Shown here: positions 1-64,000 of the stretch, piece after piece
How the letters are laid out: each line of letters opens with the position of its first letter
Position numbering within the stretch: the stretch's first letter is position 1
From: Rufibacter roseolus
GTDB taxonomy: Bacteria; Bacteroidota; Bacteroidia; Cytophagales; Hymenobacteraceae
Length of the DNA stretch: 64,000 nucleotides
Direction of reading: 5' to 3'
NCBI RefSeq assembly: GCF_017916365.1
Contig: NZ_JAFMSU010000001.1
Coordinates: 248,001 to 312,000, forward strand
Notes under the pieces: generated by a model
Databases searched by the model: none
The model's input: only the letters and a program-made list of their open reading frames with translations
Told to the model about the DNA's origin: nothing
Program-made: the position numbers and the translations under genes

Positions 1-347
1 AAATTATAGCCTTTGCTTTTAAAGAACTTCGCCGTAGCCCCGGTAGGCGCCACACCCATGGCGTTGATGGCGATGACTTTTTTGGTCTTGGGGTTATAGA
101 TGAGGGCCTGGGTCTCGCCGCCCCAACTCAGCACGTCCCACATGGTGCAGGTAGCGGCCAGCATGGCGCAGGCGGCATCCACGGCGTTTCCGCCCTTCTG
201 GAAGATCATAGACCCGGCCGTAGCCGCGAGGGGCTTACCCGTTATGGCCATCCAGTTCTTGCCGTGCAAAGGCGGTTTCTGGGTCTGCTGCGCCGAGGCC
301 GAAAGCGTGGCCGCAAGGCAGAGGAAAAGCGTAAAGAAACGTTTCAT
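1..347 (-). CDS. Gamma-glutamyltranspeptidase family protein, N-terminal part (runs off the window)
   Basis: Only the first 115 codons are inside the window; the gene continues past base 1. The protein starts with a signal peptide (MKRFFTLFLCLAATLSASAQ) followed by a stretch typical of the large subunit N-terminus of gamma-glutamyltranspeptidases: AATAGSMIFQKGGNAVDAAC, then a segment ending GGETQALIYN. Members are periplasmic Ntn hydrolases that cleave gamma-glutamyl bonds of glutathione and related peptides. The catalytic Thr lies further downstream and cannot be seen, so activity is unproven. The ATG at 345-347 gives an immediate signal peptide, which supports this start. Confidence 0.85.
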   Translation of the reverse strand, partial: MKRFFTLFLCLAATLSASAQQTQKPPLHGKNWMAITGKPLAATAGSMIFQKGGNAVDAACAMLAATCTMWDVLSWGGETQALIYNPKTKKVIAINAMGVAPTGATAKFFKSKGYN

Positions 348-445
348 GTACATTTGGTTTAAGCAAGGGAAGGTAATCATAAAAACCGATGAACTGCTGG
401 CTACAGCACGTTTTCTGCCGGAGATGTATACCTCCACCAACTGGC

Positions 446-479
446 TTTGGGCCTGTTTTTCAGAAATAAGGCTAAAAAC
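446..479. repeat. GAAAACAGGC dyad, copy 1
   Basis: Left arm TTTGGGCCTGTTTTTC and right arm GAAATAAGGCTAAAAAC around a short loop. It lies about 100 nt upstream of the transpeptidase start (minus strand) and just past the stop of the aldolase-like gene. Here the left arm is the better-kept half. Confidence 0.6.
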
Positions 480-488
480 ATATTTCTC

Positions 489-1676
489 TTAAGCCAACGC
501 CGAGCCGATCGCTTTTTTCAGCGCGCCCATGATAAACTCATTGCTTCTCTTCAGGATGGTCTCATTCACAAAGAACTTGATCACGCCCTGGCTATCAGGC
601 ATCCTGAGTTGGATCTGCTCTTTCTCTTTGAGGTAGCCCGTAAACTTGTCATAGTTCACCGGCGCGGTGATCTGGAGGTTGAAGATGTTGCTTCCGCTGG
701 GGATGGGGCTGATTTTCATGTTCCCAGACGCGTTCATCAGGGCCATCAACTGGTCACCTTTAGCACGGGATTTCTGGAGCAGGCTTTCAATATTGCCTAT
801 CTTGTCCAAGGCCACGGCGGCATATGGCCAGTTCTGGTAGATGTTACCTCCATAAATCTTGATCAGGTGCGGCATCTGGTCAATGACCGCGGCATCGCCG
901 GCCAAGATGGCGCCGCCCTTGCTGCCCAGGTACTTGTAAAGCGAGATATAGACGGTGTCAAAATAAGACGCATACTCCCGGATGGGCACCCCCGAATACG
1001 CCGAGGCCAGGTGCAAACGGGCGCCATCCAGGTGCAGTTTGATGCCGTTCTCCCGGCAATACCCCGATATCTTTTTGATCTCCTCCAGCGAGAAAACCTG
1101 CCCATCGGCCCTTCTTACCGGGTTCTCAATGGAAACAGCCCCAATGCCGCTCTGGAAAACTTCCCCTTTTTGGTGGTAGGCGATGGACTCTTTCAGATCA
1201 GCCAGGCTGAACTCTCCTTTACCCGGCGCCAGCGGTACCAACCGCTTGCTGTGCACGGTTTGAGCGGCATCGGCTTCGTCGCGGTAGAGGTGGCTCGTTT
1301 CCTGCACAAAGATTTTGCTCTTGCCTTCGCTCAGCACCCGCAGTGCCAGGTTATTGGCCATGGTCCCCGAGGGCATGAAGATGGCTTTCTGTTTTCCGGT
1401 CAGTTTCGCGAATTCAGCCTCTAAACGGGAGACCGCGCCGCCTTTGGCGTAAGTATCCGGGGTATCGGGGTACTTCTCTGCAATTGCCTGTAGTTCCCGG
1501 GCGTACTCCAGCGGCGAGGTCATGGCGCCATCGGTCACGAAGTTGATGCTTTCCTCTTTTTTGGCGTAACCGGCTAACTCCGCGGAGGCGGACAGTCCGG
1601 AGGGCAGCAGGAAAGGAATCGTTGCCAAACTGGAGGTTTTCAGAAAATCACGCCTCCCTTTTATCTTCTTGGCCAT
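489..1676 (-). CDS. Tat-exported threonine aldolase/beta-eliminating lyase family PLP enzyme
   Basis: A 395-residue fold-type I PLP enzyme related to low-specificity L-threonine aldolases, which cleave beta-hydroxy amino acids to glycine and an aldehyde. Visible family features are FMPSGTMANNLALRVL (about residue 105), HLDGARLHLASAYSG (about 220) with the Asp that contacts the pyridine nitrogen, and ISLYKYLGSKGGAILAGD (about 250) holding the probable Schiff-base lysine. Unusually for this mainly cytosolic family, the N-terminus reads KGRRDFLKTSS followed by a hydrophobic stretch, a good twin-arginine signal. Folding with its cofactor before Tat export would make it periplasmic. Substrate unknown. 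The gene stands alone between the transpeptidase and the M20 peptidases. Confidence 0.82.
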   Translation of the reverse strand: MAKKIKGRRDFLKTSSLATIPFLLPSGLSASAELAGYAKKEESINFVTDGAMTSPLEYARELQAIAEKYPDTPDTYAKGGAVSRLEAEFAKLTGKQKAIFMPSGTMANNLALRVLSEGKSKIFVQETSHLYRDEADAAQTVHSKRLVPLAPGKGEFSLADLKESIAYHQKGEVFQSGIGAVSIENPVRRADGQVFSLEEIKKISGYCRENGIKLHLDGARLHLASAYSGVPIREYASYFDTVYISLYKYLGSKGGAILAGDAAVIDQMPHLIKIYGGNIYQNWPYAAVALDKIGNIESLLQKSRAKGDQLMALMNASGNMKISPIPSGSNIFNLQITAPVNYDKFTGYLKEKEQIQLRMPDSQGVIKFFVNETILKRSNEFIMGALKKAIGSALA

Positions 1677-1918
1677 AACTATTGTCTAAAGATGTGTAAT
1701 CTTCCCCAATATAAAGGACTCTGTTTGATTTCTTGCCCATCATGGGCGGGTGATGCTTCCACAAATGGCAGGAGGCCTTTTAAGGCAAGTATCCAAGGCA
1801 GCGAATTCGGAGAACGGGCTCACACGGGTAGCTACTGTAACAAGCAGAGCCATCGGTGCTTTTAGATTTACCGTTTTCTGGCTCCTTTTTGCTTTATTTG
1901 GCAAAACAGATTTCGCGC

Positions 1919-3445
1919 ATGAAGTTCAGCATCACCGGCACCCTCGGTTTACTTTTCCTTTGCCTAGCACCTTCGCTGCAGGCGCAGACCATTCCGGCAT
2001 ACGTGGGCAAGAACGACCGGAGAATCATGGAAGAGTACATCCGGTTTCTCTCCATCCCCAACGTTTCTTCAGACACCCTTAACATCCGGAAGAACGCCGC
2101 TTTTATCCAGGAGATGATGAGTAGCCGGGGCATCAAGGCCGAGTTGCTGAACGGCACCACCCCGGGCGTGACCCCGGCGGTTTTTGGCGAGATCAAGACG
2201 CCCGGCGCTACCAAGACCATCGGGTTTTACGCGCACTATGACGGGCAGCCGGTGAACCCTAAACAGTGGTACGCGGGCGTAGAGCCCTTCAAGCCGGTGC
2301 TCATCACCGCCCCGCTGGAAAGTGGCGGCAAGATCATGGGTCCCTACAAGCCCGGCGAGGCCGTGAACCCCGAGTGGCGTATTCTGGGCCGCGGCTCCGC
2401 CGATGACAAAGCCGGTGTCATGGCTATCCTCAATGCCTACGAGGCGCTGGCCAAGACAGGCAAACGTCTGAATGCCAACATCAAATTCCTGTTTGAGGGC
2501 GAAGAGGAATTAGGCTCCATCCATCTGGATGAGATTTTCCGGCAGCACAAAGCCAAACTGCAGGCCGATCTCTGGATCATCATCGATGCGCCCCGGCACG
2601 TCTCCGGCCGGAAAACCATTGTGTATGGCGTGCGCGGCGATGTGAACATGCATCTCACCGTCTACGGCGCCAAACGCCCGCTGCACAGCGGCAACTACGG
2701 CAACTGGTCCCCTAATCCGGCTTTGAAGCTGGCCCAACTGCTGGCTTCCATGAAAGACGACAAAGGCCAGGTACTGGTGAAAGGTTTCTACGATGATGTC
2801 ACGCCGCTCACCGCCACCGAGCAGAAAGCCCTGTCCCAAATCCCCGATCAGGATGCCCAACTGAAAAAAGAACTCGGCATCCACTTCCCCGAGCGCCCAA
2901 ACCAATCCCTGGCCGAGGGCATCATGCAACCCACGCTCAACATCAACGGCCTGCAGAGCGCCAACGTAGGTCCTATGGCCAGCAACGTGATTCCCACCAA
3001 AGCCGATGCCGTTTTAGACCTGCGTTTGGTAAAAGGCAACGATTACCGGAGACAGGCAGAAAAGGTGATCTCCCACATAAAAAGTCAGGGCTTTCAGGTC
3101 ATCGACCGGGAACCCACCGAGGAGGACCGCCGGCAATACCCCAACCTCATCAAGGTCACCGTAGAACACGGCTACAACGCCCAGCGCACGCCCATGGACC
3201 TGCCCATTGCCAGGAGCATCCAGGCGGCGGTGCAGTCCACGGTCAAGGAGCCGCTGGTGTTGATCCCATCCATGGGCGGAAGCCTGCCGCTGTACCTCTT
3301 TGAGGAGATCCTGGGCACCAAGGTCATCACCGTACCCATCGTGAATTATGACAACAACCAGCACGCCGAGAACGAGAATGTGCGCATCCAGTACCTCTGG
3401 GAAGGCATAGAAACCATCGCCGCAATCATGGGCGCCCGTTTCTAG
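1919..3445 (+). CDS. Secreted M20 family metallopeptidase (dipeptidase-like)
   Basis: A 508-residue protein. The ATG at 1919 is chosen because it directly begins a signal peptide (MKFSITGTLGLLFLCLAPSL, then QAQ); the open frame reaches back to 1856 but those codons add nothing recognisable. M20 zinc-peptidase motifs are present: GFYAHYDGQPV with the first metal His and Asp, GRGSADDKAGVMA with the bridging Asp, and KFLFEGEEELGS with the catalytic and metal-binding Glu pair. A dimerisation/lid domain follows (KRPLHSGNYGNW). The family removes amino acids or acyl groups from dipeptides and related substrates. A second M20 gene follows after about 105 bp, suggesting a peptide-scavenging pair in the periplasm. 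Confidence 0.9.
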   Translation: MKFSITGTLGLLFLCLAPSLQAQTIPAYVGKNDRRIMEEYIRFLSIPNVSSDTLNIRKNAAFIQEMMSSRGIKAELLNGTTPGVTPAVFGEIKTPGATKTIGFYAHYDGQPVNPKQWYAGVEPFKPVLITAPLESGGKIMGPYKPGEAVNPEWRILGRGSADDKAGVMAILNAYEALAKTGKRLNANIKFLFEGEEELGSIHLDEIFRQHKAKLQADLWIIIDAPRHVSGRKTIVYGVRGDVNMHLTVYGAKRPLHSGNYGNWSPNPALKLAQLLASMKDDKGQVLVKGFYDDVTPLTATEQKALSQIPDQDAQLKKELGIHFPERPNQSLAEGIMQPTLNINGLQSANVGPMASNVIPTKADAVLDLRLVKGNDYRRQAEKVISHIKSQGFQVIDREPTEEDRRQYPNLIKVTVEHGYNAQRTPMDLPIARSIQAAVQSTVKEPLVLIPSMGGSLPLYLFEEILGTKVITVPIVNYDNNQHAENENVRIQYLWEGIETIAAIMGARF

Positions 3446-3550
3446 CCTGTAGCTTGTACTTGCCTTTTGGCCGCTGTATCTTTATTTACGCTCTGCAATG
3501 CGCGAGTGGCTGCAACTAAACTTTGAATTTCGGGCTAGCCCGATAACCTT

Positions 3551-4879
3551 ATGAAAAGACATTTCCTCCGCGGGCTGCTGCCTGCCTCTCTCGCTATCTG
3601 CCTGACTTCATCGGCTTTCGCCCAGACCACTACCCCTGAGAAACCTATTCCGGTGGACAAGCGCTACGAGAACGAGATAAAAGCCCTGGCCAAAAATGCG
3701 GCGGTGAAGCAGGCTTTCAAGGTGATCATGGATTTGGAGCCGCAGACGAACCAGGACCTCATCACCCTCACCGAGATTCCGGCGCCGCCTTTCAAAGAGG
3801 AAGTACGCGGCAGGAAGTACGCCGAGATGCTGCGGGCCGCCGGCGCAGACTCGGTTTGGATTGATGAAGTGGGCAACGTGCTTTCGCTTAGAAAAGGGAA
3901 AAACGGCCAGAAAACGGTAGTCATGGAGGCGCACCTGGACACGGTTTTCCCCGAGGGCACCGATGTAAAAGTGCGGCAGAACGGAGACACCTTGCGGGCC
4001 CCTGGCATTGCGGATGATACCCGCGGCCTGGCCATGGTACTGCAGGTCTTGAAGACGCTGGAGAAAACCGGCATTGAAACCGAGGCCAATGTGCTGTTCA
4101 TCGGGACCGTAGGTGAGGAAGGCCTGGGCGACCTGCGGGGCGTTAAGCACCTGTTTTCAGAAAAAGGGCCTAAAAACATAGATTCCTACATCGCCGTGGA
4201 CGGCACCGGCCTGGGAACGGTCACCAACCGCGGACTGGGCTCGCACCGTTACCGCATCACCTTCAAAGGTCCCGGCGGACACTCCTCCGGGGCTTTCGGG
4301 CTGGTGAATCCCCACAACGCCTTGGGCAGGGCCATCCATTACTTTGCGGTAGACGCCGATAAATACACGAAAGAAGGCATCAGGGCTACTTACAACGTGG
4401 GCGTGATTGGCGGAGGCACCTCGGTGAACTCTATTCCGTTTGAATCCTGGATGGAGGTGGACATGCGCTCTGAGAGCCCTGAGAGGGTGGCAGGTCTGGA
4501 CAAGCTTTTGCAGGCTGCCGTGCAGCGAGCGCTGCAGGAAGAAAACCAGATGAAGCGCCTCGGGGCAGACCTCAAAGTAGACGTGAAACTGATCGGCGAC
4601 CGTCCGGCGGGCGGCATGGAACCCACCGTAGCCCTGGCCCAACGCGCCCTGGCCGCCACCCGCCTCCTGGGCACCGAACCCACCTTGCGCTTCGGCTCTA
4701 CCAACTCCAATATCCCGTTCTCCAAAGGCGTTCCGGCCGTAACCATCGGGAGCGGCGGTACCGGCGGCGGGGCACACGCGCTGGAGGAATGGTTTGTGCC
4801 GAAGAGCACGTATCTGGGCACCCAACGCGCCCTGCTCCTGCTTCTGGCAGAAGCGGGGATGGCCAAAGGAAAAAAGTAG
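3551..4879 (+). CDS. Secreted M20/M25/M40 family metallopeptidase (peptidase T-like)
   Basis: A 442-residue protein with a signal peptide ending SSAFAQ. The metal motifs are MEAHLDTVFPEGTDV, APGIADDTRGLAMVL and GTVGEEGLGDLRG, in the usual M20 order. The lid domain contains GPGGHSSGAFG, and a late GSGGTGGGAHALEEW segment supplies the last His/Glu ligands. The pattern is nearer to peptidase T-like aminopeptidases than to the upstream dipeptidase-like neighbour, so the two are not a recent duplication. It probably trims small peptides in the periplasm. Confidence 0.9.
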   Translation: MKRHFLRGLLPASLAICLTSSAFAQTTTPEKPIPVDKRYENEIKALAKNAAVKQAFKVIMDLEPQTNQDLITLTEIPAPPFKEEVRGRKYAEMLRAAGADSVWIDEVGNVLSLRKGKNGQKTVVMEAHLDTVFPEGTDVKVRQNGDTLRAPGIADDTRGLAMVLQVLKTLEKTGIETEANVLFIGTVGEEGLGDLRGVKHLFSEKGPKNIDSYIAVDGTGLGTVTNRGLGSHRYRITFKGPGGHSSGAFGLVNPHNALGRAIHYFAVDADKYTKEGIRATYNVGVIGGGTSVNSIPFESWMEVDMRSESPERVAGLDKLLQAAVQRALQEENQMKRLGADLKVDVKLIGDRPAGGMEPTVALAQRALAATRLLGTEPTLRFGSTNSNIPFSKGVPAVTIGSGGTGGGAHALEEWFVPKSTYLGTQRALLLLLAEAGMAKGKK

Positions 4880-4909
4880 CCATTGGGTAAAAAGCGGCAG
4901 AGGGCCAAC

Positions 4910-5359
4910 CTACATCAACTTGCTCAGCACAAAGTTAGTGTTCTTAATAAAGGTCACGCCCTCGCGCTCTTCCAGCTCAAAGCCTTTGGTTTCCTCTTGC
5001 TCCTTGGCTAGTTTTTTGGCTTTCTGCTTTTCATGATACTTCTTAAGGAGGGCAGTCGTCTCCCGGAGCCTCTTCTTCCTAAGCTCATCATAGTATTCCA
5101 GATAGAACAGTACCTGCAGAAAGGTAAGGGCCCTTATAAGCATACCCGCTGGGTGAATTATCTTCCTGGAGAAAAGATATAGCCCACCCTCCCTTTCCAG
5201 CACTGCCCCCTCGCCTAGGTATCTCTGGTAGAGCAAACTGGTGTAACTGGAGGCTTCATTTGGGTCTGCACCCTCTTTCAAGAAAATCAAGGATTCATTT
5301 TTTTTGAATTGCCTGTTGCAGGCCATGACGCGGAGAGGAAGAGGGTAGGGTTTATTCAT
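4910..5359 (-). CDS. Hypothetical charged protein
   Basis: A 149-residue protein I do not recognise. It has no signal peptide. The middle contains a hydrophobic patch (PAGMLIRALTFLQVLFYLEY) followed by a strongly charged Lys/Glu-rich stretch from about residue 90 to 130 that should form a long helix or coiled coil (DELRKKRLRETTALLKKYHE and on). It converges with the M20 peptidase gene with 30 bp between the stops. Frame integrity over 150 codons and absence of a better frame on the other strand support it as real; function unknown. Confidence 0.6.
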   Translation of the reverse strand: MNKPYPLPLRVMACNRQFKKNESLIFLKEGADPNEASSYTSLLYQRYLGEGAVLEREGGLYLFSRKIIHPAGMLIRALTFLQVLFYLEYYDELRKKRLRETTALLKKYHEKQKAKKLAKEQEETKGFELEEREGVTFIKNTNFVLSKLM

Positions 5360-5506
5360 TTGATTCTTAGTTGAATTTCAGGAATAGCGTTACTTCCACG
5401 CCTTAAGTATTCCGGAGGCAGTGTAAAGCTGGTGGTTATGCACTTGTAGGAGCAGAAAATTTCAGATTCAGCTTAAACTTATCGTTATCCGTAGGGAAAG
5501 GAGGAT

Positions 5507-5514
5507 TATATTTG
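5507..5514 (+). promoter_or_regulatory. -7 box TATATTTG
   Basis: Exact match to the Bacteroidetes -7 consensus TAnnTTTG, 33 bp before the ATG at 5547. I see no clear TTTG at the -33 position. Confidence 0.5.
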
Positions 5515-5546
5515 TCAGTTACTTACAAGCTTAAACACTCTTATTA

Positions 5547-5963
5547 ATGGCAACAGTTTACTTCCAGAACCATGTAGTTACTATCACTTTCGAGGAGGAG
5601 TTGCAGCTAGGCACGGCTGTATGGTCTGGTTTTTTAAACAGCCAGGAGTTCCGGGAAGCTATCACAAACTGCATTGAGTTAATAGAGGGACGCAAGTTGT
5701 TAAGATGGCTCGGCGATAATAGACAGATGAAAGCCATCCGGCCGGTAGACCAGGAGTGGTTTGTAGAGCACATTATGCCCCGATTGCAACAGTCTGCTTT
5801 AAGGCGCAATGCCGTGTTGGTATCTGAAGATTTTTTTAACCGCACGGCGGTAGAACAGATCTACAGAAGGGCCGAAGGCCAGGGCGAAATGACCACAAAG
5901 GAGTTTTCTAGTAAGATTACGGCTTTGGCCTGGCTGAAAGAACCTATCAATACACCCGCTTAG
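5547..5963 (+). CDS. SpoIIAA/STAS-like small protein, paralogue 1
   Basis: A 138-residue protein sharing one architecture with four others at 28.7, 32.5, 33.0 and 33.7 kb. Shared elements are YF or YYQS-type start, a V/I-rich beta hairpin with LGTAVWSGFLNSQEFREA, the signature RWLGDNRQMKAI, DQEWFVEHIMPRL, then SEDFFNRTAVEQIYRRAEG and a final KITALAWL helix. The overall pattern resembles SpoIIAA-like/STAS-SEC14 domain proteins common in Cytophagales; this assignment rests on pattern recognition. The family has no established catalytic role and is likely a ligand- or partner-binding signalling domain. This copy stands apart from the island holding the other four. Confidence 0.7.
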   Translation: MATVYFQNHVVTITFEEELQLGTAVWSGFLNSQEFREAITNCIELIEGRKLLRWLGDNRQMKAIRPVDQEWFVEHIMPRLQQSALRRNAVLVSEDFFNRTAVEQIYRRAEGQGEMTTKEFSSKITALAWLKEPINTPA

Positions 5964-6163
5964 GCGTTTCCTTTACCTTCGCCCAATCTTTCTCTGGCGA
6001 GAATGCTGAAAATAAATGATTACCTATCTGTAATCTGCAGCACCGGAGGCATTTTAAGGGCAAAATTCGTAAAACTGCATATTTTCAGGAGCCTAACCTG
6101 GCGCTAACTTTCGCCTATTATCCCTCTAACAATACAAAGGTCTAAAGCCTGCTTTTAAACCTA

Positions 6164-7015
6164 TCACTTGGCACCATATGTCACCTTCACCAAGACAGGG
6201 AAATGGTCAGAGGGGAATTTGCCATGGTATGTATCGGTCAAAATTCCCCATTTTTTCACCTCAAAAGCATTGCTCACAAAAATGTGGTCAATGATTTCCC
6301 TTCCGTCGAACTGCTGTTTGAATCCGTTGAATGAAGTGTTGTTGGCATAAGGGTATTTCACTTGCCTGAAAGTGTCTTTCAGCAACCCTGAATTAGCAAT
6401 GGTCAGGTACCACTCGCTCGCTTGGCCTCCGTTGAAATCACCCGTTAAGACCACCGGCTCTTTTCCGGCTATTTCCTGGATCTTACGCAAAATCAGCTTG
6501 CTGCTTTCTTTTCTGGCCTGCATCCCCTGGTGATCAAAATGGGCGTTGAACACATACAGCTTCTTCCTGGTGGCGAGGTCCTGCAGATATACCCACGACA
6601 CAATACGGTGGCAGCAGGTTGCGTCCCAACCCAACGAGGGCTTATCGGGTGTCTGGGACAACCAGAAATCACCTTTGTTCAACAGCTTAAATTTATCTTT
6701 CCTGAAAAAGATGGCCGAGTGCTCGCCTTTCTCTTTGCCGTCATCCCGGCCTGCGCCGTAGCGGTCGTACTCAGGAAGCGCCTTGCTCAAATCATCCAAC
6801 TGGTTCTTTAATCCTTCCTGGGTACCCAGCACATCAAACTCATGAAACCGGATAAGGGCGGCTACCGCAGGTTCCCGGCTCACCCACAGGTTTCCCGTAT
6901 CGCCTGGGCTGTCATACCGCAGATTGTACGACCCAATTGTTAACTCCTGCGCCTGAAGGGCGGTAGTTACACCTACTATCAACAAGAGAAAAAGGAGCCT
7001 TCTTTTTAATCTCAT
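6164..7015 (-). CDS. Secreted endonuclease/exonuclease/phosphatase family protein
   Basis: A 283-residue protein. The start at 7015 begins a signal peptide (MRLKRRLLFLLLIVGVTTAL, QAQ); the open frame extends to 7078 without adding a better start. The EEP fold motifs are in order: GSYNLRYDSPGD with the Asn, DVLGTQEGL with the metal-binding Glu, NAHFDHQG with the catalytic His, TGDFNGGQ with Asp/Asn, and SDHFPVLV at the end. Family members hydrolyse phosphodiesters in nucleic acids, sphingolipids or phosphoinositides; substrate cannot be told. The secretion signal points to scavenging of nucleic acid or phosphoester outside the cytosol. Confidence 0.88.
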   Translation of the reverse strand: MRLKRRLLFLLLIVGVTTALQAQELTIGSYNLRYDSPGDTGNLWVSREPAVAALIRFHEFDVLGTQEGLKNQLDDLSKALPEYDRYGAGRDDGKEKGEHSAIFFRKDKFKLLNKGDFWLSQTPDKPSLGWDATCCHRIVSWVYLQDLATRKKLYVFNAHFDHQGMQARKESSKLILRKIQEIAGKEPVVLTGDFNGGQASEWYLTIANSGLLKDTFRQVKYPYANNTSFNGFKQQFDGREIIDHIFVSNAFEVKKWGILTDTYHGKFPSDHFPVLVKVTYGAK

Positions 7016-7244
7016 AAAGCTTAGAGGTATCGCAGTTTTATAATTCACCCATTTCAGCTTAGGCATTGCCTGACACAAGCTGTTTCGGGAATGAGATAAA
7101 GGTAGTATTTCTCTTCGCAGTTTCTAGCTAGTCTCTGAGGAACAAAGCTGAATAGATGTGCCTAGGAAAACTGTATGGAAGATGTTTGATAAGGAAATCG
7201 TTTCATAGACACGGCAGGAACCTACCAAAGAAGCGCAAAAACGA

Positions 7245-7276
7245 AAAAGCCTTGCAAGTTTCCTTACAAGGCTTTT
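7245..7276 (-). terminator. Terminator after the initiator tRNA
   Basis: AAAAGCCTTG (7245-7254) pairs with CAAGGCTTTT (7267-7276), extended inward by AAG/CTT. Read on the minus strand it lies directly 3' of the tRNA and is followed by T-rich sequence. Confidence 0.8.
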
Positions 7277-7284
7277 ATCTGAGG

Positions 7285-7357
<73 letters not shown>

Positions 7358-7419
7358 CTGTTTGTAATACAAATGTAGGGGCTTTTTCTATACGCTCCAA
7401 ATCCTTTGCAAAAGTTTTT

Positions 7420-9216
7420 CTAAAAACGGCCCGTAATCCCGAAGTGAATCTTGCCTCTGGAGAGGCTAAAACCCTCTTGCGAGGTCCTCCCCACGGAGTA
7501 AACTAGCTGAAACACACCGGCTCCCGTGGAAAAGCTGATGCCGCCGCCCACGCCGCTGGCCCACTGAATATTTTTTTCATTTTTCAGGTCGCGGCGCAGA
7601 TATCCCTGGTCATACAAGAGAAAAACGTACGAATCCTGCCCGGTATACAACCTATACTCCAGCGTACTCACGGCGTAAGACGAGGCGTAAAACGTATAAT
7701 CATCGAAGCCGCGGAGCGAGGCCAGCCCACCCAACCTGAACAGCTCGTTCAGGTACAGGCGCTGATTCACCAGACCCTCGGCCCGAAGCCTGGTGAGCAC
7801 CACCCCGTTTTTGGACACGGGCCAGTACCGCTCCACCCGCCCGGATAGAGAGATTTGGGAGGTCTTCATCTGCAGCGTGTCATAGTAGCTGGCTTCTACC
7901 CGAGCGTTCCGCTGTACCCGCTTGTTGCCCACCGCGCCCTGGAGAAACGCCTGGGTTCCGCGCCGTGGGAAGAACAGATCGTCCAGGTTGCCCCAGGCGT
8001 AGGCCAAGCCGTAGGATGTGAAGTTGGCGTCAATGGCCGATGAATCTGAGGTGCGCTGCCGCAGGGCTTCCGGCGAGAGCAGCTGCGAACTCACCACCTC
8101 GGCAAAGAACGTCACCCGACTGGTAGTGGAAAGCGGATAGGCAATCTCCAGCCTCGGCCGAAGGTTCAGAAAGGAAGTGTCCTGTTTGTAGAGATGGAAC
8201 AGACCTGCCACCTCAAACGGCGAGTTGAAGAAGTGCGGGTGCCGGTACGCCACATCCAGGAGCTGCGAGTTGCGTTCCACCTTGCGCCAGTGCAGGCCAA
8301 TCTGCTTGCCACTCCCACGCAGGTTGCGCACCTGCAGGTTCACTTCACCGGTGATGAGGAGTTTGTTCGCGGAAGAGTTGGGGTCGGGCAGAAACCCGAT
8401 GATGCCATCAAACTGGTTTGCTTTTTTCTCATCCAGGAAGAAGTACACGCGGGCCTGGTTTTTCGCGAACAAAACCTGGGGCTCGCCGGTGATGCGCACA
8501 AACGGCAACTGCCGGAGCGCACGCATGGCGGCTTCTATGCGCTGAAGAGAATACGGCTGACCCGGAGCGATCTGGGTATAGCGGTAGAGCGTGCGCAACT
8601 GCATACGGCTGGAGCCCACAATCTGCACCGAATCAATGAGCATGAGAGGTCCGCGTACTACGCGCAGCACACCGCTCAAAGAATCATTGTAGAGGCGTAG
8701 CGAATCAATCTGCACGGCGGCGTACGGGAAACCGCTGTTCTCGGCTTCGCGCAGCAAACTCTGCTGCAGTTGGGCAAACTCGGCGGGCCGGAAAGGCTGA
8801 CCACTGTAGAGCTTCTCCCTAAAGCCCACTTTCTCCAGCAAACCCTCGCCAACGTTCCCGTTCTTGAGCGAGGCCCAACTGTAGGGCCGCCCCACGTACA
8901 CGTGCAGCCACAGGGAGTCATTGCGGCGATGCAGGCTGTCAATGGAGGCCGTGAGGTAGCCTTCTTCCTGCACCCGGGCCAGCCAGCTGCGCAGGTCCTG
9001 CTGCAGCTTCAGGGAATCATTGACAGAGAGTTTGGGTTGCAGGCGCTGCCAGATCTTTACGGCATCGGGGTCTACCGACGATACGTTCACCACCACTTTC
9101 TTGTCCTGCGCCTGCGCCACACTGCCCCACAGCAGCAAACCCAGGAGCAGCCCCAGAAATGCGTATCTTTGCGGGATTATCTTTTGGTACAGGCGGGAAC
9201 TAGACTTCCTCTTCAT
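7420..9216 (-). CDS. Omp85/BamA-TamA family outer membrane protein
   Basis: A 598-residue protein. The ATG at 9216 yields a basic N-terminus and a hydrophobic signal ending SVAQAQ; the longer open frame to 9447 runs back across the divergent hemW start and is not used. Residues about 45-300 look like POTRA modules (ASLKNGNVGEGLLEKVGF, LIDSVQIVGSSRMQLRTLYR, ALRQLPFVRITGEP). The rest is a beta-barrel ending GKIHFGITGRF with a terminal Phe, as used for recognition by the BAM machine. It also contains RLGGLASLRGFDDYTF, the VRGF/Y-like barrel motif. It is shorter than BamA and probably a TamA-like or surface antigen paralogue acting in outer membrane assembly or secretion. Confidence 0.88.
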   Translation of the reverse strand: MKRKSSSRLYQKIIPQRYAFLGLLLGLLLWGSVAQAQDKKVVVNVSSVDPDAVKIWQRLQPKLSVNDSLKLQQDLRSWLARVQEEGYLTASIDSLHRRNDSLWLHVYVGRPYSWASLKNGNVGEGLLEKVGFREKLYSGQPFRPAEFAQLQQSLLREAENSGFPYAAVQIDSLRLYNDSLSGVLRVVRGPLMLIDSVQIVGSSRMQLRTLYRYTQIAPGQPYSLQRIEAAMRALRQLPFVRITGEPQVLFAKNQARVYFFLDEKKANQFDGIIGFLPDPNSSANKLLITGEVNLQVRNLRGSGKQIGLHWRKVERNSQLLDVAYRHPHFFNSPFEVAGLFHLYKQDTSFLNLRPRLEIAYPLSTTSRVTFFAEVVSSQLLSPEALRQRTSDSSAIDANFTSYGLAYAWGNLDDLFFPRRGTQAFLQGAVGNKRVQRNARVEASYYDTLQMKTSQISLSGRVERYWPVSKNGVVLTRLRAEGLVNQRLYLNELFRLGGLASLRGFDDYTFYASSYAVSTLEYRLYTGQDSYVFLLYDQGYLRRDLKNEKNIQWASGVGGGISFSTGAGVFQLVYSVGRTSQEGFSLSRGKIHFGITGRF

Positions 9217-9303
9217 TGTTTCTAAAGGTACGGCTTGCGCCGCGAAATTACCGCACCGCCGATTTTCATTTACTCTAAACGCTTTCCCTAGCCCAACCAT
9301 ATT

Positions 9304-10446
9304 TTGGCCGGAATTTATCTTCATATCCCTTTTTGCAAACAAGCCTGTCACTACTGTGATTTCCATTTCAGTACGTCTATGGGCCTGAAGGAACAGGTCT
9401 TGCAGGCCATGCACCGCGAACTGGAACTCCAGCAGAACTACCTGCAAGGCGAGGTTATCAACACCATCTACTTCGGGGGCGGCACGCCGTCCATCTTATC
9501 AGTAGACGAATTGAACGGCCTTTTGGAGGCGATTTACGCGAAACATACGGTAAACCCGAACGCAGAGATCACCTTGGAAGCCAACCCCGACGACCTCACG
9601 CCGGAGAAACTGCAGGCTTTGCGGCAGACCCGCATCAACCGCCTGAGCATTGGCGTGCAGTCATTCCATGATCCGCATTTGCAGCTCATGAACCGGCCGC
9701 ATACCGCCGCCGAGGCTGTTAACTGCATCAGAATGGCGCAGGAACTGGGCTTTGACAACATCTCGCTGGACCTGATCTACGGCATCCCCGCCGAGGACGC
9801 GGCGCTTTGGGAAGAGGACCTGGCCAAAGCTTTCGCGTTGAATGTGCAGCACCTTTCCTGCTACGCGCTCACCATTGAACCCAACACCGTCTTCGGGAGC
9901 CGGGTACGGAAAGGCAAGTTCTCGCCCGCCGATGAAGAGCGCGTGGCCCGCCAGTTTGAGCTGCTCATGGACCAGGCCGCCCGGCACGGATTCCTGCACT
10001 ACGAGATCTCCAACTTCTGTCAGCCCGGTTTTGAGAGCAAGCACAACAGCAGCTACTGGAAACAGGTGCCGTACCTGGGCCTGGGTCCCAGCGCCCACTC
10101 CTTCAACGGCGTGAGCCGCCAATTCAACATCGCGCACAACCCTAAATACGTGCAGGCCCTGGAAGCCGGGCAACTGCCCTGCACCGTAGAGGAACTCTCT
10201 GTAGAAGACCGGGTAAACGAGTACGTCATGACCACGCTGCGCACCAGCTGGGGCTGCGACACGGCCTACATCCGGGAGAAATGGGGCATTGACCTGGTGG
10301 CCCTCCACGCGGCATACCTGCAGAAGATCTCAACCCAGGGACTGCTGCGGCAGGAAGGCGATATCCTGATCTTAACCGAAGCCGGCAAACTCTTGGCTGA
10401 TGAGATAGCGCTGGATCTGTTTTTACTCCAGGAAGAAGAGGCGTAG
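9304..10446 (+). CDS. hemW: HemW-like radical SAM heme chaperone
   Basis: A 380-residue radical SAM protein. The cluster motif CKQACHYC is at residues 10-17, followed by YFGGGTPSIL and LEANPDDLTPEKL, the usual HemW order. GVQSFHDPHLQLMNR and ISLDLIYGIPAE also match. HemW was long annotated as an anaerobic coproporphyrinogen oxidase but binds heme and delivers it to respiratory enzymes. The C-terminal helical HemN-C domain is present. The start must be TTG at 9304 because no in-frame ATG precedes the canonical MAGIYLHIPF. It is divergent from the Omp85 gene with 87 bp between them. Confidence 0.92.
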   Translation: MAGIYLHIPFCKQACHYCDFHFSTSMGLKEQVLQAMHRELELQQNYLQGEVINTIYFGGGTPSILSVDELNGLLEAIYAKHTVNPNAEITLEANPDDLTPEKLQALRQTRINRLSIGVQSFHDPHLQLMNRPHTAAEAVNCIRMAQELGFDNISLDLIYGIPAEDAALWEEDLAKAFALNVQHLSCYALTIEPNTVFGSRVRKGKFSPADEERVARQFELLMDQAARHGFLHYEISNFCQPGFESKHNSSYWKQVPYLGLGPSAHSFNGVSRQFNIAHNPKYVQALEAGQLPCTVEELSVEDRVNEYVMTTLRTSWGCDTAYIREKWGIDLVALHAAYLQKISTQGLLRQEGDILILTEAGKLLADEIALDLFLLQEEEA

Positions 10447-10456
10447 CGCATCAGCA

Positions 10457-10492
10457 GTTTGGGGGCTGTTTTGGAAAAAGCAGCCCCCAAAC
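10457..10492. terminator. GAAAACAGGC dyad, near-perfect hairpin copy after hemW
   Basis: GTTTGGGGGCTG (10457-10468) pairs exactly with CAGCCCCCAAAC (10481-10492), with TTTT..AAAA inside the loop. It lies 10 bp past the hemW stop, so it probably terminates hemW despite a modest T-run. Confidence 0.65.
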
Positions 10493-10627
10493 AGAGCTTT
10501 ATTATGGGATCACCAGGCACAAGGCAGCAGTTTTTGGCCATTCGCCTTGAAATAACGTACTGCTAATGCTTGCCTAGGAGGAATAAATCCTTAAATTGAT
10601 CCTATTCCTTCACTAAAACATCCCTTC

Positions 10628-11299
10628 ATGAAAAATTCTACCCAAACTTTCAGGCTGTTGATCCTGCTTTTCTGTAGTTTCCTGGCCACCTCCTGCTCCA
10701 AAGACGATGATGAGGAAGTGATCCCGCCCCTTGAAAACCAGCTGGAGTACAATGATGTAAAGTACGACCTGGCCACCGTGTTATCCGTTGACCTGGGTGC
10801 GGCCGGCTTCTCCACCACCGAGACCCACTACGGTCAAGCCTTCCTGCTTTCTGACTACGTGGCCACCGGCACCGCCGCCCCAAAGATTATTCTGCAGCTT
10901 TATATGTTTTCCAAGGGCGCTGCTTCTTTTGGCTCAGGCACGTTTGAGTTCGCAGATGTTGAACAGGCAGATGCAGAAACGAAATACAAAGACAAAAACT
11001 TCTTTTTTGATTCTGCCCTCCTGATTGACCTAAACGGCGATGAGGAAATGGACGAAAACACGGAAACGTTTATGATCAAGGCCGGCACCATTAAACTGTC
11101 TGGCACAGCGGGGAATTACAACATAGAGTGCGATGTCACCCTTGAGAACAACAAAGGGTTACGGGCCCAATACTCTGGCGTAGTTACTCCCATCACCATA
11201 GATGATGACGATGATGATCCTGCCACCGCAGAAATGAGGAAAGCACCCAAGTCTTTCTTTTCTATGTCTAAAGCCTTGCAAGGCCTTAAACTAAACTAA
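10628..11299 (+). CDS. Hypothetical surface-type lipoprotein with acidic loops
   Basis: A 223-residue protein with a lipoprotein signal; the lipobox FLATSC is followed by SKDDDEE, the acidic patch that acts in Bacteroidetes as a lipoprotein surface-export signal. The body is probably beta-rich. Two features stand out: an EF-hand-like loop LIDLNGDEEMDENTE (about residue 135) with Asp/Asn/Asp/Glu spacing suited to calcium, and a run of seven acidic residues in TIDDDDDDPATAE near the end. I recognise no family. It is preceded by the hemW hairpin and followed by its own terminator. Confidence 0.75.
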   Translation: MKNSTQTFRLLILLFCSFLATSCSKDDDEEVIPPLENQLEYNDVKYDLATVLSVDLGAAGFSTTETHYGQAFLLSDYVATGTAAPKIILQLYMFSKGAASFGSGTFEFADVEQADAETKYKDKNFFFDSALLIDLNGDEEMDENTETFMIKAGTIKLSGTAGNYNIECDVTLENNKGLRAQYSGVVTPITIDDDDDDPATAEMRKAPKSFFSMSKALQGLKLN

Positions 11300-11334
11300 A
11301 GTTAATCCAGCCACTTACCTGGCTTGCTTCTATT

Positions 11335-11390
11335 ATCCTCTGTTTTAGGGCTATCTTCGCAAAAGATACCTTAAAACAGAGGATATTTTT
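11335..11390 (+). terminator. Rho-independent terminator of the lipoprotein gene
   Basis: ATCCTCTGTTTTA (11335-11347) pairs exactly with TAAAACAGAGGAT (11372-11384); a small inner hairpin ATCTT/AAGAT sits in the loop, and ATTTTT follows. Confidence 0.88.
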
Positions 11391-11474
11391 ATGGCGGGTG
11401 CTTTCCTGGAGGAAACAGTGCTGTCACAACCTTTTGGCCTCGTAAAGGTATCTGCCTTAGTTGCTTACCAGCCA

Positions 11475-12599
11475 ATGAAGAAATTTATGTACATCCTTCT
11501 CTCCCTTATCGCTACCCTGGCCATAGGGGGCACTATGTTTCTGGCGTTTGCGCCGCAGTTCGGGGCCTCGGCCCATGGGCAGAGTCGGGAGCGCATTGAG
11601 AAGTCCAAGAATTACCGCGATGGCAAGTTCCAGAACCTTTCGCCCACGCCCATGATGGATGAATCGCCGTTCCTGGACAAGGTAAAGATCTTCGCCAAGT
11701 TCATTGGCGGCACCGAAGGCGCCACGCCCACAGATGCGTTGCCCATGGTAACTTTAAAGCCCGATGATTTCGCAGGCGTGCCGGCCGAGGGCGTGAAGGT
11801 GACCTGGTTCGGGCACTCGGCGGTGCTGTTGGAGCTGAACGGCCTGCGCATCTTCGCTGATCCCATGTTGGGGAAGCGGGCCTCGCCGGTGTCGTTTATC
11901 GGGAGCAAGCGGTTCAGCGAGAAACTGCCCATCGCCATTGAAGACCTGCCGCCGCTGGATGTGGTGTTACTCTCGCATGATCACTATGACCACCTGGACC
12001 ATGGCTCCATCCAGAAACTGAAAGCCAAAACCAAACACTTCTTCGTGCCGCTGGGCGTGGCCGCGCACCTGGTACGCTGGGGCGTGGAGACGAGCAAAAT
12101 CACGGAACTGGACTGGTGGGAGACTGCCCAGTACGAAGGTCTTTTCCTGGCTTCTACGCCCGCCCGCCATTTTTCGGGCCGGGGCCTCAAAGACCGTGAC
12201 CAGACCTTGTGGTGCTCCTGGGTGCTCAAAAGCGGAGACCAGTCCATCTTCTTCGGGGGCGACTCTGGCTATGACACGCACTTCAAGCAGATTGGCGAGA
12301 AATACGGCCCCTTTGACCTTACCATGCTGGAATGCGGGCAGTACAACGAGGCCTGGCGCTCTATCCACATGATGCCGGAGCAGACCGCCCAGGCCCACCT
12401 GGACCTGAAAGGCAAAACCCTTATGTCTACCCACTGGGGTGCTTTCTCCCTGGCCCTGCACCACTGGAAAGAACCTATTGAGCGCCTCTCCAAAGCCACG
12501 CAGCAACACAACATCCAACTGGTGACGCCGCTGATTGGCCAACGCTGGAGCCTGCAGGCCGAGCTGCCGCAGACGCAGTGGTGGAAAGGCGTGGAGTAA
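11475..12599 (+). CDS. MBL-fold hydrolase, NAPE-PLD/RomA-like
   Basis: A 374-residue metallo-beta-lactamase-fold protein. The start at 11475 opens with MKKFMYILLSLIATLAIG, a signal anchor; the open frame begins at 11391, inside the preceding terminator. Metal motifs are LSHDHYDHLDH (HxHxDH, about residue 165), an Asp in FGGDSGYDTH and a late His in LMSTHWGAFSLALHHW. VTWFGHSAVLLELNG at the start of the fold, TPARHFSGRGLKDRDQTLWC and the ECGQYNEAWRSIHMMPEQ segment are typical of the NAPE-phospholipase D/RomA/UlaG-like branch. Likely a zinc phosphodiesterase on a membrane or periplasmic substrate; the true substrate is unknown. Confidence 0.87.
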   Translation: MKKFMYILLSLIATLAIGGTMFLAFAPQFGASAHGQSRERIEKSKNYRDGKFQNLSPTPMMDESPFLDKVKIFAKFIGGTEGATPTDALPMVTLKPDDFAGVPAEGVKVTWFGHSAVLLELNGLRIFADPMLGKRASPVSFIGSKRFSEKLPIAIEDLPPLDVVLLSHDHYDHLDHGSIQKLKAKTKHFFVPLGVAAHLVRWGVETSKITELDWWETAQYEGLFLASTPARHFSGRGLKDRDQTLWCSWVLKSGDQSIFFGGDSGYDTHFKQIGEKYGPFDLTMLECGQYNEAWRSIHMMPEQTAQAHLDLKGKTLMSTHWGAFSLALHHWKEPIERLSKATQQHNIQLVTPLIGQRWSLQAELPQTQWWKGVE

Positions 12600-12670
12600 A
12601 AAGCCCAGGCAACATCGCAGGATTGCAGGTCGTAAAAAGTTTGTAGGAATTTCATTGCAAGAGAAGTGTT

Positions 12671-12708
12671 CGTTTCAGGCTTGAATTATGAAAAACAGGC
12701 CCCAAACG
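12671..12708. repeat. GAAAACAGGC dyad, copy upstream of 12738 gene
   Basis: Left arm CGTTTCAGGCTTGA, right arm AAAAACAGGCCCCAAACG; ends 29 bp before the next ATG. The right half is the conserved one. Confidence 0.65.
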
Positions 12709-12737
12709 CATCTTAATAGAAACTAACTTTTCTGACT

Positions 12738-13058
12738 ATGGAAACGCTAACCAATCACAATCGCTATGCGCCTGCTCCGGGTGGGCAGGGCCGGCATTCT
12801 TTCTTCGGTGTTGTTTTCGCCGGTTTTTTGGTCTTGTTCCTGGCCGGCGTGCTGTACTTCACCCGTCTAACCGACTTCTCCTCCCCAGAGGTGACATCTA
12901 CTCAACCGGTGGAGGATTTGCCTGCGGCGCAGGAGATAAAAATTGATGCCGCGGTTACTGGCTCTTCCGTTGGAACTACCGCCAACCTGGCCGGTCATGC
13001 TATGTTTGCGCCGCTGCTGGGGCAACCCACCAATGCCGCACCCTTGATTTTCAGGTAG
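12738..13058 (+). CDS. Hypothetical single-pass membrane protein
   Basis: A 106-residue protein I do not recognise. Residues about 22-42 (FFGVVFAGFLVLFLAGVLYF) form one membrane segment after a Gly/Pro-rich N-terminus; the rest is a soluble, Ala/Thr-rich tail (TANLAGHAMFAPLLGQPTNA). No catalytic motif is visible. The gene stands alone between the MBL hydrolase and the SGNH esterase. The hydrophobic segment with a clean start makes it likely real. Confidence 0.6.
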   Translation: METLTNHNRYAPAPGGQGRHSFFGVVFAGFLVLFLAGVLYFTRLTDFSSPEVTSTQPVEDLPAAQEIKIDAAVTGSSVGTTANLAGHAMFAPLLGQPTNAAPLIFR

Positions 13059-13211
13059 CGTCTACCGAGATCAAGGACGTTCCTATCGGTTGATTTCCCC
13101 AAAAGGCTGAAGGGTGGAAAGCAGGTTTTCTTAAAAGATGCGCTTTGAAACAAACACGGTTCTCAGCATCTTTACCCATACCAATTTCCACCCTTCAAAC
13201 CTTTTGGCTCC

Positions 13212-14306
13212 ATGCGGTCCAGTGCCCTTCTTCGCTTCTCGGCTTTTCTTTCTATCCTGCTTTGGTCAGGCTGCGCTACGCAGAAAAGTATCACCGTTGC
13301 CCCCCGCCACGAGCAGGTGACCTACATGGGCCGGGTGGGGAAACCATCGCCGGAGACGGCGGAACTGTACTGGTCGGGCACCTCGGTGAAGCTGAATTTT
13401 GAGGGTACTTCTGTAAAAGCGCGCCTAAAAGACAACGCCGGAAGAAGCTACTACAACGTGATCCTGGACGGCGACAGCATTACGGTGATCAAGCCAGATA
13501 CCTCCGCAAGGCTCTTCACCTTGGCCACCGGGCTGCCGAAGGGCAAGCACACGATAGAACTCTTCAAACGCACCGAGTGGGATAAAGGCACCACCACTTT
13601 TTATGGCTTTGAGCTGGGCGAGGGTGGCAAAGTATTACCGGCCGCGGCGCCTAAAACCCGCAGAATTGAGTTCTACGGCAACTCCATCACGGCCGGGTAC
13701 GCCGTGGAAGATTTCTCGGGCAAGGACAACCCCGAAGGCATGAACACGAACCACTACGTGAGCTACGCCGCCCTCACCTCGCGGTTCTTTGACGCCGACC
13801 ACACCTGTATCTGCAAAAGCGGCATCGGGATTACGGTAAGCTGGGAGCCCAACATCATGCCCGATATCTACGACCGCCTGAACCCCTCAGACCCCAGCAG
13901 CAAATGGGACTTCTCGCAGCAGCAGCCTGATGTGGTTATCATCAACCTCTTCCAGAACGATTCCTGGATTGTAAACCTACCGGATAATGCCCAGTTCAAG
14001 CGCAGGTTCGGGAGCACCAAACCCACCGAGGAATTCCTGATCACGGCGTACCAGAACTTCGTGAAGAGCATCAGAAGCAAGTACCCCAACGCCCACATCA
14101 TTGCCATGCTGGGCAACATGGACATCACCCGCACCGGCTCGCCGTGGCCGGGCTACGTGGAGAAAGCCGTTGCCGGCTTACAAGATCAGAAGATCTACAC
14201 CCTGTTTGCGCCTTACAAAGACACCCCGGGCCACCCCCGGGTAGAAGAGCAACAGGCCATGGCCAACCAGCTCATTAAGTTCATGCAGGAGAAGCTGAAC
14301 TGGTAA
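13212..14306 (+). CDS. CE2-like SGNH/GDSL esterase lipoprotein
   Basis: A 364-residue lipoprotein (lipobox LLWSGC). The N-terminal third looks like the beta-sandwich of carbohydrate esterase family 2 (ELYWSGTSVKLNFEGTSVKA), and the rest is an SGNH hydrolase: block I IEFYGNSITAGYAVED with the nucleophile Ser, INLFQNDSW for the Asn block, and a terminal GHPRVEEQ carrying the catalytic His. CE2 enzymes remove acetyl groups from sugars and polysaccharides. The lipid anchor places it on the cell envelope, probably deacetylating glycans. The stop overlaps by 1 base the possible ATG at 14306 of the next gene, so both are likely co-transcribed. Confidence 0.88.
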   Translation: MRSSALLRFSAFLSILLWSGCATQKSITVAPRHEQVTYMGRVGKPSPETAELYWSGTSVKLNFEGTSVKARLKDNAGRSYYNVILDGDSITVIKPDTSARLFTLATGLPKGKHTIELFKRTEWDKGTTTFYGFELGEGGKVLPAAAPKTRRIEFYGNSITAGYAVEDFSGKDNPEGMNTNHYVSYAALTSRFFDADHTCICKSGIGITVSWEPNIMPDIYDRLNPSDPSSKWDFSQQQPDVVIINLFQNDSWIVNLPDNAQFKRRFGSTKPTEEFLITAYQNFVKSIRSKYPNAHIIAMLGNMDITRTGSPWPGYVEKAVAGLQDQKIYTLFAPYKDTPGHPRVEEQQAMANQLIKFMQEKLNW

Positions 14307-14317
14307 TGCGGGCTCTT

Positions 14318-14935
14318 ATGAAAACAACCGGAATAACCCTGCTCTTCACCTTACTTTCCCTGGTAAGCTACGGGCAAAGCCGTGGGGCAACTGAGAAATT
14401 CAAAGCCAATCTGCTGCCCAGCAAAACCGGCGCCTTGCTCACCTACAACGGGCAAGAACACGCTTTCACCATCACGATGGACGCCGATAGCGTCAGGCCT
14501 TCTGATACACCAGGAATTGTATACGTAAACGGAATGATTGTTCAGGCTGGCCTTGTCCCTGTTCCAGCCGGACTCTATAAGGATAGTCTCACAGATAAAA
14601 GGCAGTTTGAAATCCTCCAGGCCTACGTTGCTTACGAGATGGAATACTTCAAGAAAGACTTAAACATCAATCATAGAGACTTAGAGGTGTATCAGGGTTT
14701 GTTTGGAGGAAAGCCATTCGTGGTTTGGACGTTCTCCATGCCTAAGAATGATAATATAAGAAAGCAAATCTACATCTCGGGCATTTGCTTCAACCAGACT
14801 TTGAGCTTGAACATACCAGTCAGGAGTGAAAAGGATTTTGAGAAATCTCTTGAGTTACTTACTCAAATGGCCAAGACAGTAAAAGAGTATGACCGTCCTT
14901 TGGATTTGAACCAGCTCTACAAAGAGCTTAACTAG
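14318..14935 (+). CDS. Hypothetical secreted protein
   Basis: A 205-residue protein with a signal peptide (MKTTGITLLFTLLSLVSYG, Q). An ATG at 14306 overlapping the upstream stop is in frame and would add MRAL; the one at 14318 gives the better signal peptide. The remainder is mixed alpha/beta with no motif I recognise. Base composition from about 14500 onward is visibly more AT-rich than the neighbours, which may mean looser codon use or recent acquisition. Context suggests a partner of the CE2-like esterase. Confidence 0.65.
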   Translation: MKTTGITLLFTLLSLVSYGQSRGATEKFKANLLPSKTGALLTYNGQEHAFTITMDADSVRPSDTPGIVYVNGMIVQAGLVPVPAGLYKDSLTDKRQFEILQAYVAYEMEYFKKDLNINHRDLEVYQGLFGGKPFVVWTFSMPKNDNIRKQIYISGICFNQTLSLNIPVRSEKDFEKSLELLTQMAKTVKEYDRPLDLNQLYKELN

Positions 14936-14942
14936 CTGCTGA

Positions 14943-14978
14943 TTTAAGGCTGTTTTCCCAAAAACAGGCGGAAAAGCC
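14943..14978. repeat. GAAAACAGGC dyad, copy upstream of pentapeptide gene
   Basis: TTTAAGGCTGTTTTCCC and AAAAACAGGCGGAAAAGCC; it starts 8 bp past the previous stop and ends 19 bp before the next ATG. Confidence 0.65.
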
Positions 14979-14997
14979 CTTCCCAGAAACTACTCCC

Positions 14998-15570
14998 ATG
15001 CAAGAGACCCTGCACCAGAACAAGACCTTTGACCAGCTTAACTACACCGGCAAAGGCGTGGCGGGCCGTGAGTTTGAGGAATGCACCTTTACCAACTGCG
15101 ATTTCACCGGTACCAACCTCTCCAACAACAGCTTCACCGATTGCGTCTTTGAGAACTGCAACCTGAGCAATGTGCAGTTGAGCCACTCCAAGCTGCACGA
15201 TGTCACCTTCACCAACTGCAAACTGGTGGGCGTAGATTTCAGCGTGTGCCACGATTTTCTGTTTGCCGTACGGTTCAAAGGCTGTTCCCTGGATTATACC
15301 TACTTTGCCAAAAAGAGCCTCAAAAAGACCGTCTTCGAGAACTGCAGCATCAAGGAAGCTAACTTTACGGATACGGATTTAACCCAAGCCGCCTTCCTGG
15401 ACTGTGACCTGGCAAGAACCGTTTTCCAGCGCAGCAACCTGGAGAAGGCAGATTTCAGGACGGCCTACAACTACACCCTGGACCCCGAGCTGAACCGCAT
15501 CAAGAAGGCGAAGTTCTCGGTACAGGGCGCGCTAGGCTTGCTGGCCAAGTACGATATTGACGTGAAGTAG
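14998..15570 (+). CDS. Pentapeptide-repeat protein (Qnr-like architecture)
   Basis: A 190-residue cytosolic protein made almost entirely of A(D/N)LxX-type pentapeptide repeats, for example CTFTNCDFTGTNLSNNSF, CVFENCNLSNVQL and ANFTDTDLTQAAFLDCDLA. Phe or Leu recurs at the central position and Cys is frequent. A break around residue 80-95 (VCHDFLFAVRFKGC) resembles the loop between coils in Qnr/MfpA proteins, which mimic DNA and shield gyrase, but most pentapeptide proteins of this size have no shown role. No signal peptide. The C-terminal 25 residues leave the repeat pattern and may form a dimerisation helix. Confidence 0.85.
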   Translation: MQETLHQNKTFDQLNYTGKGVAGREFEECTFTNCDFTGTNLSNNSFTDCVFENCNLSNVQLSHSKLHDVTFTNCKLVGVDFSVCHDFLFAVRFKGCSLDYTYFAKKSLKKTVFENCSIKEANFTDTDLTQAAFLDCDLARTVFQRSNLEKADFRTAYNYTLDPELNRIKKAKFSVQGALGLLAKYDIDVK

Positions 15571-15620
15571 CAGCGGCTGAGACTGTTCCACGGGGAAAAG
15601 GAAATTTTGTGTACATTTAG

Positions 15621-15653
15621 TACCGGCATTTTCTCCAGAACAGGTCTTTACCG
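15621..15653. repeat. GAAAACAGGC dyad, degenerate copy upstream of LytTR gene
   Basis: TACCGGCATTTTCTCC and AGAACAGGTCTTTACCG, ending 12 bp before the LytTR ATG. Confidence 0.45.
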
Positions 15654-15665
15654 TTTGCTAACCTT

Positions 15666-16529
15666 ATGCTTTCTTTTTTACGGCAGCCGTATCCGCTGAG
15701 CGAGCTCACGCTTATCAAATCCGTCTTCCATTCGCTGCTGTTTGGGTTTATCATCGCCTTCTCGCTTATCGTGTTTCAGCCGTTCGGGTCTTACAACTGG
15801 CACCATCCGTCAAAGAACCCTATTCTGGCGGGCTACGGCGTGGTAGCGGCGGTCTCGGTTTTCCTGAACTTCTATGCTTTCCGGAAAATGCTGCCCCGGC
15901 TTTTCACCGAGGCCAACTGGAGCGTAGGTAAGGAGATTATCTGGAACCTGCTGCACTTTGGCACCGGCGGATTTCTGTGCACCGTGTATGGTTCGCTCAT
16001 GGGCGTGATGCCCTTCACCCTGAACCAGATTCTCTACATGTCTATGGTGGCCTTCCTAATGGGCTTGGTACCGGCGGTGCTCCTGGTGATGATCAACTAC
16101 GTGTACCTGCTGCAGAAGTACCGCCCCCTAGAACCGATGGAGAAAAAAGAAACGCCTGCCCCGGCTGCTCCCTCAACCCAGGAAGAGGAACTGGTACTGG
16201 TGGCCGAGAACGGGAAAGACACCCTGGGGCTCTCTGCACTGAACCTGCTGTTCATTGAGGCTAGCGACAACTACTGCACCGTTTTTCACCTGGAATCCGG
16301 AAAACTGACCAAAACCTTGCTCCGCAGCAGCCTGAGTCGGTTGGAAAGTCAGATTACCTGGCCGGGCATTTCGCGGTGCCACCGTTCTTACCTGGTGAAT
16401 CTGGAGCAGGTGCAGACAGTATCGGGTAACGCCCAAGGGTACAAACTCCATTTCGCCGGCACAGACCAGGTGGTACCGGTGGCAAGGTCGTACTCGGGGC
16501 TGGTGCGGGAGACGTTTGTGGCTGCCTGA
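15666..16529 (+). CDS. Membrane-anchored LytTR-family transcription regulator
   Basis: A 287-residue protein. Residues 1-155 contain four predicted membrane segments (around FHSLLFGFIIAFSLIVFQ, AGYGVVAAVSVFLNFYAF, FGTGGFLCTVYGSLMG and AFLMGLVPAVLLVMINYVYL). After a Pro/Ala-rich linker comes a LytTR DNA-binding domain from about residue 185: LNLLFIEASDNYCTVFH, LLRSSLSRLESQI, ISRCHRSYLVNLEQVQ and VPVARSY are the standard landmarks. Such proteins bind DNA while embedded in the membrane and lack a receiver domain, so the membrane part is the likely sensor. Phased CCCC repeats directly downstream may be its target. Confidence 0.9.
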   Translation: MLSFLRQPYPLSELTLIKSVFHSLLFGFIIAFSLIVFQPFGSYNWHHPSKNPILAGYGVVAAVSVFLNFYAFRKMLPRLFTEANWSVGKEIIWNLLHFGTGGFLCTVYGSLMGVMPFTLNQILYMSMVAFLMGLVPAVLLVMINYVYLLQKYRPLEPMEKKETPAPAAPSTQEEELVLVAENGKDTLGLSALNLLFIEASDNYCTVFHLESGKLTKTLLRSSLSRLESQITWPGISRCHRSYLVNLEQVQTVSGNAQGYKLHFAGTDQVVPVARSYSGLVRETFVAA

Positions 16530-16532
16530 TCG

Positions 16533-16603
16533 CCCCAGGCGCCTTTGCCATTCACCCCAAAACCCGCCTATAGCCCCAAATAAGCGGCCTTTCGCCCCAT
16601 ACT
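16533..16603 (+). promoter_or_regulatory. Phased CCCC direct repeats, candidate LytTR operator
   Basis: CCCC blocks begin at 16533, 16555, 16574 and 16595 (spacings 22, 19, 21), in the contexts CGCCCCAGG, TCACCCCAAAAC, TAGCCCCAAATA and TCGCCCCATACT. LytTR proteins classically bind direct repeats about two helical turns apart. The last repeat ends about 25 bp before the -7 box at 16628. The link is inferred. Confidence 0.45.
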
Positions 16604-16627
16604 CCGGCGGCGTATTTCCGAGCCTTC

Positions 16628-16635
16628 TACTTTTG
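16628..16635 (+). promoter_or_regulatory. -7 box TACTTTTG
   Basis: Exact TAnnTTTG match 26 bp before the ATG at 16662. No TTTG stands at -33, which is consistent with dependence on an activator bound to the upstream repeats. Confidence 0.55.
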
Positions 16636-16661
16636 ACGAAACGATTCACACCTCCTTCGTC

Positions 16662-17990
16662 ATGAAAAAGATCCTGAAAAGAATTGCCCTGTTTCTCCTG
16701 CTCACCCCGGTAGTGTTGCTGGTCTTGGTTTCTATTGCCTATGGTATTTACGCTTTGCTGGCCGTGGGCGGTGAGAGCACCCCGCACCAGGCGTACCTGC
16801 AAAAGCACAAACAGGAAGTAGACTTGCAAGCATCGGCACCGGCCTTCCCCATCTTTGACAGTGCCTTCTACCAAAAGCAGATTTTCTTCCTGGGCGAGGC
16901 CCACGGCACCGCCGCTCCCCAGGCCCTGGACTTCGCCTTACTCCAACACCTGAACCAACGCGTGGGCCTGCGCCATTACCTGGCCGAGGTGGACTACAGC
17001 CAAGCCTATTTCCTGAACCAATACCTGCGTACCGGCGAGGAGCGCCACCTGCAGACCGTGTTCCAGTTCTGGGCGAAACAGAACGCGCAGTGGGGTAACC
17101 AGAACTTCTATGACAAGATCAAAAAGATCAGAGCTCTGAACGGAACCCTGCCCGAGGCGCAGCGCATCCAGATTCTGGGCGTAGACAAACTGCAGGACCT
17201 GGACGCCACCCACTTGTTCCTGAAACAAACCCTGGCCCAACTGCCGCAGCGAACTTTCCAGGATTCTGCCCTCGCGAAGCTCCGGCAAGTCATCTCCGCC
17301 GATACCTTGGACACGGAAGCCTTGTCTTCTCTGGCTACACAAATGCTGTCTTTCTTGTCTCAAGATTCTTCTGCTTCTATTTTACCTTCCGCTACCAAGT
17401 TTGACTTGCAGCACACTTTGCAGAACGTGGCTTATTTAGACGGAAAAGCCCGCCGCGACAGCGTCATGTACCTCAACCTGAATACCTTGGTGAAAGCCCA
17501 GCACCTGGAGCACGCGAAGTTGTACGGCATGTGGGGCCTGTTCCACACATTGCCGGTGGAGTTGCAGCGCGGCGTACCGTTTGCCTATTACCTGCAGGGC
17601 GAGAACTCTCCTTTCAGAGGCAAGACAGTTTCCATTGGCGTGTACACCCTGGACAGCGAGAACATGATGCCCGCGGCCTCACTGCCCGCTTTCCTGAGCA
17701 AAGGGCAGCGATACGTGAACAGCACCATGGCTAACAACGACGGTCCTATGGTGTTCGTGAACGGCATCAAAGACCTGCGGGCCGCCAGTCGTGAGAACTC
17801 AATCACCCTATTCAAAACCGATGCCCCTAATTCGCCTTACCGCACTTCCTCGCGGCTGGCCAGCATTAAGGTGCTGTTTCCTAACCAGAGCATAGATTTC
17901 GCCGGCGAGCACCCGCGCATTACCCAGGTGTTCCAGTACGTATGCCTTGTACGCAACTCTAAGGCACTAACCCCATTACCATTGTTGTAA
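16662..17990 (+). CDS. Membrane-anchored EreA/ChaN-like protein
   Basis: A 442-residue protein with an N-terminal membrane anchor (RIALFLLLTPVVLLVLVSIA). The outer domain begins QIFFLGEAHGTAAPQALDFA, the GEXHG motif of the erythromycin esterase/ChaN-like superfamily, and continues with RHYLAEVDYSQAYFLNQYL and RIQILGVDKLQD, which fit the same fold. Erythromycin esterases open macrolide rings, but most anchored relatives have unknown substrates; resistance should not be assumed. It follows the LytTR gene and a strong -7 box and is a good candidate target of that regulator. Confidence 0.75.
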   Translation: MKKILKRIALFLLLTPVVLLVLVSIAYGIYALLAVGGESTPHQAYLQKHKQEVDLQASAPAFPIFDSAFYQKQIFFLGEAHGTAAPQALDFALLQHLNQRVGLRHYLAEVDYSQAYFLNQYLRTGEERHLQTVFQFWAKQNAQWGNQNFYDKIKKIRALNGTLPEAQRIQILGVDKLQDLDATHLFLKQTLAQLPQRTFQDSALAKLRQVISADTLDTEALSSLATQMLSFLSQDSSASILPSATKFDLQHTLQNVAYLDGKARRDSVMYLNLNTLVKAQHLEHAKLYGMWGLFHTLPVELQRGVPFAYYLQGENSPFRGKTVSIGVYTLDSENMMPAASLPAFLSKGQRYVNSTMANNDGPMVFVNGIKDLRAASRENSITLFKTDAPNSPYRTSSRLASIKVLFPNQSIDFAGEHPRITQVFQYVCLVRNSKALTPLPLL

Positions 17991-18025
17991 TTACTAATTT
18001 TAATGGAGTAACTACCCAAAATGAG

Positions 18026-18058
18026 CCGCAGAAGGAGCCACGATGCTCCTTTTTGCGG
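18026..18058 (+). terminator. Terminator downstream of the EreA/ChaN-like gene
   Basis: Outer CCGCA/TGCGG and inner AAGGAGC (18032-18038)/GCTCCTT (18045-18051) arms with a 6-nt loop; TTTT lies within the descending side. Confidence 0.75.
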
Positions 18059-18091
18059 TTTTAGCCTTATTTTAGTAAAACAAGGCTAAAA
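18059..18091. repeat. GAAAACAGGC dyad, hairpin copy upstream of the 2H phosphoesterase
   Basis: TTTTAGCCTT (18059-18068) pairs exactly with AAGGCTAAAA (18082-18091) around an inner TTTT/AAAA. It abuts a separate terminator and ends 6 bp before the next ATG, so it is not needed for termination. Confidence 0.7.
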
Positions 18092-18097
18092 GGAAGG

Positions 18098-18796
18098 ATG
18101 AGCCCCCAACTCATGAACTTACAGGACCATTACACCCAACTATGGGAAAGTGCCGAGGCCAGATTTGCCGCCGGTGATTTTGCCCTGGATCCCCTGATTG
18201 ACTCGCCTGAGGACACCAGACGAGGACTCACTTTGCTGGCCCGCCCCAGCCAGGCGGTGGTAAATGAAATGCAGGATTTGTTGCAGCATTTAGCGCAGGT
18301 AGAGCCAGAGCAGTACTACTATCCTCCGGCAGACATTCACCTCACCGTACTTTCTATTATCTCCTGCTACCCTGATTTCACGCCAAAGCACATCCAGCCG
18401 CAGGCGTACGTTGACCTGCTGGAAAAGGCACTGAAGCCTCATTCAAAATTCGATATCCTTTATGCAGGGCTCACCGCCTCCCCCTCGTGCGTGCTGGTGC
18501 AGGGCTTTCCCCTAACCGATGAACTAGAGCATCTACGGAACGACGTACGGGAGGCTTTCCGGGCCTCGGGATTGCAGGAGTCCATTGACCAGCGCTACAC
18601 CATCCAAACGGCCCATAGCACCGTAGTGCGGTTCAGAAAACCTTTGACCCAGCCTGCCCTATTTCTGCAAAAGCTTCGGGAATGCCGCCACCGCAAATTC
18701 GGCACCTCACCCATCCACACCCTGGAGTTGGTCTACAATGACTGGTACCAACGCGAAAGCACCACCCAAACCCTGGCCACTTTTACGCTGAAGTAA
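18098..18796 (+). CDS. 2H phosphoesterase (2'-5' RNA ligase-like)
   Basis: A 232-residue cytosolic protein with the paired His motifs of the 2H superfamily: DIHLTVLSI (about residue 87) and TAHSTVVRF (about residue 170). The spacing of about 85 residues fits this group. Members hydrolyse or form cyclic or 2'-5' phosphodiesters on RNA or nucleotides. An alternative ATG lies five codons in (18113), farther from the upstream hairpin, and could be the true start. No partner gene is evident. Confidence 0.8.
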   Translation: MSPQLMNLQDHYTQLWESAEARFAAGDFALDPLIDSPEDTRRGLTLLARPSQAVVNEMQDLLQHLAQVEPEQYYYPPADIHLTVLSIISCYPDFTPKHIQPQAYVDLLEKALKPHSKFDILYAGLTASPSCVLVQGFPLTDELEHLRNDVREAFRASGLQESIDQRYTIQTAHSTVVRFRKPLTQPALFLQKLRECRHRKFGTSPIHTLELVYNDWYQRESTTQTLATFTLK

Positions 18797-18817
18797 TTTC
18801 TTTTCGGCCGCTTTCCG

Positions 18818-18846
18818 CGTATTTTAGGGAAAACAGGTCTAAAACG
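18818..18846. repeat. GAAAACAGGC dyad, half-copy upstream of cyclase
   Basis: CGTATTTTAGG then GAAAACAGGTCTAAAACG, ending only 6 bp before the cyclase ATG; the left arm is shortened. Confidence 0.6.
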
Positions 18847-18852
18847 CCGCCC

Positions 18853-19665
18853 ATGCTTTCTTCTGCCACCATCACCTTCCGGGACCGCACCTACGGTTAC
18901 AACCCTCAACAACCTTTGGATATTTCCCTACCGCTGGCCCCGAGCCCGGAGAACGTCAACTGCTTCTGGGCCGAGCCGGTCCAGGTAGATACCATCATTG
19001 TGGGAGACTTTGTAGGAAGCGTAGCCCAGGGCGGCTCCACCAATTACCAGCGCGTGCACCTCACGCCCCACGGCAACGGCACCCACACCGAATGTTACGG
19101 CCACATCTCACCAGACCCAGCCGCCACGCTGGACAAATGCCTCAACCGTTTTCTATTTATGGCGCAACTGGTCTCCGCTACGCCGCGGGTATTAGAAAAT
19201 GGAGACCTCATGGTGATGGCGGAAGATGTGATAGCCCGGTTGGATGAAGGTAATTTGCCTGAGGCTCTGGTCTTGCGCACCTTGCCTAATTTGGAGAGCA
19301 AACGCACTGCGCAATACTCGGGCACCAATCCTACTTACCTGGAACCTGCTTTGGCTGAATATCTGGCGCAGCATGGCATCCAGCATCTTCTATTGGACTT
19401 GCCTTCGGTGGACCGAGAGGAAGACGGCGGGGCTTTGCTTGCGCACCATGCCTTCTGGCAATATCCTGAGAATACGGGCACCCAGGCGACTATTACAGAA
19501 TTAATCTTCGTGCCGGATGCAGTAGAGGATGGATGGTACCTTTTGAATCTGCAAGTCACCAGTTTGGTGCTGGATGCTAGTCCGAGCAAGCCGGTGTTGT
19601 ATGCGCTGACGCCAGTAGTTTCTTCTTTGGGAGGGAGTGTTTCGTTTGCGGAGGCGCCGCATTAG
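18853..19665 (+). CDS. Cyclase family protein (arylformamidase/kynurenine formamidase-like)
   Basis: A 270-residue cytosolic protein of the cyclase family (PF04199-like). The metal site is visible as HLTPHGNGTHTECYGHIS (about residues 75-92), a variant of HxGTHxDxPxH in which Glu-Cys-Tyr replace Asp and its neighbours. Later SLPSVDREEDGG-type (LDLPSVDREED) and HHAFW segments match the second half of the active site. Relatives hydrolyse N-formylkynurenine, cyclic amides or isatin. No tryptophan catabolism genes are nearby, so the substrate stays open. Confidence 0.82.
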   Translation: MLSSATITFRDRTYGYNPQQPLDISLPLAPSPENVNCFWAEPVQVDTIIVGDFVGSVAQGGSTNYQRVHLTPHGNGTHTECYGHISPDPAATLDKCLNRFLFMAQLVSATPRVLENGDLMVMAEDVIARLDEGNLPEALVLRTLPNLESKRTAQYSGTNPTYLEPALAEYLAQHGIQHLLLDLPSVDREEDGGALLAHHAFWQYPENTGTQATITELIFVPDAVEDGWYLLNLQVTSLVLDASPSKPVLYALTPVVSSLGGSVSFAEAPH

Positions 19666-19710
19666 CCTTTACTCCTTTGCCTTTATTGATTGCTTGAGGA
19701 TTGGTGTTTG

Positions 19711-20040
19711 CGTAGTCCGTTGATGCTGGCGTGGCGCTGCAGTTTGCGTGGGTTTATAAACTGTATTGTTTCATTGCTTCCCTCCGTGCGCTCACGGCCG
19801 CGAGGCCCCGCCTTCCGGCCTCGCGCTGCGCCAGCTTCCTTTGCTCCCTGGCGGTCGCAATGCCTGACGGCACCGGAACCTGACAAGGCGCTCCACCGAA
19901 AGGCTGGAAAAGGAAATACGCTAGCAGGAACGCCTCAGACCTCACAGGTTTTGAAAACCTGTGAGGTCTTCTGTATATGACATGGTTCAAGTCTGCGACT
20001 TGGACCTAAAATGACCGGCAGTTTGCAAAGCCGTGAGGCG
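19711..20040 (+). repeat. 330-bp structured repeat A, copy 1
   Basis: Matches 40009-40356 in the same orientation. The core (about 19777-19858) is identical to the second copy over roughly 80 nt and contains GCGAGGCC/GGCCTCGC and CGCCAG/CTGGCG hairpins; a second block of about 40 nt starting GGCACCGGAACCTGACAAGG is also identical, while other parts differ. It ends with a perfect palindrome (19937-19969) and a GTTCAAGTCTGCGACTTGGA block. Open frames across it are not conserved, so it looks like a dispersed element or structured RNA, not a gene. The rest of the gap to rpmA has only a terminator. Confidence 0.8.
19937..19969. repeat. Perfect 16-bp inverted repeat within repeat A
   Basis: AGACCTCACAGGTTTT, a single G, then AAAACCTGTGAGGTCT. 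The second copy of the element has the same palindrome with one mismatch at 40235-40267. Confidence 0.85.
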
Positions 20041-20120
20041 AAAGCCTTACTTCCCAGTGGCTACCATCATATTTTTAAATACAAGATTTCAGCCCATTTT
20101 TTGTAAAACACTTGAAAAAG

Positions 20121-20150
20121 AAAAAGGCTGCCTTGTAGGCAGCCTTTTTT
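20121..20150 (-). terminator. Terminator after rpmA
   Basis: AAAAAGGCTGCC/GGCAGCCTTTTTT with loop TTGTA, placed 35 bp past the rpmA stop. Tracts on both sides would let it work in both directions. Confidence 0.9.
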
Positions 20151-20184
20151 GTGATCTGTACCAGCCGTGAGGCCAGAGGTATGC

Positions 20185-20481
20185 TTAGGCAGTAACTTCT
20201 TCTGAAGTAGCAGTAGCAACTGGAGCGTCTACTGGAAGAACTGATACGAAAGAACGGTTCTTAACGCCTTTTTTGAATTGTACGATACCATCGGTCAGGG
20301 CGAACAGGGTGTGGTCTTTACCGATACCTACGTTTGCACCTGGGTGGTGAGCTGTACCGCGCTGACGCACGATGATGTTACCAGCGTTGATGGTTTGACC
20401 ACCAAAGATTTTCACGCCTAAGCGTTTGGAATGTGATTCGCGGCCGTTGTTAGAACTACCGACACCTTTTTTGTGAGCCAT
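20185..20481 (-). CDS. rpmA: Ribosomal protein bL27
   Basis: A 98-residue protein with the canonical bL27 start [20 protein letters not shown] and the [20 protein letters not shown] core. The N-terminus reaches toward the peptidyl-transferase centre in the 50S subunit. There is no Firmicutes-type N-terminal extension to be cleaved. The C-terminal Ala/Val/Thr tail is a few residues longer than in E. coli. It forms an operon behind rplU with 70 bp between them and ends in a strong terminator. Confidence 0.97.
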
Positions 20482-20551
20482 TTCTAGTCTATTTTAATCT
20501 GGGGAGAAACCCCAGAATAGGTTCTACAATAATTATTCTTTACCTCAAAAA

Positions 20552-20860
20552 TTAACCAATGGTGTTGATCAACACTTTGGTGTACTGTTGGCGGTGACCG
20601 TTTTTCTTCTTGTAGCCTTTTCTTCTTTTCTTCTTGAAGACGATTACTTTGTCACCTTTGGCGTGGCCCTGGATAGTTCCAGTCACCTTTACTCCGTCTA
20701 CAAATGGAGCACCAACAGTTAAAGTTCCGTTGTCATCAGTTAAAAGAACATTGGCGAACTCTACGGCGTCACCTTCATTGCCGGAAAGCTTGTTAGTGTA
20801 GAAGAACTTACCGCTCTCTACTTTCGTCTGGATACCAGCGATTTCTACAATTGCGTACAT
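20552..20860 (-). CDS. rplU: Ribosomal protein bL21
   Basis: A 102-residue protein beginning MYAIVEIAGIQTKVESGKFF, matching bL21. The basic KKKRRKGYKKKNGHRQQYT segment near the end is the rRNA-binding loop typical of the family. The ATG at 20860 is chosen because the open frame back to 20995 crosses the promoter at 20890-20921 and because bL21 proteins start at this Met. It lies upstream of rpmA, the usual bacterial order. The pair diverges from nrdB-nrdA. Confidence 0.97.
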   Translation of the reverse strand: MYAIVEIAGIQTKVESGKFFYTNKLSGNEGDAVEFANVLLTDDNGTLTVGAPFVDGVKVTGTIQGHAKGDKVIVFKKKRRKGYKKKNGHRQQYTKVLINTIG

Positions 20861-20889
20861 CAGCTTACGATATTTTAAAAATTGAACCG

Positions 20890-20921
20890 CAAAAGTACGG
20901 ACAGTCAAGCTAATATCCAAA
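20890..20921 (-). promoter_or_regulatory. rplU-rpmA promoter (TTTG-N20-TACTTTTG)
   Basis: On the minus strand, -33 TTTG (20918-20921) and -7 TACTTTTG (20890-20897) are separated by exactly 20 nt, a full match to the Bacteroidetes consensus. Transcription would start about 25 nt before the rplU ATG. Confidence 0.8.
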
Positions 20922-20997
20922 CAAGCCCCTATTATTTCAGCCTGATTTTTACCGATACTCCGCTGGTTTATAGGCGGTTGTGAGTTATGCACCAAGA

Positions 20998-21060
20998 TGT
21001 GGATAACTTTAGTGGATAAACATAATGTGTAATGATACTCAATGAGTTACGAGTGGATAA
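20998..21060. promoter_or_regulatory. Cluster of DnaA-box-like sites, left side of the rplU-nrdB gap
   Basis: TGTGGATAA at 20998-21006 is a perfect DnaA box; AGTGGATAA at 21011-21019 and 21052-21060 each differ by one base. All point the same way. They lie just outside the rplU promoter in the 1-kb gap between divergent highly expressed operons. Confidence 0.5.
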
Positions 21061-21670
21061 AGACAAGAAAAATGTTGGCCACCCAGAAAAGATGGCTAGA
21101 TTGGGGTACTTCTGACCAGTAAAAGTGGGCGAACTCCCGGCCCTGAAGCATAGATGAAAGTAAAAAACTTCTGGGCTAATATCAAGAGAAACAGCAGGTT
21201 TGTTTTCCCACACCATCTCTCCAGCCTCTCAGCCCAATTCTCTTTTAAATTGTCGCTATTTAAACAATTGCCTCCTCCTTCTCAATCTTGAACGAAGCAG
21301 GCTTTGAGCGCCTGAACAAATCCGCAATCACTCTCCAGCTTTCGTGCATCCATCATTGGTGCATTCCTTTCCTCAAATTTTAAATCAAACTATTTCGCTG
21401 GGCAGAAAACAGCGAGAACAAACCCCTGCCTTCATCAGCTCGTTTTCCCCTGGTTTTAGAGCGACTCACAGCCTGACTAGAACCTAGAAAATCCTGCTTA
21501 AAAGGTACTTCTACCCACTAATGATAACCTTGCCCGTTTACCTTCCAAAATCAGTTACTATCCTTTAAGATACCGCTTACCAACCCATATAATAAAGCCT
21601 ATATTTAAGGTTTCTAATTTTTATAAAAGCACAACAAGCTGATTTACAATATGTTAAAAGTGCATTACAA

Positions 21671-21701
21671 TGTGGATAACCGCTGTATAAGAAATGGATA
21701 A
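21671..21701. promoter_or_regulatory. DnaA-box-like sites upstream of nrdB
   Basis: Perfect TGTGGATAA at 21671-21679 and AATGGATAA at 21693-21701, in AT-rich sequence 40-70 bp upstream of the nrdB -7 box. Between the two clusters (21061-21670) I see AT-rich runs but no gene or hairpin of note. Confidence 0.5.
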
Positions 21702-21740
21702 ATTCAACTGTTCTAATCGGGCAAACCACGTATTTGTCCC

Positions 21741-21748
21741 TATATTTG
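21741..21748 (+). promoter_or_regulatory. nrdB -7 box TATATTTG
   Basis: Exact TAnnTTTG match; transcription from it would begin near 21755, leaving a leader of about 115 nt before the ATG at 21869. The -33 position has no TTTG. Confidence 0.5.
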
Positions 21749-21868
21749 AAATCTCAAGCCGGTACAATTGCTCCTAAACCCAATGGTTCAGAAGCTGCCC
21801 TGGCCGGGGAGAAACGCCGTTGCGGCGGCGTCTCGTTAATTATTTTAGAGCAACAAACCGTTTTAGCT

Positions 21869-22828
21869 ATGGAGCCCATATTACAAGAAAACCCTAATCG
21901 CTTTGTCCTTTTCCCCATCCAGAACGATGCCGTTTGGCAGATGTACAAGAAAGCGGAGGCTAGCTTTTGGACCGCCGAGGAGATTGACCTCTCGCCGGAC
22001 TTGAAAGACTGGGAGAAGCTCAATGATGGCGAGCGCCACTTCATCTCCCACGTGCTGGCCTTCTTCGCGGCCTCAGACGGAATTGTGAACGAGAACCTAG
22101 CCATCAACTTCATGCAGGAGGTGCAGATGCCAGAAGCCCGTTGCTTCTATGGGTTCCAGATCATGATGGAGAACATCCACTCTGAGACCTACTCCCTGCT
22201 CATTGATACTTATATTAAAGATCCTCAGGAGAAAGACCGGTTGTTCAACGCCCTGGAGACCGTTGACTGCGTGAAGAAAAAAGGCGAGTGGGCCCTTAAA
22301 TGGATCAACTCTGAGAACTTCACTGAGCGTCTGATTGCGTTTGCGGCCGTTGAAGGCATTTTCTTCTCTGGTTCTTTCTGCTCTATCTTCTGGATGAAGA
22401 AGCGTGGTTTAATGCCAGGGTTGACCTTCTCCAATGAGTTGATCTCCCGTGACGAGGGACTGCACTGCGACTTCGCGTGTCTGCTATACTCTATGTTAGT
22501 GAACAAGTTACCCGAAGAGCGCGTACAAACCATCATCCGCGACGCAGTGAGCATTGAGCAGGAATTTGTGACCGATGCGCTGCCCGTAGACCTCATAGGG
22601 ATGAATGCAAAACTGATGAACCAATACATCGAGTTTGTGGCCGACCGCCTGCTGGTGGCCCTGGGCTGCGGCAAAATCTACAATTCAACCAATCCATTTG
22701 ACTTCATGGAGATGATCTCCCTGCAAGGCAAAACCAACTTCTTTGAGAAACGTGTGGGCGAGTACCAGAAATCGGGCGTGATGAGCGACCGTGACGCCAA
22801 CGTGTTCTCTCTGGACGAGGACTTTTAA
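21869..22828 (+). CDS. nrdB: Ribonucleotide reductase class I, beta subunit
   Basis: A 319-residue diiron-tyrosyl radical subunit that supplies the radical for dNTP synthesis. By alignment in mind with the eukaryotic-type R2, D70 ([12 protein letters not shown]), E101 and H104 ([10 protein letters not shown]) are iron ligands and Y108 the radical tyrosine; later Glu/His ligands fall in [12 protein letters not shown] and [10 protein letters not shown]. The start at 21869 is preferred because the open frame back to 21734 begins upstream of the probable transcription start. It precedes nrdA, the reverse of the E. coli order. Confidence 0.96.
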
Positions 22829-22853
22829 TTATCACCCCAGACAGCCCTAAAGC

Positions 22854-22889
22854 GCTTTGGGGCTGTTTTTCCAAAAACGGGCCCAAAGC
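22854..22889. repeat. GAAAACAGGC dyad between nrdB and nrdA
   Basis: GCTTTGGGGCTGTTTTT and AAAAACGGGCCCAAAGC form a near-perfect hairpin 25 bp past the nrdB stop. It may attenuate read-through into nrdA. Confidence 0.7.
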
Positions 22890-23014
22890 ATCCGGCAATC
22901 GGTTGGAGGTGGGGCTCTCAAGTAAATTCAAGCCAAAAATATGCTCCGGCGCAAAAGCGCATGGGAGAGAAATATCTGGATGGTACGTCATCCGTCACCT
23001 ATTAGTGTAAGCGT

Positions 23015-25396
23015 ATGTTAGTTGTAAAAAGAGACGGCCGCAGGGAATCGGTCAAATTTGATAAAATCACGGCCCGCATAGAGAAACTGTGCTACGGCCT
23101 GAACATGACGTTTGTGAGCCCGATTGAGGTAGCCAAGAAGGTGATTGACGGGATCTACGATGGCGTGACCACCGTGGAACTGGATAACCTGGCCGCCGAA
23201 ACCGCTGCCTCCCTTACGACCAAGCACCCCGACTACGCCATTCTGGCGGCGCGCATTGCCATTTCCAGCCTGCACAAGGTGACGCAGAAGTCGTTCTTCA
23301 ACACCATGAAGCAGCTCTACACCTACGAGGATCCCAAGACAGGTGAGAACGCTTCTCTGATTGCGAAGGACGTCTTTGACGTGATCAAGAAACACGCGGC
23401 CGTGCTGGATTCCAGCATCATCTATGACCGTGACTACAACTATGACTACTTCGGGTACAAAACCCTGGAGCGCTCTTATCTGCTGCGCGTGAACGGCAAA
23501 GTAGTGGAGCGTCCGCAGCATATGTTGATGCGCGTGGCCGTGGGTATCCATAAGAACGACATTGACGCAGCAATTGAGACCTACAACCTCATGTCTGAGA
23601 AGTGGTTCACGCACGCTACGCCAACCCTGTTCAACGCTGGTACGCCTAAGCCGCAGTTGTCTTCGTGCTTCCTGTTAACCATGAAAGAAGACAGTATTCC
23701 AGGTATCTATGACACCTTGAAGAACTGTGCTTTGATCTCGCAGAGTGCGGGTGGTATTGGTCTGGCGGCGCATAACATCCGGGCTACGGGTTCTTACATC
23801 AAAGGCACCAACGGTACGTCTAACGGTCTGGTACCAATGCTGAAAGTTTTCAACGACACGGCCCGTTACGTAGACCAGGGCGGCGGAAAGCGTAAAGGCG
23901 CTTTCGCGATTTACCTGGAACCATGGCATGCAGATATCTTCGAGTTCCTGGACTTGAGAAAGAACCACGGAAAAGAGGAGATGCGGACCCGCGACTTGTT
24001 CCTGGCCCTCTGGACCCCAGACTTGTTCATGAAGCGCGTAGAAGCCAACGGCGACTGGAGCCTGATGTGCCCTAACGAGTGCCCGGGCCTTTCTGAGACC
24101 TGGGGCAAGGACTTTGAGCGCTTGTATGAGAAATACGAGAAAGAAGGCAAAGCCCGTAAGACTATCAAAGCGCAGGAACTGTGGTTTGCCATCTTAGAGG
24201 CCCAGACCGAGACCGGCACCCCTTACATGCTGTTCAAGGACCACGCCAACGGCAAGTCTAACCAGCAGAACCTGGGTACCATCAAGAGCTCTAACCTGTG
24301 CACCGAGATCATTGAGTACACAGACAAAGACGAGATTGCCGTATGTAACCTAGCGTCTTTGGCTTTGCCGCGTTACATCAAAGAAGAGAAAGGGGTTAAG
24401 ACCTTTGACCACCAGAAACTCTACGAGGTAACCTATACCGTTACCAAGAACCTGAACAAGGTAATTGACATCAACTACTACCCGGTTCCAGAGGCGAAGA
24501 AATCAAACATGCGTCACCGCCCTATCGGGTTGGGGGTACAGGGCTTAGCTGATGCGTTCCTGCAACTGCGTATGCCGTTTGAGAGCGCCGAAGCCGCCCG
24601 CCTGAACAAGGAGATCTTTGAGACCATTTACTTCGCGGCCATGACGGCTTCTAAGGATCTGGCCAAGAAACACGGTCCGTACGAGACGTTTGAAGGCTCG
24701 CCTATCAGCCGGGGTATCTTCCAGTTTGATATGTGGGGTGTGACGCCGGAAAGCGGCCGTTGGGACTGGGAAGCGCTTCGTCAGGAAGTGGTAGAGCACG
24801 GGGTACGCAACTCTCTGTTGGTAGCGCCAATGCCAACTGCTTCTACCTCGCAGATTCTGGGTAACAACGAAGGTTTTGAGCCTTATACCTCTAACATCTA
24901 CGTGCGCCGCGTGTTGAGCGGGGAGTTCATGGTAGTAAACAAACACCTCCTAAACGACCTGATCGCGCTGGGTCTGTGGAACGACCAGATGAAGAATGCC
25001 ATCATCGCTGCCAACGGCTCGGTGCAGGGTATCTCCAACATTCCGCAGAACATCAAAGACCTGTACAAAACGGTATGGGAAATCAGCCAGCGGACCATCA
25101 TTGACATGTCTGCCGACCGTGGCGCCTACATCTGTCAGAGCCAAAGCCTGAACCTGCACGTGTCTAACGTGAACTTCGGGAAGCTGACTTCTATGCACTT
25201 CCACAGCTGGAAGAAAGGTCTGAAAACCGGTATGTACTACCTGCGTACCAAAGCCGCCGCAGACGCCATCAAGTTCACCGTTGAAAAACAAGCCGCCGAA
25301 ACCCTGGCGCCGATGTACAACCAGGTTGAACAAAACATGAGCGACATGGCCTGTAGCTTAGACAACCCAGACGCTTGCGAGGCTTGCGGTAGCTAA
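23015..25396 (+). CDS. nrdA: Ribonucleotide reductase class I, alpha subunit
   Basis: A 793-residue catalytic subunit. Residues 1-90 form an ATP-cone allosteric domain ([20 protein letters not shown]). The finger-loop region [20 protein letters not shown] contains the conserved Asn-x-Cys-x-Glu active-site trio; a reductive Cys lies in [10 protein letters not shown]. The C-terminal tail CEACGS provides the thioredoxin-reactive Cys pair. Length and motifs are nearer to eukaryotic-type class Ia enzymes. The gap of 186 bp after nrdB holds only the dyad hairpin. Confidence 0.96.
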
Positions 25397-25419
25397 TCCT
25401 TAGTTTTGCTTAGAAATAG

Positions 25420-25449
25420 AAAAAGGAGGCCCGGAACGGCCTCCTTTTT
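25420..25449 (+). terminator. Terminator after nrdA
   Basis: AAAAAGGAGGCC and GGCCTCCTTTTT pair exactly around CGGAAC, 23 bp past the nrdA stop. Confidence 0.93.
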
Positions 25450-25511
25450 GTTTGATTATACCTCTTCTGATTCTAAGAAACCACTACCTTAGATTCTACA
25501 TTCTCTTATAC

Positions 25512-26315
25512 ATGAAATCTCTTCGTACTCTAGTTTTCTCTTCCTTGGCTATTGTTCAACTCTGTATTTCCTGCGGCCCAAACAACGAAGAAGAATACTA
25601 CCCAAATGGAAAGATTAAGATGAAAGTTGAGTTGAAAGATGGCAAGCGCCATGGAGTTGCGTTGAAGTATGACTCCATTGGAAACTTGCAGATAAAGTCC
25701 CACTGGGTTAATGGTGTAGAAAGCGGAAAAGCCTTTCTCTTTTACCCAAGTGGCAAAGTAGAGCAAGAGACTACACTTAAAAACGGGGACTCCCATGGAC
25801 AAGTGAAAGGCTATGCAGAGAACGGTAAGCTAGATTATATTGCTACCTACTGTGAGGGCAAGTTATGTGGAGATGAAATCAAATATTACTACGGTACTGG
25901 CATAAAAGCTGAACTTAACCGCTACGATAAAACTGGCAACCAATTCTATGCTGAAAGATATGATACTACAGGCACAAGGGAAGTAGCCTATTATCTTCCT
26001 GACCTATTAGGCAGAAAATCACCTTTGAAACTAGGGCAAGAGCACACCTTTACAATTGAATTTGCAGAGCCTATAAGAGGAAAGATTTATGCTGTTGTAG
26101 GTGAATCAGACAAATACAGCAATCAGAGACCTAGGTTCAGCAAGATTATAGATACACTTTATTCTAAGGATAACAGAAGGTTTATACACAAATTTGTTCC
26201 TCAAAAGCTTGGCATGAATTATTACGGCGCCATAGTCTACCATGAGCCGCTCAAGGAAGATTCCATTTGGGTTAATGGTACTTCTGTTAAATATGCTTTT
26301 GAAGTAGTGGAGTAA
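25512..26315 (+). CDS. MORN/YwqK-like repeat lipoprotein
   Basis: A 267-residue lipoprotein; the start at 25512 opens the signal peptide and the lipobox is QLCISC. Residues about 30-145 hold four to five YwqK-like MORN repeats of the form YYPNGKIK..VELKDGKRHG, FYPSGKVEQETTLKNGDSHG and YAENGKLDYIATYCEGKLCG. The C-terminal half is a different domain of unknown type (LKLGQEHTFTIEFAEP). Such proteins are often labelled antitoxins in databases on weak grounds. Its codon use is more AT-rich than the nrd genes. Confidence 0.8.
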   Translation: MKSLRTLVFSSLAIVQLCISCGPNNEEEYYPNGKIKMKVELKDGKRHGVALKYDSIGNLQIKSHWVNGVESGKAFLFYPSGKVEQETTLKNGDSHGQVKGYAENGKLDYIATYCEGKLCGDEIKYYYGTGIKAELNRYDKTGNQFYAERYDTTGTREVAYYLPDLLGRKSPLKLGQEHTFTIEFAEPIRGKIYAVVGESDKYSNQRPRFSKIIDTLYSKDNRRFIHKFVPQKLGMNYYGAIVYHEPLKEDSIWVNGTSVKYAFEVVE

Positions 26316-26322
26316 TAATCAC

Positions 26323-26363
26323 TCTGTTTTCGTCTTCCATTCTTAGAATGAAGCCGAAAACAG
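26323..26363. terminator. Hairpin after the MORN lipoprotein gene
   Basis: TCTGTTTTCG and CGAAAACAGA outer arms with an inner ATTC/GAAT stem, 7 bp past the stop; no long T-run follows on the + strand. Confidence 0.6.
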
Positions 26364-26389
26364 AACAGGATCGTAATTTTATTTATTGA

Positions 26390-26404
26390 CTTATTTTAAA
26401 TAAG
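26390..26404. promoter_or_regulatory. Palindrome upstream of the toxin-antitoxin pair, candidate operator
   Basis: CTTATTT-T-AAATAAG, perfect 7-bp arms ending 6 bp before the antitoxin ATG, where autoregulating antitoxins usually bind. Confidence 0.5.
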
Positions 26405-26410
26405 ACTGCT

Positions 26411-26644
26411 ATGCAAACCATACGGCTACGGGTGAATGAGAAAGTGTACCAGAACCTGATGTGGTTTCTGCGCAAGTTCACCAAAGAAGAACTGGAGATA
26501 ATTGAGGAGGATGATACCTTCACCGCTACCCAAAAAGAACTGAGGCAAGATTTAACCCAACTAGAAAACGGGGAGGCAGACTTTATAGACCTAGATCAAT
26601 TAGACCAAGAGCTTGAAAATACCCTCAAGCGGTATGAAGCTTAA
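26411..26644 (+). CDS. Antitoxin of a ParE/RelE-type toxin-antitoxin pair
   Basis: A 77-residue, strongly acidic protein starting MQTIRLRVNEKVYQNLMWFL, which looks like a short beta strand plus helix suited to ribbon-helix-helix-like DNA binding. It continues with an acidic helix (LENGEADFIDLDQLDQELEN) typical of the toxin-wrapping tail. It overlaps the downstream toxin gene by 11 nt, giving translational coupling. A small palindrome lies directly upstream. Family assignment rests mainly on this arrangement. Confidence 0.75.
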   Translation: MQTIRLRVNEKVYQNLMWFLRKFTKEELEIIEEDDTFTATQKELRQDLTQLENGEADFIDLDQLDQELENTLKRYEA

Positions 26645-26918
26645 GATCAGCAGGCGGTTCAGTGAGAAACTGAATGCCCAAGTGCGGCACATTGCCCAAG
26701 ACAAACCTGGCGCTGCCCGCAAGTTCAAAACAGACATCATTCAGCAGATTCGGGAGATCCCTAACATGCCGTTCAGGCATCGTAAATCTATTTTCTTTGA
26801 CCAGGAAGAAATAAGAGAACTGGTATTCAAAGGTTACTTAGTAGTATACAGAATAAATCAAAAACAGAAAGAGATCGAGGTTTTTGGCTTCGTGAAGTAT
26901 GAAGAAAACCCTCTCTGA
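26634..26918 (+). CDS. ParE/RelE-family toxin
   Basis: A 94-residue basic protein starting MKLKISRRFSEKLNAQVRHI. The fold pattern (two N-terminal helices, then REIPNMPFRHRKSIFFDQ, IRELVFKGYLVVYRI and a last strand IEVFGFVKYEENP) matches the ParE/RelE superfamily. RelE members cleave mRNA on the ribosome and ParE members poison gyrase; the sequence does not settle which. The ATG at 26634 is preferred to the upstream TTG at 26613 because it starts the conserved first strand. Confidence 0.82.
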   Translation: MKLKISRRFSEKLNAQVRHIAQDKPGAARKFKTDIIQQIREIPNMPFRHRKSIFFDQEEIRELVFKGYLVVYRINQKQKEIEVFGFVKYEENPL

Positions 26919-26938
26919 TCTCACCTAACTTTTAACGC

Positions 26939-27457
26939 ATGACCTACACCTGTGCAGATTGTGGCCAAACACATGAAAGCTGGCCAGCATTGACCTATAC
27001 GTCGCCCACTCATTACAACGACTTATCAGAAGAAGAGAAAGGAGCCAAAGGCTGGTTGGAAGGAGACTTCTGTATCATCACCCATGAAGATGAGTTAGAC
27101 CGCTTTATCAGAGTGGTGATGACCATTCCGGTGAATGACCATTGCGATGATTTAGATTACGGTTTTTGGGTCTCGGTGAGTGAGACAACATTTAAGGATT
27201 ACCAGCAGAACTACCATAGTGAAGCCCATGAGGTTAGCTACTTTGGGTATGTATGCAACAACCTATTGGGATATGAGGATACTCTCAATGTTCCGTCAAC
27301 GGTAGTAACACAAGCTGGTAACAAAAGGCCGCACGTCTTTCCGCATGAAGACTTTGAACACCCGTTGGTACATGATTTCTACCACGGCATCAGCAAAGAA
27401 GAGGCCGAAAGCAGGATTGAGGAGATGATTCGCCAGACCAGTACTCTCGCAGAATAG
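26939..27457 (+). CDS. DUF2199 domain protein
   Basis: A 172-residue cytosolic protein. The N-terminal YTCADCGQTHESWPAL carries a CxxC..H zinc-like motif; LEGDFCIITHEDELDRFIRV and YGFWVSVSETTF are landmarks of the DUF2199 family as I remember it. The family has no established function. It begins 20 bp after the toxin stop and may be co-transcribed, though it is not a usual member of such loci. It ends ahead of a large hairpin. Confidence 0.78.
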   Translation: MTYTCADCGQTHESWPALTYTSPTHYNDLSEEEKGAKGWLEGDFCIITHEDELDRFIRVVMTIPVNDHCDDLDYGFWVSVSETTFKDYQQNYHSEAHEVSYFGYVCNNLLGYEDTLNVPSTVVTQAGNKRPHVFPHEDFEHPLVHDFYHGISKEEAESRIEEMIRQTSTLAE

Positions 27458-27524
27458 TCGACTACTTCAATCTACACCTGATAACACCGGCAAGGGCGAA
27501 CGTTGTTTCTCCCTACAAAGAAAG

Positions 27525-27572
27525 ACTCCCGCTTTGGGTCTGTTTTCATAAAAACAGGCTCAAAGCGGGAGT
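27525..27572. terminator. GAAAACAGGC dyad, extended hairpin between convergent genes
   Basis: ACTCCCGCTTTGGG...(27525 on) pairs with ...CTCAAAGCGGGAGT (to 27572) through a stem of about 20 bp interrupted once; TCTCTTTTT follows on the + strand. It separates the DUF2199 gene from a convergent lipoprotein gene. Confidence 0.85.
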
Positions 27573-27596
27573 TCTCTTTTTGAACACTAATCAACC

Positions 27597-28400
27597 TTAC
27601 ATCTGGTAAGTATAGTCCGTCACGAAGGGGGTGCCGTTCTCTGGGGTGGTGGTTTTTCTGACGGGCAGGTTCTGGGCATTGTATTCGTAGGTGAAGGTAG
27701 CCGTGCGTACCTCTCCGCTGGCCAGCGTGGTGGTCACTTTGCCGGGGTTGTTGCGGAACAGCAGAATGTTTGGCGTGAAGAGGGCATCTGCCAGGTGCTG
27801 CACACCTTTTTTGGTGTCATAGTTCTCGTACTTGCTCTTTTGCACCAATTCCCAGGCTGCCCCGGTGGTAGGCCTGGTGTATAAGGCAATCTCACTCACG
27901 TTGCCGTTGGCGTCATAGGTGTAGGTGACCTTGTTGGTTTCCCGGGGCGTGGTGGCGGTGGTCACGTCTTTGTAAAAGTCGTAGCGGGCAGTCAACCGCC
28001 CGTTCACGTTGTATTCAAAGGTGTGGTAACTCTGCAGTTTGTCGTCAATGAGTTCATCCAGTTTGTAAAGCTGGTTCTCTGAGGTGTAGTAATAGGCATT
28101 CTCCGTGTCTACGGTGGGGCCATCGGTGAGCACGTAGGCAAAGCGGCCCAGGTTATCATACACAACCTCGCTTGTAGACTGCGCATTCTCGTTCAGGGCC
28201 AGAGAACCCTTGCCCACCACGCGGGTAAGCCATCCCGAGGCCGAGTACTGGAACTCCCGGCTATCGCCTTGGGAGGTGTTAATCTTGGTGAGAAAAACGG
28301 GCGAGGATTGGGTAGAGGGTTCCGGGTCTTCCAGGTCACAGCCGGCCAGGAACAGGGTGGTGAATAAGACCAAGGTGAGCTTACTTAAGTAGTTTTTCAT
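27597..28400 (-). CDS. Hypothetical lipoprotein with YD-like repeats
   Basis: A 267-residue lipoprotein (lipobox LFLAGC followed by DLEDPEP, an acidic surface-export-type signal). The start at 28400 directly opens the signal peptide. The body has repeated Y-x-Y/N-G strands such as EFQYSASGWLTRVVG, VVYDNLGRFAYVL, FEYNVNGRLTARYD, YTYDANGNVSEIAL and YEYNAQNLPVRKTT, which resemble the YD/RHS repeat of beta-strand-rich surface proteins. It is much too short to be an RHS toxin cage. Probably an exposed lipoprotein of unknown role. Confidence 0.78.
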   Translation of the reverse strand: MKNYLSKLTLVLFTTLFLAGCDLEDPEPSTQSSPVFLTKINTSQGDSREFQYSASGWLTRVVGKGSLALNENAQSTSEVVYDNLGRFAYVLTDGPTVDTENAYYYTSENQLYKLDELIDDKLQSYHTFEYNVNGRLTARYDFYKDVTTATTPRETNKVTYTYDANGNVSEIALYTRPTTGAAWELVQKSKYENYDTKKGVQHLADALFTPNILLFRNNPGKVTTTLASGEVRTATFTYEYNAQNLPVRKTTTPENGTPFVTDYTYQM

Positions 28401-28551
28401 TTCTAAAGGGCATGTAAACATTAAGGTAGAAGATCTATACAGAAGAGCCACTTACCGCCCAGAAGGTTGCACGCCTCTGGAAAATTGCCCGGGATTCAAT
28501 TGGCCTTAATTCCCCCAGATCCGCAAGAGCCCAGCTCAGGAAGCCTCTACC

Positions 28552-28589
28552 CGTTTCAAGCCCGATCTCATAAAAACAGGCCCTAAATG
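28552..28589. repeat. GAAAACAGGC dyad, copy upstream of the 28.4-kb lipoprotein
   Basis: CGTTTCAAGCCCGATC, then AAAAACAGGCCCTAAATG; about 150 nt upstream of the minus-strand lipoprotein start. Right half better kept. Confidence 0.65.
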
Positions 28590-28631
28590 CTCCATCCGTT
28601 TTCCGGCTATTGTACCAGAAACAGCGCAAAA

Positions 28632-28658
28632 CAAAAAAGGAAGCCTGCTGAGGCTCCC
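28632..28658 (-). terminator. Terminator after STAS-like paralogue 2
   Basis: On the minus strand GGGAGCCT, loop CAGC, AGGCTTCC, then TTTTTTG; 36 bp past the stop at 28695. Confidence 0.85.
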
Positions 28659-28694
28659 TTTCCTGGTATATGTTGCTGAGTAGGCTTAAGACTC

Positions 28695-29102
28695 CTATTT
28701 CACGGGTTGAAGCACCCAAGCCAGGGCTTCTTCGCGAGATTCAAAATCCTTGAGGGCCATATCGCCTAAATCTGGCGCGCGCTTCATGAGCTGTTCTACG
28801 GCCATTTTATTGAAAATGTCTTCGGAAACCACGGTGGCATTCCGCCGGATGCTGCTGTCCCTGAGCTTAGGGAAGGCGAACTCAGCGTACCAAGCCTGAT
28901 CTGCCTGCCTGATGGCCTTCATCTGGCGGTTATCGGCGAGCCAGCGCAGGGGCTTGTGTTCCTCCAGCAGACGCACGCACATGGTAACGGCTTCCCTAAA
29001 CTCTTCGCTGCTCAGGAAACCAACCGCCTCAGCTATGCCCAGCTGGTTAGTGTGGTCATACAAAAGGGTAAAGGCCTTACTCTGAAAATAAGTGGTTACC
29101 AT
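28695..29102 (-). CDS. SpoIIAA/STAS-like small protein, paralogue 2
   Basis: A 135-residue paralogue with the family marks YFQSKAFTLLYD, LGIAEAVGFLSSEEFREAVT, RWLADNRQMKAIRQADQAW, SEDIFNKMAVEQLMKRAPDL and a final EEALAWVL helix. Compared with paralogue 1 the signature Gly is Ala (RWLAD). It lies last in a minus-strand run behind the triple-PAS and CZB-like genes (106 bp gap to the latter) and ahead of a strong terminator, so all three are probably one transcript. Confidence 0.72.
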   Translation of the reverse strand: MVTTYFQSKAFTLLYDHTNQLGIAEAVGFLSSEEFREAVTMCVRLLEEHKPLRWLADNRQMKAIRQADQAWYAEFAFPKLRDSSIRRNATVVSEDIFNKMAVEQLMKRAPDLGDMALKDFESREEALAWVLQPVK

Positions 29103-29208
29103 AACAGGTTTTAAGCGATGTGATGTAACGGTTCTGGGTTTAGTAAAAATCTATGCAGTAAACGTATTGGCCCAGGCCACCTTGCCTGGCCTGGGCCAAT
29201 CTTAGAAC

Positions 29209-29556
29209 TTATGCCAGCCGGGTCTCCAGCGCGGAGATAAGACTGGTCAATTGCTCAGAAAGCTTGTCAATGTCTTGGAGGCCCTCGTGGGCTTCTTCAA
29301 TCTTTCCGGAGCGGTACTGGCTTATTAGATGCATGGCGGTGGTAAGCAACTCTTTGTACAGCCTTGACATGGTGCTGAACTCGGGTAGGTTGCTATAGCG
29401 TACGGCACCAATGGTCCTGAACCACTGGCCCAAGGGACCGCTGGAAGAAAAGAACTCCTGGTCTGGAGTGCCGCCGTACACCGCAGAGCGTACTTTAGAC
29501 TTAAATAAAATCAGCTTTATCCTGAGTTGCTGAAGGTCACTTTGGGCAGCGTTCAT
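29209..29556 (-). CDS. Small helical protein, CZB-like
   Basis: A 115-residue protein of four predicted helices. The spacing of LRIKLILFKSKVRSAVYGG, SSSGPLGQWFRTIG, TMSRLYKELLTTAMHLISQY and a final LSEQLTSLISAL helix recalls chemoreceptor zinc-binding (CZB) domains, which normally have an early His, Cys-x-LG-x-W and two late His. Here only the LGQWF element and one late His are clear; the early His and the Cys are missing, so zinc binding is doubtful. It starts 32 bp after the PAS gene stop, indicating an operon. Confidence 0.6.
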   Translation of the reverse strand: MNAAQSDLQQLRIKLILFKSKVRSAVYGGTPDQEFFSSSGPLGQWFRTIGAVRYSNLPEFSTMSRLYKELLTTAMHLISQYRSGKIEEAHEGLQDIDKLSEQLTSLISALETRLA

Positions 29557-29588
29557 GTAAAGCTAGTAACTGGTAAACTCATGGATTT

Positions 29589-30857
29589 CTATGCCTCACC
29601 CTCTTTCTGAAGACTTTGCCGCAGCTTCACATGTTCCGTAATCTCGTACCCGAACACCAGGATACCGATAGTCTTCATCCCCTCGCCAAAGATAGGCTGG
29701 TAATTGAGTGTAAGGTAGACATCTTCCGAGGTCTTGGTGTCTTGCCGTTTCCGTTGAAAGTAGACTTCCTTGGCAGAGAAAGCCTCGCCGGTTTGGTACA
29801 CTTTGTCCAGCAGATCCACAAACCCCTGCTCAGCCGCCTCCGGCACCGCCTCGGCTACGGTCTTGTCCTGTAGCTCCCGGTCCGGGAAAAGCCCCTGGTA
29901 ATAAGGGTTAATCAATTCAAAGCGGTGCTCCGGCCCTTTTAAAGTACAGAAAATAGCCGGCGCGTTCATGATCATGTTCTCCAGAGTCTTGCGCTCAGAC
30001 TGGGCCTTCTCTAAGGCAGCATGCACCTGGTCTGAGAGGAGCGCCATCTGCTCATTGCTCTCCAGCAGTTCCTGCACCATCTGTTTGGTGGCATGGATGT
30101 CTGTGGCGCTGCCTACCCACAAAGAAACCTTATTCTGGTTACCCAGCACCACGGGCGAGCACTTTTTCACAAACCAGCGGTAATTGCCATCGCGGTCCCG
30201 CATCCTTATCTCGGCCTGGAACTCTACCTGCTTCTGAAAACTCTCCTGCGCCCGCGTTGCAAAAGGCCCTTTGTCATCAGGGTGCATCACATCCATAAAC
30301 CCGGTACTTGAAGCCATGATCTCCTGGGCAGGAATGCCGGTGTATTTTACAAAGCGCTCATTCACGTACGTCACCTTTCCCTCGGGGCTCACGGTGTATA
30401 TCAACTGGGGCACCGTATCGGTCATGATCCTGAACTTGTTCTCGCTTTCCTGGTGGGCCAGTTTGGCTTGCTCCCGCTCCGTCACGTCCATGGTTTTCTG
30501 GATGATGTACTCCACATTGCCTTCCTGGTCCAGAACAGGCGTGTGCGAGGCCTCCCAGATACTCTCGTAGAACCCGCCGCCCTCAGAGGCAGGCCGCGCT
30601 ATGTTGTACCGCACCAGGTCCATGAAATCTACCCGTTTGGTTTCTATTACCTTGGCAATGGACTTACGTACCGGGTTTTCCTCAAAAGAATAATGTATGT
30701 CTGGAAAAGCCTCCAGTAAAAGGTGAAGCCCCAGAATGTCCTCCTGTTTGCGCATAGTGGTCTGCAGGTAGGCATCTGTGGCGGCTATGATCTTAAAATC
30801 TGGGGTAAACACCACCAGGTTGTCTGGCACATGCTGGAATAAATTTGAAAAATCCAT
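29589..30857 (-). CDS. Triple-PAS sensor protein without output domain
   Basis: A 422-residue cytosolic protein. PAS 1 spans about residues 5-125 (FTPDFKIIAATDAYLQTT, ending MDVTEREQAK). PAS 2 spans about 140-262 (YTVSPEGKVTYVNERFVKYT, DVMHPDDKGPF, DGNYRWFVKKCSP). A coiled coil follows at 262-295, then PAS 3 (FCTLKGPEHRFELINPYYQG, ending GYEITEHVKLRQ). There is no histidine kinase, GGDEF, or DNA-binding domain; the frame ends naturally 30 residues after PAS 3. It must act through a partner, for which the co-directional CZB-like and STAS-like genes are the candidates. Confidence 0.85.
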   Translation of the reverse strand: MDFSNLFQHVPDNLVVFTPDFKIIAATDAYLQTTMRKQEDILGLHLLLEAFPDIHYSFEENPVRKSIAKVIETKRVDFMDLVRYNIARPASEGGGFYESIWEASHTPVLDQEGNVEYIIQKTMDVTEREQAKLAHQESENKFRIMTDTVPQLIYTVSPEGKVTYVNERFVKYTGIPAQEIMASSTGFMDVMHPDDKGPFATRAQESFQKQVEFQAEIRMRDRDGNYRWFVKKCSPVVLGNQNKVSLWVGSATDIHATKQMVQELLESNEQMALLSDQVHAALEKAQSERKTLENMIMNAPAIFCTLKGPEHRFELINPYYQGLFPDRELQDKTVAEAVPEAAEQGFVDLLDKVYQTGEAFSAKEVYFQRKRQDTKTSEDVYLTLNYQPIFGEGMKTIGILVFGYEITEHVKLRQSLQKEGEA

Positions 30858-31245
30858 CTCACAAACGGGTTACGGGAGTGTAAATAAACGCAATAACTTA
30901 ACTGAATGCCCAATTGTTTTTGGCGCCGCGTAAACTTGGGCCATAGCCTGAAAGCTGATAAAGCTAAGGCTAATCAGATCAAGCCTTTAGGAATTCAGAT
31001 CATTAGAGGGAAGATTGAGCAAAGCCAGGGCGGGGTTACAAGGCGATCACAGGTCAAACATTTCAGGCCTGTCGCCAGGCAGAAGCCCATCCGGTAGAAA
31101 GCATCTTTCTGCACCCCAAAGCCCGGACAATGAAGAAGCCCCTTTCAAGAAAAGCACCTTTAGCCAAGCCTTTGCTCCAACACAGGCAGGTACCTACAAA
31201 CCACATTTTTTTGTAATATTAGACCTGTACAAAACCTGCTGCACT
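30858..31245. other. Gene-free gap between divergent PAS and lipoprotein genes
   Basis: About 390 bp. I found no full promoter match, no strong hairpin and no dyad copy; the short open frames crossing it lack any start or composition that supports them. Confidence 0.5.
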
Positions 31246-31719
31246 ATGAGAAAAACTTGTCTTCTGGCGCTTCTTTTCTGGGCATGTGTTTTAAGCAGCT
31301 GCGACTCAGATGACGCAGATGCACCTGCTGTGACCTTAAACACCCGGTGGCAGATGTATGCAAACAAAGTGCTGGCACTAGGCGGCAATGAAGCGTGTGC
31401 CTACAGTACCAAACCCTCAGACATGGCTTTCAAGCCTACCAATGCCACCTGCCAGGATGATGATGTCTATGACTTCAGCAGTTCAACAGAGTTAGTCATC
31501 GAGCATGGCACCCGCAGTTGCAGCGCCAACGAGCCTGCTTCTGCTACCACCGTCTATGAGCGGCAGGGAAACAAACTTATCATAGGAGGACGGGAACACA
31601 CCATTGTACAACTCACCAGAGACACGCTTATTCTGGATGTCTGCGTTTCCTTAGCCGCTGGCAACTGGCCCACTACCAACTACGGGAAAGTAGGGATGAA
31701 ACTAAGCAGAATAAAGTAA
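31246..31719 (+). CDS. Hypothetical lipoprotein
   Basis: A 157-residue protein with lipobox VLSSC followed by DSDDADAP, an acidic surface-export-type signal. The ATG at 31246 begins the signal peptide; 77 upstream in-frame codons look non-coding. The body contains four Cys (NEACAYST, NATCQDDDVYD, RSCSANEP, LDVCVSL) that could form two disulfides. TRWQMYANKVLALGG at the start and GREHTIVQLTRDTLIL near the end resemble small lipocalin-like lipoproteins of Bacteroidetes, but I cannot assign a family. Confidence 0.75.
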   Translation: MRKTCLLALLFWACVLSSCDSDDADAPAVTLNTRWQMYANKVLALGGNEACAYSTKPSDMAFKPTNATCQDDDVYDFSSSTELVIEHGTRSCSANEPASATTVYERQGNKLIIGGREHTIVQLTRDTLILDVCVSLAAGNWPTTNYGKVGMKLSRIK

Positions 31720-31797
31720 GCCAGAGGCGTTCCCATTGGCCAACAGGACTGGTTTTGCGGAACACGCAAGATAAACATGGGAGCTGTTCTCTGCTGC

Positions 31798-32304
31798 TCA
31801 TTTGTCGTCTTTATAGACCACACTAATGCTTCCGCTGCGCTCCAGGCAGGCGGTTTCTATTTTGGCAATATCCACCGGGCCTCCCTTGGTGCGCAATACC
31901 TCTATGATATCGTTCTCTGTGATGCTATGCGCCCGCATCTGGTCTTCCAGCACCTTCCCATCTTTCACCAAGGATACGGTTTTGCCTTTGAGGAAATTGC
32001 TGATGCCGTGCCCATGCCCAAACTGAAAGGCCACGGATGCCAACATGCGGTGCAGGAGAATAAGCACTATGCCAGCGGCCAGCGTAGGAAAGAAAGGAGA
32101 GGTACCCGTAATGGCCCGGCTCATGATGGACCCATACATAATACTCAGGACGATGTCAAAAGTGCTCTGCTGCCCAAAAATGCGCTTGTTGGCCAATCTT
32201 ATGTAAGTCAGGGAGACAAAGAAAACAATCACCGCCCTGACAGACATCTGCCACCAGTTAAGGTGTTCGTCTCCTATTCCCAGAATGTATTCCAGTGTTT
32301 CCAT
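31798..32304 (-). CDS. DUF421 (YetF-like) membrane protein
   Basis: A 168-residue protein. The start at 32304 (METLEYILGIG) is preferred; the frame reaches 32454 through one dyad copy. Three N-terminal membrane segments (MSVRAVIVFFVSLTYIRLAN, FDIVLSIMYGSIMSRAI, FPTLAAGIVLILLHRMLASV) are followed by a cytosolic domain with FLKGKTVSLVKDGKVLEDQM and MRAHSITENDIIEVLRTKGG, the typical DUF421 order. The biological role is unsettled. It lies in the signalling island on the same strand as the STAS-like genes. Confidence 0.85.
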   Translation of the reverse strand: METLEYILGIGDEHLNWWQMSVRAVIVFFVSLTYIRLANKRIFGQQSTFDIVLSIMYGSIMSRAITGTSPFFPTLAAGIVLILLHRMLASVAFQFGHGHGISNFLKGKTVSLVKDGKVLEDQMRAHSITENDIIEVLRTKGGPVDIAKIETACLERSGSISVVYKDDK

Positions 32305-32420
32305 CTCCTCCCCAAACGAGGGAAAGAAGAGAGGGTTACGGCCAGAAAAAGTACTCCCTTTATTTCTCAAAAAAGCAGAAAAGGGATTTTCAAGGGTATA
32401 CTTCCCATAAATTCTGCCTA

Positions 32421-32457
32421 CGTTTTGGAGCCTGAATCCATAAAACAGGCCCAAAAC
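32421..32457. repeat. GAAAACAGGC dyad, copy upstream of DUF421 gene
   Basis: CGTTTTGGAGCCTG, then ATAAAACAGGCCCAAAAC; about 115 nt upstream of the DUF421 start. Both arms are well kept. Confidence 0.7.
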
Positions 32458-32547
32458 ACATGCGGGGTCTGGAGCATTACTTGGATGCTAAAGCAACTGG
32501 AATGACAAACTTACTTGGGGCCATGGGTCTCGCGCATAGGAGACCGC

Positions 32548-32964
32548 CTAGAACTCTTCCATAAGCCAATCCAAAGCCTTGTTTTCGTCCTCAAAATGTT
32601 TGACTTCCAGATCGCCCAGATCACCGGCGCGCTCAATAAGAAAGTCTACCGAGGCTACCTGTTCCTTGTCTTCTGAAGGAATGATGGCCATACGCCGTAA
32701 GGGACCAGCCAGCATGGAGGGCACTATGTTCTCAAAAATCCAGTGGGTGTCTTCTTCTGAGAAGGCCTTCATGTTGCGGTCATGGGCTAACCAGCGGGTT
32801 AGCTTATATTTCTCCATCACGTGGGAGCAAAGCAGGAAAGCCTCCTTCAAATCCTCACTGCTCATTTTTCCCTGCCAGACAGACTGGCCAAGTGAGCGGT
32901 TCTGGTCATACTGCACGGTGAAGGCATTACTCTGGTAATAGACGGAGGGCAATTGTTGAAGCAT
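32548..32964 (-). CDS. SpoIIAA/STAS-like small protein, paralogue 3
   Basis: A 138-residue paralogue most similar to paralogue 4. Both share LPSVYY at the start, LTRWLA(H/D)DR(N/K)MKAFSEEDT, GPLRRMA and a final (D/H)WLM(E/Q)EF. Here the signature Asp is His (RWLAHDRNMKAF), and the later SEDKEQVASVDFLIERAGDL replaces the FNKxAVEQ motif of copies 1, 2 and 5. It begins 40 bp after the stop of paralogue 4 on the same strand, so the two form a tandem duplication and probable operon. Confidence 0.72.
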   Translation of the reverse strand: MLQQLPSVYYQSNAFTVQYDQNRSLGQSVWQGKMSSEDLKEAFLLCSHVMEKYKLTRWLAHDRNMKAFSEEDTHWIFENIVPSMLAGPLRRMAIIPSEDKEQVASVDFLIERAGDLGDLEVKHFEDENKALDWLMEEF

Positions 32965-33004
32965 GTGATTATATCAAAATGACTCCCTCAGGAGCCGGGC
33001 AATT

Positions 33005-33421
33005 CTAGAACTCTTGCATAAGCCAATGAAGGGCCTCTTCCTCAGTCTGGAAGCTCTTAAGCACCAGGTCATCCAAATCACCGGCCCGCTGGATGAGATG
33101 CTCAATGGCTTCTACCTGGCCCTGGTCTTCTGAGGGCAGGAAAGCCATGCGGCGCAGGGGACCACTCAGATAAGAAGGCACCACGTGCTCAGAAATCCAT
33201 TGGGTGTCTTCCTCAGAAAAGGCTTTCATTTTACGGTCATCGGCGAGCCAGCGGGTAAGGCCGTATTTTTCCATGACATAAGCACAAATGAGTAAAGCCT
33301 CCTGCAGGTCTGCACCGGTCAATCTGCCTTTCCAGACGGCCATACCCAGGGAACGCGCCTGGTCATAACGTACAGAAAAGGCCTCACTTTCATAATAGAC
33401 AGAGGGTAAGGTTAAAAACAT
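33005..33421 (-). CDS. SpoIIAA/STAS-like small protein, paralogue 4
   Basis: A 138-residue paralogue, first of the tandem pair with paralogue 3. Family marks are VYYESEAFSVRYDQARSLG, AVWKGRLTGADLQEAL, RWLADDRKMKAFSEEDTQW, GPLRRMAFLPSEDQGQ and ALHWLMQEF. The position of Asn in RWLADNR of the other subgroup is Asp here. Upstream is a 311-bp gap with a possible promoter near 33661-33689. Confidence 0.72.
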   Translation of the reverse strand: MFLTLPSVYYESEAFSVRYDQARSLGMAVWKGRLTGADLQEALLICAYVMEKYGLTRWLADDRKMKAFSEEDTQWISEHVVPSYLSGPLRRMAFLPSEDQGQVEAIEHLIQRAGDLDDLVLKSFQTEEEALHWLMQEF

Positions 33422-33660
33422 AAAATAAAAGACTACAGCTGCGTACGGGGGAAAGCAGTCTCTTTTGGACTAGTCTATTGGTTAATTAAAGTATAAAATA
33501 TTAGGGTGCCCGGCAGCAAGACGCGGGGAGAATACTTGCAGATTTCCGGGCAGATTTTCAGGAAGGGTTTTTAAAATATAATAAACAGGGTACTATTTTA
33601 TCTGGCAAGCTCGCCAAAGGCTTTTCCTTCTGCAGACTTCTCCTTCCTTTACCTTGGCCG

Positions 33661-33689
33661 CAAAGGTAAGCCGGAAACTGCTTTACAAA
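33661..33689 (-). promoter_or_regulatory. Possible promoter of the STAS-like tandem pair
   Basis: On the minus strand -7 TACCTTTG (33661-33668) and TTTG (33686-33689) with only 17 nt between, shorter than the usual 19-21. The leader would be about 230 nt. The rest of the 33422-33732 gap shows AT-rich sequence and nothing else I can name. Confidence 0.3.
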
Positions 33690-33732
33690 TGACAGAAGGG
33701 TCTTAAATCTTTACCCAATTTTGTTTCTATCC

Positions 33733-34161
33733 CTATGACTTTACTTGCGAAGACACAGAAAAAGGGGCCATAAGCCATTCCAGGGCTTCTTTTTCATCGT
33801 TGAAATCACGCATGGCCAGGTGGTCAAGGTTGCCGGCGCGTTGCAGTAACTGCTCTACCGCCATCTTGTTGAACATATCCTCAGACACCAGGGTAGCCAT
33901 GCGGCGCAGGGAACTCTGCAGCATGCGTGGGATGACATTGCTTAAAAACCATTGCTGGTCTGCCTGCCTGATGGCTTTCATCTTCCGGTTGTCGGCAAGC
34001 CAGCGGGTGATGCCTTTTGACTCCATCAGTTCAAGGCACTGCAAAACAGCCTCCCTAAGCTCGGGGCTGGCCAAGAAGCCATTCCACACGGCGTAGGCCG
34101 TGGCATGGTCTTCGTCATAACTCAAGGTAAGTCCGGTGGTTTGATAATAAATCTTTCGCAT
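33733..34161 (-). CDS. SpoIIAA/STAS-like small protein, paralogue 5
   Basis: A 142-residue paralogue of the copy 1/2 subgroup: IYYQTTGLTLSYDEDHATAY, AVWNGFLASPELREAVLQ, RWLADNRKMKAIRQADQQWF, LQSSLRRMATLVSEDMFNKM, AVEQLLQRAGNLDHLAM and EALEWLMAPF. It is separated from the tandem pair by 311 bp and from the heat-shock genes by 570 bp. A 9-bp inverted repeat lies 30 bp upstream of its start. Confidence 0.72.
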   Translation of the reverse strand: MRKIYYQTTGLTLSYDEDHATAYAVWNGFLASPELREAVLQCLELMESKGITRWLADNRKMKAIRQADQQWFLSNVIPRMLQSSLRRMATLVSEDMFNKMAVEQLLQRAGNLDHLAMRDFNDEKEALEWLMAPFSVSSQVKS

Positions 34162-34190
34162 TGCGCCTTACATAGCACAGCCTCTTTCAA

Positions 34191-34220
34191 GCAAGACAAC
34201 TCCGGTTACCTTTGTCTTGC
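34191..34220. repeat. 9-bp inverted repeat upstream of STAS-like paralogue 5
   Basis: GCAAGACAA (34191-34199) and TTGTCTTGC (34212-34220). The spacer contains TACCTTTG (34207-34214, + strand), an exact -7 box with no nearby + strand gene. Confidence 0.6.
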
Positions 34221-34713
34221 TTCCTTTCTGGCTATCTGGTGAAATATACCTATCAGTCTTCTTATTGACACCTGCACCTGGGCATTCTCCTGAACACCTC
34301 CATTTCACAGGACCCCATACCATAGTATCTTACTGCCGGGCTTTTCCTACCGGGTTGGCTGCCTCAGAACAGCAGCGTTGCACCATTCTGGTTCTCCTTC
34401 GCTAGTCCGGTTCTGTTTTCAACAGCGTTGCGGTCTGGCAAATGCTATAAAATCCTGTACGTAGATATACACCCTTTAGACAGGAAAATACGGTGTTTTC
34501 TTGCGTTTAGGGCACATTTTTTACTTTTCTGCCGACAAGCAGCCGGCTTTTAGAAGCAACCTCCCTTTTCTACCTTTCAGCCGGCGTAAAAAACCTGCCA
34601 AAATTACATCATTGACATTTCACCTATTGCCATTATGTCTTAACGCCGCGTTTAAAAGGCCTCTGAGGGCATTGGTATGCCGTTTGCAATATGCCACCTA
34701 GAAAACAGCGACC
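34221..34713. other. Gene-free gap before the Hsp20 genes
   Basis: About 490 bp with no supported gene. Short open frames exist but lack recognisable protein features. A weak left half of the dyad family (GCGTTTAGGGCACATTTTTT) lies near 34505. Confidence 0.5.
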
Positions 34714-34723
34714 GGAGGAGGAG
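34714..34723 (+). promoter_or_regulatory. Strong Shine-Dalgarno GGAGGAGGAG
   Basis: Seven bases before the ATG at 34731. Such strong anti-16S complementarity is rare in Bacteroidetes and fixes this start. Confidence 0.7.
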
Positions 34724-34730
34724 AAACATC

Positions 34731-35111
34731 ATGAAACTGATTAAAGATAAAAAGTTCTTACAGAACGTAGCGCATTATATAGACTTAACCAACACGCTGG
34801 GCGGAGGCACGGTGCAGCCGCAGGTGAAAATGGTGAAGCACAAGAAAGAGGCAGTTTTGCAGGTGTTGTTACCGGGCGTCTCTGCCGAGCAATTCCAGGT
34901 AGTCCTGGACAAAAACCAGCTCACCGTGATGGCCCTGCACCAGAGCGAGCAGCACCCAGCCATGCAGATGCCGCTGTTTCACCAGCAGTTCCTGTTGCCG
35001 CCTTATGTAGATTTCAACAATCTGCAGGTGGTACACGAGGGCAAAAAACTACGGGTGCATATCCCGTACCTGCCACAGGGACCCAGATTACTGGAAATTG
35101 AGCAACGTTAA
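34731..35111 (+). CDS. Divergent Hsp20/alpha-crystallin-type protein
   Basis: A 126-residue protein with a small heat-shock core: PQVKMVKHKKEAVLQVLLPG for the first strands, SAEQFQVVLDKNQLTVMALH for the L-T-V/I strand, and LRVHIPYLP for the last. The usual A-x-x-x-n-GvL motif is replaced by VVHEGKKLRVHIP and there is no IxI tail, so it is atypical and may be a partner of the downstream Hsp20. The start is set by a strong Shine-Dalgarno. Confidence 0.75.
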   Translation: MKLIKDKKFLQNVAHYIDLTNTLGGGTVQPQVKMVKHKKEAVLQVLLPGVSAEQFQVVLDKNQLTVMALHQSEQHPAMQMPLFHQQFLLPPYVDFNNLQVVHEGKKLRVHIPYLPQGPRLLEIEQR

Positions 35112-35123
35112 CCTAGTCATATA

Positions 35124-35158
35124 AAAAGGAGAACCCATTACCGTTTGGGGCTCCTTTT
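35124..35158 (+). terminator. Terminator between the two Hsp20 genes
   Basis: AAAAGGAG (35124-35131) and CTCCTTTT (35151-35158) with an inner CCC/GGG pair, 12 bp past the stop. A half-copy of the dyad (CCGGTCTAAAACGG) follows at 35166-35179. Confidence 0.75.
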
Positions 35159-35257
35159 CTCAAACCCGGTCTAAAACGGCCCTTGTGAACTGATTGAAGC
35201 TATTACAAAAGGCAGCCTGGGTCTGCCAATGTTTCACAATTTAAAGAACTTAAAGCT

Positions 35258-35812
35258 ATGGCCATTCAACGTTTTGGAAGCGGCTTTGACGACATGATGC
35301 CGCAGACCTTCAGCAGCATGCTGGACCGATTCTTTAATGATTCTGTGAATAGCCGCGAGCGGCTGAATAGTTTCAGCCCGCAGGTAGACACCTGTGAAAC
35401 CGAGAAAGGGTATGAAGTGGAAATGTCCCTTCCTGGCCTGAAGAAAGAAGACATTCACCTTGACTTCCATCAAGGTCGTCTTACCATCTCTGGTGAGCGG
35501 CGTTTCAACAGGGAGCAGAAAGACAAACGCTACCACCTGGTAGAAAGCCAGTACGGTTCTTTCAGCCGGTCTTTCCAGTTCCCAGACAACGTGAAACCAG
35601 AAAACATTGAGGCGGTGTTTGAAAATGGTGTCCTGCACGTGCGGGTGCCTAAAGATGAGCAGAAAACTGCCCGTCACCGCATTGAGGTACGCGAAGGCAG
35701 CAACCAGCCTATCCAGATAGAGCAAAACGCCGAGAACCAGGGATCTGACGCCAAGGGAAATACTTCTTCCCGCAAGAAGCAGACATCCATGAACGAGAAC
35801 GGCAACAAATAA
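35258..35812 (+). CDS. Small heat-shock protein Hsp20
   Basis: A 184-residue ATP-independent holdase. The N-terminus (FDDMMPQTFSSMLDRFFND) is the hydrophobic arm. The alpha-crystallin domain runs about residues 45-145, with YEVEMSLPGLKKEDIHLDF, GRLTISGER, FSRSFQFPDNV and the consensus AVFENGVLHVRVPK. The IxI motif is PIQIEQ (about residue 152). An extra Gln/Asn/Ser/Lys-rich tail of about 30 residues follows it. The pair with the upstream divergent Hsp20 suggests joint stress response. Confidence 0.93.
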   Translation: MAIQRFGSGFDDMMPQTFSSMLDRFFNDSVNSRERLNSFSPQVDTCETEKGYEVEMSLPGLKKEDIHLDFHQGRLTISGERRFNREQKDKRYHLVESQYGSFSRSFQFPDNVKPENIEAVFENGVLHVRVPKDEQKTARHRIEVREGSNQPIQIEQNAENQGSDAKGNTSSRKKQTSMNENGNK

Positions 35813-35832
35813 GAAGGCTATGCAAAGCCCTT

Positions 35833-35870
35833 AAACAGAAAGGCACCACAATTGTGGTGCCTTTCTGTTT
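35833..35870. terminator. Terminator after Hsp20
   Basis: A perfect 19-bp inverted repeat without spacer: AAACAGAAAGGCACCACAA then TTGTGGTGCCTTTCTGTTT. It serves the Hsp20 gene and probably the convergent 35891-36124 gene. Confidence 0.88.
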
Positions 35871-35890
35871 ATCTATCTGGTGCAAACAGG

Positions 35891-36124
35891 TTAGCCCTGC
35901 TTGCCGGAGCTCATAGCGGCATTGCCGTTGCCGGCGCTATCTGGGATACTGCCCGGGTTGAAGGTACTTCTGGAAGTCTGGCCCGGCGTAGCGGGGGCGT
36001 TAGGTCCGCCGCCCGAGATACGGGTAGTGGTTCCCTGTGCGGCAGCGCCTGCCTTGTTCGCCCGCACGTAATACACGGTAATGAACAAAGCGATAATCAA
36101 TAAAATACACAATGCAATGAACAT
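35891..36124 (-). CDS. Small single-pass membrane protein with Gly/Ser/Pro tail
   Basis: A 77-residue protein: membrane helix at residues 2-20 (FIALCILLIIALFITVYYV), then RANKAG and a low-complexity tail (TTTRISGGGPNAPATPGQTS). No motif suggests function. A + strand open frame of 83 codons overlaps it but shows no signal, membrane or domain pattern; the minus-strand reading is preferred for its clean membrane helix and position before a shared terminator. Confidence 0.6.
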   Translation of the reverse strand: MFIALCILLIIALFITVYYVRANKAGAAAQGTTTRISGGGPNAPATPGQTSRSTFNPGSIPDSAGNGNAAMSSGKQG

Positions 36125-36284
36125 AGTAGAATCAGGTTAAGTAAAACATAAGGCTTCTCTCTTTTACTTAGTTTTCTGCCTGCTGTTGCGCTTACCGGCT
36201 GCTTATTGCAATTGACAGGGGCTTATTGTCTTTTTTTATTTAGCTTTATCATACAGTGTCCACTTTTTTCGTTTACTTTTTGCT

Positions 36285-37055
36285 ATGATAAAAAAATTAT
36301 ATTTCCTGGTTTTCCTTTGCTGGATGGGGGCACAAAGTAGTTGGGCCCAGATCAACAGCACCACCTCGGGGCAACCTTACTTTATAGAATTGCACAACGG
36401 GCAACGCGTGTACGCGAGCCGGCTCCAGTTCAAGAGCCCCATCTTCAAACAGAACTTCTTCCTTCTGGATGATTCTCTCAAATATGCCCCGGAAACGGTG
36501 AAGTATTTCCAGAGCCAGGAAGGCTTCTTTGCCCGCGTAGACGCCGGGCGGCGCTTCAGTAACTTCGCCCAGCGGGAACAGGCCGGGCGCGTGTCTACTT
36601 ACTTTGTGTACCGCACAGATTACAACTCCTATGGCCCGGGTATTGGCGTAGGCTATGGCGGTTACGGAGGTTACGGCATGGGCGGCTACGGAATGGGAGG
36701 CTACGGTTACCCAACGCAGCGCCGCGTGTACTATTTCCAAAAGGAGAATGGCCCGCTGCAGCCCCTCACCTACAAGAACCTGCGCACCGCCCTCTCTGAC
36801 AACCCGGGCAGTATGGAAAGCCTGCAGGACTACAAACGTGGGCAGAACATCCAGACGGGCATGTACGTGGCGGGTGCGGGCTTAATGGTGGCCGGCATTA
36901 CGCAGCAGTTCAGAGGCGGCAGTACCAGCGGCAAGATCTCTCCGCTACTGCTCATTGGCGCGGGTATTTCGCTTATTCCCCAGATCCTGCGGCTGGTGAA
37001 AAAAGACCAGCTTGGCGAGGCCATTGACATCTACAACTATACTCCCAAAGAATAG
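36285..37055 (+). CDS. Secreted hypothetical protein with GYGGYGMGGYG repeat
   Basis: A 256-residue protein with a signal peptide (MIKKLYFLVFLCWMGAQSSW, AQ). Residues about 30-110 form a mixed domain (QPYFIELHNGQRVYASRLQF). A Gly/Tyr-rich repeat at about 118-145 (GVGYGGYGGYGMGGYGMGGY) splits it from a second part. Near the C-terminus a hydrophobic pair (TGMYVAGAGLMVAGITQQF, ISPLLLIGAGISLIPQIL) could cross the membrane as a hairpin. I recognise no family. A 20-bp terminator follows. Confidence 0.75.
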   Translation: MIKKLYFLVFLCWMGAQSSWAQINSTTSGQPYFIELHNGQRVYASRLQFKSPIFKQNFFLLDDSLKYAPETVKYFQSQEGFFARVDAGRRFSNFAQREQAGRVSTYFVYRTDYNSYGPGIGVGYGGYGGYGMGGYGMGGYGYPTQRRVYYFQKENGPLQPLTYKNLRTALSDNPGSMESLQDYKRGQNIQTGMYVAGAGLMVAGITQQFRGGSTSGKISPLLLIGAGISLIPQILRLVKKDQLGEAIDIYNYTPKE

Positions 37056-37071
37056 AGACTAAGGTTTGTCC

Positions 37072-37117
37072 AAAAAGCAGCGGGCCCACTCAAGACTGAG
37101 TGGGCCCGCTGCTTTTT
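37072..37117. terminator. Strong terminator after the Gly/Tyr-repeat gene
   Basis: A perfect 20-bp stem (37072-37091 with 37098-37117; core GCAGCGGGCCCACTC) and loop AAGACT with A- and T-runs at both ends, usable by the convergent SH3-domain gene too. Confidence 0.95.
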
Positions 37118-37162
37118 GTATGATATAGAGGCGGAAGCTGCCCCAGCCATCATTTCTGCGGC

Positions 37163-37477
37163 TTAGAGCTTGGCGCTTTTATCGGGGGCGACAGGTGTTT
37201 TGGCGGCAGTGGCTTTTTTGGCCTTTTTGGCTTTGAGATAGGAATTCAGCACGTAGCCTGCTTCCCCGTCAATCTGCACCAGAGACCACTCATGGTTTTG
37301 TTTCCGCATCACAATGATCTCGTCTTCAGGGCCCAGCAGGCGCATTACCTCTCCGCCTATGCCAGGCTGACGGTACATTTTAACTTTCTCTGTATTCACC
37401 CGGCTAGTAGGACCCTGGGCGAAAGATGATACTACTTGCATGCAAACGAGGGCGATAATGAATAATAAACGTTTCAT
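37163..37477 (-). CDS. Secreted SH3-like (SH3b) domain protein
   Basis: A 104-residue protein with a signal peptide ending SSFAQ. Residues about 25-80 form one bacterial SH3 domain: VNTEKVKMYRQPGIGGEVMR, EDEIIVMRKQNHEWSLVQI and GEAGYVLNSYL with the closing G-Y-V pattern. SH3b domains often bind cell wall peptides or act as ligand modules. A Lys/Ala-rich tail (KAKKAKKATAAK) follows and could contact the wall or nucleic acid. No catalytic domain. Confidence 0.82.
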   Translation of the reverse strand: MKRLLFIIALVCMQVVSSFAQGPTSRVNTEKVKMYRQPGIGGEVMRLLGPEDEIIVMRKQNHEWSLVQIDGEAGYVLNSYLKAKKAKKATAAKTPVAPDKSAKL

Positions 37478-38102
37478 AATTATTTCTTTTAAGTGAGTTA
37501 AACTGTTAAAAACAAATCTTTCTATTTTTCATTTTTTGACTTAAACAAACACCTTTTATCAGAAAAAAGGACGTACAGATCCAGGGCATAAAAAATGCCT
37601 ATTTTGTTAATGCATGTTTCTTATGTATTTGTGTTATATTCTAATAGATGCAGATTCTAAAAGAAGGTTGCTTGCAGATGGCTAATTTTTTTTCTTTTTT
37701 ATTTAAGCTTCAAATCATTCTCTCACAAGTCCTGAAATCCCTTAGCCTATTGGCCGATCATTTGTTCCTGTTCTGATTTTACAAGTTGCGTGCCATTATA
37801 TAAAACACCTGATTTACAGATATTTACCCACTTACCATCATTCAACATGTGCGATGCCGGACACAGCACTATTTGAAATCGTACACTTTGCCAATTCAAT
37901 CTTTCCAGAATAACTGAAGAAATATTTCTCCCGGTTAATTCAGGAAGTCTGCATGCAGACAAATTTTATTTTGTGAGTATTCATAGCGCAGGGATAAACC
38001 GTGTATCTACACATACAAACATGAAGACTAACACCTCTAATTACCTGCTTAACTCAGAACAATTATCTCATCATTCCTGGCTACCAACGGATCAAATATA
38101 GA

Positions 38103-38131
38103 AGGGCTATTTCCTAAAAACCAGGGCACAA
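38103..38131. repeat. GAAAACAGGC dyad, degenerate copy in AT-rich gap
   Basis: AGGGCTATTTCC, then TAAAAACCAGGGCACAAA, about 120 bp upstream of the GNAT start. Confidence 0.5.
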
Positions 38132-38223
38132 ATACTAATTAACAGATATTTAACTTTATTGGAATTACAGGTAAATTCTTTAACATTTTGTTAGCATTTG
38201 TTTCACCGCTGGTACGTGCTTCC

Positions 38224-38231
38224 TATTTTTG
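38224..38231 (+). promoter_or_regulatory. -7 box TATTTTTG
   Basis: Exact TAnnTTTG match 18 bp before the GNAT ATG. A TTTG lies 23 bp upstream, slightly beyond the usual spacing. Confidence 0.5.
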
Positions 38232-38249
38232 CCCCTTATTTGATACCCC

Positions 38250-38684
38250 ATGGCTACACCTTTGCAGATAAGGGAAATAACAGAGTTGGCTGAGATGCTG
38301 CAGCAGTTCCCCTTGATCCAGTACCTGAACCCCAACATGGAGCCGGAACGCTATGAAACCCTGTTGCGGCTCATGCTGCCCCAGCAGTACCGTATGGTGG
38401 GCGTCTTTGAGGGAGATACCTGCCTGGGCCTCTCGGGATACTGGATGGGCACCAAACTATACAGCGGCAAGTACCTGGAGATAGACAATTTTGTGGTGGA
38501 TGAACAGTACCGTTCCAAAGGCATCGGCAAAATGCTGGTAGACTGGCTAACCGATGAGGCCTCCAAAAACCAGTGCGAGACCATGATGCTGGATGCCTAC
38601 GTAGTGAACAACGCCGCCCATAAATTCTATCTCCGCGAGGGCTTCGTGATCAAAGGCTTCCACTTCCTTAAGAGGCTGGCCTAA
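38250..38684 (+). CDS. GNAT family N-acetyltransferase
   Basis: A 144-residue single-domain acetyltransferase. The acetyl-CoA pyrophosphate loop is YRSKGIGKML (R/Q-x-x-G-x-G), preceded by the strand LEIDNFVVDEQ, and the C-terminal motif B is MMLDAYVVNNAAHKFYLREG ending GFVIKGFHFLKR. The acceptor substrate is not predictable. A -7 box lies close upstream, giving a very short leader. No operon partner is clear. Confidence 0.88.
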   Translation: MATPLQIREITELAEMLQQFPLIQYLNPNMEPERYETLLRLMLPQQYRMVGVFEGDTCLGLSGYWMGTKLYSGKYLEIDNFVVDEQYRSKGIGKMLVDWLTDEASKNQCETMMLDAYVVNNAAHKFYLREGFVIKGFHFLKRLA

Positions 38685-38738
38685 TCCCAAAGGATTTATC
38701 CCCAGGAAGAAGTAACCTAGGCCCCAAACCATAGGAAC

Positions 38739-38776
38739 CGTTTAGCGGGTATTTTTCCAAAATGGACGGTGAAACA
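38739..38776. repeat. GAAAACAGGC dyad, degenerate copy upstream of the hydrolase
   Basis: CGTTTAGCGGGTATTTTTCC, then AAAATGGACGGTGAAACA, ending 42 bp before the ATG at 38819. Confidence 0.5.
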
Positions 38777-38818
38777 GTAATGTTTGGTCAGAACCCCTAA
38801 GAACGCTTACCTTACAGT

Positions 38819-39511
38819 ATGGAACCACTGCTTTTGTTACACGGCGCCTTGGGGGCCAGAAGCCAGTTTGACCCGCTGCTGCCTCTGCTTCCCGCGCAGG
38901 TGCCGGTATACGCTTTGAACTTGCCTGGCCACGGCGGAGAACCCTTCCCCAACGGCCCTTTTACCATTGAGTACTTCGCTGGGCAACTGCTTACCTGGCT
39001 GGAGGAACACAACTTGCCTCCCGTACAGGTGTTTGGCTACAGCATGGGCGGCTACGTGGCCCTGGAGGCAGCCCGGCAGAAACCAGAACGTTTCTCCAGG
39101 ATCTTCACGCTGGCCACCAAATTCAACTGGACGCCGGAAATTGCCCAGGGTGAAACTGCCAAACTCCGCCCCGAGGTCATCTCAGAGAAAGTACCGGCTT
39201 TTGCCCAGACCCTGCAACAGCGCCACGCTCCCCCAAATTGGGCTCAACTGCTGCGCCACACCGCAGACCTGATGTTGGGCCTGGGACAAACGCCTACGCT
39301 CTCTGCGCAAGAATTAGCCCAGATCAACGTTCCAGTTTGCATAGCCGTAGGCGACAAAGACCAGATGGTTTCCGTAGAAGAATCCCTGGCCGCATACCGC
39401 CAGTTGCCCAAGGGGCAGCTGCACGTTTTACCCAACACCAAACATCCGATGGAACAACTTAACTGGCCGTTGCTGGCCAGTGCTTTACAACATTTCTTCT
39501 CTTATGCGTAA
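38819..39511 (+). CDS. Alpha/beta hydrolase
   Basis: A 230-residue cytosolic hydrolase. Visible are the oxyanion strand LLLHGALGARSQFD, GHGGEPFP, the nucleophile elbow VFGYSMGGYVALEAA (Ser about residue 83), the acid VGDKDQMVS (about 182) and the catalytic His in NTKHPMEQL (about 207). The layout resembles MenH/BioH-like esterases without further evidence. Its last 8 bases (ATGCGTAA) overlap the rlpA-like start, so the two are coupled. Confidence 0.87.
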   Translation: MEPLLLLHGALGARSQFDPLLPLLPAQVPVYALNLPGHGGEPFPNGPFTIEYFAGQLLTWLEEHNLPPVQVFGYSMGGYVALEAARQKPERFSRIFTLATKFNWTPEIAQGETAKLRPEVISEKVPAFAQTLQQRHAPPNWAQLLRHTADLMLGLGQTPTLSAQELAQINVPVCIAVGDKDQMVSVEESLAAYRQLPKGQLHVLPNTKHPMEQLNWPLLASALQHFFSYA

Positions 39512-39911
39512 GCTTACCCATTTATTCCCCCACCTCTGCATCTTACTTTTACTGGCTCTGCTCGCCACCAGCTGCACCACCAAAGCCCCAGCCTTCGGGG
39601 AGCGGGGCTACACTGAGAAAGGCAAAGCGTCTTATTACTCAGATAAACTCCGGGGAAACAAAATGGCCAACGGCGACCGCTACAAACCCGGCAAACGCAC
39701 GGCAGCCCACAAGAAACTACCCTTCGGGACCAAGGTAAAAGTCACCAATCCGCAGAACGGGCGCTCCGTGAAAGTGCGCATCACCGACCGCGGCCCGTTT
39801 GCCCCCGGCCGCATCATAGACCTGTCAAAATCGGCGGCCCGTAAGTTGGATATGGAGAAAAGTGGCATTGTGCCGGTGCAGATGGAGGTAGTGAAGGAAG
39901 GGAAGAGGTGA
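39504..39911 (+). CDS. rlpA: RlpA-like lipoprotein with double-psi beta-barrel
   Basis: A 135-residue lipoprotein (lipobox LLATSC). The RlpA double-psi barrel is complete: GKASYYSDKLRGNKMANGDR, TAAHKKLPFGTKVKVTN, SVKVRITDRGPFAPGRIIDL and SAARKLDM. RlpA cleaves glycan strands lacking stem peptides at septa or binds them. There is no SPOR domain, so this is the short form. The Met at 39504 is chosen because it starts the lipoprotein signal; upstream codons overlap the hydrolase gene. Confidence 0.9.
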   Translation: MRKLTHLFPHLCILLLLALLATSCTTKAPAFGERGYTEKGKASYYSDKLRGNKMANGDRYKPGKRTAAHKKLPFGTKVKVTNPQNGRSVKVRITDRGPFAPGRIIDLSKSAARKLDMEKSGIVPVQMEVVKEGKR

Positions 39912-40008
39912 TTCTTTTACTGCTGACGCAGTGTTGCCTAGGCTTGGTGCTAACTGCGCTGTGGTGAAGCTGACTTACCTACTGTTTTATTGCTTAAATT
40001 TTTGTTGA

Positions 40009-40356
40009 CGTAGTCCGTTGATGCTGGCGTGGCGCTGCCGTTTGCGTTGGTTCATGAGCTGGGTTGTTTCATGGTTTCCCTCCGTGCGCTCACGGCCGCG
40101 AGGCCCCGCCTTCCGGCCTCGCGCTGCGCCAGCTTCCTTTGCTCCCTGGCGGTCGCAACGCCTTCGGCACCGGAACCTGACAAGGCGCTCCACCGAAAGG
40201 CTGGAATAGGGATTGCATAGGCAAGTCCCGCCCCAGACCTCACAGGTTTTGAAAAACTGTGAGGTCTTCTGTATTGTGAGGTCTTCTATATTTAGCATGG
40301 TTCAAGTCTGTGACTTGGACCCGCCATGGTCGGCAGTTTGCAACTGCCGTGAGGCG
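40009..40356 (+). repeat. 330-bp structured repeat A, copy 2
   Basis: Same orientation as the copy at 19711-20040. This copy carries an additional GTGAGGTCTTCT unit (40276-40287) after the near-palindrome at 40235-40267, and its closing part reads CGGCAGTTTGCAACTGCCG, a hairpin that is broken in copy 1. The unit lies between rlpA and pfkB with no gene on it. Confidence 0.8.
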
Positions 40357-40383
40357 CTAATCTCATAGGCCCGTGTGCTGATC

Positions 40384-40414
40384 CGCTGGCGCGAGCTTCC
40401 AGCTCGTGTCCGCA
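40384..40414. repeat. CGCTGGCGCGAGC hairpin, copy 1
   Basis: CGCTGGCGCGAGCT, TCC, AGCTCGTGTCCGCACG. Related copies are at 56305, 56535 (inverted), 61146 (degenerate) and 63967. Confidence 0.7.
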
Positions 40415-40473
40415 CGCATACCTGAGAATCTTTCCTGCAACATTTCTTAACGTTCTATTTAGCCCATAAACAT

Positions 40474-40510
40474 CGTATTAAGGCTGATTTATGCAGAATG
40501 GCCCTAAAAC
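40474..40510. repeat. GAAAACAGGC dyad, degenerate copy past pfkB
   Basis: CGTATTAAGGCTGATTT, then AGAATGGCCCTAAAACC; 20 bp past the pfkB stop. Confidence 0.5.
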
Positions 40511-40529
40511 CAAGCGATGAAGATCGGAA

Positions 40530-41462
40530 TTACCGGCGGGCCTTCAGCCATTCGTAGATGCTGTCTACATCGGGTTTGCGGCAGAGTTCTGAGCCGGGGG
40601 TCATGGTGGCGGCGGTTCCGGCGGCTACGCCGTAGCGAATCACGTCAGACAGGGGCCAGCCTTCCTGCAATTTAAGCACCATGGCCCCTACCATGCTGTC
40701 GCCGGCACCTACGGCGCTTTCCTGTTTTACGGTGGGCGGCACCACGTACTCAAATCCTTCCTTAGAGGCCAGCATGGCGCCCCGGGGGCCCAAAGACACC
40801 ACCAGTACCTGGCTCTTGCCCTCGTTCAACACCTGGGTAGCCAGATCTTCCTGCTCCTGAGAGGAAATCACTTCTTTGCTGGCTAGCGCGGCCAGTTCGT
40901 TCAGGTTGGGTTTGAGCAGGTAAATGCCTTTACCCGCCGCTTTCATCAGGGCGGCGCCCGAGGTATCCACTATCAGTTTGAAGCCTTTTTTGTAGGCCAG
41001 ATCGGCAACGCGGGCATAGAAGTCATCGGGCACGCCGGGTGGGTTACTGCCGCTGGCAATCACAAACTCGGGCACCTCTTCCAGGTCCTCCAATGCCTGC
41101 AGCAGTTGCCGCCACTCGGGTTCGGTGACCTGCGGGCCAGGCATGCCAAACCGGTACTCCTGCCGCGAGGAAACCTCAAAGACCACCAGGTTCTCGCGGG
41201 TAGACTCTTGGCAGTTGAACCTCCTGAAAGACACTCCTTCGTGGTGGAGAAGCTCACCCAGTTTTTCGCCTGTATGTCCGCCGGCCAGAAACCAGGCGCA
41301 GGATTCCCCGCCCAGTTTTTTGATGGCCCGGGAAACGTTGATACCGCCGCCGCCAGGCTCAAACACGGGTTTCTCGCAGCGCAGTTTTTTCTCGGGGGCC
41401 ACAGACTCTACCCGGGTGCTTTTGTCTATGGCCGGGTTCAGGGTAATGGTGATGATTTTCAT
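40530..41462 (-). CDS. pfkB: 6-phosphofructokinase II (PfkB family)
   Basis: A 310-residue ribokinase-fold sugar-phosphate kinase. It follows E. coli PfkB closely in the parts I know: KIITITLNPAIDKSTRVESV, KLRCEKPVFEPGGGGINVSR, YLLKPNLNELAAL, VVSLGPRGAM and the anion-hole/catalytic Asp motif SAVGAGDSMVGAMVLKLQ (Asp about residue 255). It should phosphorylate fructose 6-phosphate in glycolysis; tagatose 6-phosphate is a possible alternative. The start at 41462 matches the family; the open frame to 41549 crosses a dyad copy. Confidence 0.92.
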   Translation of the reverse strand: MKIITITLNPAIDKSTRVESVAPEKKLRCEKPVFEPGGGGINVSRAIKKLGGESCAWFLAGGHTGEKLGELLHHEGVSFRRFNCQESTRENLVVFEVSSRQEYRFGMPGPQVTEPEWRQLLQALEDLEEVPEFVIASGSNPPGVPDDFYARVADLAYKKGFKLIVDTSGAALMKAAGKGIYLLKPNLNELAALASKEVISSQEQEDLATQVLNEGKSQVLVVSLGPRGAMLASKEGFEYVVPPTVKQESAVGAGDSMVGAMVLKLQEGWPLSDVIRYGVAAGTAATMTPGSELCRKPDVDSIYEWLKARR

Positions 41463-41535
41463 AGCGTTGGTAGATGGAGGTTTGGCATGAGACCCTTTCC
41501 AGAGCGGCAGTCTATGCAAAGGCAAACGCCAAACT

Positions 41536-41572
41536 GTTTTGGTCCCCATTCTTGAAAAACAGGTTCTAAACG
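41536..41572. repeat. GAAAACAGGC dyad between divergent pfkB and sigma genes
   Basis: GTTTTGGTCCCCATTC, then TTGAAAAACAGGTTCTAAACG. The flanking genes diverge, so this copy cannot be a terminator for either. Confidence 0.65.
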
Positions 41573-41684
41573 TCTTTTACACCAGCTTTACGGTTATCTT
41601 TAGAAAGAAAGTAAAAAAACATTGCCGCCCCTGCGACTTTTCTGACCTCCGGTGCCACTTACTGCCAAACCAGAGAATAGTCTT

Positions 41685-42281
41685 ATGTCTCAACCTCAAG
41701 ATCCCAAAAGTAAACAGCAGGCGTTTCTGGCGCTCTATGAGCCGGTGCATGCGCCTTTTGCCCGGTTCTGCCAGGCACGGGTATTCCACAGCGCAGACGC
41801 CAAAGACCTCATCAGCGAGACGGTGCTACAGGCCTATGAGCATTTTGATTCGCTTCGGCACAAAGAGGCGTTTCTGCATTTCCTCTTCGGGATAGCGAGC
41901 CGACTGCTCAGGAACAAAAGCCGCCGACGCAAGTTCTGGGGCATCTTCAACAGCGGGGAGGCCGAGGAAAAACAAACCGTCTCCGGTAATGCGGAACTGG
42001 ACACCGATGTCCGGCTACTCTACGAGGCCCTGGCCAAACTTCCCGAGGAGCAACGCGAAGCCATTATCCTGTTTGAGATCTCAGGCTTCGCCCTGAAGGA
42101 AGTACAGGACATCCAGGGGTGCAGCCTCTCGGCGGTGAAATCACGCGTGGTGCGGGGCAAGAAACGGCTGGCGCGCCTGCTCAACGACCAGGAAACCCTT
42201 CGGCTGCTGGAAAGCGAACCCACCGAGGAAGCCCAGTTTGAGAAAATCAGCCCCAGAACGCAGGTAAGTCTAACTTTCTAA
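41685..42281 (+). CDS. ECF-type RNA polymerase sigma factor
   Basis: A 198-residue sigma-70 family protein with region 2 (YEPVHAPFARFCQARVFHSA, DLISETVLQAYEHFDSL) and region 4 (LAKLPEEQREAIILFEISGF, ALKEVQDIQGCSLSAVKSRV) separated by a short linker. The Met at 41685 gives the usual short N-terminus; an earlier in-frame Met at 41652 is possible. It is followed after 11 bp by the membrane protein at 42293, which looks like its regulator. Confidence 0.9.
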   Translation: MSQPQDPKSKQQAFLALYEPVHAPFARFCQARVFHSADAKDLISETVLQAYEHFDSLRHKEAFLHFLFGIASRLLRNKSRRRKFWGIFNSGEAEEKQTVSGNAELDTDVRLLYEALAKLPEEQREAIILFEISGFALKEVQDIQGCSLSAVKSRVVRGKKRLARLLNDQETLRLLESEPTEEAQFEKISPRTQVSLTF

Positions 42282-42292
42282 CCAGAACACCC

Positions 42293-43687
42293 ATGTCACC
42301 ATCACATAAAAACCTGAACCAGTATTTTGAGGCCGCTAAAGCGCAGGAGCCGGTGATGCCCTTAGAGGAACTGCAGGAAACTTTAAGACAGCTGCCTGCC
42401 AGCTCTACCATCGGGAAACAAACATCGGCGGGAGCCGGGAAAACCAGTTGGATGTTCCTGAGCGCCGCAAGTGTTGTCACAGCTTTCGTCCTGTGGATTG
42501 TGCTCACGCAAAACCAAACATCGGTAAAACCGGCATCTCCCGTTGCGGTGACCGCGCCTAGCAAAGCCCAGCAAGTAGAGGAAGAACCAGTGCCGAGTTC
42601 ATCCAGTACGCTAATACCTAAAAACAGGCCCTTAACTGCAAAAGCAACTCCTGAACAGCCCCGCATGGCCACAAAAGCCAAAGGCCCTGAGGCAAATATT
42701 TGGAAGGAGCCTGCTTCTGCCTCTATTACTCCTGTAACTGTAGAGAAGGGCCCGGCTCCGCTGTTTTACAACAAGGGGTTAAGGGCTATACCTTTGAAGG
42801 CAAAGCCTAAAGAGGAACAGCCGAAAGAAGGGGAAAAAGTTTTCGGGAACATCACGTTGCTGGAACTGCCACAGGAGACAGAGCAAAAATTGGGCATCCA
42901 GATCAATGACCAAGGCATCAGGTATGAAAGGCTGTTCAACGACCCCGCTGAAGGCATGATCCGGCTGGAAGTCACCGTCTATGGGGGAGATCACTCCGTT
43001 ATCCTGGGCAATCCTACCCTGGTATTAAGAGACGGAAAGTTTGTGAGAGACAGCAGCAGGCTCTATTTGCCAGTGACCAAATTCGTGCCGATGTATATCT
43101 CTAACCGGAAAGGTGAGCGCCGGGTCATGTACCGCACCGACAGTGAGGACGAGCGTAAGTTTGAGCCCGAGTACTTCAACGAGATCCTGAACACGCTGAT
43201 CCCGGTGCTGGTGAAGGCCAATAACAAAGCCAAAGACGAAGCCATTTTCTGGTTCTCAGCCACCCCAGATTTCCTGGCCCAGTTGCCTAAACCATTGCAC
43301 CAGGCCATCGCGCAGGAATACCAGCTGCTGGAAGATCAGAAACAAGCCAAAGAATCCTCCAAGGCGGACGTGGGCGCGGCTACCCAGCTCAAGTACTTTG
43401 AGTCAAAGCCCGGCAGTTTGTCTTCTATCCAATACGCAGTAGTATTCCCCAACCCGGTTTCTGAGTGGCTGAACCTATCCATGAGCCTGAAGCGGGAAGA
43501 AGAGATGCGCGTGAGTCTGGTAGACATCAACGGTAGCCTGGTGAAAACCCTCTCCCCGTACAAGCGCTATGCTGCGGGCTCCGTTACCGAGAAATTCCTG
43601 ATCAAGGGCACGCCCCGTGGCTTGTACCTGCTCCTAGCCGAAACCAAATCCGGGCACAAACACACCCAACGCATCATCATTGAGTAA
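42293..43687 (+). CDS. Membrane anti-sigma-like protein with T9SS-type C-terminal domain
   Basis: A 464-residue protein. The N-terminus (KNLNQYFEAAKAQEPVMPLE) resembles the cytosolic start of Bacteroidetes anti-sigma factors; one membrane segment follows at about 52-70 (TSWMFLSAASVVTAFVLWIV). A long Pro/Ala/Lys linker leads to an outer domain (about 175-365) of unknown type. The last 85 residues look like a type A T9SS sorting domain: VVFPNPVSEWLNLSMSL, VSLVDINGSLVKTLS and GTPRGLYLLLAETKSGHKHT. Such tails normally sit on fully secreted proteins with cleavable signals, so a membrane-anchored one is odd. Operon with the sigma factor. Confidence 0.75.
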   Translation: MSPSHKNLNQYFEAAKAQEPVMPLEELQETLRQLPASSTIGKQTSAGAGKTSWMFLSAASVVTAFVLWIVLTQNQTSVKPASPVAVTAPSKAQQVEEEPVPSSSSTLIPKNRPLTAKATPEQPRMATKAKGPEANIWKEPASASITPVTVEKGPAPLFYNKGLRAIPLKAKPKEEQPKEGEKVFGNITLLELPQETEQKLGIQINDQGIRYERLFNDPAEGMIRLEVTVYGGDHSVILGNPTLVLRDGKFVRDSSRLYLPVTKFVPMYISNRKGERRVMYRTDSEDERKFEPEYFNEILNTLIPVLVKANNKAKDEAIFWFSATPDFLAQLPKPLHQAIAQEYQLLEDQKQAKESSKADVGAATQLKYFESKPGSLSSIQYAVVFPNPVSEWLNLSMSLKREEEMRVSLVDINGSLVKTLSPYKRYAAGSVTEKFLIKGTPRGLYLLLAETKSGHKHTQRIIIE

Positions 43688-43711
43688 CAGATTAGTTAGA
43701 ATAGACAAATC

Positions 43712-43747
43712 GTTTGGGGCTGATTTACAGAAATCAGCCCCAAAACT
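43712..43747. terminator. GAAAACAGGC dyad, perfect hairpin between convergent genes
   Basis: TTTGGGGCTGATTT (43713-43726), ACAG, AAATCAGCCCCAAA (43731-43744); 24 bp past one stop and 9 bp past the nagA stop. Confidence 0.8.
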
Positions 43748-43753
43748 CTATGC

Positions 43754-44905
43754 TTACTTTTGGGCTAAGGTTACTTCCTGCCCGTCTACCAGTACCTGCT
43801 GCAACTGCAGATTCTTGTCCAGCACCACCAGATTGGCAGCCGACCCGGGAAGCAACTGGCCTACTTTGTGCTCCAGTTTCAGGACCTGGGCCGGGTAAAG
43901 CGTAGCCATGCGCAGGGCCTCATCCAAGGGCAGACCTACCATGTTCACCGTATTCTGCACGGCCTGCAGCATGGTCAGGGCAGAGCCGGCCAGTCGGCCA
44001 TCCTCGGTTTCGCAGCGACCGTTGCGGTAATAGGCTTTGAAGTTTCCGAAATCGGTGAAGGGGATATCTGAGCCCACGCAGGCGGCGCAGTCAGAGATGA
44101 GAAGGAGTTTCTCGCCCAGCATCTTTTTGGCCAGGCGCACGGCGTAGGGGTGACAGTGCTCGCCGTCCACAATGATGCCGGTCCAGGCTTGACCATAGTC
44201 CAGCGTGGCCGCCGCCAGCCCGGGCTGTTTAGTGTCTATCCCGCTCATGGCGTTGTAGAGGTGGGTCACCGCGGTCACCCCGTTCTGGAAGAAATGCATA
44301 GCCTGGTCATAAGTAACCAGGCTGTGCCCCGCCGAGAGCACGATCCCGCTTTCCACCAGCCGCTGCAACACACTTTCCTCTACGCACTCGGGAGCCAGGG
44401 TAAGGTAAGTGATCACGTCTTTGCCCGCTGCCAGCAGCACGTCCAGTTCCTCGTGCGTGGCTGTCCGGATGCAGGCGGTATCATGGGCACCGGCTTTCTC
44501 AATATTGAAGAACGGACCTTCCAGGTGCATGCCCAGAAAAGTGCTGGGGCTCTGCTGCATGGCTTCGCGTACGGCCGTGATGGTTTCCAAAATCTTATCC
44601 TGAAACGCCGAGATCACCGTGGGCAGAAAACTGGTAGTACCAAACTGCAGGTGCGCGTCCCTGATGGTGTTCAAACTCTCCAGCGTGGGATATTGGGTAA
44701 AGTACACCCCACCGCCCCCATTCACCTGCAAATCCACGAAGCCCGGGCAGATAATGCCACCTTTGGCGTCCAGCACGGTAATGTCACCAGGAAGCTGGGC
44801 ATCGGGCACCAGCCCAATGATTTGGCCATCTTCAAACAAAATGGCGTGGTGCTGGGTAATGGTGTGCCCCGAGTAAATGGTGCCGTTGGAAAGAGCGAAG
44901 CGCAT
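43754..44905 (-). CDS. nagA: N-acetylglucosamine-6-phosphate deacetylase
   Basis: A 383-residue amidohydrolase that removes acetate from GlcNAc-6-P in amino sugar recycling. Landmarks are GIICPGFVDLQVNGGGGVYF, FLGMHLEGPFFNIEKAGAHD with the metal Glu, SAGHSLVTYDQA and VTHLYNAM with the metal His pair, GIIVDGEHCHP, and the catalytic Asp in LLISDCAAC. The N- and C-terminal strands form the small beta-sandwich. No nagB or transporter is adjacent. Confidence 0.93.
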   Translation of the reverse strand: MRFALSNGTIYSGHTITQHHAILFEDGQIIGLVPDAQLPGDITVLDAKGGIICPGFVDLQVNGGGGVYFTQYPTLESLNTIRDAHLQFGTTSFLPTVISAFQDKILETITAVREAMQQSPSTFLGMHLEGPFFNIEKAGAHDTACIRTATHEELDVLLAAGKDVITYLTLAPECVEESVLQRLVESGIVLSAGHSLVTYDQAMHFFQNGVTAVTHLYNAMSGIDTKQPGLAAATLDYGQAWTGIIVDGEHCHPYAVRLAKKMLGEKLLLISDCAACVGSDIPFTDFGNFKAYYRNGRCETEDGRLAGSALTMLQAVQNTVNMVGLPLDEALRMATLYPAQVLKLEHKVGQLLPGSAANLVVLDKNLQLQQVLVDGQEVTLAQK

Positions 44906-44919
44906 GAGCCTGAATTTCT

Positions 44920-44956
44920 ATTTTAGGGTAAATTTCAGGAAAACAGCCCGAAAACA
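44920..44956. repeat. GAAAACAGGC dyad, first of two copies upstream of nagA
   Basis: ATTTTAGGGTAAATTTCAGG, then AAAACAGCCCGAAAACA; 14 bp upstream of the nagA start. Right half clearly better. Confidence 0.65.
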
Positions 44957-44970
44957 GCGCAGCCATTTCC

Positions 44971-45007
44971 TGTTTTTCGCCCTTTTACAGAAATAAGCCT
45001 CAAAACG
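44971..45007. repeat. GAAAACAGGC dyad, second of two tandem copies upstream of nagA
   Basis: TGTTTTTCGCCCTTTTAC, then AGAAATAAGCCTCAAAACG, 14 bp beyond the first copy; the only tandem pair seen. Confidence 0.6.
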
Positions 45008-45083
45008 ATGGCTGAGCCACAGCTTCCCCGTAGCAGGAAGGATTCTTGCAGTGAGGTGCAATTGCGCTTAATACAAGCTATTT

Positions 45084-45115
45084 CAGTTCGCCCACAAGAT
45101 CCTTCCAGGATGACA
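45084..45115. repeat. GGATCTTGTGGGCGAACTG repeat, copy 1
   Basis: Reads CAGTTCGCCCACAAGATCC then TTCCAGGATGACA. An inverted copy is at 56412-56443 and a partial one at 56478-56501. The remainder of the 44906-45212 gap holds only the two dyad copies. Confidence 0.75.
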
Positions 45116-45212
45116 TGTGGGAGCGTTTTTCACTTCCTTATCGGCTTAAAACCAACCTTCCTTCAATTATTCACTCTCTTATTCACGCATTTACTCAATC
45201 ACTCAATAACCA

Positions 45213-47648
45213 TCACTCTCCCTGCTTCACGTCATCGTTACGGATGGCTTTCTTCTTACGTGGCGCTTTACCTGCGCTCTGCTGCCCAAATTTGTAGTCA
45301 AAGCTGAGGCGCACGGAGCGGTTGAAGTTGCGGTTCTCATTGGTTTGGGTGAAGGTGGCAGTGCGGGTCTCGGCGCCGTAGTTGATGGACCTTGTGAACG
45401 GGTTGTTCACACCCACGCTCACGCTGCCCTTCTTGTTGAACAGCTCCTTCTTCACGGCCAGGTTGTAGTACTGCCACGAGAGCGCCCGGCCCTGCAGCGT
45501 GACCCGGGGCGAGTTGAAGCCTCCGGTAAACTGCGCGCTCAAGCCTTTGCCCACTTCATAGCCGGTGGTCACGTTAAGGTTGTACTGCCAGCCGGTATTC
45601 TGGGTGCCTAGGCCCTGCAAACGGTTGTAGTACACGTTCAGGTTGCCGTTAAGGCTTAAGGCAGGCACCGGTTTGGTGGAGCCAGACAAGTTGAGGCCGT
45701 AGCTCAGCAACTTGCCGGCGTTCTCAAAAGTGTTCTGCGCCACACCCTGGTCTATGCCCAAAGTCACCTGCTGAATGGCGTTGTCTACCTTCCGTAGGTA
45801 CAAAGCGGTGGTCACGGAACTGGTCTTGAAAAACGTGCTGTAACCCAGTTCATACAAGTGCGTCAGTTCAGGGTCCAGTTTGGGATTGCCGAAGAAGATG
45901 CTTTTGGGGTCTCGGTTATCGCGGTAGGGATTCAGCAGGAAAATATGCGGCCGCTGGATGCGTTGCGTGTAGCTGACCTTGAGCGTGTGGTTTTCCTTGA
46001 GCGTGCGCGACAGCGTGATGTTGGGAATAAGGTTGCCGTAGGTTTCATCCAGAAAGGTGTGGGTACTGGTAAAATCGCCTTTGAGGAGGGTCTGCTCAAA
46101 GCGGGCACCGGTTTTCAGAGAATATTTGCCCAGCGTAAGACCATAGGAAAGATAACCGGCCACTACATCCTGCTGGTAATTGAACATGTTCTCCTCTGGC
46201 GCGGCCTGGTTCTCCAGCGGATACCGGATATCATACCGGGCATTGCTCTCGGCGCGGCGGAGGATGGTTTTAACTCCTGTCTCCAGCGTGGATTTGTTGG
46301 AGAACGGATGGCTGTAATCTGCCTGAAAGGTAAGCTCGCGATTGCTGTTCTGGTTAGTGTTGCGCTGCAGGTAGAATAGCTGGTCCTCACTGTTGAAGCG
46401 ATCCTGATTCACTAAGTTGTCGTGGTTTGACTGGCTGAACTGCGCCAGTAGTGTGAGTTCCTGCTGCGGCTTGAAAATGTGCGTGTAGTCCAGGTTGACA
46501 TCGGTGCCCAAGGGTATGAACTGGTAATCATTGGTGTTGCGGATGTACGGCAACGCCCCCGGCTGATCTGTGGTGGTTTCCTGCGCGCTGTTGCCCTGGT
46601 AACGCCCGGTATTCATTTGCAGTCCCATAGAGAACAGGTTCACGGAGTCCAGGTCATAGTCCAGACCCAATTGCAGGGAACCGCCACCACCGTGCACCCG
46701 CCCGTCACCGGTCTGAATGGTAATGATGTCGCCGCCCTCAGCCACCTCGCGGCGGTACATGCCGTAGCCTTTGGGCACCGAGTACCTGAAACTGCCCAGG
46801 TTCAGGTTTAAGCCTACTTTGCCCCGCCGCGCACTCAGATTGGTGAAAGCGCTGCTGTTCTGGGTGCCCACCGTAAAGCCCGCGCTGCCATTCAGGCCGG
46901 GCATCGCGTTCTTTTTGGTGATGATGTTGATGATACCAGCCGTGCCCTCGGCATCGTATTTCGCCGATGGATTGGTAATCACCTCCACGCTTTTGATCAT
47001 CTCAGCCGGAATCTGTTTGAGGGCATCAGCGAGGCTGGTAGCCATGATGGTAGAGGCTTTGTTGTTGATGAGCACCCGCACATTGGCGGAGCCCCGCAGC
47101 TGCACGTTCCCATCCACATCCACTGAGAGCGAGGGCACTTTCTTGAGTACATCGGCGGCGTTACCACCCGTGTTGGTGATGTCCTGATCGGCGTTGTACA
47201 CTAGGCGGTCCACCTTATCTTCTACCAGCGGCTTCTGCCCCACCACCGTTATCTCCTGCAGCTTATTCCCCGCCGAGCTCAGCACCACGCGCCCCACTTC
47301 CACCTCTTCATCTGTCACAGAAACCTCCCTGATGCTTTTGACCTGGTACCCGACAAAACTGAACGTAAGCTGATACACTCCCGCGGGCACTTTGCTGAAC
47401 GAGAATCGGCCCCGTTCATCGGTTAAGGTGCCGTCTACAGACACGTTGCTGTCTTTACGCAACAGCGCTACCGTGGCGTACTCCACCGGCTTCCCTGATA
47501 CAGAATCTATCAGCAGGCCAGAGATTTTACCGATGCCTTTAACGGGAGTACTGGAGAGAGCAAGGGAGGCATTCTGAGCCCAGCCAACCATGGTGCAGTT
47601 GAGGCAAAGGCATAGCAGTCCCATCAAAAAGAGGGCTCTTTTTTTCAT
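45213..47648 (-). CDS. TonB-dependent/outer membrane beta-barrel receptor
   Basis: An 811-residue outer membrane protein with a signal peptide (MKKRALFLMGLLCLCLNCTM on). Residues about 40-115 form a carboxypeptidase-regulatory-like domain (GLLIDSVSGKPVEYATVALL, AGVYQLTFSFVGYQVKSI). A plug domain follows (DRLVYNADQDITNTGGNAAD, VLKKVPSLSVDVDGNVQLRG, VEVITNPSAKYDAEGTAGII), then a barrel to about residue 790 (VSYTQRIQRPHIFLLNPYRD is typical). The C-terminus adds about 20 basic and polar residues after the last strand. No SusD partner is present, so it probably imports or binds something other than a typical polysaccharide, or is a paralogue without uptake role. Confidence 0.9.
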   Translation of the reverse strand: MKKRALFLMGLLCLCLNCTMVGWAQNASLALSSTPVKGIGKISGLLIDSVSGKPVEYATVALLRKDSNVSVDGTLTDERGRFSFSKVPAGVYQLTFSFVGYQVKSIREVSVTDEEVEVGRVVLSSAGNKLQEITVVGQKPLVEDKVDRLVYNADQDITNTGGNAADVLKKVPSLSVDVDGNVQLRGSANVRVLINNKASTIMATSLADALKQIPAEMIKSVEVITNPSAKYDAEGTAGIINIITKKNAMPGLNGSAGFTVGTQNSSAFTNLSARRGKVGLNLNLGSFRYSVPKGYGMYRREVAEGGDIITIQTGDGRVHGGGGSLQLGLDYDLDSVNLFSMGLQMNTGRYQGNSAQETTTDQPGALPYIRNTNDYQFIPLGTDVNLDYTHIFKPQQELTLLAQFSQSNHDNLVNQDRFNSEDQLFYLQRNTNQNSNRELTFQADYSHPFSNKSTLETGVKTILRRAESNARYDIRYPLENQAAPEENMFNYQQDVVAGYLSYGLTLGKYSLKTGARFEQTLLKGDFTSTHTFLDETYGNLIPNITLSRTLKENHTLKVSYTQRIQRPHIFLLNPYRDNRDPKSIFFGNPKLDPELTHLYELGYSTFFKTSSVTTALYLRKVDNAIQQVTLGIDQGVAQNTFENAGKLLSYGLNLSGSTKPVPALSLNGNLNVYYNRLQGLGTQNTGWQYNLNVTTGYEVGKGLSAQFTGGFNSPRVTLQGRALSWQYYNLAVKKELFNKKGSVSVGVNNPFTRSINYGAETRTATFTQTNENRNFNRSVRLSFDYKFGQQSAGKAPRKKKAIRNDDVKQGE

Positions 47649-47783
47649 AAAAATGTTGGATGAAATGGGAGGATAGAAAGGAAGCGGTGCGCTGAGCGAG
47701 CAAACGCGGTTTGGTATCAGATCAGACCCGCCAAAGAACAGGAAAGGCGGAAACGGAGTGATTGGTATTTGATTCAGAAAAAA

Positions 47784-47819
47784 GTTTCAGGGCTATTTTC
47801 CAGGAAACGGCGCTAAAAC
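47784..47819. repeat. GAAAACAGGC dyad, copy upstream of the TonB receptor
   Basis: GTTTCAGGGCTATTTTCC, then AGGAAACGGCGCTAAAAC; about 135 nt upstream of the receptor start. Confidence 0.65.
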
Positions 47820-47906
47820 AGGGTTGCTTAAGCCGGAAGCTGAACCCTTAGGCATGTGGATGTTCTTGTGGCGGCTTGGAATGATGCCTCTCCTGCCGGT
47901 CCACGC

Positions 47907-48244
47907 AAGGGCAATCCCTTGTGGTTGCCCTTGCGTTTGCCATCGCAATTCAGGTTGTTAACCTTTTAAATACAATTCCTGATCGTCCCCCTTTGAAGGG
48001 GGTAGGGGGATGACAAGACCGTGAAAAGAACCATTTGCACCATCCATGAAACGATTCATAATCATTCTCGGGAATGCGTGTGATCAGCACGATCAATCAT
48101 CCCCTACCCCCTTCAAAGGGGGACATCCGGGTAGCGCATCTATCTCTTAGTTGACCTCAGCTGTTCTCAGCCGTTGTTGGTGTTATCACCAACAACCAAG
48201 ACTACGGCTCCGCCATTGTGAAGGGCAACCACAAGGGATTGCCC
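47907..48244. repeat. Nested inverted-repeat composite element
   Basis: The outer core GGGCAATCCCTTGTGG, with TTGCCCTT, at 47909-47932 is exactly inverted at 48221-48244. Inside it, an arm of about 30 bp (47984-48014, containing CCCCCTTTGAAGGGGG) is inverted at 48097-48124. A 10-bp hairpin GTTGTTGGTG/CACCAACAAC lies at 48173-48196, and the left outer copy is itself a hairpin CGCAAGGGCAA/TTGCCCTTGCG (47904-47935). No open frame in it looks coding. It fills most of the 743-bp gap before the DUF4097 gene. Confidence 0.85.
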
Positions 48245-48350
48245 CTACATATCGGCAGATGAAAACACCCCTCTCCAGAGCTGCGCTCGCTGCCTCAAAC
48301 TTCCGTTTGGGCAATCCTCAAGGAGAGAATTGGCGATAGTAGAAATTTTT

Positions 48351-48388
48351 GTTTAGGGACCATTTTCTGGGAAACGGCCCCTAAACGG
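48351..48388. repeat. GAAAACAGGC dyad past the DUF4097 operon
   Basis: GTTTAGGGACCATTTTC, then GGGAAACGGCCCCTAAACGG; 4 bp past the stop at 48392 (minus), where it may help terminate the operon. Confidence 0.65.
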
Positions 48389-48391
48389 GAG

Positions 48392-49102
48392 TTAATTTTT
48401 CCGGCGGAAGTAGACGTTGTTGCTGATGGATTCAAGCTTGATGTTGGCGCCGCCGTCTTTCACTTTGCCTTGTAGCTGGTAGCCTACTATGGGTGCTTCC
48501 TGCTTCTTGTTGGCCAGGGCTATGTCCAGGTCTGAGTACACCTCGCCGGTGATGGTTTTGAGGGAAACGGCTGCGCCCTGTTGGGTGGGCCAGTCCATGT
48601 CTACGAAACCGCTGATGGACTTGGCGTTCACGGTGCCCCGCAGGCCGCGGAGTTCCAGGTCGCCGTTGATGGTCTCCAGGGTGAGGTTAGCGTCACGGGG
48701 CAGGAAAATCTCGTAGTCAATGCGGGTGCAAGCTTTATTTTTCAGCACCCCCTTAGAGTAATTCCCGAAGGTGGCAGACGATCCTTCAGGGCAATCACCG
48801 GCGAAGGTGCTGTTCTCCATGAGTTTCTCGTCCAGATCAGCGGTGACGTTGAGCTGGTCTTTGCCGGGTGTAAAGGTGAGCAGCATGGCCTGATTCAGTT
48901 GGCCGCCGTTGATCTCGTAAGTCACTTTCACGTAGGCTTCTTTTTTATCCCAGGCGGTTACCTTCACTTCGTCTCCGAACTTGAGGTTCAGGTGCACTTT
49001 GTTAGAGGCGGGCATAGCCATGGTCTTCTCCACCGTTTTTTTCTGGGCATGGAGGTTCCCTATACCCCACAGCAGCAGGGCTACAAATAACAGATTTTTC
49101 AT
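48392..49102 (-). CDS. DUF4097 family secreted beta-repeat protein 2
   Basis: A 236-residue secreted protein with a signal peptide ending NLHAQ. The body is a repetitive right-handed beta pattern: HLNLKFGDEVKVTAWDKKEA, NLTLETINGDLELRGLRGTV, NAKSISGFVDMDWPTQQGAA and SLKTITGEVYSDLDIALANK. The last strands are IKLESISNNVYFRRK. DUF4097 proteins are often called putative adhesins but their role is unsettled. Its C-terminus strongly resembles that of the upstream neighbour, indicating duplication. Last gene of a sigma-factor operon. Confidence 0.85.
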   Translation of the reverse strand: MKNLLFVALLLWGIGNLHAQKKTVEKTMAMPASNKVHLNLKFGDEVKVTAWDKKEAYVKVTYEINGGQLNQAMLLTFTPGKDQLNVTADLDEKLMENSTFAGDCPEGSSATFGNYSKGVLKNKACTRIDYEIFLPRDANLTLETINGDLELRGLRGTVNAKSISGFVDMDWPTQQGAAVSLKTITGEVYSDLDIALANKKQEAPIVGYQLQGKVKDGGANIKLESISNNVYFRRKN

Positions 49103-49134
49103 AAGAGGAGTTGGTTTTAGAGTACCTAGGAGGT

Positions 49135-50001
49135 TTATTTTTTCTTCCGGATAAAGATGTCGCTGGAGATGGACTGCACGCTAATTTCTACGCCACCGCC
49201 GTTGACTTTGCCGGCAATGTCTCCGCCGCCGCCCACGATGGCTAAATCTTCATCCCCGTCTTTGTCTTTTTTCCGCTGCACATCCATGTCAAAATCGGTG
49301 TAGATCTCGCCTTGCATGGATCTGAGTTTGAAATTGGCTTTGTCTTTGGCCGGCAAGGTGATGTCAATATCGCCGCTCACGGTAGAGATGGCGCTGGGCT
49401 TACTCTGTGCAAGCGAGGAGAAGACTACTTTGATGGAGCCGTTGGTGTTATTGGCTACTACCGGTCCGGAGATGTTGTTCAAAGAGACCTCTGAGTTGTT
49501 CAGTTTCAGTTCCACCTCTCCGTCTACATCTGAGATGGAGATATCGCCCCCTTCCCAGTTGGTTTCTTTGTACACCACGGCGGCATTTTTAGGGATTCTG
49601 ATCACGTACTCGGCGTCTATGCGGGAGGCTTTGGTGATGGTGACGGTGTTGCCGCTTTTGTTTACCCCCAGCCCCAGTTTGGTATTGTCTTCCACCTGGT
49701 TGTAGAGCGGTTTGAGGCCCTCAGCGCGTTTGGGCGGGGCGCTGTAATCCTTCGTCTCAATAACAACTTCATCGCCGGAGTAGCCCACAATTTTCACGTT
49801 GCTGTTGAACATGGAAAGCTGCACACGAGCGTCTTTGCCGTTGCCCAGTTTCACCTTGTAGGTGCGCAGTTCGGCTTTGCCGGGACCATCTTGCGCTCCG
49901 ATAATATTTGATGAAATAGGAGCGGCGGTTGCTTTCTCTGAGACAAGGCAGTTCCCGGTGAGCATGAGCAGGGCCCATGCCAGTACAATTGGTTTTTTCA
50001 T
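49135..50001 (-). CDS. DUF4097 family secreted beta-repeat protein 1
   Basis: A 288-residue secreted protein with a signal peptide (MKKPIVLAWALLMLTGNCLV on). Repeated strands include VQLSMFNSNVKIVGYSGDEV, ISISDVDGEVELKLNNSEVS, AISTVSGDIDITLPAKDKAN and LRSMQGEIYTDFDMDVQRKK, then VEISVQSISSDIFIRKK at the end, parallel to the next gene. It lies 21 bp after the HEAT-repeat gene and 32 bp before the second DUF4097 gene, within one operon headed by an ECF sigma factor. Confidence 0.85.
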   Translation of the reverse strand: MKKPIVLAWALLMLTGNCLVSEKATAAPISSNIIGAQDGPGKAELRTYKVKLGNGKDARVQLSMFNSNVKIVGYSGDEVVIETKDYSAPPKRAEGLKPLYNQVEDNTKLGLGVNKSGNTVTITKASRIDAEYVIRIPKNAAVVYKETNWEGGDISISDVDGEVELKLNNSEVSLNNISGPVVANNTNGSIKVVFSSLAQSKPSAISTVSGDIDITLPAKDKANFKLRSMQGEIYTDFDMDVQRKKDKDGDEDLAIVGGGGDIAGKVNGGGVEISVQSISSDIFIRKKK

Positions 50002-50022
50002 GGAAGTAGAGTTAATGCGTGA

Positions 50023-50958
50023 CTAGATAAGGGTTCCAAGGCCCTCTTGTGCTTTGTATTTTACAATAGGTAAAAGGTCTTCTTTGTGCATGAGTCGTTC
50101 CAGCTGGGGCACCGCGGTAGCCTCTTTCATTTTCACCACCATCTCAATGAGGGTGAGCTGCATGAGCGGTTCGGTCTGGGTGCCCAGGGCGTGGATGAAC
50201 GCTTTCCGGACCTCTTTGTGGTCTTTGAACTGGTAAAGCGCCTCGCAGGCAGCCAGTCGCACATTGAGGTTACCGTCATGGTTCATGGTTTTCACCAGCA
50301 GCTTGATGATCTTCTTGCTTTCCTGCTCGGTAAGCCCTTCGGTTTTGAGGCCTTGGGTGACCAGCTGCAGCCGATCGCTCGCCGATGAACTGACAGCTGA
50401 GGTTCTGGCGGCCAACACATGCCTTACCGGTTGTTTCCTGGCTGGAAGGTAAGTTTCTCTCTCAGGTGCCGGGTTGATGCTTACTGTAGCGGCATCATTC
50501 TGTATCGGACTTTCTTCCTGCGGATAAGTTTCCATCGTTTGCTGAGGCTCCTGGGTTTTCGGCTGCAGCGCTACAGTCTCCGTAGGGCTTGCCGGCATTG
50601 AATCATTCTGTCTGAAGTAATTTCCGGCCCAGAAAGCCACGATGAGCAAACTAATGCTGGCGGCTATCTGCCAAACGTAAGTCCTGAACAAGCTATCTTT
50701 TTTCTTCTCTTGAGGCGCCGCTCCCGCTGCCATACCCGGATTCTCTATTTTCTCAAAAATCCAGTCGTCTGCCAGGAATTTGTCCATCTGCACTGCTTGT
50801 TCCTGCGCATAGAACTGGAACTGCACGGCGTGCGGCTTCAGGGTGTCTGGCAGCAATTTGGTCTTCCGGAAGAAGTCTTTCAGTTGGTCTTCTTCTTCTA
50901 AAGACGTGTCGCCGTTGTAGTATTTCTCCAGTAAGGTTTCTACCTGCTCAAACTGCAT
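50023..50958 (-). CDS. Membrane anti-sigma-like protein with periplasmic HEAT repeats
   Basis: A 311-residue protein. The N-terminal cytosolic part (EQVETLLEKYYNGDTSLEEE) is of the anti-sigma type common in Bacteroidetes, without a zinc motif. One membrane segment is at about 95-112 (VWQIAASISLLIVAFWAG). After a Pro/Gln-rich linker, residues about 215-310 hold HEAT-like repeats (GNLNVRLAACEALYQFKDHK, LMQLTLIEMVVKMKEATAVP). It overlaps the sigma gene by 11 nt, so they are translationally coupled. Likely holds the sigma factor and senses through the HEAT domain. Confidence 0.85.
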   Translation of the reverse strand: MQFEQVETLLEKYYNGDTSLEEEDQLKDFFRKTKLLPDTLKPHAVQFQFYAQEQAVQMDKFLADDWIFEKIENPGMAAGAAPQEKKKDSLFRTYVWQIAASISLLIVAFWAGNYFRQNDSMPASPTETVALQPKTQEPQQTMETYPQEESPIQNDAATVSINPAPERETYLPARKQPVRHVLAARTSAVSSSASDRLQLVTQGLKTEGLTEQESKKIIKLLVKTMNHDGNLNVRLAACEALYQFKDHKEVRKAFIHALGTQTEPLMQLTLIEMVVKMKEATAVPQLERLMHKEDLLPIVKYKAQEGLGTLI

Positions 50959-51457
50959 AGTTTTCCATCTTTAAAAGTCCGTCTCGCACACTTTTGCGGG
51001 CCCTGCTCAGCGCCACTCTAATGGCGTTGACGTTGATGCCCGTTACCTGTTCAATCTCATCATAGCCGTAACCCTCTACATCGCGCAGGTGCAGAATTAG
51101 GCGCTGCTGCTCTGGCAGAAGATTCACCAGTTCCAGCACCTTGTTCACCTGATCGGTTTGCTCATAGCGCTGATAGGGGTTCACTTCCAGCGAGTCCAGT
51201 TCCATGTCCACCACGTCTACCATGTGCTTGTTTTTGCGGCCCTTAAGCTTGTCAAGGCACAGGTTTTTGGTGACGCTCATGGCGAAGGCCTCAATGCTGG
51301 CGTAGGCGTGGAGCTTGTGTTTGTTGGACCAGAGTTTCAGGAAAACATCCTGCAAGATATCCTCAGCCTCCTCCTTGTTCTGCAACAGGAAGAGCGCCAT
51401 TCTGTACAGCTTCTGCTTAGCCGGGAGTACCTTGGTTTTAAACTCTTGTAAGTCCAT
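50948..51457 (-). CDS. ECF-type RNA polymerase sigma factor
   Basis: A 169-residue sigma-70 family protein with region 2 (MALFLLQNKEEAEDILQDVF, LKLWSNKHKLHAYASIEAFA) and region 4 (LVNLLPEQQRLILHLRDVEG, YDEIEQVTGINVNAIRVALS). It heads the operon with the HEAT anti-sigma candidate and two DUF4097 proteins. Autoregulation is likely by analogy, but I did not find its promoter motif. Confidence 0.93.
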   Translation of the reverse strand: MDLQEFKTKVLPAKQKLYRMALFLLQNKEEAEDILQDVFLKLWSNKHKLHAYASIEAFAMSVTKNLCLDKLKGRKNKHMVDVVDMELDSLEVNPYQRYEQTDQVNKVLELVNLLPEQQRLILHLRDVEGYGYDEIEQVTGINVNAIRVALSRARKSVRDGLLKMENYAV

Positions 51458-51523
51458 TCAATAACAGAGACGACTGAGGAAGGAAGTCATTACAGGGTTT
51501 TCAAAATAAATTTTGAAAAAGTT

Positions 51524-51674
51524 CTGAGTCTTGAGTTCGGAGTCCTGAGTTAGGTGGAAAGTGGCTGTTTTAAGTCGATTTTAAGGAAAACAGGGCAGAA
51601 ACATCAAGACGGATGAGGGGGTAGTTCAAAGTAGCAAAAAATGACTCAGGACTCAAGACTCAGGACTCAGGACT
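51524..51674. repeat. CTGAGTCTTGAGTC repeat cluster
   Basis: CTGAGTCTTGAGTTCGGAG with TCCTGAGT (51524-51550) faces an inverted run GACTCAGGACTCAAGACTC with AGGACTCAGGACT (51643-51674). The run overlaps the last codon of the transporter gene. A related cluster is at 61323-61355. Confidence 0.8.
51567..51602. repeat. GAAAACAGGC dyad, copy upstream of the sigma gene
   Basis: GTTTTAAGTCGATTTTAAGG, then AAAACAGGGCAGAAAC; it lies between the two arms of the CTGAGTC cluster, 110 nt upstream of the sigma start. Right half better. Confidence 0.65.
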
Positions 51675-52605
51675 ATTTCAGAAGGATGATCAGCACCGAG
51701 CCCGCCACCATGATCACGGCGCCCAGCGTTTTCTTGAGGATGTCTGTTTCCTGGAAGAATCTATAGCCCAGCCCGATGCTCACCAGTGTGGACAACTGGA
51801 ACAGGGATAGCGCGTAGCCCACCGGCATCTGCTCAAACACATAGTTGGTGGTGAATTGCATGAGCCCGATACAGAAGACCAGCAGCACATACCGCTTTAA
51901 TTTCTCCCTAGTGAACTCCTGCTTGAACCCCTGCCGGTGTGCAGAGCTCCAGAACGTGACTACCGCTGAGAACAAGGCCCCAAACCAACACCAACTGATA
52001 AAGGACACCGTGGGCGAGGAATACAAAATGGTCTTTTTGATGAACACCGCCTCCACTGCCGCAAACACCATGGCCCAGATGCGGAACTGGATGCTGGGCT
52101 GCCTCAGAAGTCGCCACGAGAACTTCTCCTCGGTAGTGTCCAGCACGAAATAGCTGCCACCAATAATAAGCGCAATCCCCAACACACCCCAGCCATTAGG
52201 GAATTCTCGCAGCAGCACCATGCCAGCCAGCAAACCAATCACCGATTTATAGGCGTTGATAGGCCCCAGCACCGACAAGTCTCCGCTTTGCAAGGCCCGC
52301 ACCAGGAACCCATTTCCCAACGCCCCAAACAGCCCCACCAGAAGCGAATAACCCCAGAAACCCATCGGTAAGGCCAGCCAGTCAACCCCTGCAGCCGGGA
52401 GAAGGCACAAGAGGCTCAGCAGGAAATACGTATTGAAATTGACCAGCAAAGGCAAGCTTCCCGCCGTGGTGAGCTGCTTCTGAAACACATTGGCCAGCGG
52501 GTTTGAAAAGATTCTGAGTAAAACGGCTAAGAAGGTCAAATCAATGGGGGTAAGCGAAGCAGCAAGTTCAGTACGCTGCAAAGGAAAGATAAAAGGCCAA
52601 TTCAC
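51673..52605 (-). CDS. EamA/DMT superfamily transporter
   Basis: A 310-residue integral membrane protein with about ten hydrophobic segments, for example LLVNFNTYFLLSLLCLLPAA, GLFGALGNGFLVRAL, SVIGLLAGMVLLREF and TLGAVIMVAGSVLIILLK. Two EamA-like halves are evident, each ending in a lysine-tagged helix. DMT carriers move amino acids, nucleotide sugars or drugs; substrate unknown. The extreme 3' end lies in the CTGAGTC repeat cluster, so its last residues may have been shaped by the repeat. Confidence 0.86.
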   Translation of the reverse strand: MNWPFIFPLQRTELAASLTPIDLTFLAVLLRIFSNPLANVFQKQLTTAGSLPLLVNFNTYFLLSLLCLLPAAGVDWLALPMGFWGYSLLVGLFGALGNGFLVRALQSGDLSVLGPINAYKSVIGLLAGMVLLREFPNGWGVLGIALIIGGSYFVLDTTEEKFSWRLLRQPSIQFRIWAMVFAAVEAVFIKKTILYSSPTVSFISWCWFGALFSAVVTFWSSAHRQGFKQEFTREKLKRYVLLVFCIGLMQFTTNYVFEQMPVGYALSLFQLSTLVSIGLGYRFFQETDILKKTLGAVIMVAGSVLIILLK

Positions 52606-52632
52606 CAGAATACCGGAAAATGGGGGTACTGC

Positions 52633-52667
52633 TTTCTGCCTCTTTTTTGAAAAACAGCCTCAGAACA
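52633..52667. repeat. GAAAACAGGC dyad, copy upstream of the transporter
   Basis: TTTCTGCCTCTTTTTTG, then AAAAACAGCCTCAGAAC; 27 bp upstream of the transporter start and 3 bp past the previous gene's stop. Confidence 0.6.
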
Positions 52668-52670
52668 GGC

Positions 52671-53003
52671 TTACGCCCACAGCCGCCGCACCAGGTAACC
52701 AGACAAAGAACTCAATCCGCCTACTACCCCGCCAATGACCACCGTTACCACCAGCAGAATCCAGGGAGAGTTCACAGTGAGCATGGCGGCCACGCGGTGG
52801 CTTAGAAGGCCATCAGTGACCACGTGCCAGAACAGCGCCGCCCCCAGCCAGGTCAACCCAATCGCCCCGAAGCCCGCCAGAAAAGCCTGCCCGCCGTAAC
52901 GCGCCTTCCAAAACGCCACCGCAAAACAAACCAGCGCCAGGCTCCACCACGGCAGAAAGAACTGTGCTACAAGGCTGAGGAGAAGAATAAGAAGGAAGAG
53001 CAT
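52671..53003 (-). CDS. Small multi-pass membrane protein
   Basis: A 110-residue protein with three to four hydrophobic segments (MLFLLILLLSLVAQFFLPWW, LALVCFAVAFW, AFLAGFGAIGLTWLGAALFW, WILLVVTVVIGGVVGGLSSL). I recognise no family; the Gly-rich helix pattern recalls small membrane proteins of unknown function common in Bacteroidetes. It is upstream of and co-directional with the DMT transporter, separated by a dyad copy. Confidence 0.7.
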   Translation of the reverse strand: MLFLLILLLSLVAQFFLPWWSLALVCFAVAFWKARYGGQAFLAGFGAIGLTWLGAALFWHVVTDGLLSHRVAAMLTVNSPWILLVVTVVIGGVVGGLSSLSGYLVRRLWA

Positions 53004-53033
53004 GGTTAGTTTTTCTTTAAACCTTTAAGGTTA

Positions 53034-53072
53034 GTTTTTTTACCGGGCTACATTTTAGAAAACAGGCAAAAA
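53034..53072. repeat. GAAAACAGGC dyad, copy upstream of the 52.7-kb membrane gene
   Basis: GTTTTTTACCGGGCTACATT, then TTAGAAAACAGGCAAAAAC; 30 bp upstream of the start and 7 bp past the previous stop. Right half better. Confidence 0.65.
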
Positions 53073-53079
53073 CTGGGTG

Positions 53080-53625
53080 TTAACTCCAATAACAGCTATG
53101 TGTACTTTTTAACTTCCAGACAGTTCCCTCTCTTTCATAAACATACAGACATGCTTCGGCGCATAAACTTCCACAAAGGAAGTATTTCCAGAACATTACT
53201 TTGTTCATATCCTTAGAAAAGAGCGGAATGGTCATCTGATAAGAATTCATCCTGGAAGAGGTCCGTATCCCTTTATCGAAGCTAGTTTCCCATTTAGCTT
53301 TCTTTTCAGACTCATATTGCTGCACTAAAAAGTCAATGTCTTCTTCATTGAAGGTTTTTGACTCCTTAAAAAATTCTTCGAACCTTTTTCTGAATTCCAA
53401 GGAACCATCCATATCAAACATGCTCGTTTGAGCTTTCTTCCAGCTAACGACTCGCTTGTAAATCTTTTTACTTCCTGTAAACCACCTCTCATTGTACTTG
53501 GGGGTATTTGTCACCTCCCAATCCACAAACTGCAAGATTGCTGAATCAGGGATAACGGAGCTGTAAGTCTGACAATAACACAGGGCTGGGCAAAGGACTA
53601 GAAACAGCAGAATAACTCTTTTCAT
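53080..53625 (-). CDS. Hypothetical secreted protein
   Basis: A 181-residue protein with a signal peptide (MKRVILLFLVLCPALCYC, Q). The body is alpha/beta with a charged central helix (FRKRFEEFFKESKTFNEEDI) and a Cys-rich end (FLCGSLCAEACLYVYER, HSCYWS) that could form disulfides. Codon use is more AT-rich than the neighbours. It follows the penicillin acylase gene by 22 bp on the same strand. No family recognised. Confidence 0.7.
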   Translation of the reverse strand: MKRVILLFLVLCPALCYCQTYSSVIPDSAILQFVDWEVTNTPKYNERWFTGSKKIYKRVVSWKKAQTSMFDMDGSLEFRKRFEEFFKESKTFNEEDIDFLVQQYESEKKAKWETSFDKGIRTSSRMNSYQMTIPLFSKDMNKVMFWKYFLCGSLCAEACLYVYEREGTVWKLKSTHSCYWS

Positions 53626-53647
53626 TTTTTTCAAGCTGAATAGCCAA

Positions 53648-56059
53648 TCATTTTTTCCCATTCATGACCCACACCACATTTGTCTGTTCCTTTCTATCAT
53701 TGGCTGAGCGCAGAAACAATAATGGATGCAGTTTGCCGACTTGCCAGTCATTCAGCAGGTTGTCATAGAAACGGCTGGCCGGGTTGCCGCTCTGCCCGCC
53801 GGGGTACACGCCCCAGGCCTGTATCTGCGGCCCCATTTGCACCACCATGCGCCAGGATGGGCCGTGGCTGCCGTTAAGTGCGTTGATAGAGTTGGCACTA
53901 CCCCCGGTGAACAGCTGGTGCTCAAAACCAGGCAACTGGGCCATGTGCCGGATGTAGGAATCGCGGGCATTGCCCCAGAGCCATTGTTCGCCACCCACAC
54001 CCAGGCTATCGGCTACTTCTTTGAAGGTGGCGTTCACCAGCATGGGCAGAGTCTCTTTCTGCGGGGTGTTCACGTCATCATACCAGCGGCTTCTGGGCAC
54101 CTGCTGGATCATCTGCACCAGACGGTCGCGGGCGGGCGCTTTATAAGTCTCCGGCGGGAAATCATCGCTCCAGATGGCGCGGGCCAGGGTCTGCCACCAG
54201 TTCTCAAAAAGCGAGGGCGCTATCTTATCGGGGTTAAAGCGGTAGTCCCAGGAAGCAAGCAGTAGATACGCCTTTTTCTGGGTAGCCGAGAGTGAGTCCT
54301 GGTTGACCAGTTTGAGCATGGTGGGCAGCACGTTCTGCGGCACGAAGCTGTAGTTATCGGTTTGCATGAGCCGGAAGGAATCAGGCGTGGCCTGGGTCAT
54401 GGCCGAGAGGCGCTGGTTGATGCGGGCACTGCGCTCATACCCGGCAAAGCTGGCGCCCAGGTAATACGGATAATCCTGGGGGCTTACCGGGGTCTGGTTC
54501 GCGGAGCTCACGAACCCGCGCTTGGGGTTGAAGACCTGCGGCACCTGCTCCATGGGAATCCAGCCCTGCCAGTCGTGCGCGGGATTGGAGCCATCCAGCA
54601 GGAACTTGCCCTGGTCCGGCCACTTCAGCGGAAACTGCCCGTTAGAGACAATAGCAATGTTCTGGGAGTCGGCGTAGACGAAGTTGAAGGCCGGGGCTGC
54701 CCAGGTGGTCAAGGCGTTTCGGAACTGGCCATAATCAGCGGCGCGGTTCACCAAAATCAGCGTTCTCAGTTCGTTCTGTGGGTCATGGGCAATCCAGCGC
54801 AGTGCGTGCCCAATGGGCGTGCTCCCGGCCCTAAAGGCTTTCTCATGCGGCAGATAAGCCACTGGCCCATGGTGCGTGTACAGGACCGTATCCAGGATCG
54901 TCTTCCCGCCTTTCACGTTGATTTTCTCCACTACCCGGCGAACCGGTTTCCATTGGTTATCGTGCCAGTACTGCTGCCGTTTTTCATCTTTGAACTTGAT
55001 CTGGTACCAGTCCAGGACATCGGCGCCCACGTTGGTCATGCCCCAGGCAATGCGCTCATTGAACCCGATGCCCACCCCCGGTGCCCCCGGAATGATGACC
55101 CCGTACGTGTTGATGCCCGGTGCATGCAGCTGCACCACATGCCAGATAGAGGGTAGACTCAGGTTCAGGTGTGGGTCTGAAGCCAGCAGCGGATAGCCGT
55201 TGGCCGTCTTGGCGCCAGTCACGGCCCAGTTGTTGCTGCCCAGGTTCTCAGGCTTCTGGCGCTCCAGGGTATGCGAAGCTGCAGCCGCCATGAAATCTGC
55301 GGGGGTAGGTGGAACAGGAAGGGGCGTGAAATCTGGTTTGCTGCCCAAGGGCACAATGGGTTCCTCGTGGAAAGGATAATCGGGGAAGAGGTCCTGCGTG
55401 ATTTCTGGCCCGTACTTGCGTAGGTTGTTCGTCATGCGCAGGTCATCTGAGTACCCGGTCATGTCATAGGCCAGCATCTTGAGCAACAGCGCAATTTTAA
55501 GCGTGGTCCAGGGCTCGGGTTTGTAATGCAGCAGCTTGTACTCAAAAGGATACTCATGGGGTGACAGTTGCCCGATATAGGCGTTCACCCCGGCGGTATA
55601 GGCCTCCATCACGGCCCGGCTCTGCGGATCAGCCTGCATCTTAGCCAGGGATTTCTTCGCGGCAGTTACCATGCCTATCCGGCGCTGGTACCGGTCCATC
55701 TCCAGAGTCCGATCGCCTATGATCTCAGACAATCGGCCGGCGGCCGCATGGGTCATGAACTCCATCTGCCACAGCCGGTCTTTGGCCGTGAGATAGCCTT
55801 GGGCATAGTACAGGTCATGGTCATTCTGCGCGAAGATGTGGGGCACCCGCAGAGAATCGAACCGGACCTGCACCGGCGCCTTTAAACCATCCAATGCCAG
55901 TTCCTCAGACTCAAAATGATCATCGGCGCCGCTGCGCCAGAAACCCTCATAAGGGCTCAGGAACGGACCCAAGGCCGGCACCACGCCGTACGTACGGTTA
56001 AGGCCATAAATGACAAGAAGGGTCAGGGAAACAGCAAGAATGGCTTTGATCCATTTCAT
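53648..56059 (-). CDS. Penicillin acylase family Ntn hydrolase
   Basis: An 803-residue membrane-anchored or secreted hydrolase (N-terminus MKWIKAILAVSLTLLVIYGL). It follows the acylase layout: alpha chain with VRFDSLRVPHIFAQNDHDLY and GYLTAKDRLWQMEFMTHAAA, then the autoprocessing site LGSNNWAVTGAKTANG, whose Ser becomes the N-terminal nucleophile of the beta chain. PLLASDPHLNLSLPSIWHVV and GVIIPGAPGVGIGFNERIAW are further landmarks. Substrates in the family include penicillins, acyl-homoserine lactones and other N-acyl compounds. The start at 56059 is preferred to 56233, which would read through a dyad copy. Confidence 0.9.
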   Translation of the reverse strand: MKWIKAILAVSLTLLVIYGLNRTYGVVPALGPFLSPYEGFWRSGADDHFESEELALDGLKAPVQVRFDSLRVPHIFAQNDHDLYYAQGYLTAKDRLWQMEFMTHAAAGRLSEIIGDRTLEMDRYQRRIGMVTAAKKSLAKMQADPQSRAVMEAYTAGVNAYIGQLSPHEYPFEYKLLHYKPEPWTTLKIALLLKMLAYDMTGYSDDLRMTNNLRKYGPEITQDLFPDYPFHEEPIVPLGSKPDFTPLPVPPTPADFMAAAASHTLERQKPENLGSNNWAVTGAKTANGYPLLASDPHLNLSLPSIWHVVQLHAPGINTYGVIIPGAPGVGIGFNERIAWGMTNVGADVLDWYQIKFKDEKRQQYWHDNQWKPVRRVVEKINVKGGKTILDTVLYTHHGPVAYLPHEKAFRAGSTPIGHALRWIAHDPQNELRTLILVNRAADYGQFRNALTTWAAPAFNFVYADSQNIAIVSNGQFPLKWPDQGKFLLDGSNPAHDWQGWIPMEQVPQVFNPKRGFVSSANQTPVSPQDYPYYLGASFAGYERSARINQRLSAMTQATPDSFRLMQTDNYSFVPQNVLPTMLKLVNQDSLSATQKKAYLLLASWDYRFNPDKIAPSLFENWWQTLARAIWSDDFPPETYKAPARDRLVQMIQQVPRSRWYDDVNTPQKETLPMLVNATFKEVADSLGVGGEQWLWGNARDSYIRHMAQLPGFEHQLFTGGSANSINALNGSHGPSWRMVVQMGPQIQAWGVYPGGQSGNPASRFYDNLLNDWQVGKLHPLLFLRSANDRKEQTNVVWVMNGKK

Positions 56060-56154
56060 AGAGAGGCGGGCAGCGGTGGTTTGTTCCTGTAAGATAGTTT
56101 CTTCTCCGAGTAATGGCAAGCCATGGCGGGTCAAGTGCTTTGCAGGAGTGTTCT

Positions 56155-56191
56155 GTTTTAAGGGTGATTTAGGGGAAATGGGCTTAGAACG
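56155..56191. repeat. GAAAACAGGC dyad, copy upstream of the acylase
   Basis: GTTTTAAGGGTGATTTAGG, then GGAAATGGGCTTAGAACG; about 95 nt upstream of the acylase start. Confidence 0.6.
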
Positions 56192-56257
56192 GGAAATGGC
56201 TGTACGCCAAGGGCGGAATGCAAGGTACGCCAATCAGGAGATTGGCTGTCCGGGAGT

Positions 56258-56279
56258 TGCGTAGTCTGTGGACTACGCA
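56258..56279. repeat. Short perfect hairpin
   Basis: TGCGTAGTC, loop TGTG, GACTACGCA. It begins a repeat-rich gap (56060-56709) that has no gene. Confidence 0.7.
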
Positions 56280-56304
56280 CAACAGGGTTATGTAGGAGCA
56301 ATCT

Positions 56305-56338
56305 CCGCTGGCGCGAGCCTCTGGCTCGTGTCCGCTGG
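56305..56338. repeat. CGCTGGCGCGAGC hairpin, copy 2
   Basis: CCGCTGGCGCGAGCC, TCT, GGCTCGTGTCCGCTGG, followed by CATTGCTGATAAATCTT. Confidence 0.75.
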
Positions 56339-56411
56339 CATTGCTGATAAATCTTATGCCTGCTTTCAGCATTCAGGTTATCTGGTCTGTTCAAACCAAC
56401 TTCCTCCTTTT

Positions 56412-56443
56412 TGTCATCTTGGAAAGATCTTGTGGGCGAACTG
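56412..56443. repeat. GGATCTTGTGGGCGAACTG repeat, inverted copy 2
   Basis: TGTCATCTTGGAAAGATCTT then GTGGGCGAACTG, the reverse complement of 45084-45115 with few changes. Confidence 0.75.
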
Positions 56444-56477
56444 GAAAGCCGTTTACTCAAGCGTTAATACCGTTTGC

Positions 56478-56501
56478 ACCAAGATCCTTTCAGGATGACA
56501 G
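56478..56501. repeat. GGATCTTGTGGGCGAACTG repeat, partial copy 3
   Basis: ACCAAGATCCTTTCAGGAT then GACA; the core AAGATCCTTTCAGGATGACA faces the copy at 56412, making an inverted pair 34 bp apart. Confidence 0.7.
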
Positions 56502-56534
56502 GAGAAGAGAGAGGAGCTTATTCTCTGCAATACG

Positions 56535-56573
56535 TGCGAACACGAGCGGGACGCTCGCGCCAGCGGGGATTGC
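56535..56573. repeat. CGCTGGCGCGAGC hairpin, inverted copy 3
   Basis: TGCGAACACGAGCGGGACGC then TCGCGCCAGCGGGGATTGC; orientation opposite to the copy at 56305. Confidence 0.7.
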
Positions 56574-56654
56574 TGCAGAATCAGAAACCGTGGATCATAT
56601 ATCGTGGAGACAAGGCAGTGCTTGGTCTCTACCCGCTAAAAACCTGATATGGCA

Positions 56655-56685
56655 CAAAAAAGCCGGAGGGTTTCTCCGGCTTTTG
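56655..56685 (-). terminator. Terminator after the Spy-like gene
   Basis: AGCCGGAG (56661-56668) and CTCCGGCT (56674-56681); on the minus strand it is followed by TTTTTTG and lies 25 bp past the stop. Confidence 0.88.
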
Positions 56686-56709
56686 GGCTTTCAATTAGGT
56701 GAATCCATA

Positions 56710-57150
56710 TTAGATATCGCCGGGGGTTTTGATGCGGCGCGGTGCGCCTTGTCCGCCACCGCCGCCCTGGCCTCTTTCCAGTTGCTCAGCCAGGATCTTG
56801 GCGAATTTCTCCTGTTGCTCAGGGGTTAGGATGGCATTGATTTCCAGGGCGCGTTTCTGGGCTTCGGCCTGCATGGCGGCACGGTCAGGCCGTCCGCCTG
56901 CGGCGCGCATTTTGTCCATCTCCTGGGCCGAGGACAGCACGATAGCTTTGATTTTGACGCTCTGCTCTGGGGTGAGTTCCAGTTGCTTCTCATAGCGCTG
57001 AAGTTGCATCAGGGCCCGCTCCTCAGAGGTTAGTCTGGCACGACCTTGGCCTTGCTGACTGCCTTGGGTGCCCTGGGCAAATGCCGAGGTGCCGGCTAAG
57101 AGAGCGATGAACAGAAACGCGAGCTTGGTTAAATTTTGCAGGGTTTTCAT
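56710..57150 (-). CDS. Spy/CpxP-like periplasmic LTxxQ protein (DUF4890-like)
   Basis: A 146-residue secreted protein with a signal peptide ending SAFAQ. Two LTxxQ motifs are present: LELTPEQSVKIKAI and AILTPEQQEKFAKI, within a helical body rich in Glu, Lys and Arg. An Arg/Gly/Gln-rich tail (RGQGGGGGQGAPRRIKTPG) closes it. LTxxQ proteins such as Spy are ATP-independent periplasmic chaperones or stress modulators; the Bacteroidetes branch is not well studied. It diverges from the M16 peptidase operon. Confidence 0.85.
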   Translation of the reverse strand: MKTLQNLTKLAFLFIALLAGTSAFAQGTQGSQQGQGRARLTSEERALMQLQRYEKQLELTPEQSVKIKAIVLSSAQEMDKMRAAGGRPDRAAMQAEAQKRALEINAILTPEQQEKFAKILAEQLERGQGGGGGQGAPRRIKTPGDI

Positions 57151-57280
57151 ACTATAGTTTCGCTTTGGTTGGTTAAGAGATTAGAGACAATTGAGAGCCT
57201 TTGGTTTAATGGTACATCAAAAAAGATGAACTATCTGGAAGGCAATCAGGCATATGGAACGGTTTGTAAAAAAATTGCCT

Positions 57281-57319
57281 TAATTTTAAGGATGTTTTCT
57301 GGAAACCAAGCCAAAAACG
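57281..57319. repeat. GAAAACAGGC dyad between divergent Spy-like and M16 genes
   Basis: TAATTTTAAGGATGTTTTC, then TGGAAACCAAGCCAAAAACG; ends 46 bp before the M16 start. The divergent position rules out a terminator role. Confidence 0.65.
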
Positions 57320-57365
57320 CGCCATACTTCCCAAACGACCCTTTTTATTTTTTAACGCTTTTTGA

Positions 57366-58691
57366 ATGAAACGTAAAATTTTGAGTATCCTGTTGCTGGG
57401 TGCCAGCTTAACGGCGGCCGCACAAAGCAACAAAATTGAGTTCACGGAGTACGACCTGCCCAACGGTCTGCACGTGATTCTGCACCAGGACAAAACCACG
57501 CCCACGGTAGCCGTGACCATGATGTACCACGTAGGTTCCAAGAACGAGAACGCTGACCGCACGGGTTTCGCGCATTTCTTTGAGCATTTAATGTTTGAAG
57601 GCTCAGAGAACGTGGAACGCGGCAAGTACATCAACATGATTCAGAGCGCGGGTGGGGCCGTGAACGCCAACACCTCTTTTGACCGCACCTACTACTACCA
57701 GATTCTGCCGTCTAACCAGCTGGCTTTGGGCCTCTGGATGGAAGCTGACCGATTGCGCGCCGCCAAGATTGACCAGCAGGGCATTGAGACGCAGCGCCAG
57801 GTAGTGAAAGAAGAAAAGAAACAGCGCATTGACAACCAGCCGTACGGCACTTTGCTGGAGAACACCTTCGCTACGGCTTACTCGGTGCATCCGTACCGTT
57901 GGGTGCCCATCGGGTCTGCGCAGTACATAGACCGGGCCTCGGCCAGAGAGTTTGAGCAGTTCTACAAGACGTTCTACGTGCCTAACAACGCTACCCTCAC
58001 CATTGCCGGCGACCTGGACATCAACCAGACCAAAGCTTGGGTGGAGCAGTATTTCGCCAATATCCCCAAAGGCACCAATAATATTCCACGCCCAACCGTG
58101 GTGGAACCCGCGCAGATTGAGGAAGGCCGTAAAGTGGTGTTTGACAACATCCAGTTACCGGCGGTGGTGCAGGCCTACCACATCCCGGCGCAGGGTACTG
58201 AAGATTCCTACGCCATCAACATGCTTACTACGCTGCTGGCCGGCGGACCTAGCTCCCGTTTGAACAAGGCCCTGGTAGACAAGCAGCAGAAAGCGGTGAC
58301 CGTGGCTTCCATTCCCATGCCGCTGGAAGACCCGGGGCTGTTCATCAACCTGGCCATCGCTAACATGGGTGTAGACGTGCATGATCTGGAGCGGGCAATG
58401 GACGTTGAGATTGACCGCGTGAAGAACGAGACCATCTCTGACCAGGAGTTCCAGAAGCTGCGCAACCAGATGGAGACCGACTACATCAGTAGCATCTCCA
58501 CCCTGGAAGGCCGCACCGAGAAACTGGCTTCTTACCACGCGCTGTACGGCAACACCAACCTCATCAACACCGAGCTGGACAAGATCCTGGCCGTGACCAA
58601 AGATGACCTCATGCGGGTAGCCAAAAAGTATTTGACCAAAGAAAACCGGGCCGTGCTGCATTATTTGCCTAAAGCCACTCAAGCCAGATAA
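57366..58691 (+). CDS. M16 family zinc peptidase, catalytic subunit
   Basis: A 441-residue secreted peptidase (signal MKRKILSILLLGASLTAAAQ). The inverted zinc motif HFFEHLMFEG (HxxEH) and the downstream Glu in the KEEKKQRIDN region define an active M16 protease. The second M16 domain (PAVVQAYHIPAQGTEDSYAI, GGPSSRLNKALVD) is complete. M16B enzymes of this length work as heterodimers. The next gene, 33 bp downstream, encodes the apparent inactive partner. Confidence 0.93.
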   Translation: MKRKILSILLLGASLTAAAQSNKIEFTEYDLPNGLHVILHQDKTTPTVAVTMMYHVGSKNENADRTGFAHFFEHLMFEGSENVERGKYINMIQSAGGAVNANTSFDRTYYYQILPSNQLALGLWMEADRLRAAKIDQQGIETQRQVVKEEKKQRIDNQPYGTLLENTFATAYSVHPYRWVPIGSAQYIDRASAREFEQFYKTFYVPNNATLTIAGDLDINQTKAWVEQYFANIPKGTNNIPRPTVVEPAQIEEGRKVVFDNIQLPAVVQAYHIPAQGTEDSYAINMLTTLLAGGPSSRLNKALVDKQQKAVTVASIPMPLEDPGLFINLAIANMGVDVHDLERAMDVEIDRVKNETISDQEFQKLRNQMETDYISSISTLEGRTEKLASYHALYGNTNLINTELDKILAVTKDDLMRVAKKYLTKENRAVLHYLPKATQAR

Positions 58692-58724
58692 GCCTTGTTT
58701 TCTTTTCCTTACTCACAGAATTCC

Positions 58725-60794
58725 ATGAAAAAATATATTTCCATTTTCTTTTTGGCGCTGGCGGTCTCTTTTGGCGGCGTAGCCCAAACAAAACAAACCC
58801 CACCGCCGGCGGGTCCGGCACCTACCATTGCCTTAGGCCAATATGAATTCTTCACGCTCCCTAACGGCCTGAAGGTGTACGTGGTGGAGAACCACAAACT
58901 GCCCACCGTGGCCATGAGCCTGGTGCTGGACCGTGCCCCGGTGCTGGAAGGCGAGAAAGCCGGCCTCACCGGCGCTGCCGGTTACCTCATGCGCACAGGT
59001 ACCACCACCCGTACCAAAGACCAGCTGGACGAGCAGATTGACTTCATAGGCGCTTCCCTGAATACCACCTCTACCGGGTTCTCGGCCTCTGGCCTGAAGA
59101 AGCACTTCCCTAAACTGATGGAGTTGACCGCCGATGTGGTGCTGCACCCCAAGTTCACCCAGGAAGAGCTGGACAAGTTCAAGAAGCAGATGGGCTCCAG
59201 CCTGGCCTCTTCTAAAGACGATCCGGCCACTATGGAGGCCAACGTTCAGCAGGCGCTCCTCTTCGGGAAAAATCATCCGTACGGCGAGGTAGTCACCGAG
59301 AAAACCGTGGAGAACATCACCTTAGCCGATGCGCAGCAGTACTACAACACTTACTTCAGACCCAATATAGGCTACCTGGCCATTGTAGGCGACATCACCG
59401 CCAAAGACGCCAAGAAACTGGTGAAAGAATACTTTGGCAAATGGAAGAAAGCCGAGGTGAAGCAGAACACCTATCCGGCCCCGGCACCTTTGACCGCGAA
59501 CCAGGTGGCTATTGTGGACCGCCCCAACTCGGTGCAGTCTAACATCTCGGTGACCCACGCGGTAGACCTGAAACCCGGCAGCCCCGATGCCATCGCGGCC
59601 AGCTTGATGAACAACATCCTGGGTGGTTCTTTCGCCCGCCTGGATGCCAACCTGCGCGAGAAGCACGCCTACACCTACGGCTCTAACTCCTCGCTGGCGT
59701 CTGACCGCCTCATGGGCCGTTTCAGTGCTTTCGCCAGCGTGCGGAACTCCGTTACGGATAGTGCCTTTACCCAGATTACTTATGAGATGAACCGCCTGCG
59801 CAAGGAGCCTGTACCGACTGAGGAACTGCAGAAGGTGAAGAACATGATCATTGGGTCTTTTGCCCGCTCGCTGGAGAATCCGCTTACGGTGGCCATGTTC
59901 GCCATCAACACCGCGCGTTATAACCTGCCCAAAGACTACTACGCCAACTACCTCAAGAACGTAGCCGCCGTCACTCCCGCCGATATCCAGCGCGTGGCCC
60001 AGCAGTACCTGCAGCCCGAGAAAGCGTACTTGGTAGCCGTAGGCAATGCCCGTGAGATCACCGACAAGCTGAAGCGTTTCAACGGAAACCAGCCGGTGGC
60101 TTATTTCAACGCCTTCGGCGAGAAGACCGATGCACCTATGGCCTCGCTTCCGGCCGGGGTAACCGTGCAGACGGTGTTGGCCTCGTACATCAACGCCATC
60201 GGGGGCAAAGCCAACGTGGAGAAAGTGAAAGACCTCACCATCAAACGCACCATGAAAGTGCCCGGCGCGCAGCTGTCGGTCACTAGTCAGCAAAAAGGCG
60301 TGGACAGGTCATTGCTTACCGTGAACTACGGCCCTAACGAGATCAACCGCGTGGCCATTAACGGCACCAGGGGCGCCATCATCACGCAGGGCCAGATGAA
60401 AGAGATGACCCCGATTGAGCTGCAGGACCAGAAGCTGGACAACTGGCTGAGCTTCCTGAATTACGACCAACTGGGCGTGAAACTGGCCCTGAACCAGATA
60501 GAGAAAGTAGAAGGCCGCGATGCCTACAAACTGGAGCTTACCCTGCCCAGCGGCAAGAGGTCTTTCCACTACTTTGACAAGGAAACCGGCCTGAAAGTAC
60601 GCGAAGTGGTGACGGAGCAAACCTCCGTAGGAACCGCAAACCAAACCACCGATCTGAAAGATTACCGCGAGGTGAACGGCATCAAGTTCCCGCACCAGAT
60701 TGACCTGCACATCGGCAGCCAGGTGATCTCCTCCACCGTGAACAGCGTGGAGATCAACAAGAACCTGAAAGACGATGTCTTCAAGCTGAAATAA
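58725..60794 (+). CDS. M16 family non-catalytic subunit fused to a LolA-like C-terminal domain
   Basis: A 689-residue secreted protein (signal MKKYISIFFLALAVSFGGVA, Q). The first 440 residues are M16-like, but the HxxEH site is replaced by GAAGYLMRTG, so it cannot bind zinc. The second domain (QSNISVTHAVDLKPGSPDAI, GGSFARLDANLREKHAYTYG with the R/Y motif) is intact for substrate holding. Residues about 480-689 form an extra beta domain (AIGGKANVEKVKDLTIKRTM, RDAYKLELTLPSGKRSFHYF, REVNGIKFPHQIDLHIG) like outer membrane lipoprotein-sorting (LolA-type) folds. The ATG at 58725 starts the signal peptide. Likely partner of the upstream peptidase. Confidence 0.9.
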   Translation: MKKYISIFFLALAVSFGGVAQTKQTPPPAGPAPTIALGQYEFFTLPNGLKVYVVENHKLPTVAMSLVLDRAPVLEGEKAGLTGAAGYLMRTGTTTRTKDQLDEQIDFIGASLNTTSTGFSASGLKKHFPKLMELTADVVLHPKFTQEELDKFKKQMGSSLASSKDDPATMEANVQQALLFGKNHPYGEVVTEKTVENITLADAQQYYNTYFRPNIGYLAIVGDITAKDAKKLVKEYFGKWKKAEVKQNTYPAPAPLTANQVAIVDRPNSVQSNISVTHAVDLKPGSPDAIAASLMNNILGGSFARLDANLREKHAYTYGSNSSLASDRLMGRFSAFASVRNSVTDSAFTQITYEMNRLRKEPVPTEELQKVKNMIIGSFARSLENPLTVAMFAINTARYNLPKDYYANYLKNVAAVTPADIQRVAQQYLQPEKAYLVAVGNAREITDKLKRFNGNQPVAYFNAFGEKTDAPMASLPAGVTVQTVLASYINAIGGKANVEKVKDLTIKRTMKVPGAQLSVTSQQKGVDRSLLTVNYGPNEINRVAINGTRGAIITQGQMKEMTPIELQDQKLDNWLSFLNYDQLGVKLALNQIEKVEGRDAYKLELTLPSGKRSFHYFDKETGLKVREVVTEQTSVGTANQTTDLKDYREVNGIKFPHQIDLHIGSQVISSTVNSVEINKNLKDDVFKLK

Positions 60795-60817
60795 GGTTCT
60801 TCAGTCATTTTACAGTT

Positions 60818-60867
60818 CGTCCCCGTTTAGAGGCTCTTTTGATGAAAAGAGCCTCTAAACGGGGACG
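60818..60867. terminator. GAAAACAGGC dyad, perfect 23-bp terminator after the M16 operon
   Basis: CGTCCCCGTTTAGAGGCTC (from 60818, through TTTT) pairs exactly with the arm 60845-60867; loop GATG; followed by ATTTTTTC. The most perfect copy of the family. Confidence 0.95.
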
Positions 60868-60969
60868 ATTTTTTCAGGCTTTCGGGTACAAGGGGGATTT
60901 TGGACCTTGGCTTCTTTAAGGGAAAAATAAGCTAGAAACAGAGGTTGTCAAGGAGCCGCTATCGGCGCA

Positions 60970-61246
60970 GACGCTCGCAGGTCTGAAAGACGCTGCGAGG
61001 TCATTTGAGCGGGCGCAGTTATCGTGGACGACCATAATATTTTTTGCTTTTGCTGATGAGAGGCTGAAATATTTTGCCTTGGGATGGTAGCCTTTAGACG
61101 GTAGGGAGCCATGAGCTGGTAGTTGATCTTAATTAGTGAGACCTCTCGCTACCGCGAGTTTGCAGCTCATGTCCACGTATTGCTGTTTCTGTTTTGCTGT
61201 GGCCAGCTTAAATGACCTCGCAGCGTCCGGAGGTCCTGCGAGCGTC
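60970..61246. repeat. Inverted pair of GACGCTCGCAGG repeats
   Basis: 60970-61006 (GACGCTCGCAGGTCTG, AAAGACGCTGCGAGGTCATTT within) is inverted at 61210-61246 (AAATGACCTCGCAGCGTCC, then GGAGGTCCTGCGAGCGTC). Between them lies a degenerate CGCTGGCGCGAGC-like block at 61146-61178. The 60868-61358 gap contains no gene. Confidence 0.75.
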
Positions 61247-61273
61247 TGTGCCAACCGCCGCTCCCGGGCACTC

Positions 61274-61310
61274 CATTTTAGGCCTGATTTCCTGAAAACA
61301 AGCCCGAAAC
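61274..61310. repeat. GAAAACAGGC dyad past the DUF58 gene
   Basis: CATTTTAGGCCTGATTTCC, then TGAAAACAAGCCCGAAAC; about 50 bp past the DUF58 stop on the minus strand. Confidence 0.65.
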
Positions 61311-61322
61311 AAAGTTTTCCCC

Positions 61323-61355
61323 AACTCAGAACTCTGGACTCAAGACTCAGAACTC
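61323..61355. repeat. CTGAGTCTTGAGTC repeat, second locus
   Basis: AACTCAGAACTCTGGACTC then AAGACTCAGAACTC, ending 4 bp from the DUF58 stop, the same position relative to a gene end as at 51643-51674. Confidence 0.75.
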
Positions 61356-61358
61356 CCC

Positions 61359-62243
61359 TTACACTCTTGCCCGGTTGATCAGGAATGCGCGCAGGGCTTT
61401 GTCCAGCGGCTCATGCAGGTGGAAGCGCTCGTAGTGGATCTGCTTTTTACGGGTATCGGTTTCCAGAGAGCGAAGCCACTCCTGCAGGCGTTGGAGGTAC
61501 TCGGTGCGTTGGCCCTCAGTACTCACCTGCACAGTCTGGCCTGTCTCCAGATCCTGAAACGCGAGCTGGCCTTGGTACGTGAACTCCATCTCATTCTTGC
61601 CCATGAGATGGAATAGCAACGTGTCCTTCTCTAAGGCTCCAATCTTACGCAACGTTTCCGAAATCTCAGAGGTCTGCTCGTACATGTCGGTGACCAACAC
61701 GGTAATCTCTTTCTGGCGCTTTTTCGCGAAAACGGGCGCTAAACGGTCTGGTGGTGGGAATGCACCGTTGGGTTTTACCTGCTCTAACTGATGAAAGAAC
61801 CGCTGCAAATGCTGGCTAGACTGCTGCGGCGCCAACTGCACCAATTGCTCTTCCTGTAACACAAACAGCCCCACGGCATCGCCTTGCTGCACCGCCAGGT
61901 ACGCGAGCGAGGCCACTAAATAGCGGGCATAGTCCAGTTTGGTAAGCGTCCCGTCTTGGTGTCCCATAGAACCACTGGCATCCACCACAAACCGCACCGC
62001 CACACTGCTGTCCACCTCAGATTCCCGGATATAGTACCTATCTGAGCGCGCGAACATCTTCCAGTCCAGTTGCCGCAAATCATCGCCAGGTTGGTAGCTG
62101 CGGTACTGGCTGAACTCTATGCCCGCTCCCCGCCTTATGCTCTGGTTGTGTCCCAGCATAAAGCCATCTACCACCGTCTTGGCAATCAGGCGCAGGTCTT
62201 TGATAGCAGCGAAGGTCTGGGGATTGAGGAGGCGATGGGGCAT
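61359..62243 (-). CDS. DUF58 domain protein (vWA-like)
   Basis: A 294-residue cytosolic protein. The DUF58 signature GIEFSQYRSYQPGDDLRQLD followed by WKMFARSDRYYIRESE is complete. Downstream is a vWA-like MIDAS (RFVVDASGSMGHQDG) and VTDMYEQTSE. DUF58 proteins pair with MoxR ATPases in chaperone-like systems for envelope or metal-enzyme assembly. Here the MoxR gene lies 600 bp upstream on the same strand, separated by a DUF559 gene and repeats. Confidence 0.9.
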   Translation of the reverse strand: MPHRLLNPQTFAAIKDLRLIAKTVVDGFMLGHNQSIRRGAGIEFSQYRSYQPGDDLRQLDWKMFARSDRYYIRESEVDSSVAVRFVVDASGSMGHQDGTLTKLDYARYLVASLAYLAVQQGDAVGLFVLQEEQLVQLAPQQSSQHLQRFFHQLEQVKPNGAFPPPDRLAPVFAKKRQKEITVLVTDMYEQTSEISETLRKIGALEKDTLLFHLMGKNEMEFTYQGQLAFQDLETGQTVQVSTEGQRTEYLQRLQEWLRSLETDTRKKQIHYERFHLHEPLDKALRAFLINRARV

Positions 62244-62273
62244 GATATATTTTAATTTATTAAGGAGCTTCTT

Positions 62274-62422
62274 CGTCCCCCTTTGAAGGGGGTAGGGGGA
62301 TGATTACTCGTGCAGGTCATGGCGTTGTCGATAATAACTTAGCATTTGCATTTGGCATTGATCAGGAGCAGTTCTTAGTTGACACGCCCTTGTCATCCCC
62401 CTACCCCCTTCAAAGGGGGACG
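62274..62422. repeat. Paired inverted CCCCCTTTGAAGGGGG arms
   Basis: The arm at 62274-62303 (CGTCCCCCTTTGAAGGGGG, then TAGGGGGATGA) is inverted at 62392-62422, with about 88 bp of unrelated sequence between. Same arms as at 47984/48097 but with a different interior. Confidence 0.88.
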
Positions 62423-62460
62423 AAATGCGTGCACAGCAAAGAACTGGTTTTTAAAGGTGC

Positions 62461-62835
62461 TTAGTTATTCTTTTCGCACTTTTCTGCAATACACGTTTCC
62501 AAGGTTCGCTGCACGTTGGGTAAATCGTTCATCACCTCTTCATCGGTGAATCTTAGTACATTATAGCCTAACTCTGCCAATTCTTTATCTCTTACCGCAT
62601 CTTCTTCGGTTTTGAAATTGTGCGAGTATCCGTCTACTTCAATAATCAATTTCAACTCCTTACACAGGAAATCAGCGATGTAGTTGCCTATAGACCGTTG
62701 TCGCAAGAAGGAGTATCCCAGTTTCTTTTTACTCAACAATTCACACCACAGTCTAATCTCTGCTTTCGTGGAAGCTGCCCGATGTGCCTTCGCGAGAGGC
62801 TTCAGTTTCTTGTTGTAGTGGTGATTGTCCTCCAT
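62461..62835 (-). CDS. DUF559 endonuclease-like protein
   Basis: A 124-residue protein of the DUF559 family, which has a very short patch repair (Vsr)-like restriction endonuclease fold. Visible are KAEIRLWCELLSKKKLGYSF, LRQRSIGNYIADFLCKELKL, IIEVDGYSH with the metal-binding Asp/Glu, and KELAELGYNVLRFTDEEVM. DUF559 genes are often found beside repeats and in variable places; function is unproven. It sits between moxR and the DUF58 gene, next to the paired inverted arms, and is more AT-rich than both neighbours. Confidence 0.88.
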   Translation of the reverse strand: MEDNHHYNKKLKPLAKAHRAASTKAEIRLWCELLSKKKLGYSFLRQRSIGNYIADFLCKELKLIIEVDGYSHNFKTEEDAVRDKELAELGYNVLRFTDEEVMNDLPNVQRTLETCIAEKCEKNN

Positions 62836-62852
62836 TTCAAGAACAGTTTCAC

Positions 62853-63848
62853 CTATATTAAAACCTCCCTCGGCATCTCCACACCTTTCAGCAGTTCTTC
62901 CACTACTTTGTCTGTAGTGATATTGTCTGCCTCGGCGGTGAAGTTGACTAGTACACGGTGGCGCAGTACTGGATAGGCCATGGCCTGCAGATCAGGCAAT
63001 GTTACCGCGAAACGGCCTTGTAAAAGGGCTCGCGCTTTAGCGGTGAGAATGAGCGCTTGACCGGCCCGCGGACCGGCTCCCCAGCGTACGAACTCCTGTA
63101 TAAAAGGCACCGGACTTTCAGCAGGACGGGTGGCACGGACTACGCGGGCAACATAGGAGACCAAATCATCTGAAATAGTGACTTCGCGCACCAAACTTTG
63201 GAGTGCCAGGATCTCAGGTCCGGATAGAATGGATTGTACCGTCTCCCGTTTGCCGCCGGTAGTGTTTTTCAAAACCGAGATTTCCTCCAGTTCTGTGGGG
63301 TACTTTATTTTGATGTACAGCAGGAACCGGTCTAACTGAGCCTCAGGCAACGGGTACGTACCGCTTTGCTCAATGGGATTTTGCGTAGCAAGCAGGAAGA
63401 AAGGGCGCGGCAGCGGGTAGGTTTTACCGGCGTAGGTCACTTCAAACTCCTGCATGGCCTCCAGCAGCGCTGCTTGGGTTTTGGGCGGTGTCCGGTTGAT
63501 TTCATCGGCCAGCACGATGCTGGCGAAGATGGGACCTTCATTGAACTGGAAAAAACGCTTGCCCGTAGTGTGGTCTTCCTCCAGGACTTCGGTGCCCAGA
63601 ATATCGGTAGGCATAAGGTCTGGCGTGAACTGGATGCGGCGGAACGGCAAATCCATGGCACTGGCCAGGGTTCGCACCAGCAGGGTTTTTGCCAGGCCGG
63701 GTACGCCTTCCAGGAGTCCGTGGCCACCGGCTAACAGGGTGATCAGCACCTCATCCAGCACTTCCTGCTGGCCTACAATGATTTTACTTATTTCCTGCCG
63801 AAGCGCCGGCAGTTTGCTTAACAGTTGGGTTACGTCTTGTGGGGTCAC
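62853..63848 (-). CDS. MoxR family AAA+ ATPase
   Basis: A 331-residue AAA+ protein. Walker A is [16 protein letters not shown] (about residue 43), Walker [21 protein letters not shown] (about 110), sensor 1 [20 protein letters not shown], and the arginine finger region [13 protein letters not shown]. The C-terminal lid ends in [20 protein letters not shown]. MoxR ATPases act as chaperones with vWA/DUF58 partners; here the DUF58 gene lies downstream on the same strand, displaced by a DUF559 gene. Confidence 0.94.
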
Positions 63849-63915
63849 GTGGGGCGGATGCTAAACGATACTACTTGAACCAGTAAGTAAGCGATTGTTC
63901 TTGAATTTGCCTTTC

Positions 63916-63954
63916 CGTTTTTGGTTTGTTTTCAGGAAATCAGGGCAAAAAAGG
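63916..63954. repeat. GAAAACAGGC dyad, copy upstream of moxR
   Basis: CGTTTTTGGTTTGTTTTC, then AGGAAATCAGGGCAAAAAAGG; 67 nt upstream of the moxR start. Confidence 0.65.
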
Positions 63955-63966
63955 TATAGAGCATTC

Positions 63967-64000
63967 GCACGCTGGCGCGAGCTTCCGGCTCGTGCCTTCA
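63967..64000. repeat. CGCTGGCGCGAGC hairpin, copy 5 cut by the window edge
   Basis: CACGCTGGCGCGAGC, TTCC, GGCTCGTG, then the edge; a close match to the copy at 40384. Confidence 0.65.

What the first reader, a model, noticed from the sequence alone, without database searches (positions are those of the whole stretch)
446..63954. About 30 copies of an imperfect intergenic dyad, one per 2 kb
Seen: a recurring 30-40 bp unit of the form TTT(A/G)GGCCTGTTTT, 2-8 nt, AAAACAGGCC(C/T), AAAACG. Best copies are at 10457, 12671, 14943, 18059, 22854, 27525, 32421, 41536, 43712, 44920, 48351, 53034, 57281, 60818 and 61274; degenerate ones at 15621, 38103, 38739 and 40474. All lie between genes. Inference: too frequent and too similar to be unrelated terminators. 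It may be a genus-wide REP-like element or an RNA leader element. I know of no description of it.
Basis: partly seen in the sequence, partly recalled or inferred. Interest (0 to 1): 0.8.

Follow-up and report, generated by a model that had tools for sequence, protein, structure and literature searches.

The report
Thousands of palindromes marking gene ends
This bacterium and its genus carry a 36-letter mirror-image DNA site just after very many genes, with its two halves held at a fixed distance and with different spellings in different species, which looks like the docking site of an unknown DNA-binding protein that marks gene ends.

Summary
With a model built on 464 kb of the same contig the window has 31 copies (27 intergenic, 4 in predicted genes), one per 2 kb; the 464 kb hold 217 copies, five shuffles none; 200 of 217 are intergenic. 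Extrapolated, the genome has about 2,500. The unit is GTTTTrGGsCTGTTTT-N4-AAAACAGsCCyAAAAC, spacing 4 in 186 and 3 in 26 of 217. All 16 genus genomes have it (Rufibacter by nearest named record); of 23 others one has a single match. Sites are densest 18-100 bp after stop codons (5-11 per kb, about 1 beyond) and sparse in divergent gaps. Outside a terminator-like subset the arms barely covary. Sites stay at orthologous places while flanks diverge and T/A core columns are held. G013 has another spelling, CTCATTT for CTGTTTT. A sister genus has a different 3'-end site. This fits a fixed-geometry protein-binding site better than a RAYT-driven REP or an RNA leader. The protein is unidentified. A roadblock or insulator at gene ends is my best guess; terminators are not replaced.

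The parts
444..479 (.). site, gap 4, score 38.2; inside a weak predicted ORF
1391..1426 (.). site, gap 4, score 25.4, inside a gene
4142..4177 (.). site, gap 4, score 30.9, inside a gene
10457..10492 (.). site, gap 4, score 35.6, centre 28 bp after a stop; near-perfect palindrome (15 of 16 pairs)
11342..11377 (.). site, gap 4, score 26.8, inside a longer terminator-like hairpin
12672..12707 (.). site, gap 4, score 33.0; a site is present in the five relatives compared
14941..14976 (.). site, gap 4, score 35.5, centre 23 bp after a stop
18058..18092 (.). site, gap 3, score 32.9
18810..18845. site, gap 4, score 34.2; a site is present in the five relatives compared and in G014
20085..20120 (.). 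site, gap 4, score 22.8
22854..22889 (.). site, gap 4, score 39.3; a site is present in the nine relatives compared, G013 and G014 in their own spellings
27531..27566 (.). site, gap 4, score 37.0, in the stem of an intrinsic-terminator-like hairpin
28553..28588 (.). site, gap 4, score 31.1
32423..32457 (.). site, gap 3, score 28.4
35143..35177 (.). site, gap 3, score 27.4
38740..38775 (.). site, gap 4, score 24.8; a site is present in the nine relatives compared (perfect palindrome in G001)
40475..40510 (.). site, gap 4, score 30.0
41536..41571 (.). site, gap 4, score 29.8, divergent gap
43711..43746 (.). site, gap 4, score 34.4, convergent gap
44920..44955 (.). site, gap 4, score 34.7
44972..45006 (.). 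site, gap 3, score 30.4
47784..47819 (.). site, gap 4, score 37.9
48351..48386 (.). site, gap 4, score 32.7, centre 23 bp after a stop
51567..51602 (.). site, gap 4, score 34.1
52631..52666 (.). site, gap 4, score 31.3, centre 22 bp after a stop
56155..56190 (.). site, gap 4, score 30.6
57283..57318 (.). site, gap 4, score 33.1, divergent gap
60825..60860 (.). site, gap 4, score 38.1, perfect palindrome within a longer inverted repeat followed by a T run
61275..61310 (.). site, gap 4, score 39.5
61709..61744 (.). site, gap 4, score 28.7, inside a gene
63917..63952 (.). site, gap 4, score 32.8

Best explanation
Each copy is a double-stranded DNA recognition site for one unidentified, genus-specific, symmetric (dimeric or dimer-of-dimers) DNA-binding protein that contacts two GTTTT boxes 11 bp apart in each half. 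Shown by sequence: abundance, fixed spacing, two-fold symmetry with almost no covariation in most copies, selection on the T/A columns, mostly stable positions, placement 18-100 bp after stop codons, a spelling common to most copies of a genome that differs between species. Inferred: that a protein binds. More weakly inferred: that the bound protein is a two-sided boundary at transcript ends, a fail-safe roadblock or insulator against read-through, opposing transcription and spreading supercoils, on top of ordinary terminators.
For: 217 sites per 464 kb versus 0 in five shuffles, gap 4 in 186 and 3 in 26. Of 378 half hits at score >=14, 41 are lone, against 13-21 half hits in shuffles. Inter-arm pairing 10.85 versus 10.69 expected in the 152 of 186 gap-4 sites without stem extension (z 1.4). 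Where a paired base changed between species, its partner matched in 28 of 86 cases (19.3 +- 3.5 expected). In gaps <=800 bp the relative has a site in 69 of 80 comparisons where the own gap has one, and in 0 of 72 where it has none; eight T/A core columns are 0.81-0.93 identical, the outer flanks 0.36-0.72. Density 5-11 per kb 18-100 bp from a stop, 0-1.4 beyond, in tandem gaps even with the start >=100 bp away; same peak in G001 and G013. Hairpins end at -7..+2 of the site on the side of an approaching gene in 6-11% per position, versus 1-5% in controls. Density 0.40-0.57 per kb in seven other species although sharpness differs (12-20 bits per half). Different spelling in G013, also at shared places.
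Against: No binder was found. Convergent gene ends have strict terminators as often as in genera without this site (0.52 versus 0.36-0.61), and as often with a site (40 of 76) as without (17 of 34), so a role in termination is not shown. Over the wider range -20..+3 the hairpin excess is small (34% versus 23% leaving and 28% shuffled). 17 of 217 sites lie in predicted genes, and two such places in L046 recur in L050 of another species, awkward for a roadblock. All 186 gap-4 sites together do show excess pairing (z 6), as does the top-100 alignment. Lone halves are two to three times the shuffled number. The information (31 bits per site here, 46 in G013) far exceeds the about 11 bits needed to mark 2,500 places, which can also mean copying.
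Confidence: 0.5

Rival explanations
1. A nucleoid-organising site: the protein pins or bends the chromosome about every 2 kb and has no direct role in transcription; sites sit after genes because promoters and coding DNA are avoided.
For: Similar density in seven other species; some sites inside genes, two of them recurring in another species; genic sites lie somewhat farther from intergenic sites than random genic points (1,138 versus 807 bp, P 0.09) and tandem gaps with another site within 700 bp are less often occupied (34% versus 58-73%).
Against: The peak 18-100 bp after stops persists when the next start is far away, so avoidance alone does not explain it; the spacing evidence is weak and may be confounded by gap length; HU, the one nucleoid family searched, has one match in 15 of 19 family genomes and a weak second match in four, with no genus pattern.
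Confidence: 0.22
2. A REP-type element spread by a RAYT (Y1) transposase in the genus ancestor, now decaying.
For: Copy number, 36-bp palindrome, 3'-end preference, genus restriction, high information content; Y1_Tnp hits in 15 of 16 genus genomes; excess arm pairing in a subset.
Against: G007 has 991 matches and no Y1_Tnp hit; two sister-genus genomes have Y1_Tnp hits and no motif. Column-selective conservation, variable spacer, few new positions, changed spelling at shared places. No strong flanking tag in columns pooled over both arms, though pooling would dilute a one-sided tag.
Confidence: 0.15
3. An RNA element: terminator or 3'-UTR hairpin, working after transcription.
For: 28 of 217 sites have stems extended by 4 or more pairs; the 34 gap-4 sites with extension >=2 covary strongly (13.9 versus 11.4 pairs); in tandem orientation G-U exceeds A-C (185 versus 146).
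Against: The other 152 of 186 show almost no covariation; the T/A columns are fixed as bases, not as pairs; the two arms score alike relative to gene direction (p 0.11, 108 sites); 36 of 76 site-bearing convergent ends have no strict terminator.
Confidence: 0.08
4. A self-recognition or DNA-uptake signal with species dialects, as in Neisseriaceae.
For: Density and dialects resemble DUS; 20-kb samples of three smaller contigs (102, 235 and 155 kb; not verified as plasmids) held 0, 1 and 1 sites versus 5-14 per 20 kb in six samples of the large contigs.
Against: Most half hits are paired and 200 of 217 sites are intergenic; copies are degenerate and two-fold symmetric.
Confidence: 0.05

Closest known systems
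REP/BIME elements and RAYT transposases (features recalled; start of abstracts of PMC2817692 and PMC3733652 seen)
   Same: Many copies of 20-40 bp extragenic palindromes, lineage-specific; often at transcript ends (recalled)
   Different: Y1_Tnp does not go with the motif across genomes, almost no covariation in most copies, positions mostly retained, columns selected one by one, spelling changed at shared places
DNA uptake sequence dialects of Neisseriaceae (PMC3630211, start of abstract seen)
   Same: Related species use different spellings; about one per 1-2 kb and overlap with terminators (recalled)
   Different: Fixed two-arm 36-bp dyad, mostly intergenic, few lone halves
Chromosome-organising palindromes such as matS or Noc sites (recalled)
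   Same: Two-fold symmetric DNA sites of one protein spread over the chromosome
   Different: Tens to about a hundred copies there (recalled), about 2,500 here by extrapolation, and 3'-end placement
Transcriptional roadblocks such as LacI (PMC4132739, start of abstract seen)
   Same: Proposed mode of action: tightly bound protein in the path of RNA polymerase
   Different: LacI is a single-operator case (recalled), not a genome-wide set at gene ends

Membership tests
REP/RAYT elements | High-copy extragenic palindrome | tested here: met
   217 in 464 kb, 200 intergenic
REP/RAYT elements | Presence goes with a RAYT (Y1_Tnp) | tested here: not met
   G007: 991 matches, no Y1_Tnp hit; G017, G018: Y1_Tnp hits, 0 matches
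REP/RAYT elements | Hairpin-forming arms (covariation) | tested here: inconclusive
   152 of 186 gap-4 copies pair as in shuffles (z 1.4), 34 covary strongly, all together z 6
REP/RAYT elements | Insertion polymorphism between relatives | tested here: inconclusive
   0 of 72 gains in gaps <=800 bp, but 3 of 11 with G013/G014 and some in longer gaps
Intrinsic terminator | Stem followed by U-tract | tested here: not met
   No strict terminator at 36 of 76 site-bearing convergent ends; in 8 the site lies inside one
DNA uptake sequence | Single asymmetric word, also common in genes | tested here: not met
DNA uptake sequence | Promotes uptake | not testable with these tools
   needs transformation assays
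Protein-binding operator of a symmetric protein | Two-fold symmetry, fixed spacing, base-specific columns, arms evolving largely separately | tested here: met
Protein-binding operator of a symmetric protein | A protein that binds it | not tested
   no candidate found; HU shows no genus pattern
Rfam RNA families | Match at gathering score | tested here: not met
   only a tRNA in the window

The most novel reading that the evidence does not exclude
Rufibacter punctuates its chromosome at the 3' ends of most transcription units with about 2,500 docking sites of one dedicated protein, and the protein's specificity and its thousands of sites have changed together, so that species, and a sister genus with another 3'-end site, have their own dialects: a bacterial gene-end insulator code.
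Probability: 0.33. Interest if true: 0.9.

Novelty: new variant of a known kind. Interest (0 to 1): 0.74.

Why it matters
If a protein sits at thousands of gene ends, bacteria have a layer of transcript-end or domain-boundary control that did not appear in the literature searches named below. The change of spelling at shared places makes it possible to ask how a DNA-binding specificity can change when about 2,000 sites must follow. The sites also give a strong handle (a fixed 36-bp bait and spacing mutants) to find the protein.

Tried and rejected
Rejected: chance; unrelated terminators (fixed dyad); known Rfam element at gathering score; RNA leader; RAYT-driven REP, kept as a rival; HU as lineage-specific binder; uptake signal. 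The idea that a roadblock replaces terminators was tested and not supported. A wider claim that every genus of the family has such a dyad was tested with a 5-mer-pair survey: clear in g1 and in G016 of g2 (weak in the 80 kb of G021); G017 and G022 have other repeated intergenic words, and G018, G019, G020, G028 and G033 show no comparable dyad. Palindromic EM gave no clear motif on G017-G020. Genes next to crowded gaps gave no binder candidate. The model search of the own genome scored only 150 of 9,543 candidates, so it is no count. In g2 the asymmetric site shows no preferred direction to the stop (17 versus 15). Literature: searches (listings with starts of abstracts) and one passage of PMC3733652 (CGTC repeats in five phyla, Bacteroidetes among them) showed no description of this site.

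Limits: gene calls come from my own codon-usage finder, and some genes are missed. Sites were chosen by score, which favours conserved columns; the column profile uses own-genome coordinates on pairwise alignments to lessen this. Rows dropped: orthologous gaps over 800 bp (some of them, e.g. 20861-21868 and 25397-26431, have a site only in a relative), gaps over 700 bp for the column profile (45-58 comparisons per column remain), sites with a gap other than 4 in pairing tests, gaps under 40 or over 1,000 bp in the density tables. Only 464 kb plus samples of a 5.5-Mb genome were read.
Full report
What is there. The unit is GTTTTrGGsCTGTTTT, a spacer, and the reverse complement. At score 22 or more there are 217 sites and none in five dinucleotide shuffles; 200 of 217 are intergenic, where intergenic DNA is 21% of the sequence. 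The spacer is 4 in 186, 3 in 26 and something else in 5. The window holds 31 sites. Of 378 half hits at score 14 or more, 41 lie outside dyads (18 intergenic, 23 genic), against 13-21 half hits in shuffles. Extrapolated from 464 kb to 5.5 Mb the genome has about 2,500 sites (inference); a strict pattern and a sequence model find them on the three large contigs.

Where it sits. By centre position, density in gaps of 40-1,000 bp is 5-11 per kb from 18 to 100 bp after a stop codon and 0-1.4 per kb farther on, in tandem gaps even when the next start is at least 100 bp away. Divergent gaps hold 19 of the 200 intergenic sites, none within 60 bp of a start. G001 and G013 show the same peak. On the side of an approaching gene, hairpins end at -7 to +2 of the site in 6-11% of cases per position, against 1-5% on the other side or with shuffled flanks; over the wider range -20 to +3 the difference is small (34%, 23% and 28%). 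Strict intrinsic terminators are as common at convergent ends as in genera without this site (0.52 versus 0.36-0.61) and independent of it (40 of 76 with a site, 17 of 34 without). Seventeen of 217 sites lie in predicted genes; three sites in the fragment L046, two of them well inside genes, recur at matching places in L050 of another species.

DNA site or hairpin. Over all 186 gap-4 sites the arms pair slightly more than shuffled arms (11.4 versus 10.8 of 18, z about 6), and an alignment of the 100 best also covaries. The excess comes mostly from 34 sites whose stems run on beyond the site (13.9 versus 11.4); the other 152 pair as in shuffles (10.85 versus 10.69, z 1.4), with column 5 alone keeping a z of 3. 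In 54 orthologous pairs, when one base of a pair changed the partner matched in 28 of 86 cases (19.3 +- 3.5 expected). So most copies look like double-stranded recognition sites, and about a fifth are also built into longer, terminator-like stems.

Selection and history. In orthologous gaps of at most 800 bp, the relative has a site in 69 of 80 comparisons where the own gap has one and in 0 of 72 where it has none. With G013 and G014 the figures are 7 of 8 and 3 of 11, and some longer gaps have a site only in the relative, so positions do change slowly. By alignment, eight T/A core columns are 0.81-0.93 identical; the other columns of the boxes, the arm middles and the spacer range from 0.41 to 0.84, and the flanks from 0.36 to 0.72. 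Seven other species have similar density (0.40-0.57 per kb) but different sharpness (12-20 bits per half). In G013 (135 sites in 320 kb, spacing 4 in 133) columns 11 and 12 are C (0.89) and A (0.74), where the own genome, G001 and the other species profiled have mostly G and T. The G013 spelling, three mismatches allowed, gives 1,594 matches in G013 and 1-126 in the 15 other genus genomes; since the two spellings differ by four letters, G013 also gives 1,207 matches to the first pattern, and the column frequencies carry the claim. At shared places such as 22829-23014 and 38685-38818, G013 and G014 carry sites in their own spelling.

Distribution. 16 of 16 genus genomes have 75-1,894 matches; of 23 other genomes one has a single match. 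The matrix finds no site at score 22 in 400 kb from five other genera of the family. The nearest named record to a window protein is Rufibacter (96% identity). Sister genus g2 has its own site, AAAACGsTAkrsTTTT-N7-AAAAGT: hundreds of matches in G016, about 150 in G021 and 0-3 in each of the other 37 genomes (counts inflated by the free gap). In 140 kb of G016, 110 sites pass a loose threshold (21 in one shuffle; 46 of the 110 lie in predicted genes), spacing 7 in 85, again densest near stops (5-9 per kb within 40 bp) and sparse in divergent gaps (1.6). No comparable dyad was seen in samples of five other genomes (G018, G019, G020, G028, G033).

How it most likely works. Fixed spacing, two-fold symmetry, base-specific columns, arms that evolve largely separately, few lone halves and a spelling shared by most copies of a genome are what a symmetric DNA-binding protein would impose. 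Placement at gene ends points to the zone where transcription stops. I therefore propose a tightly bound protein as a two-sided boundary, backing up terminators; the high information per site would fit a need for long residence rather than mere finding. The protein is not identified, and the boundary role is inference. A nucleoid organiser is the nearest rival; the genic sites favour it.

Known relatives. REP/RAYT elements are closest in abundance and place but fail the tested link to Y1_Tnp, and the hairpin test is met only by a subset. DUS dialects are closest in dialect behaviour but are single words (recalled). I found no printed description in the searches named under Tried and rejected.

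Noticed in passing
L056-L061, L076-L081 (G017): Another genus of the family repeats ATATATAA/GCCATATATAA words in intergenic DNA (64 intergenic copies in 120 kb), densest per kb in convergent gaps.
   Followed up: partly
L082-L085 (G022): AAGTATAAA is repeated 28 times in 10.7 kb of intergenic DNA, unlike G017 of the same genus label; may be a promoter word.
   Followed up: partly
L046 3133, 4412, 5625 and L050 3022, 4300, 5513: Three sites, two of them inside genes, recur at matching places in two species; not tested for selection beyond the encoded protein.
   Followed up: partly
L045 (G000:C4), L049 (G009:C2), L051 (G013:C2): 20-kb samples of smaller contigs hold 0, 1 and 1 sites against 5-14 per 20 kb in samples of the large contigs; perhaps newly acquired DNA lacks sites. 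The contigs were not verified as plasmids.
   Followed up: partly
L072, near 1940 (G019): Head-to-tail run of the 7-base unit CATTGCT outside predicted genes.
   Followed up: no
window 57151-57365: Divergent gap in which the site and its near flanks are unusually conserved in G000, G004, G003 and partly G009; no site found in G015.
   Followed up: no
G000:C1:1046351, C2:1523133, C3:262559: Three Y1_Tnp-like genes (open frames of 141-201 aa) in the genome; Y1_Tnp does not go with the site across genomes.
   Followed up: partly
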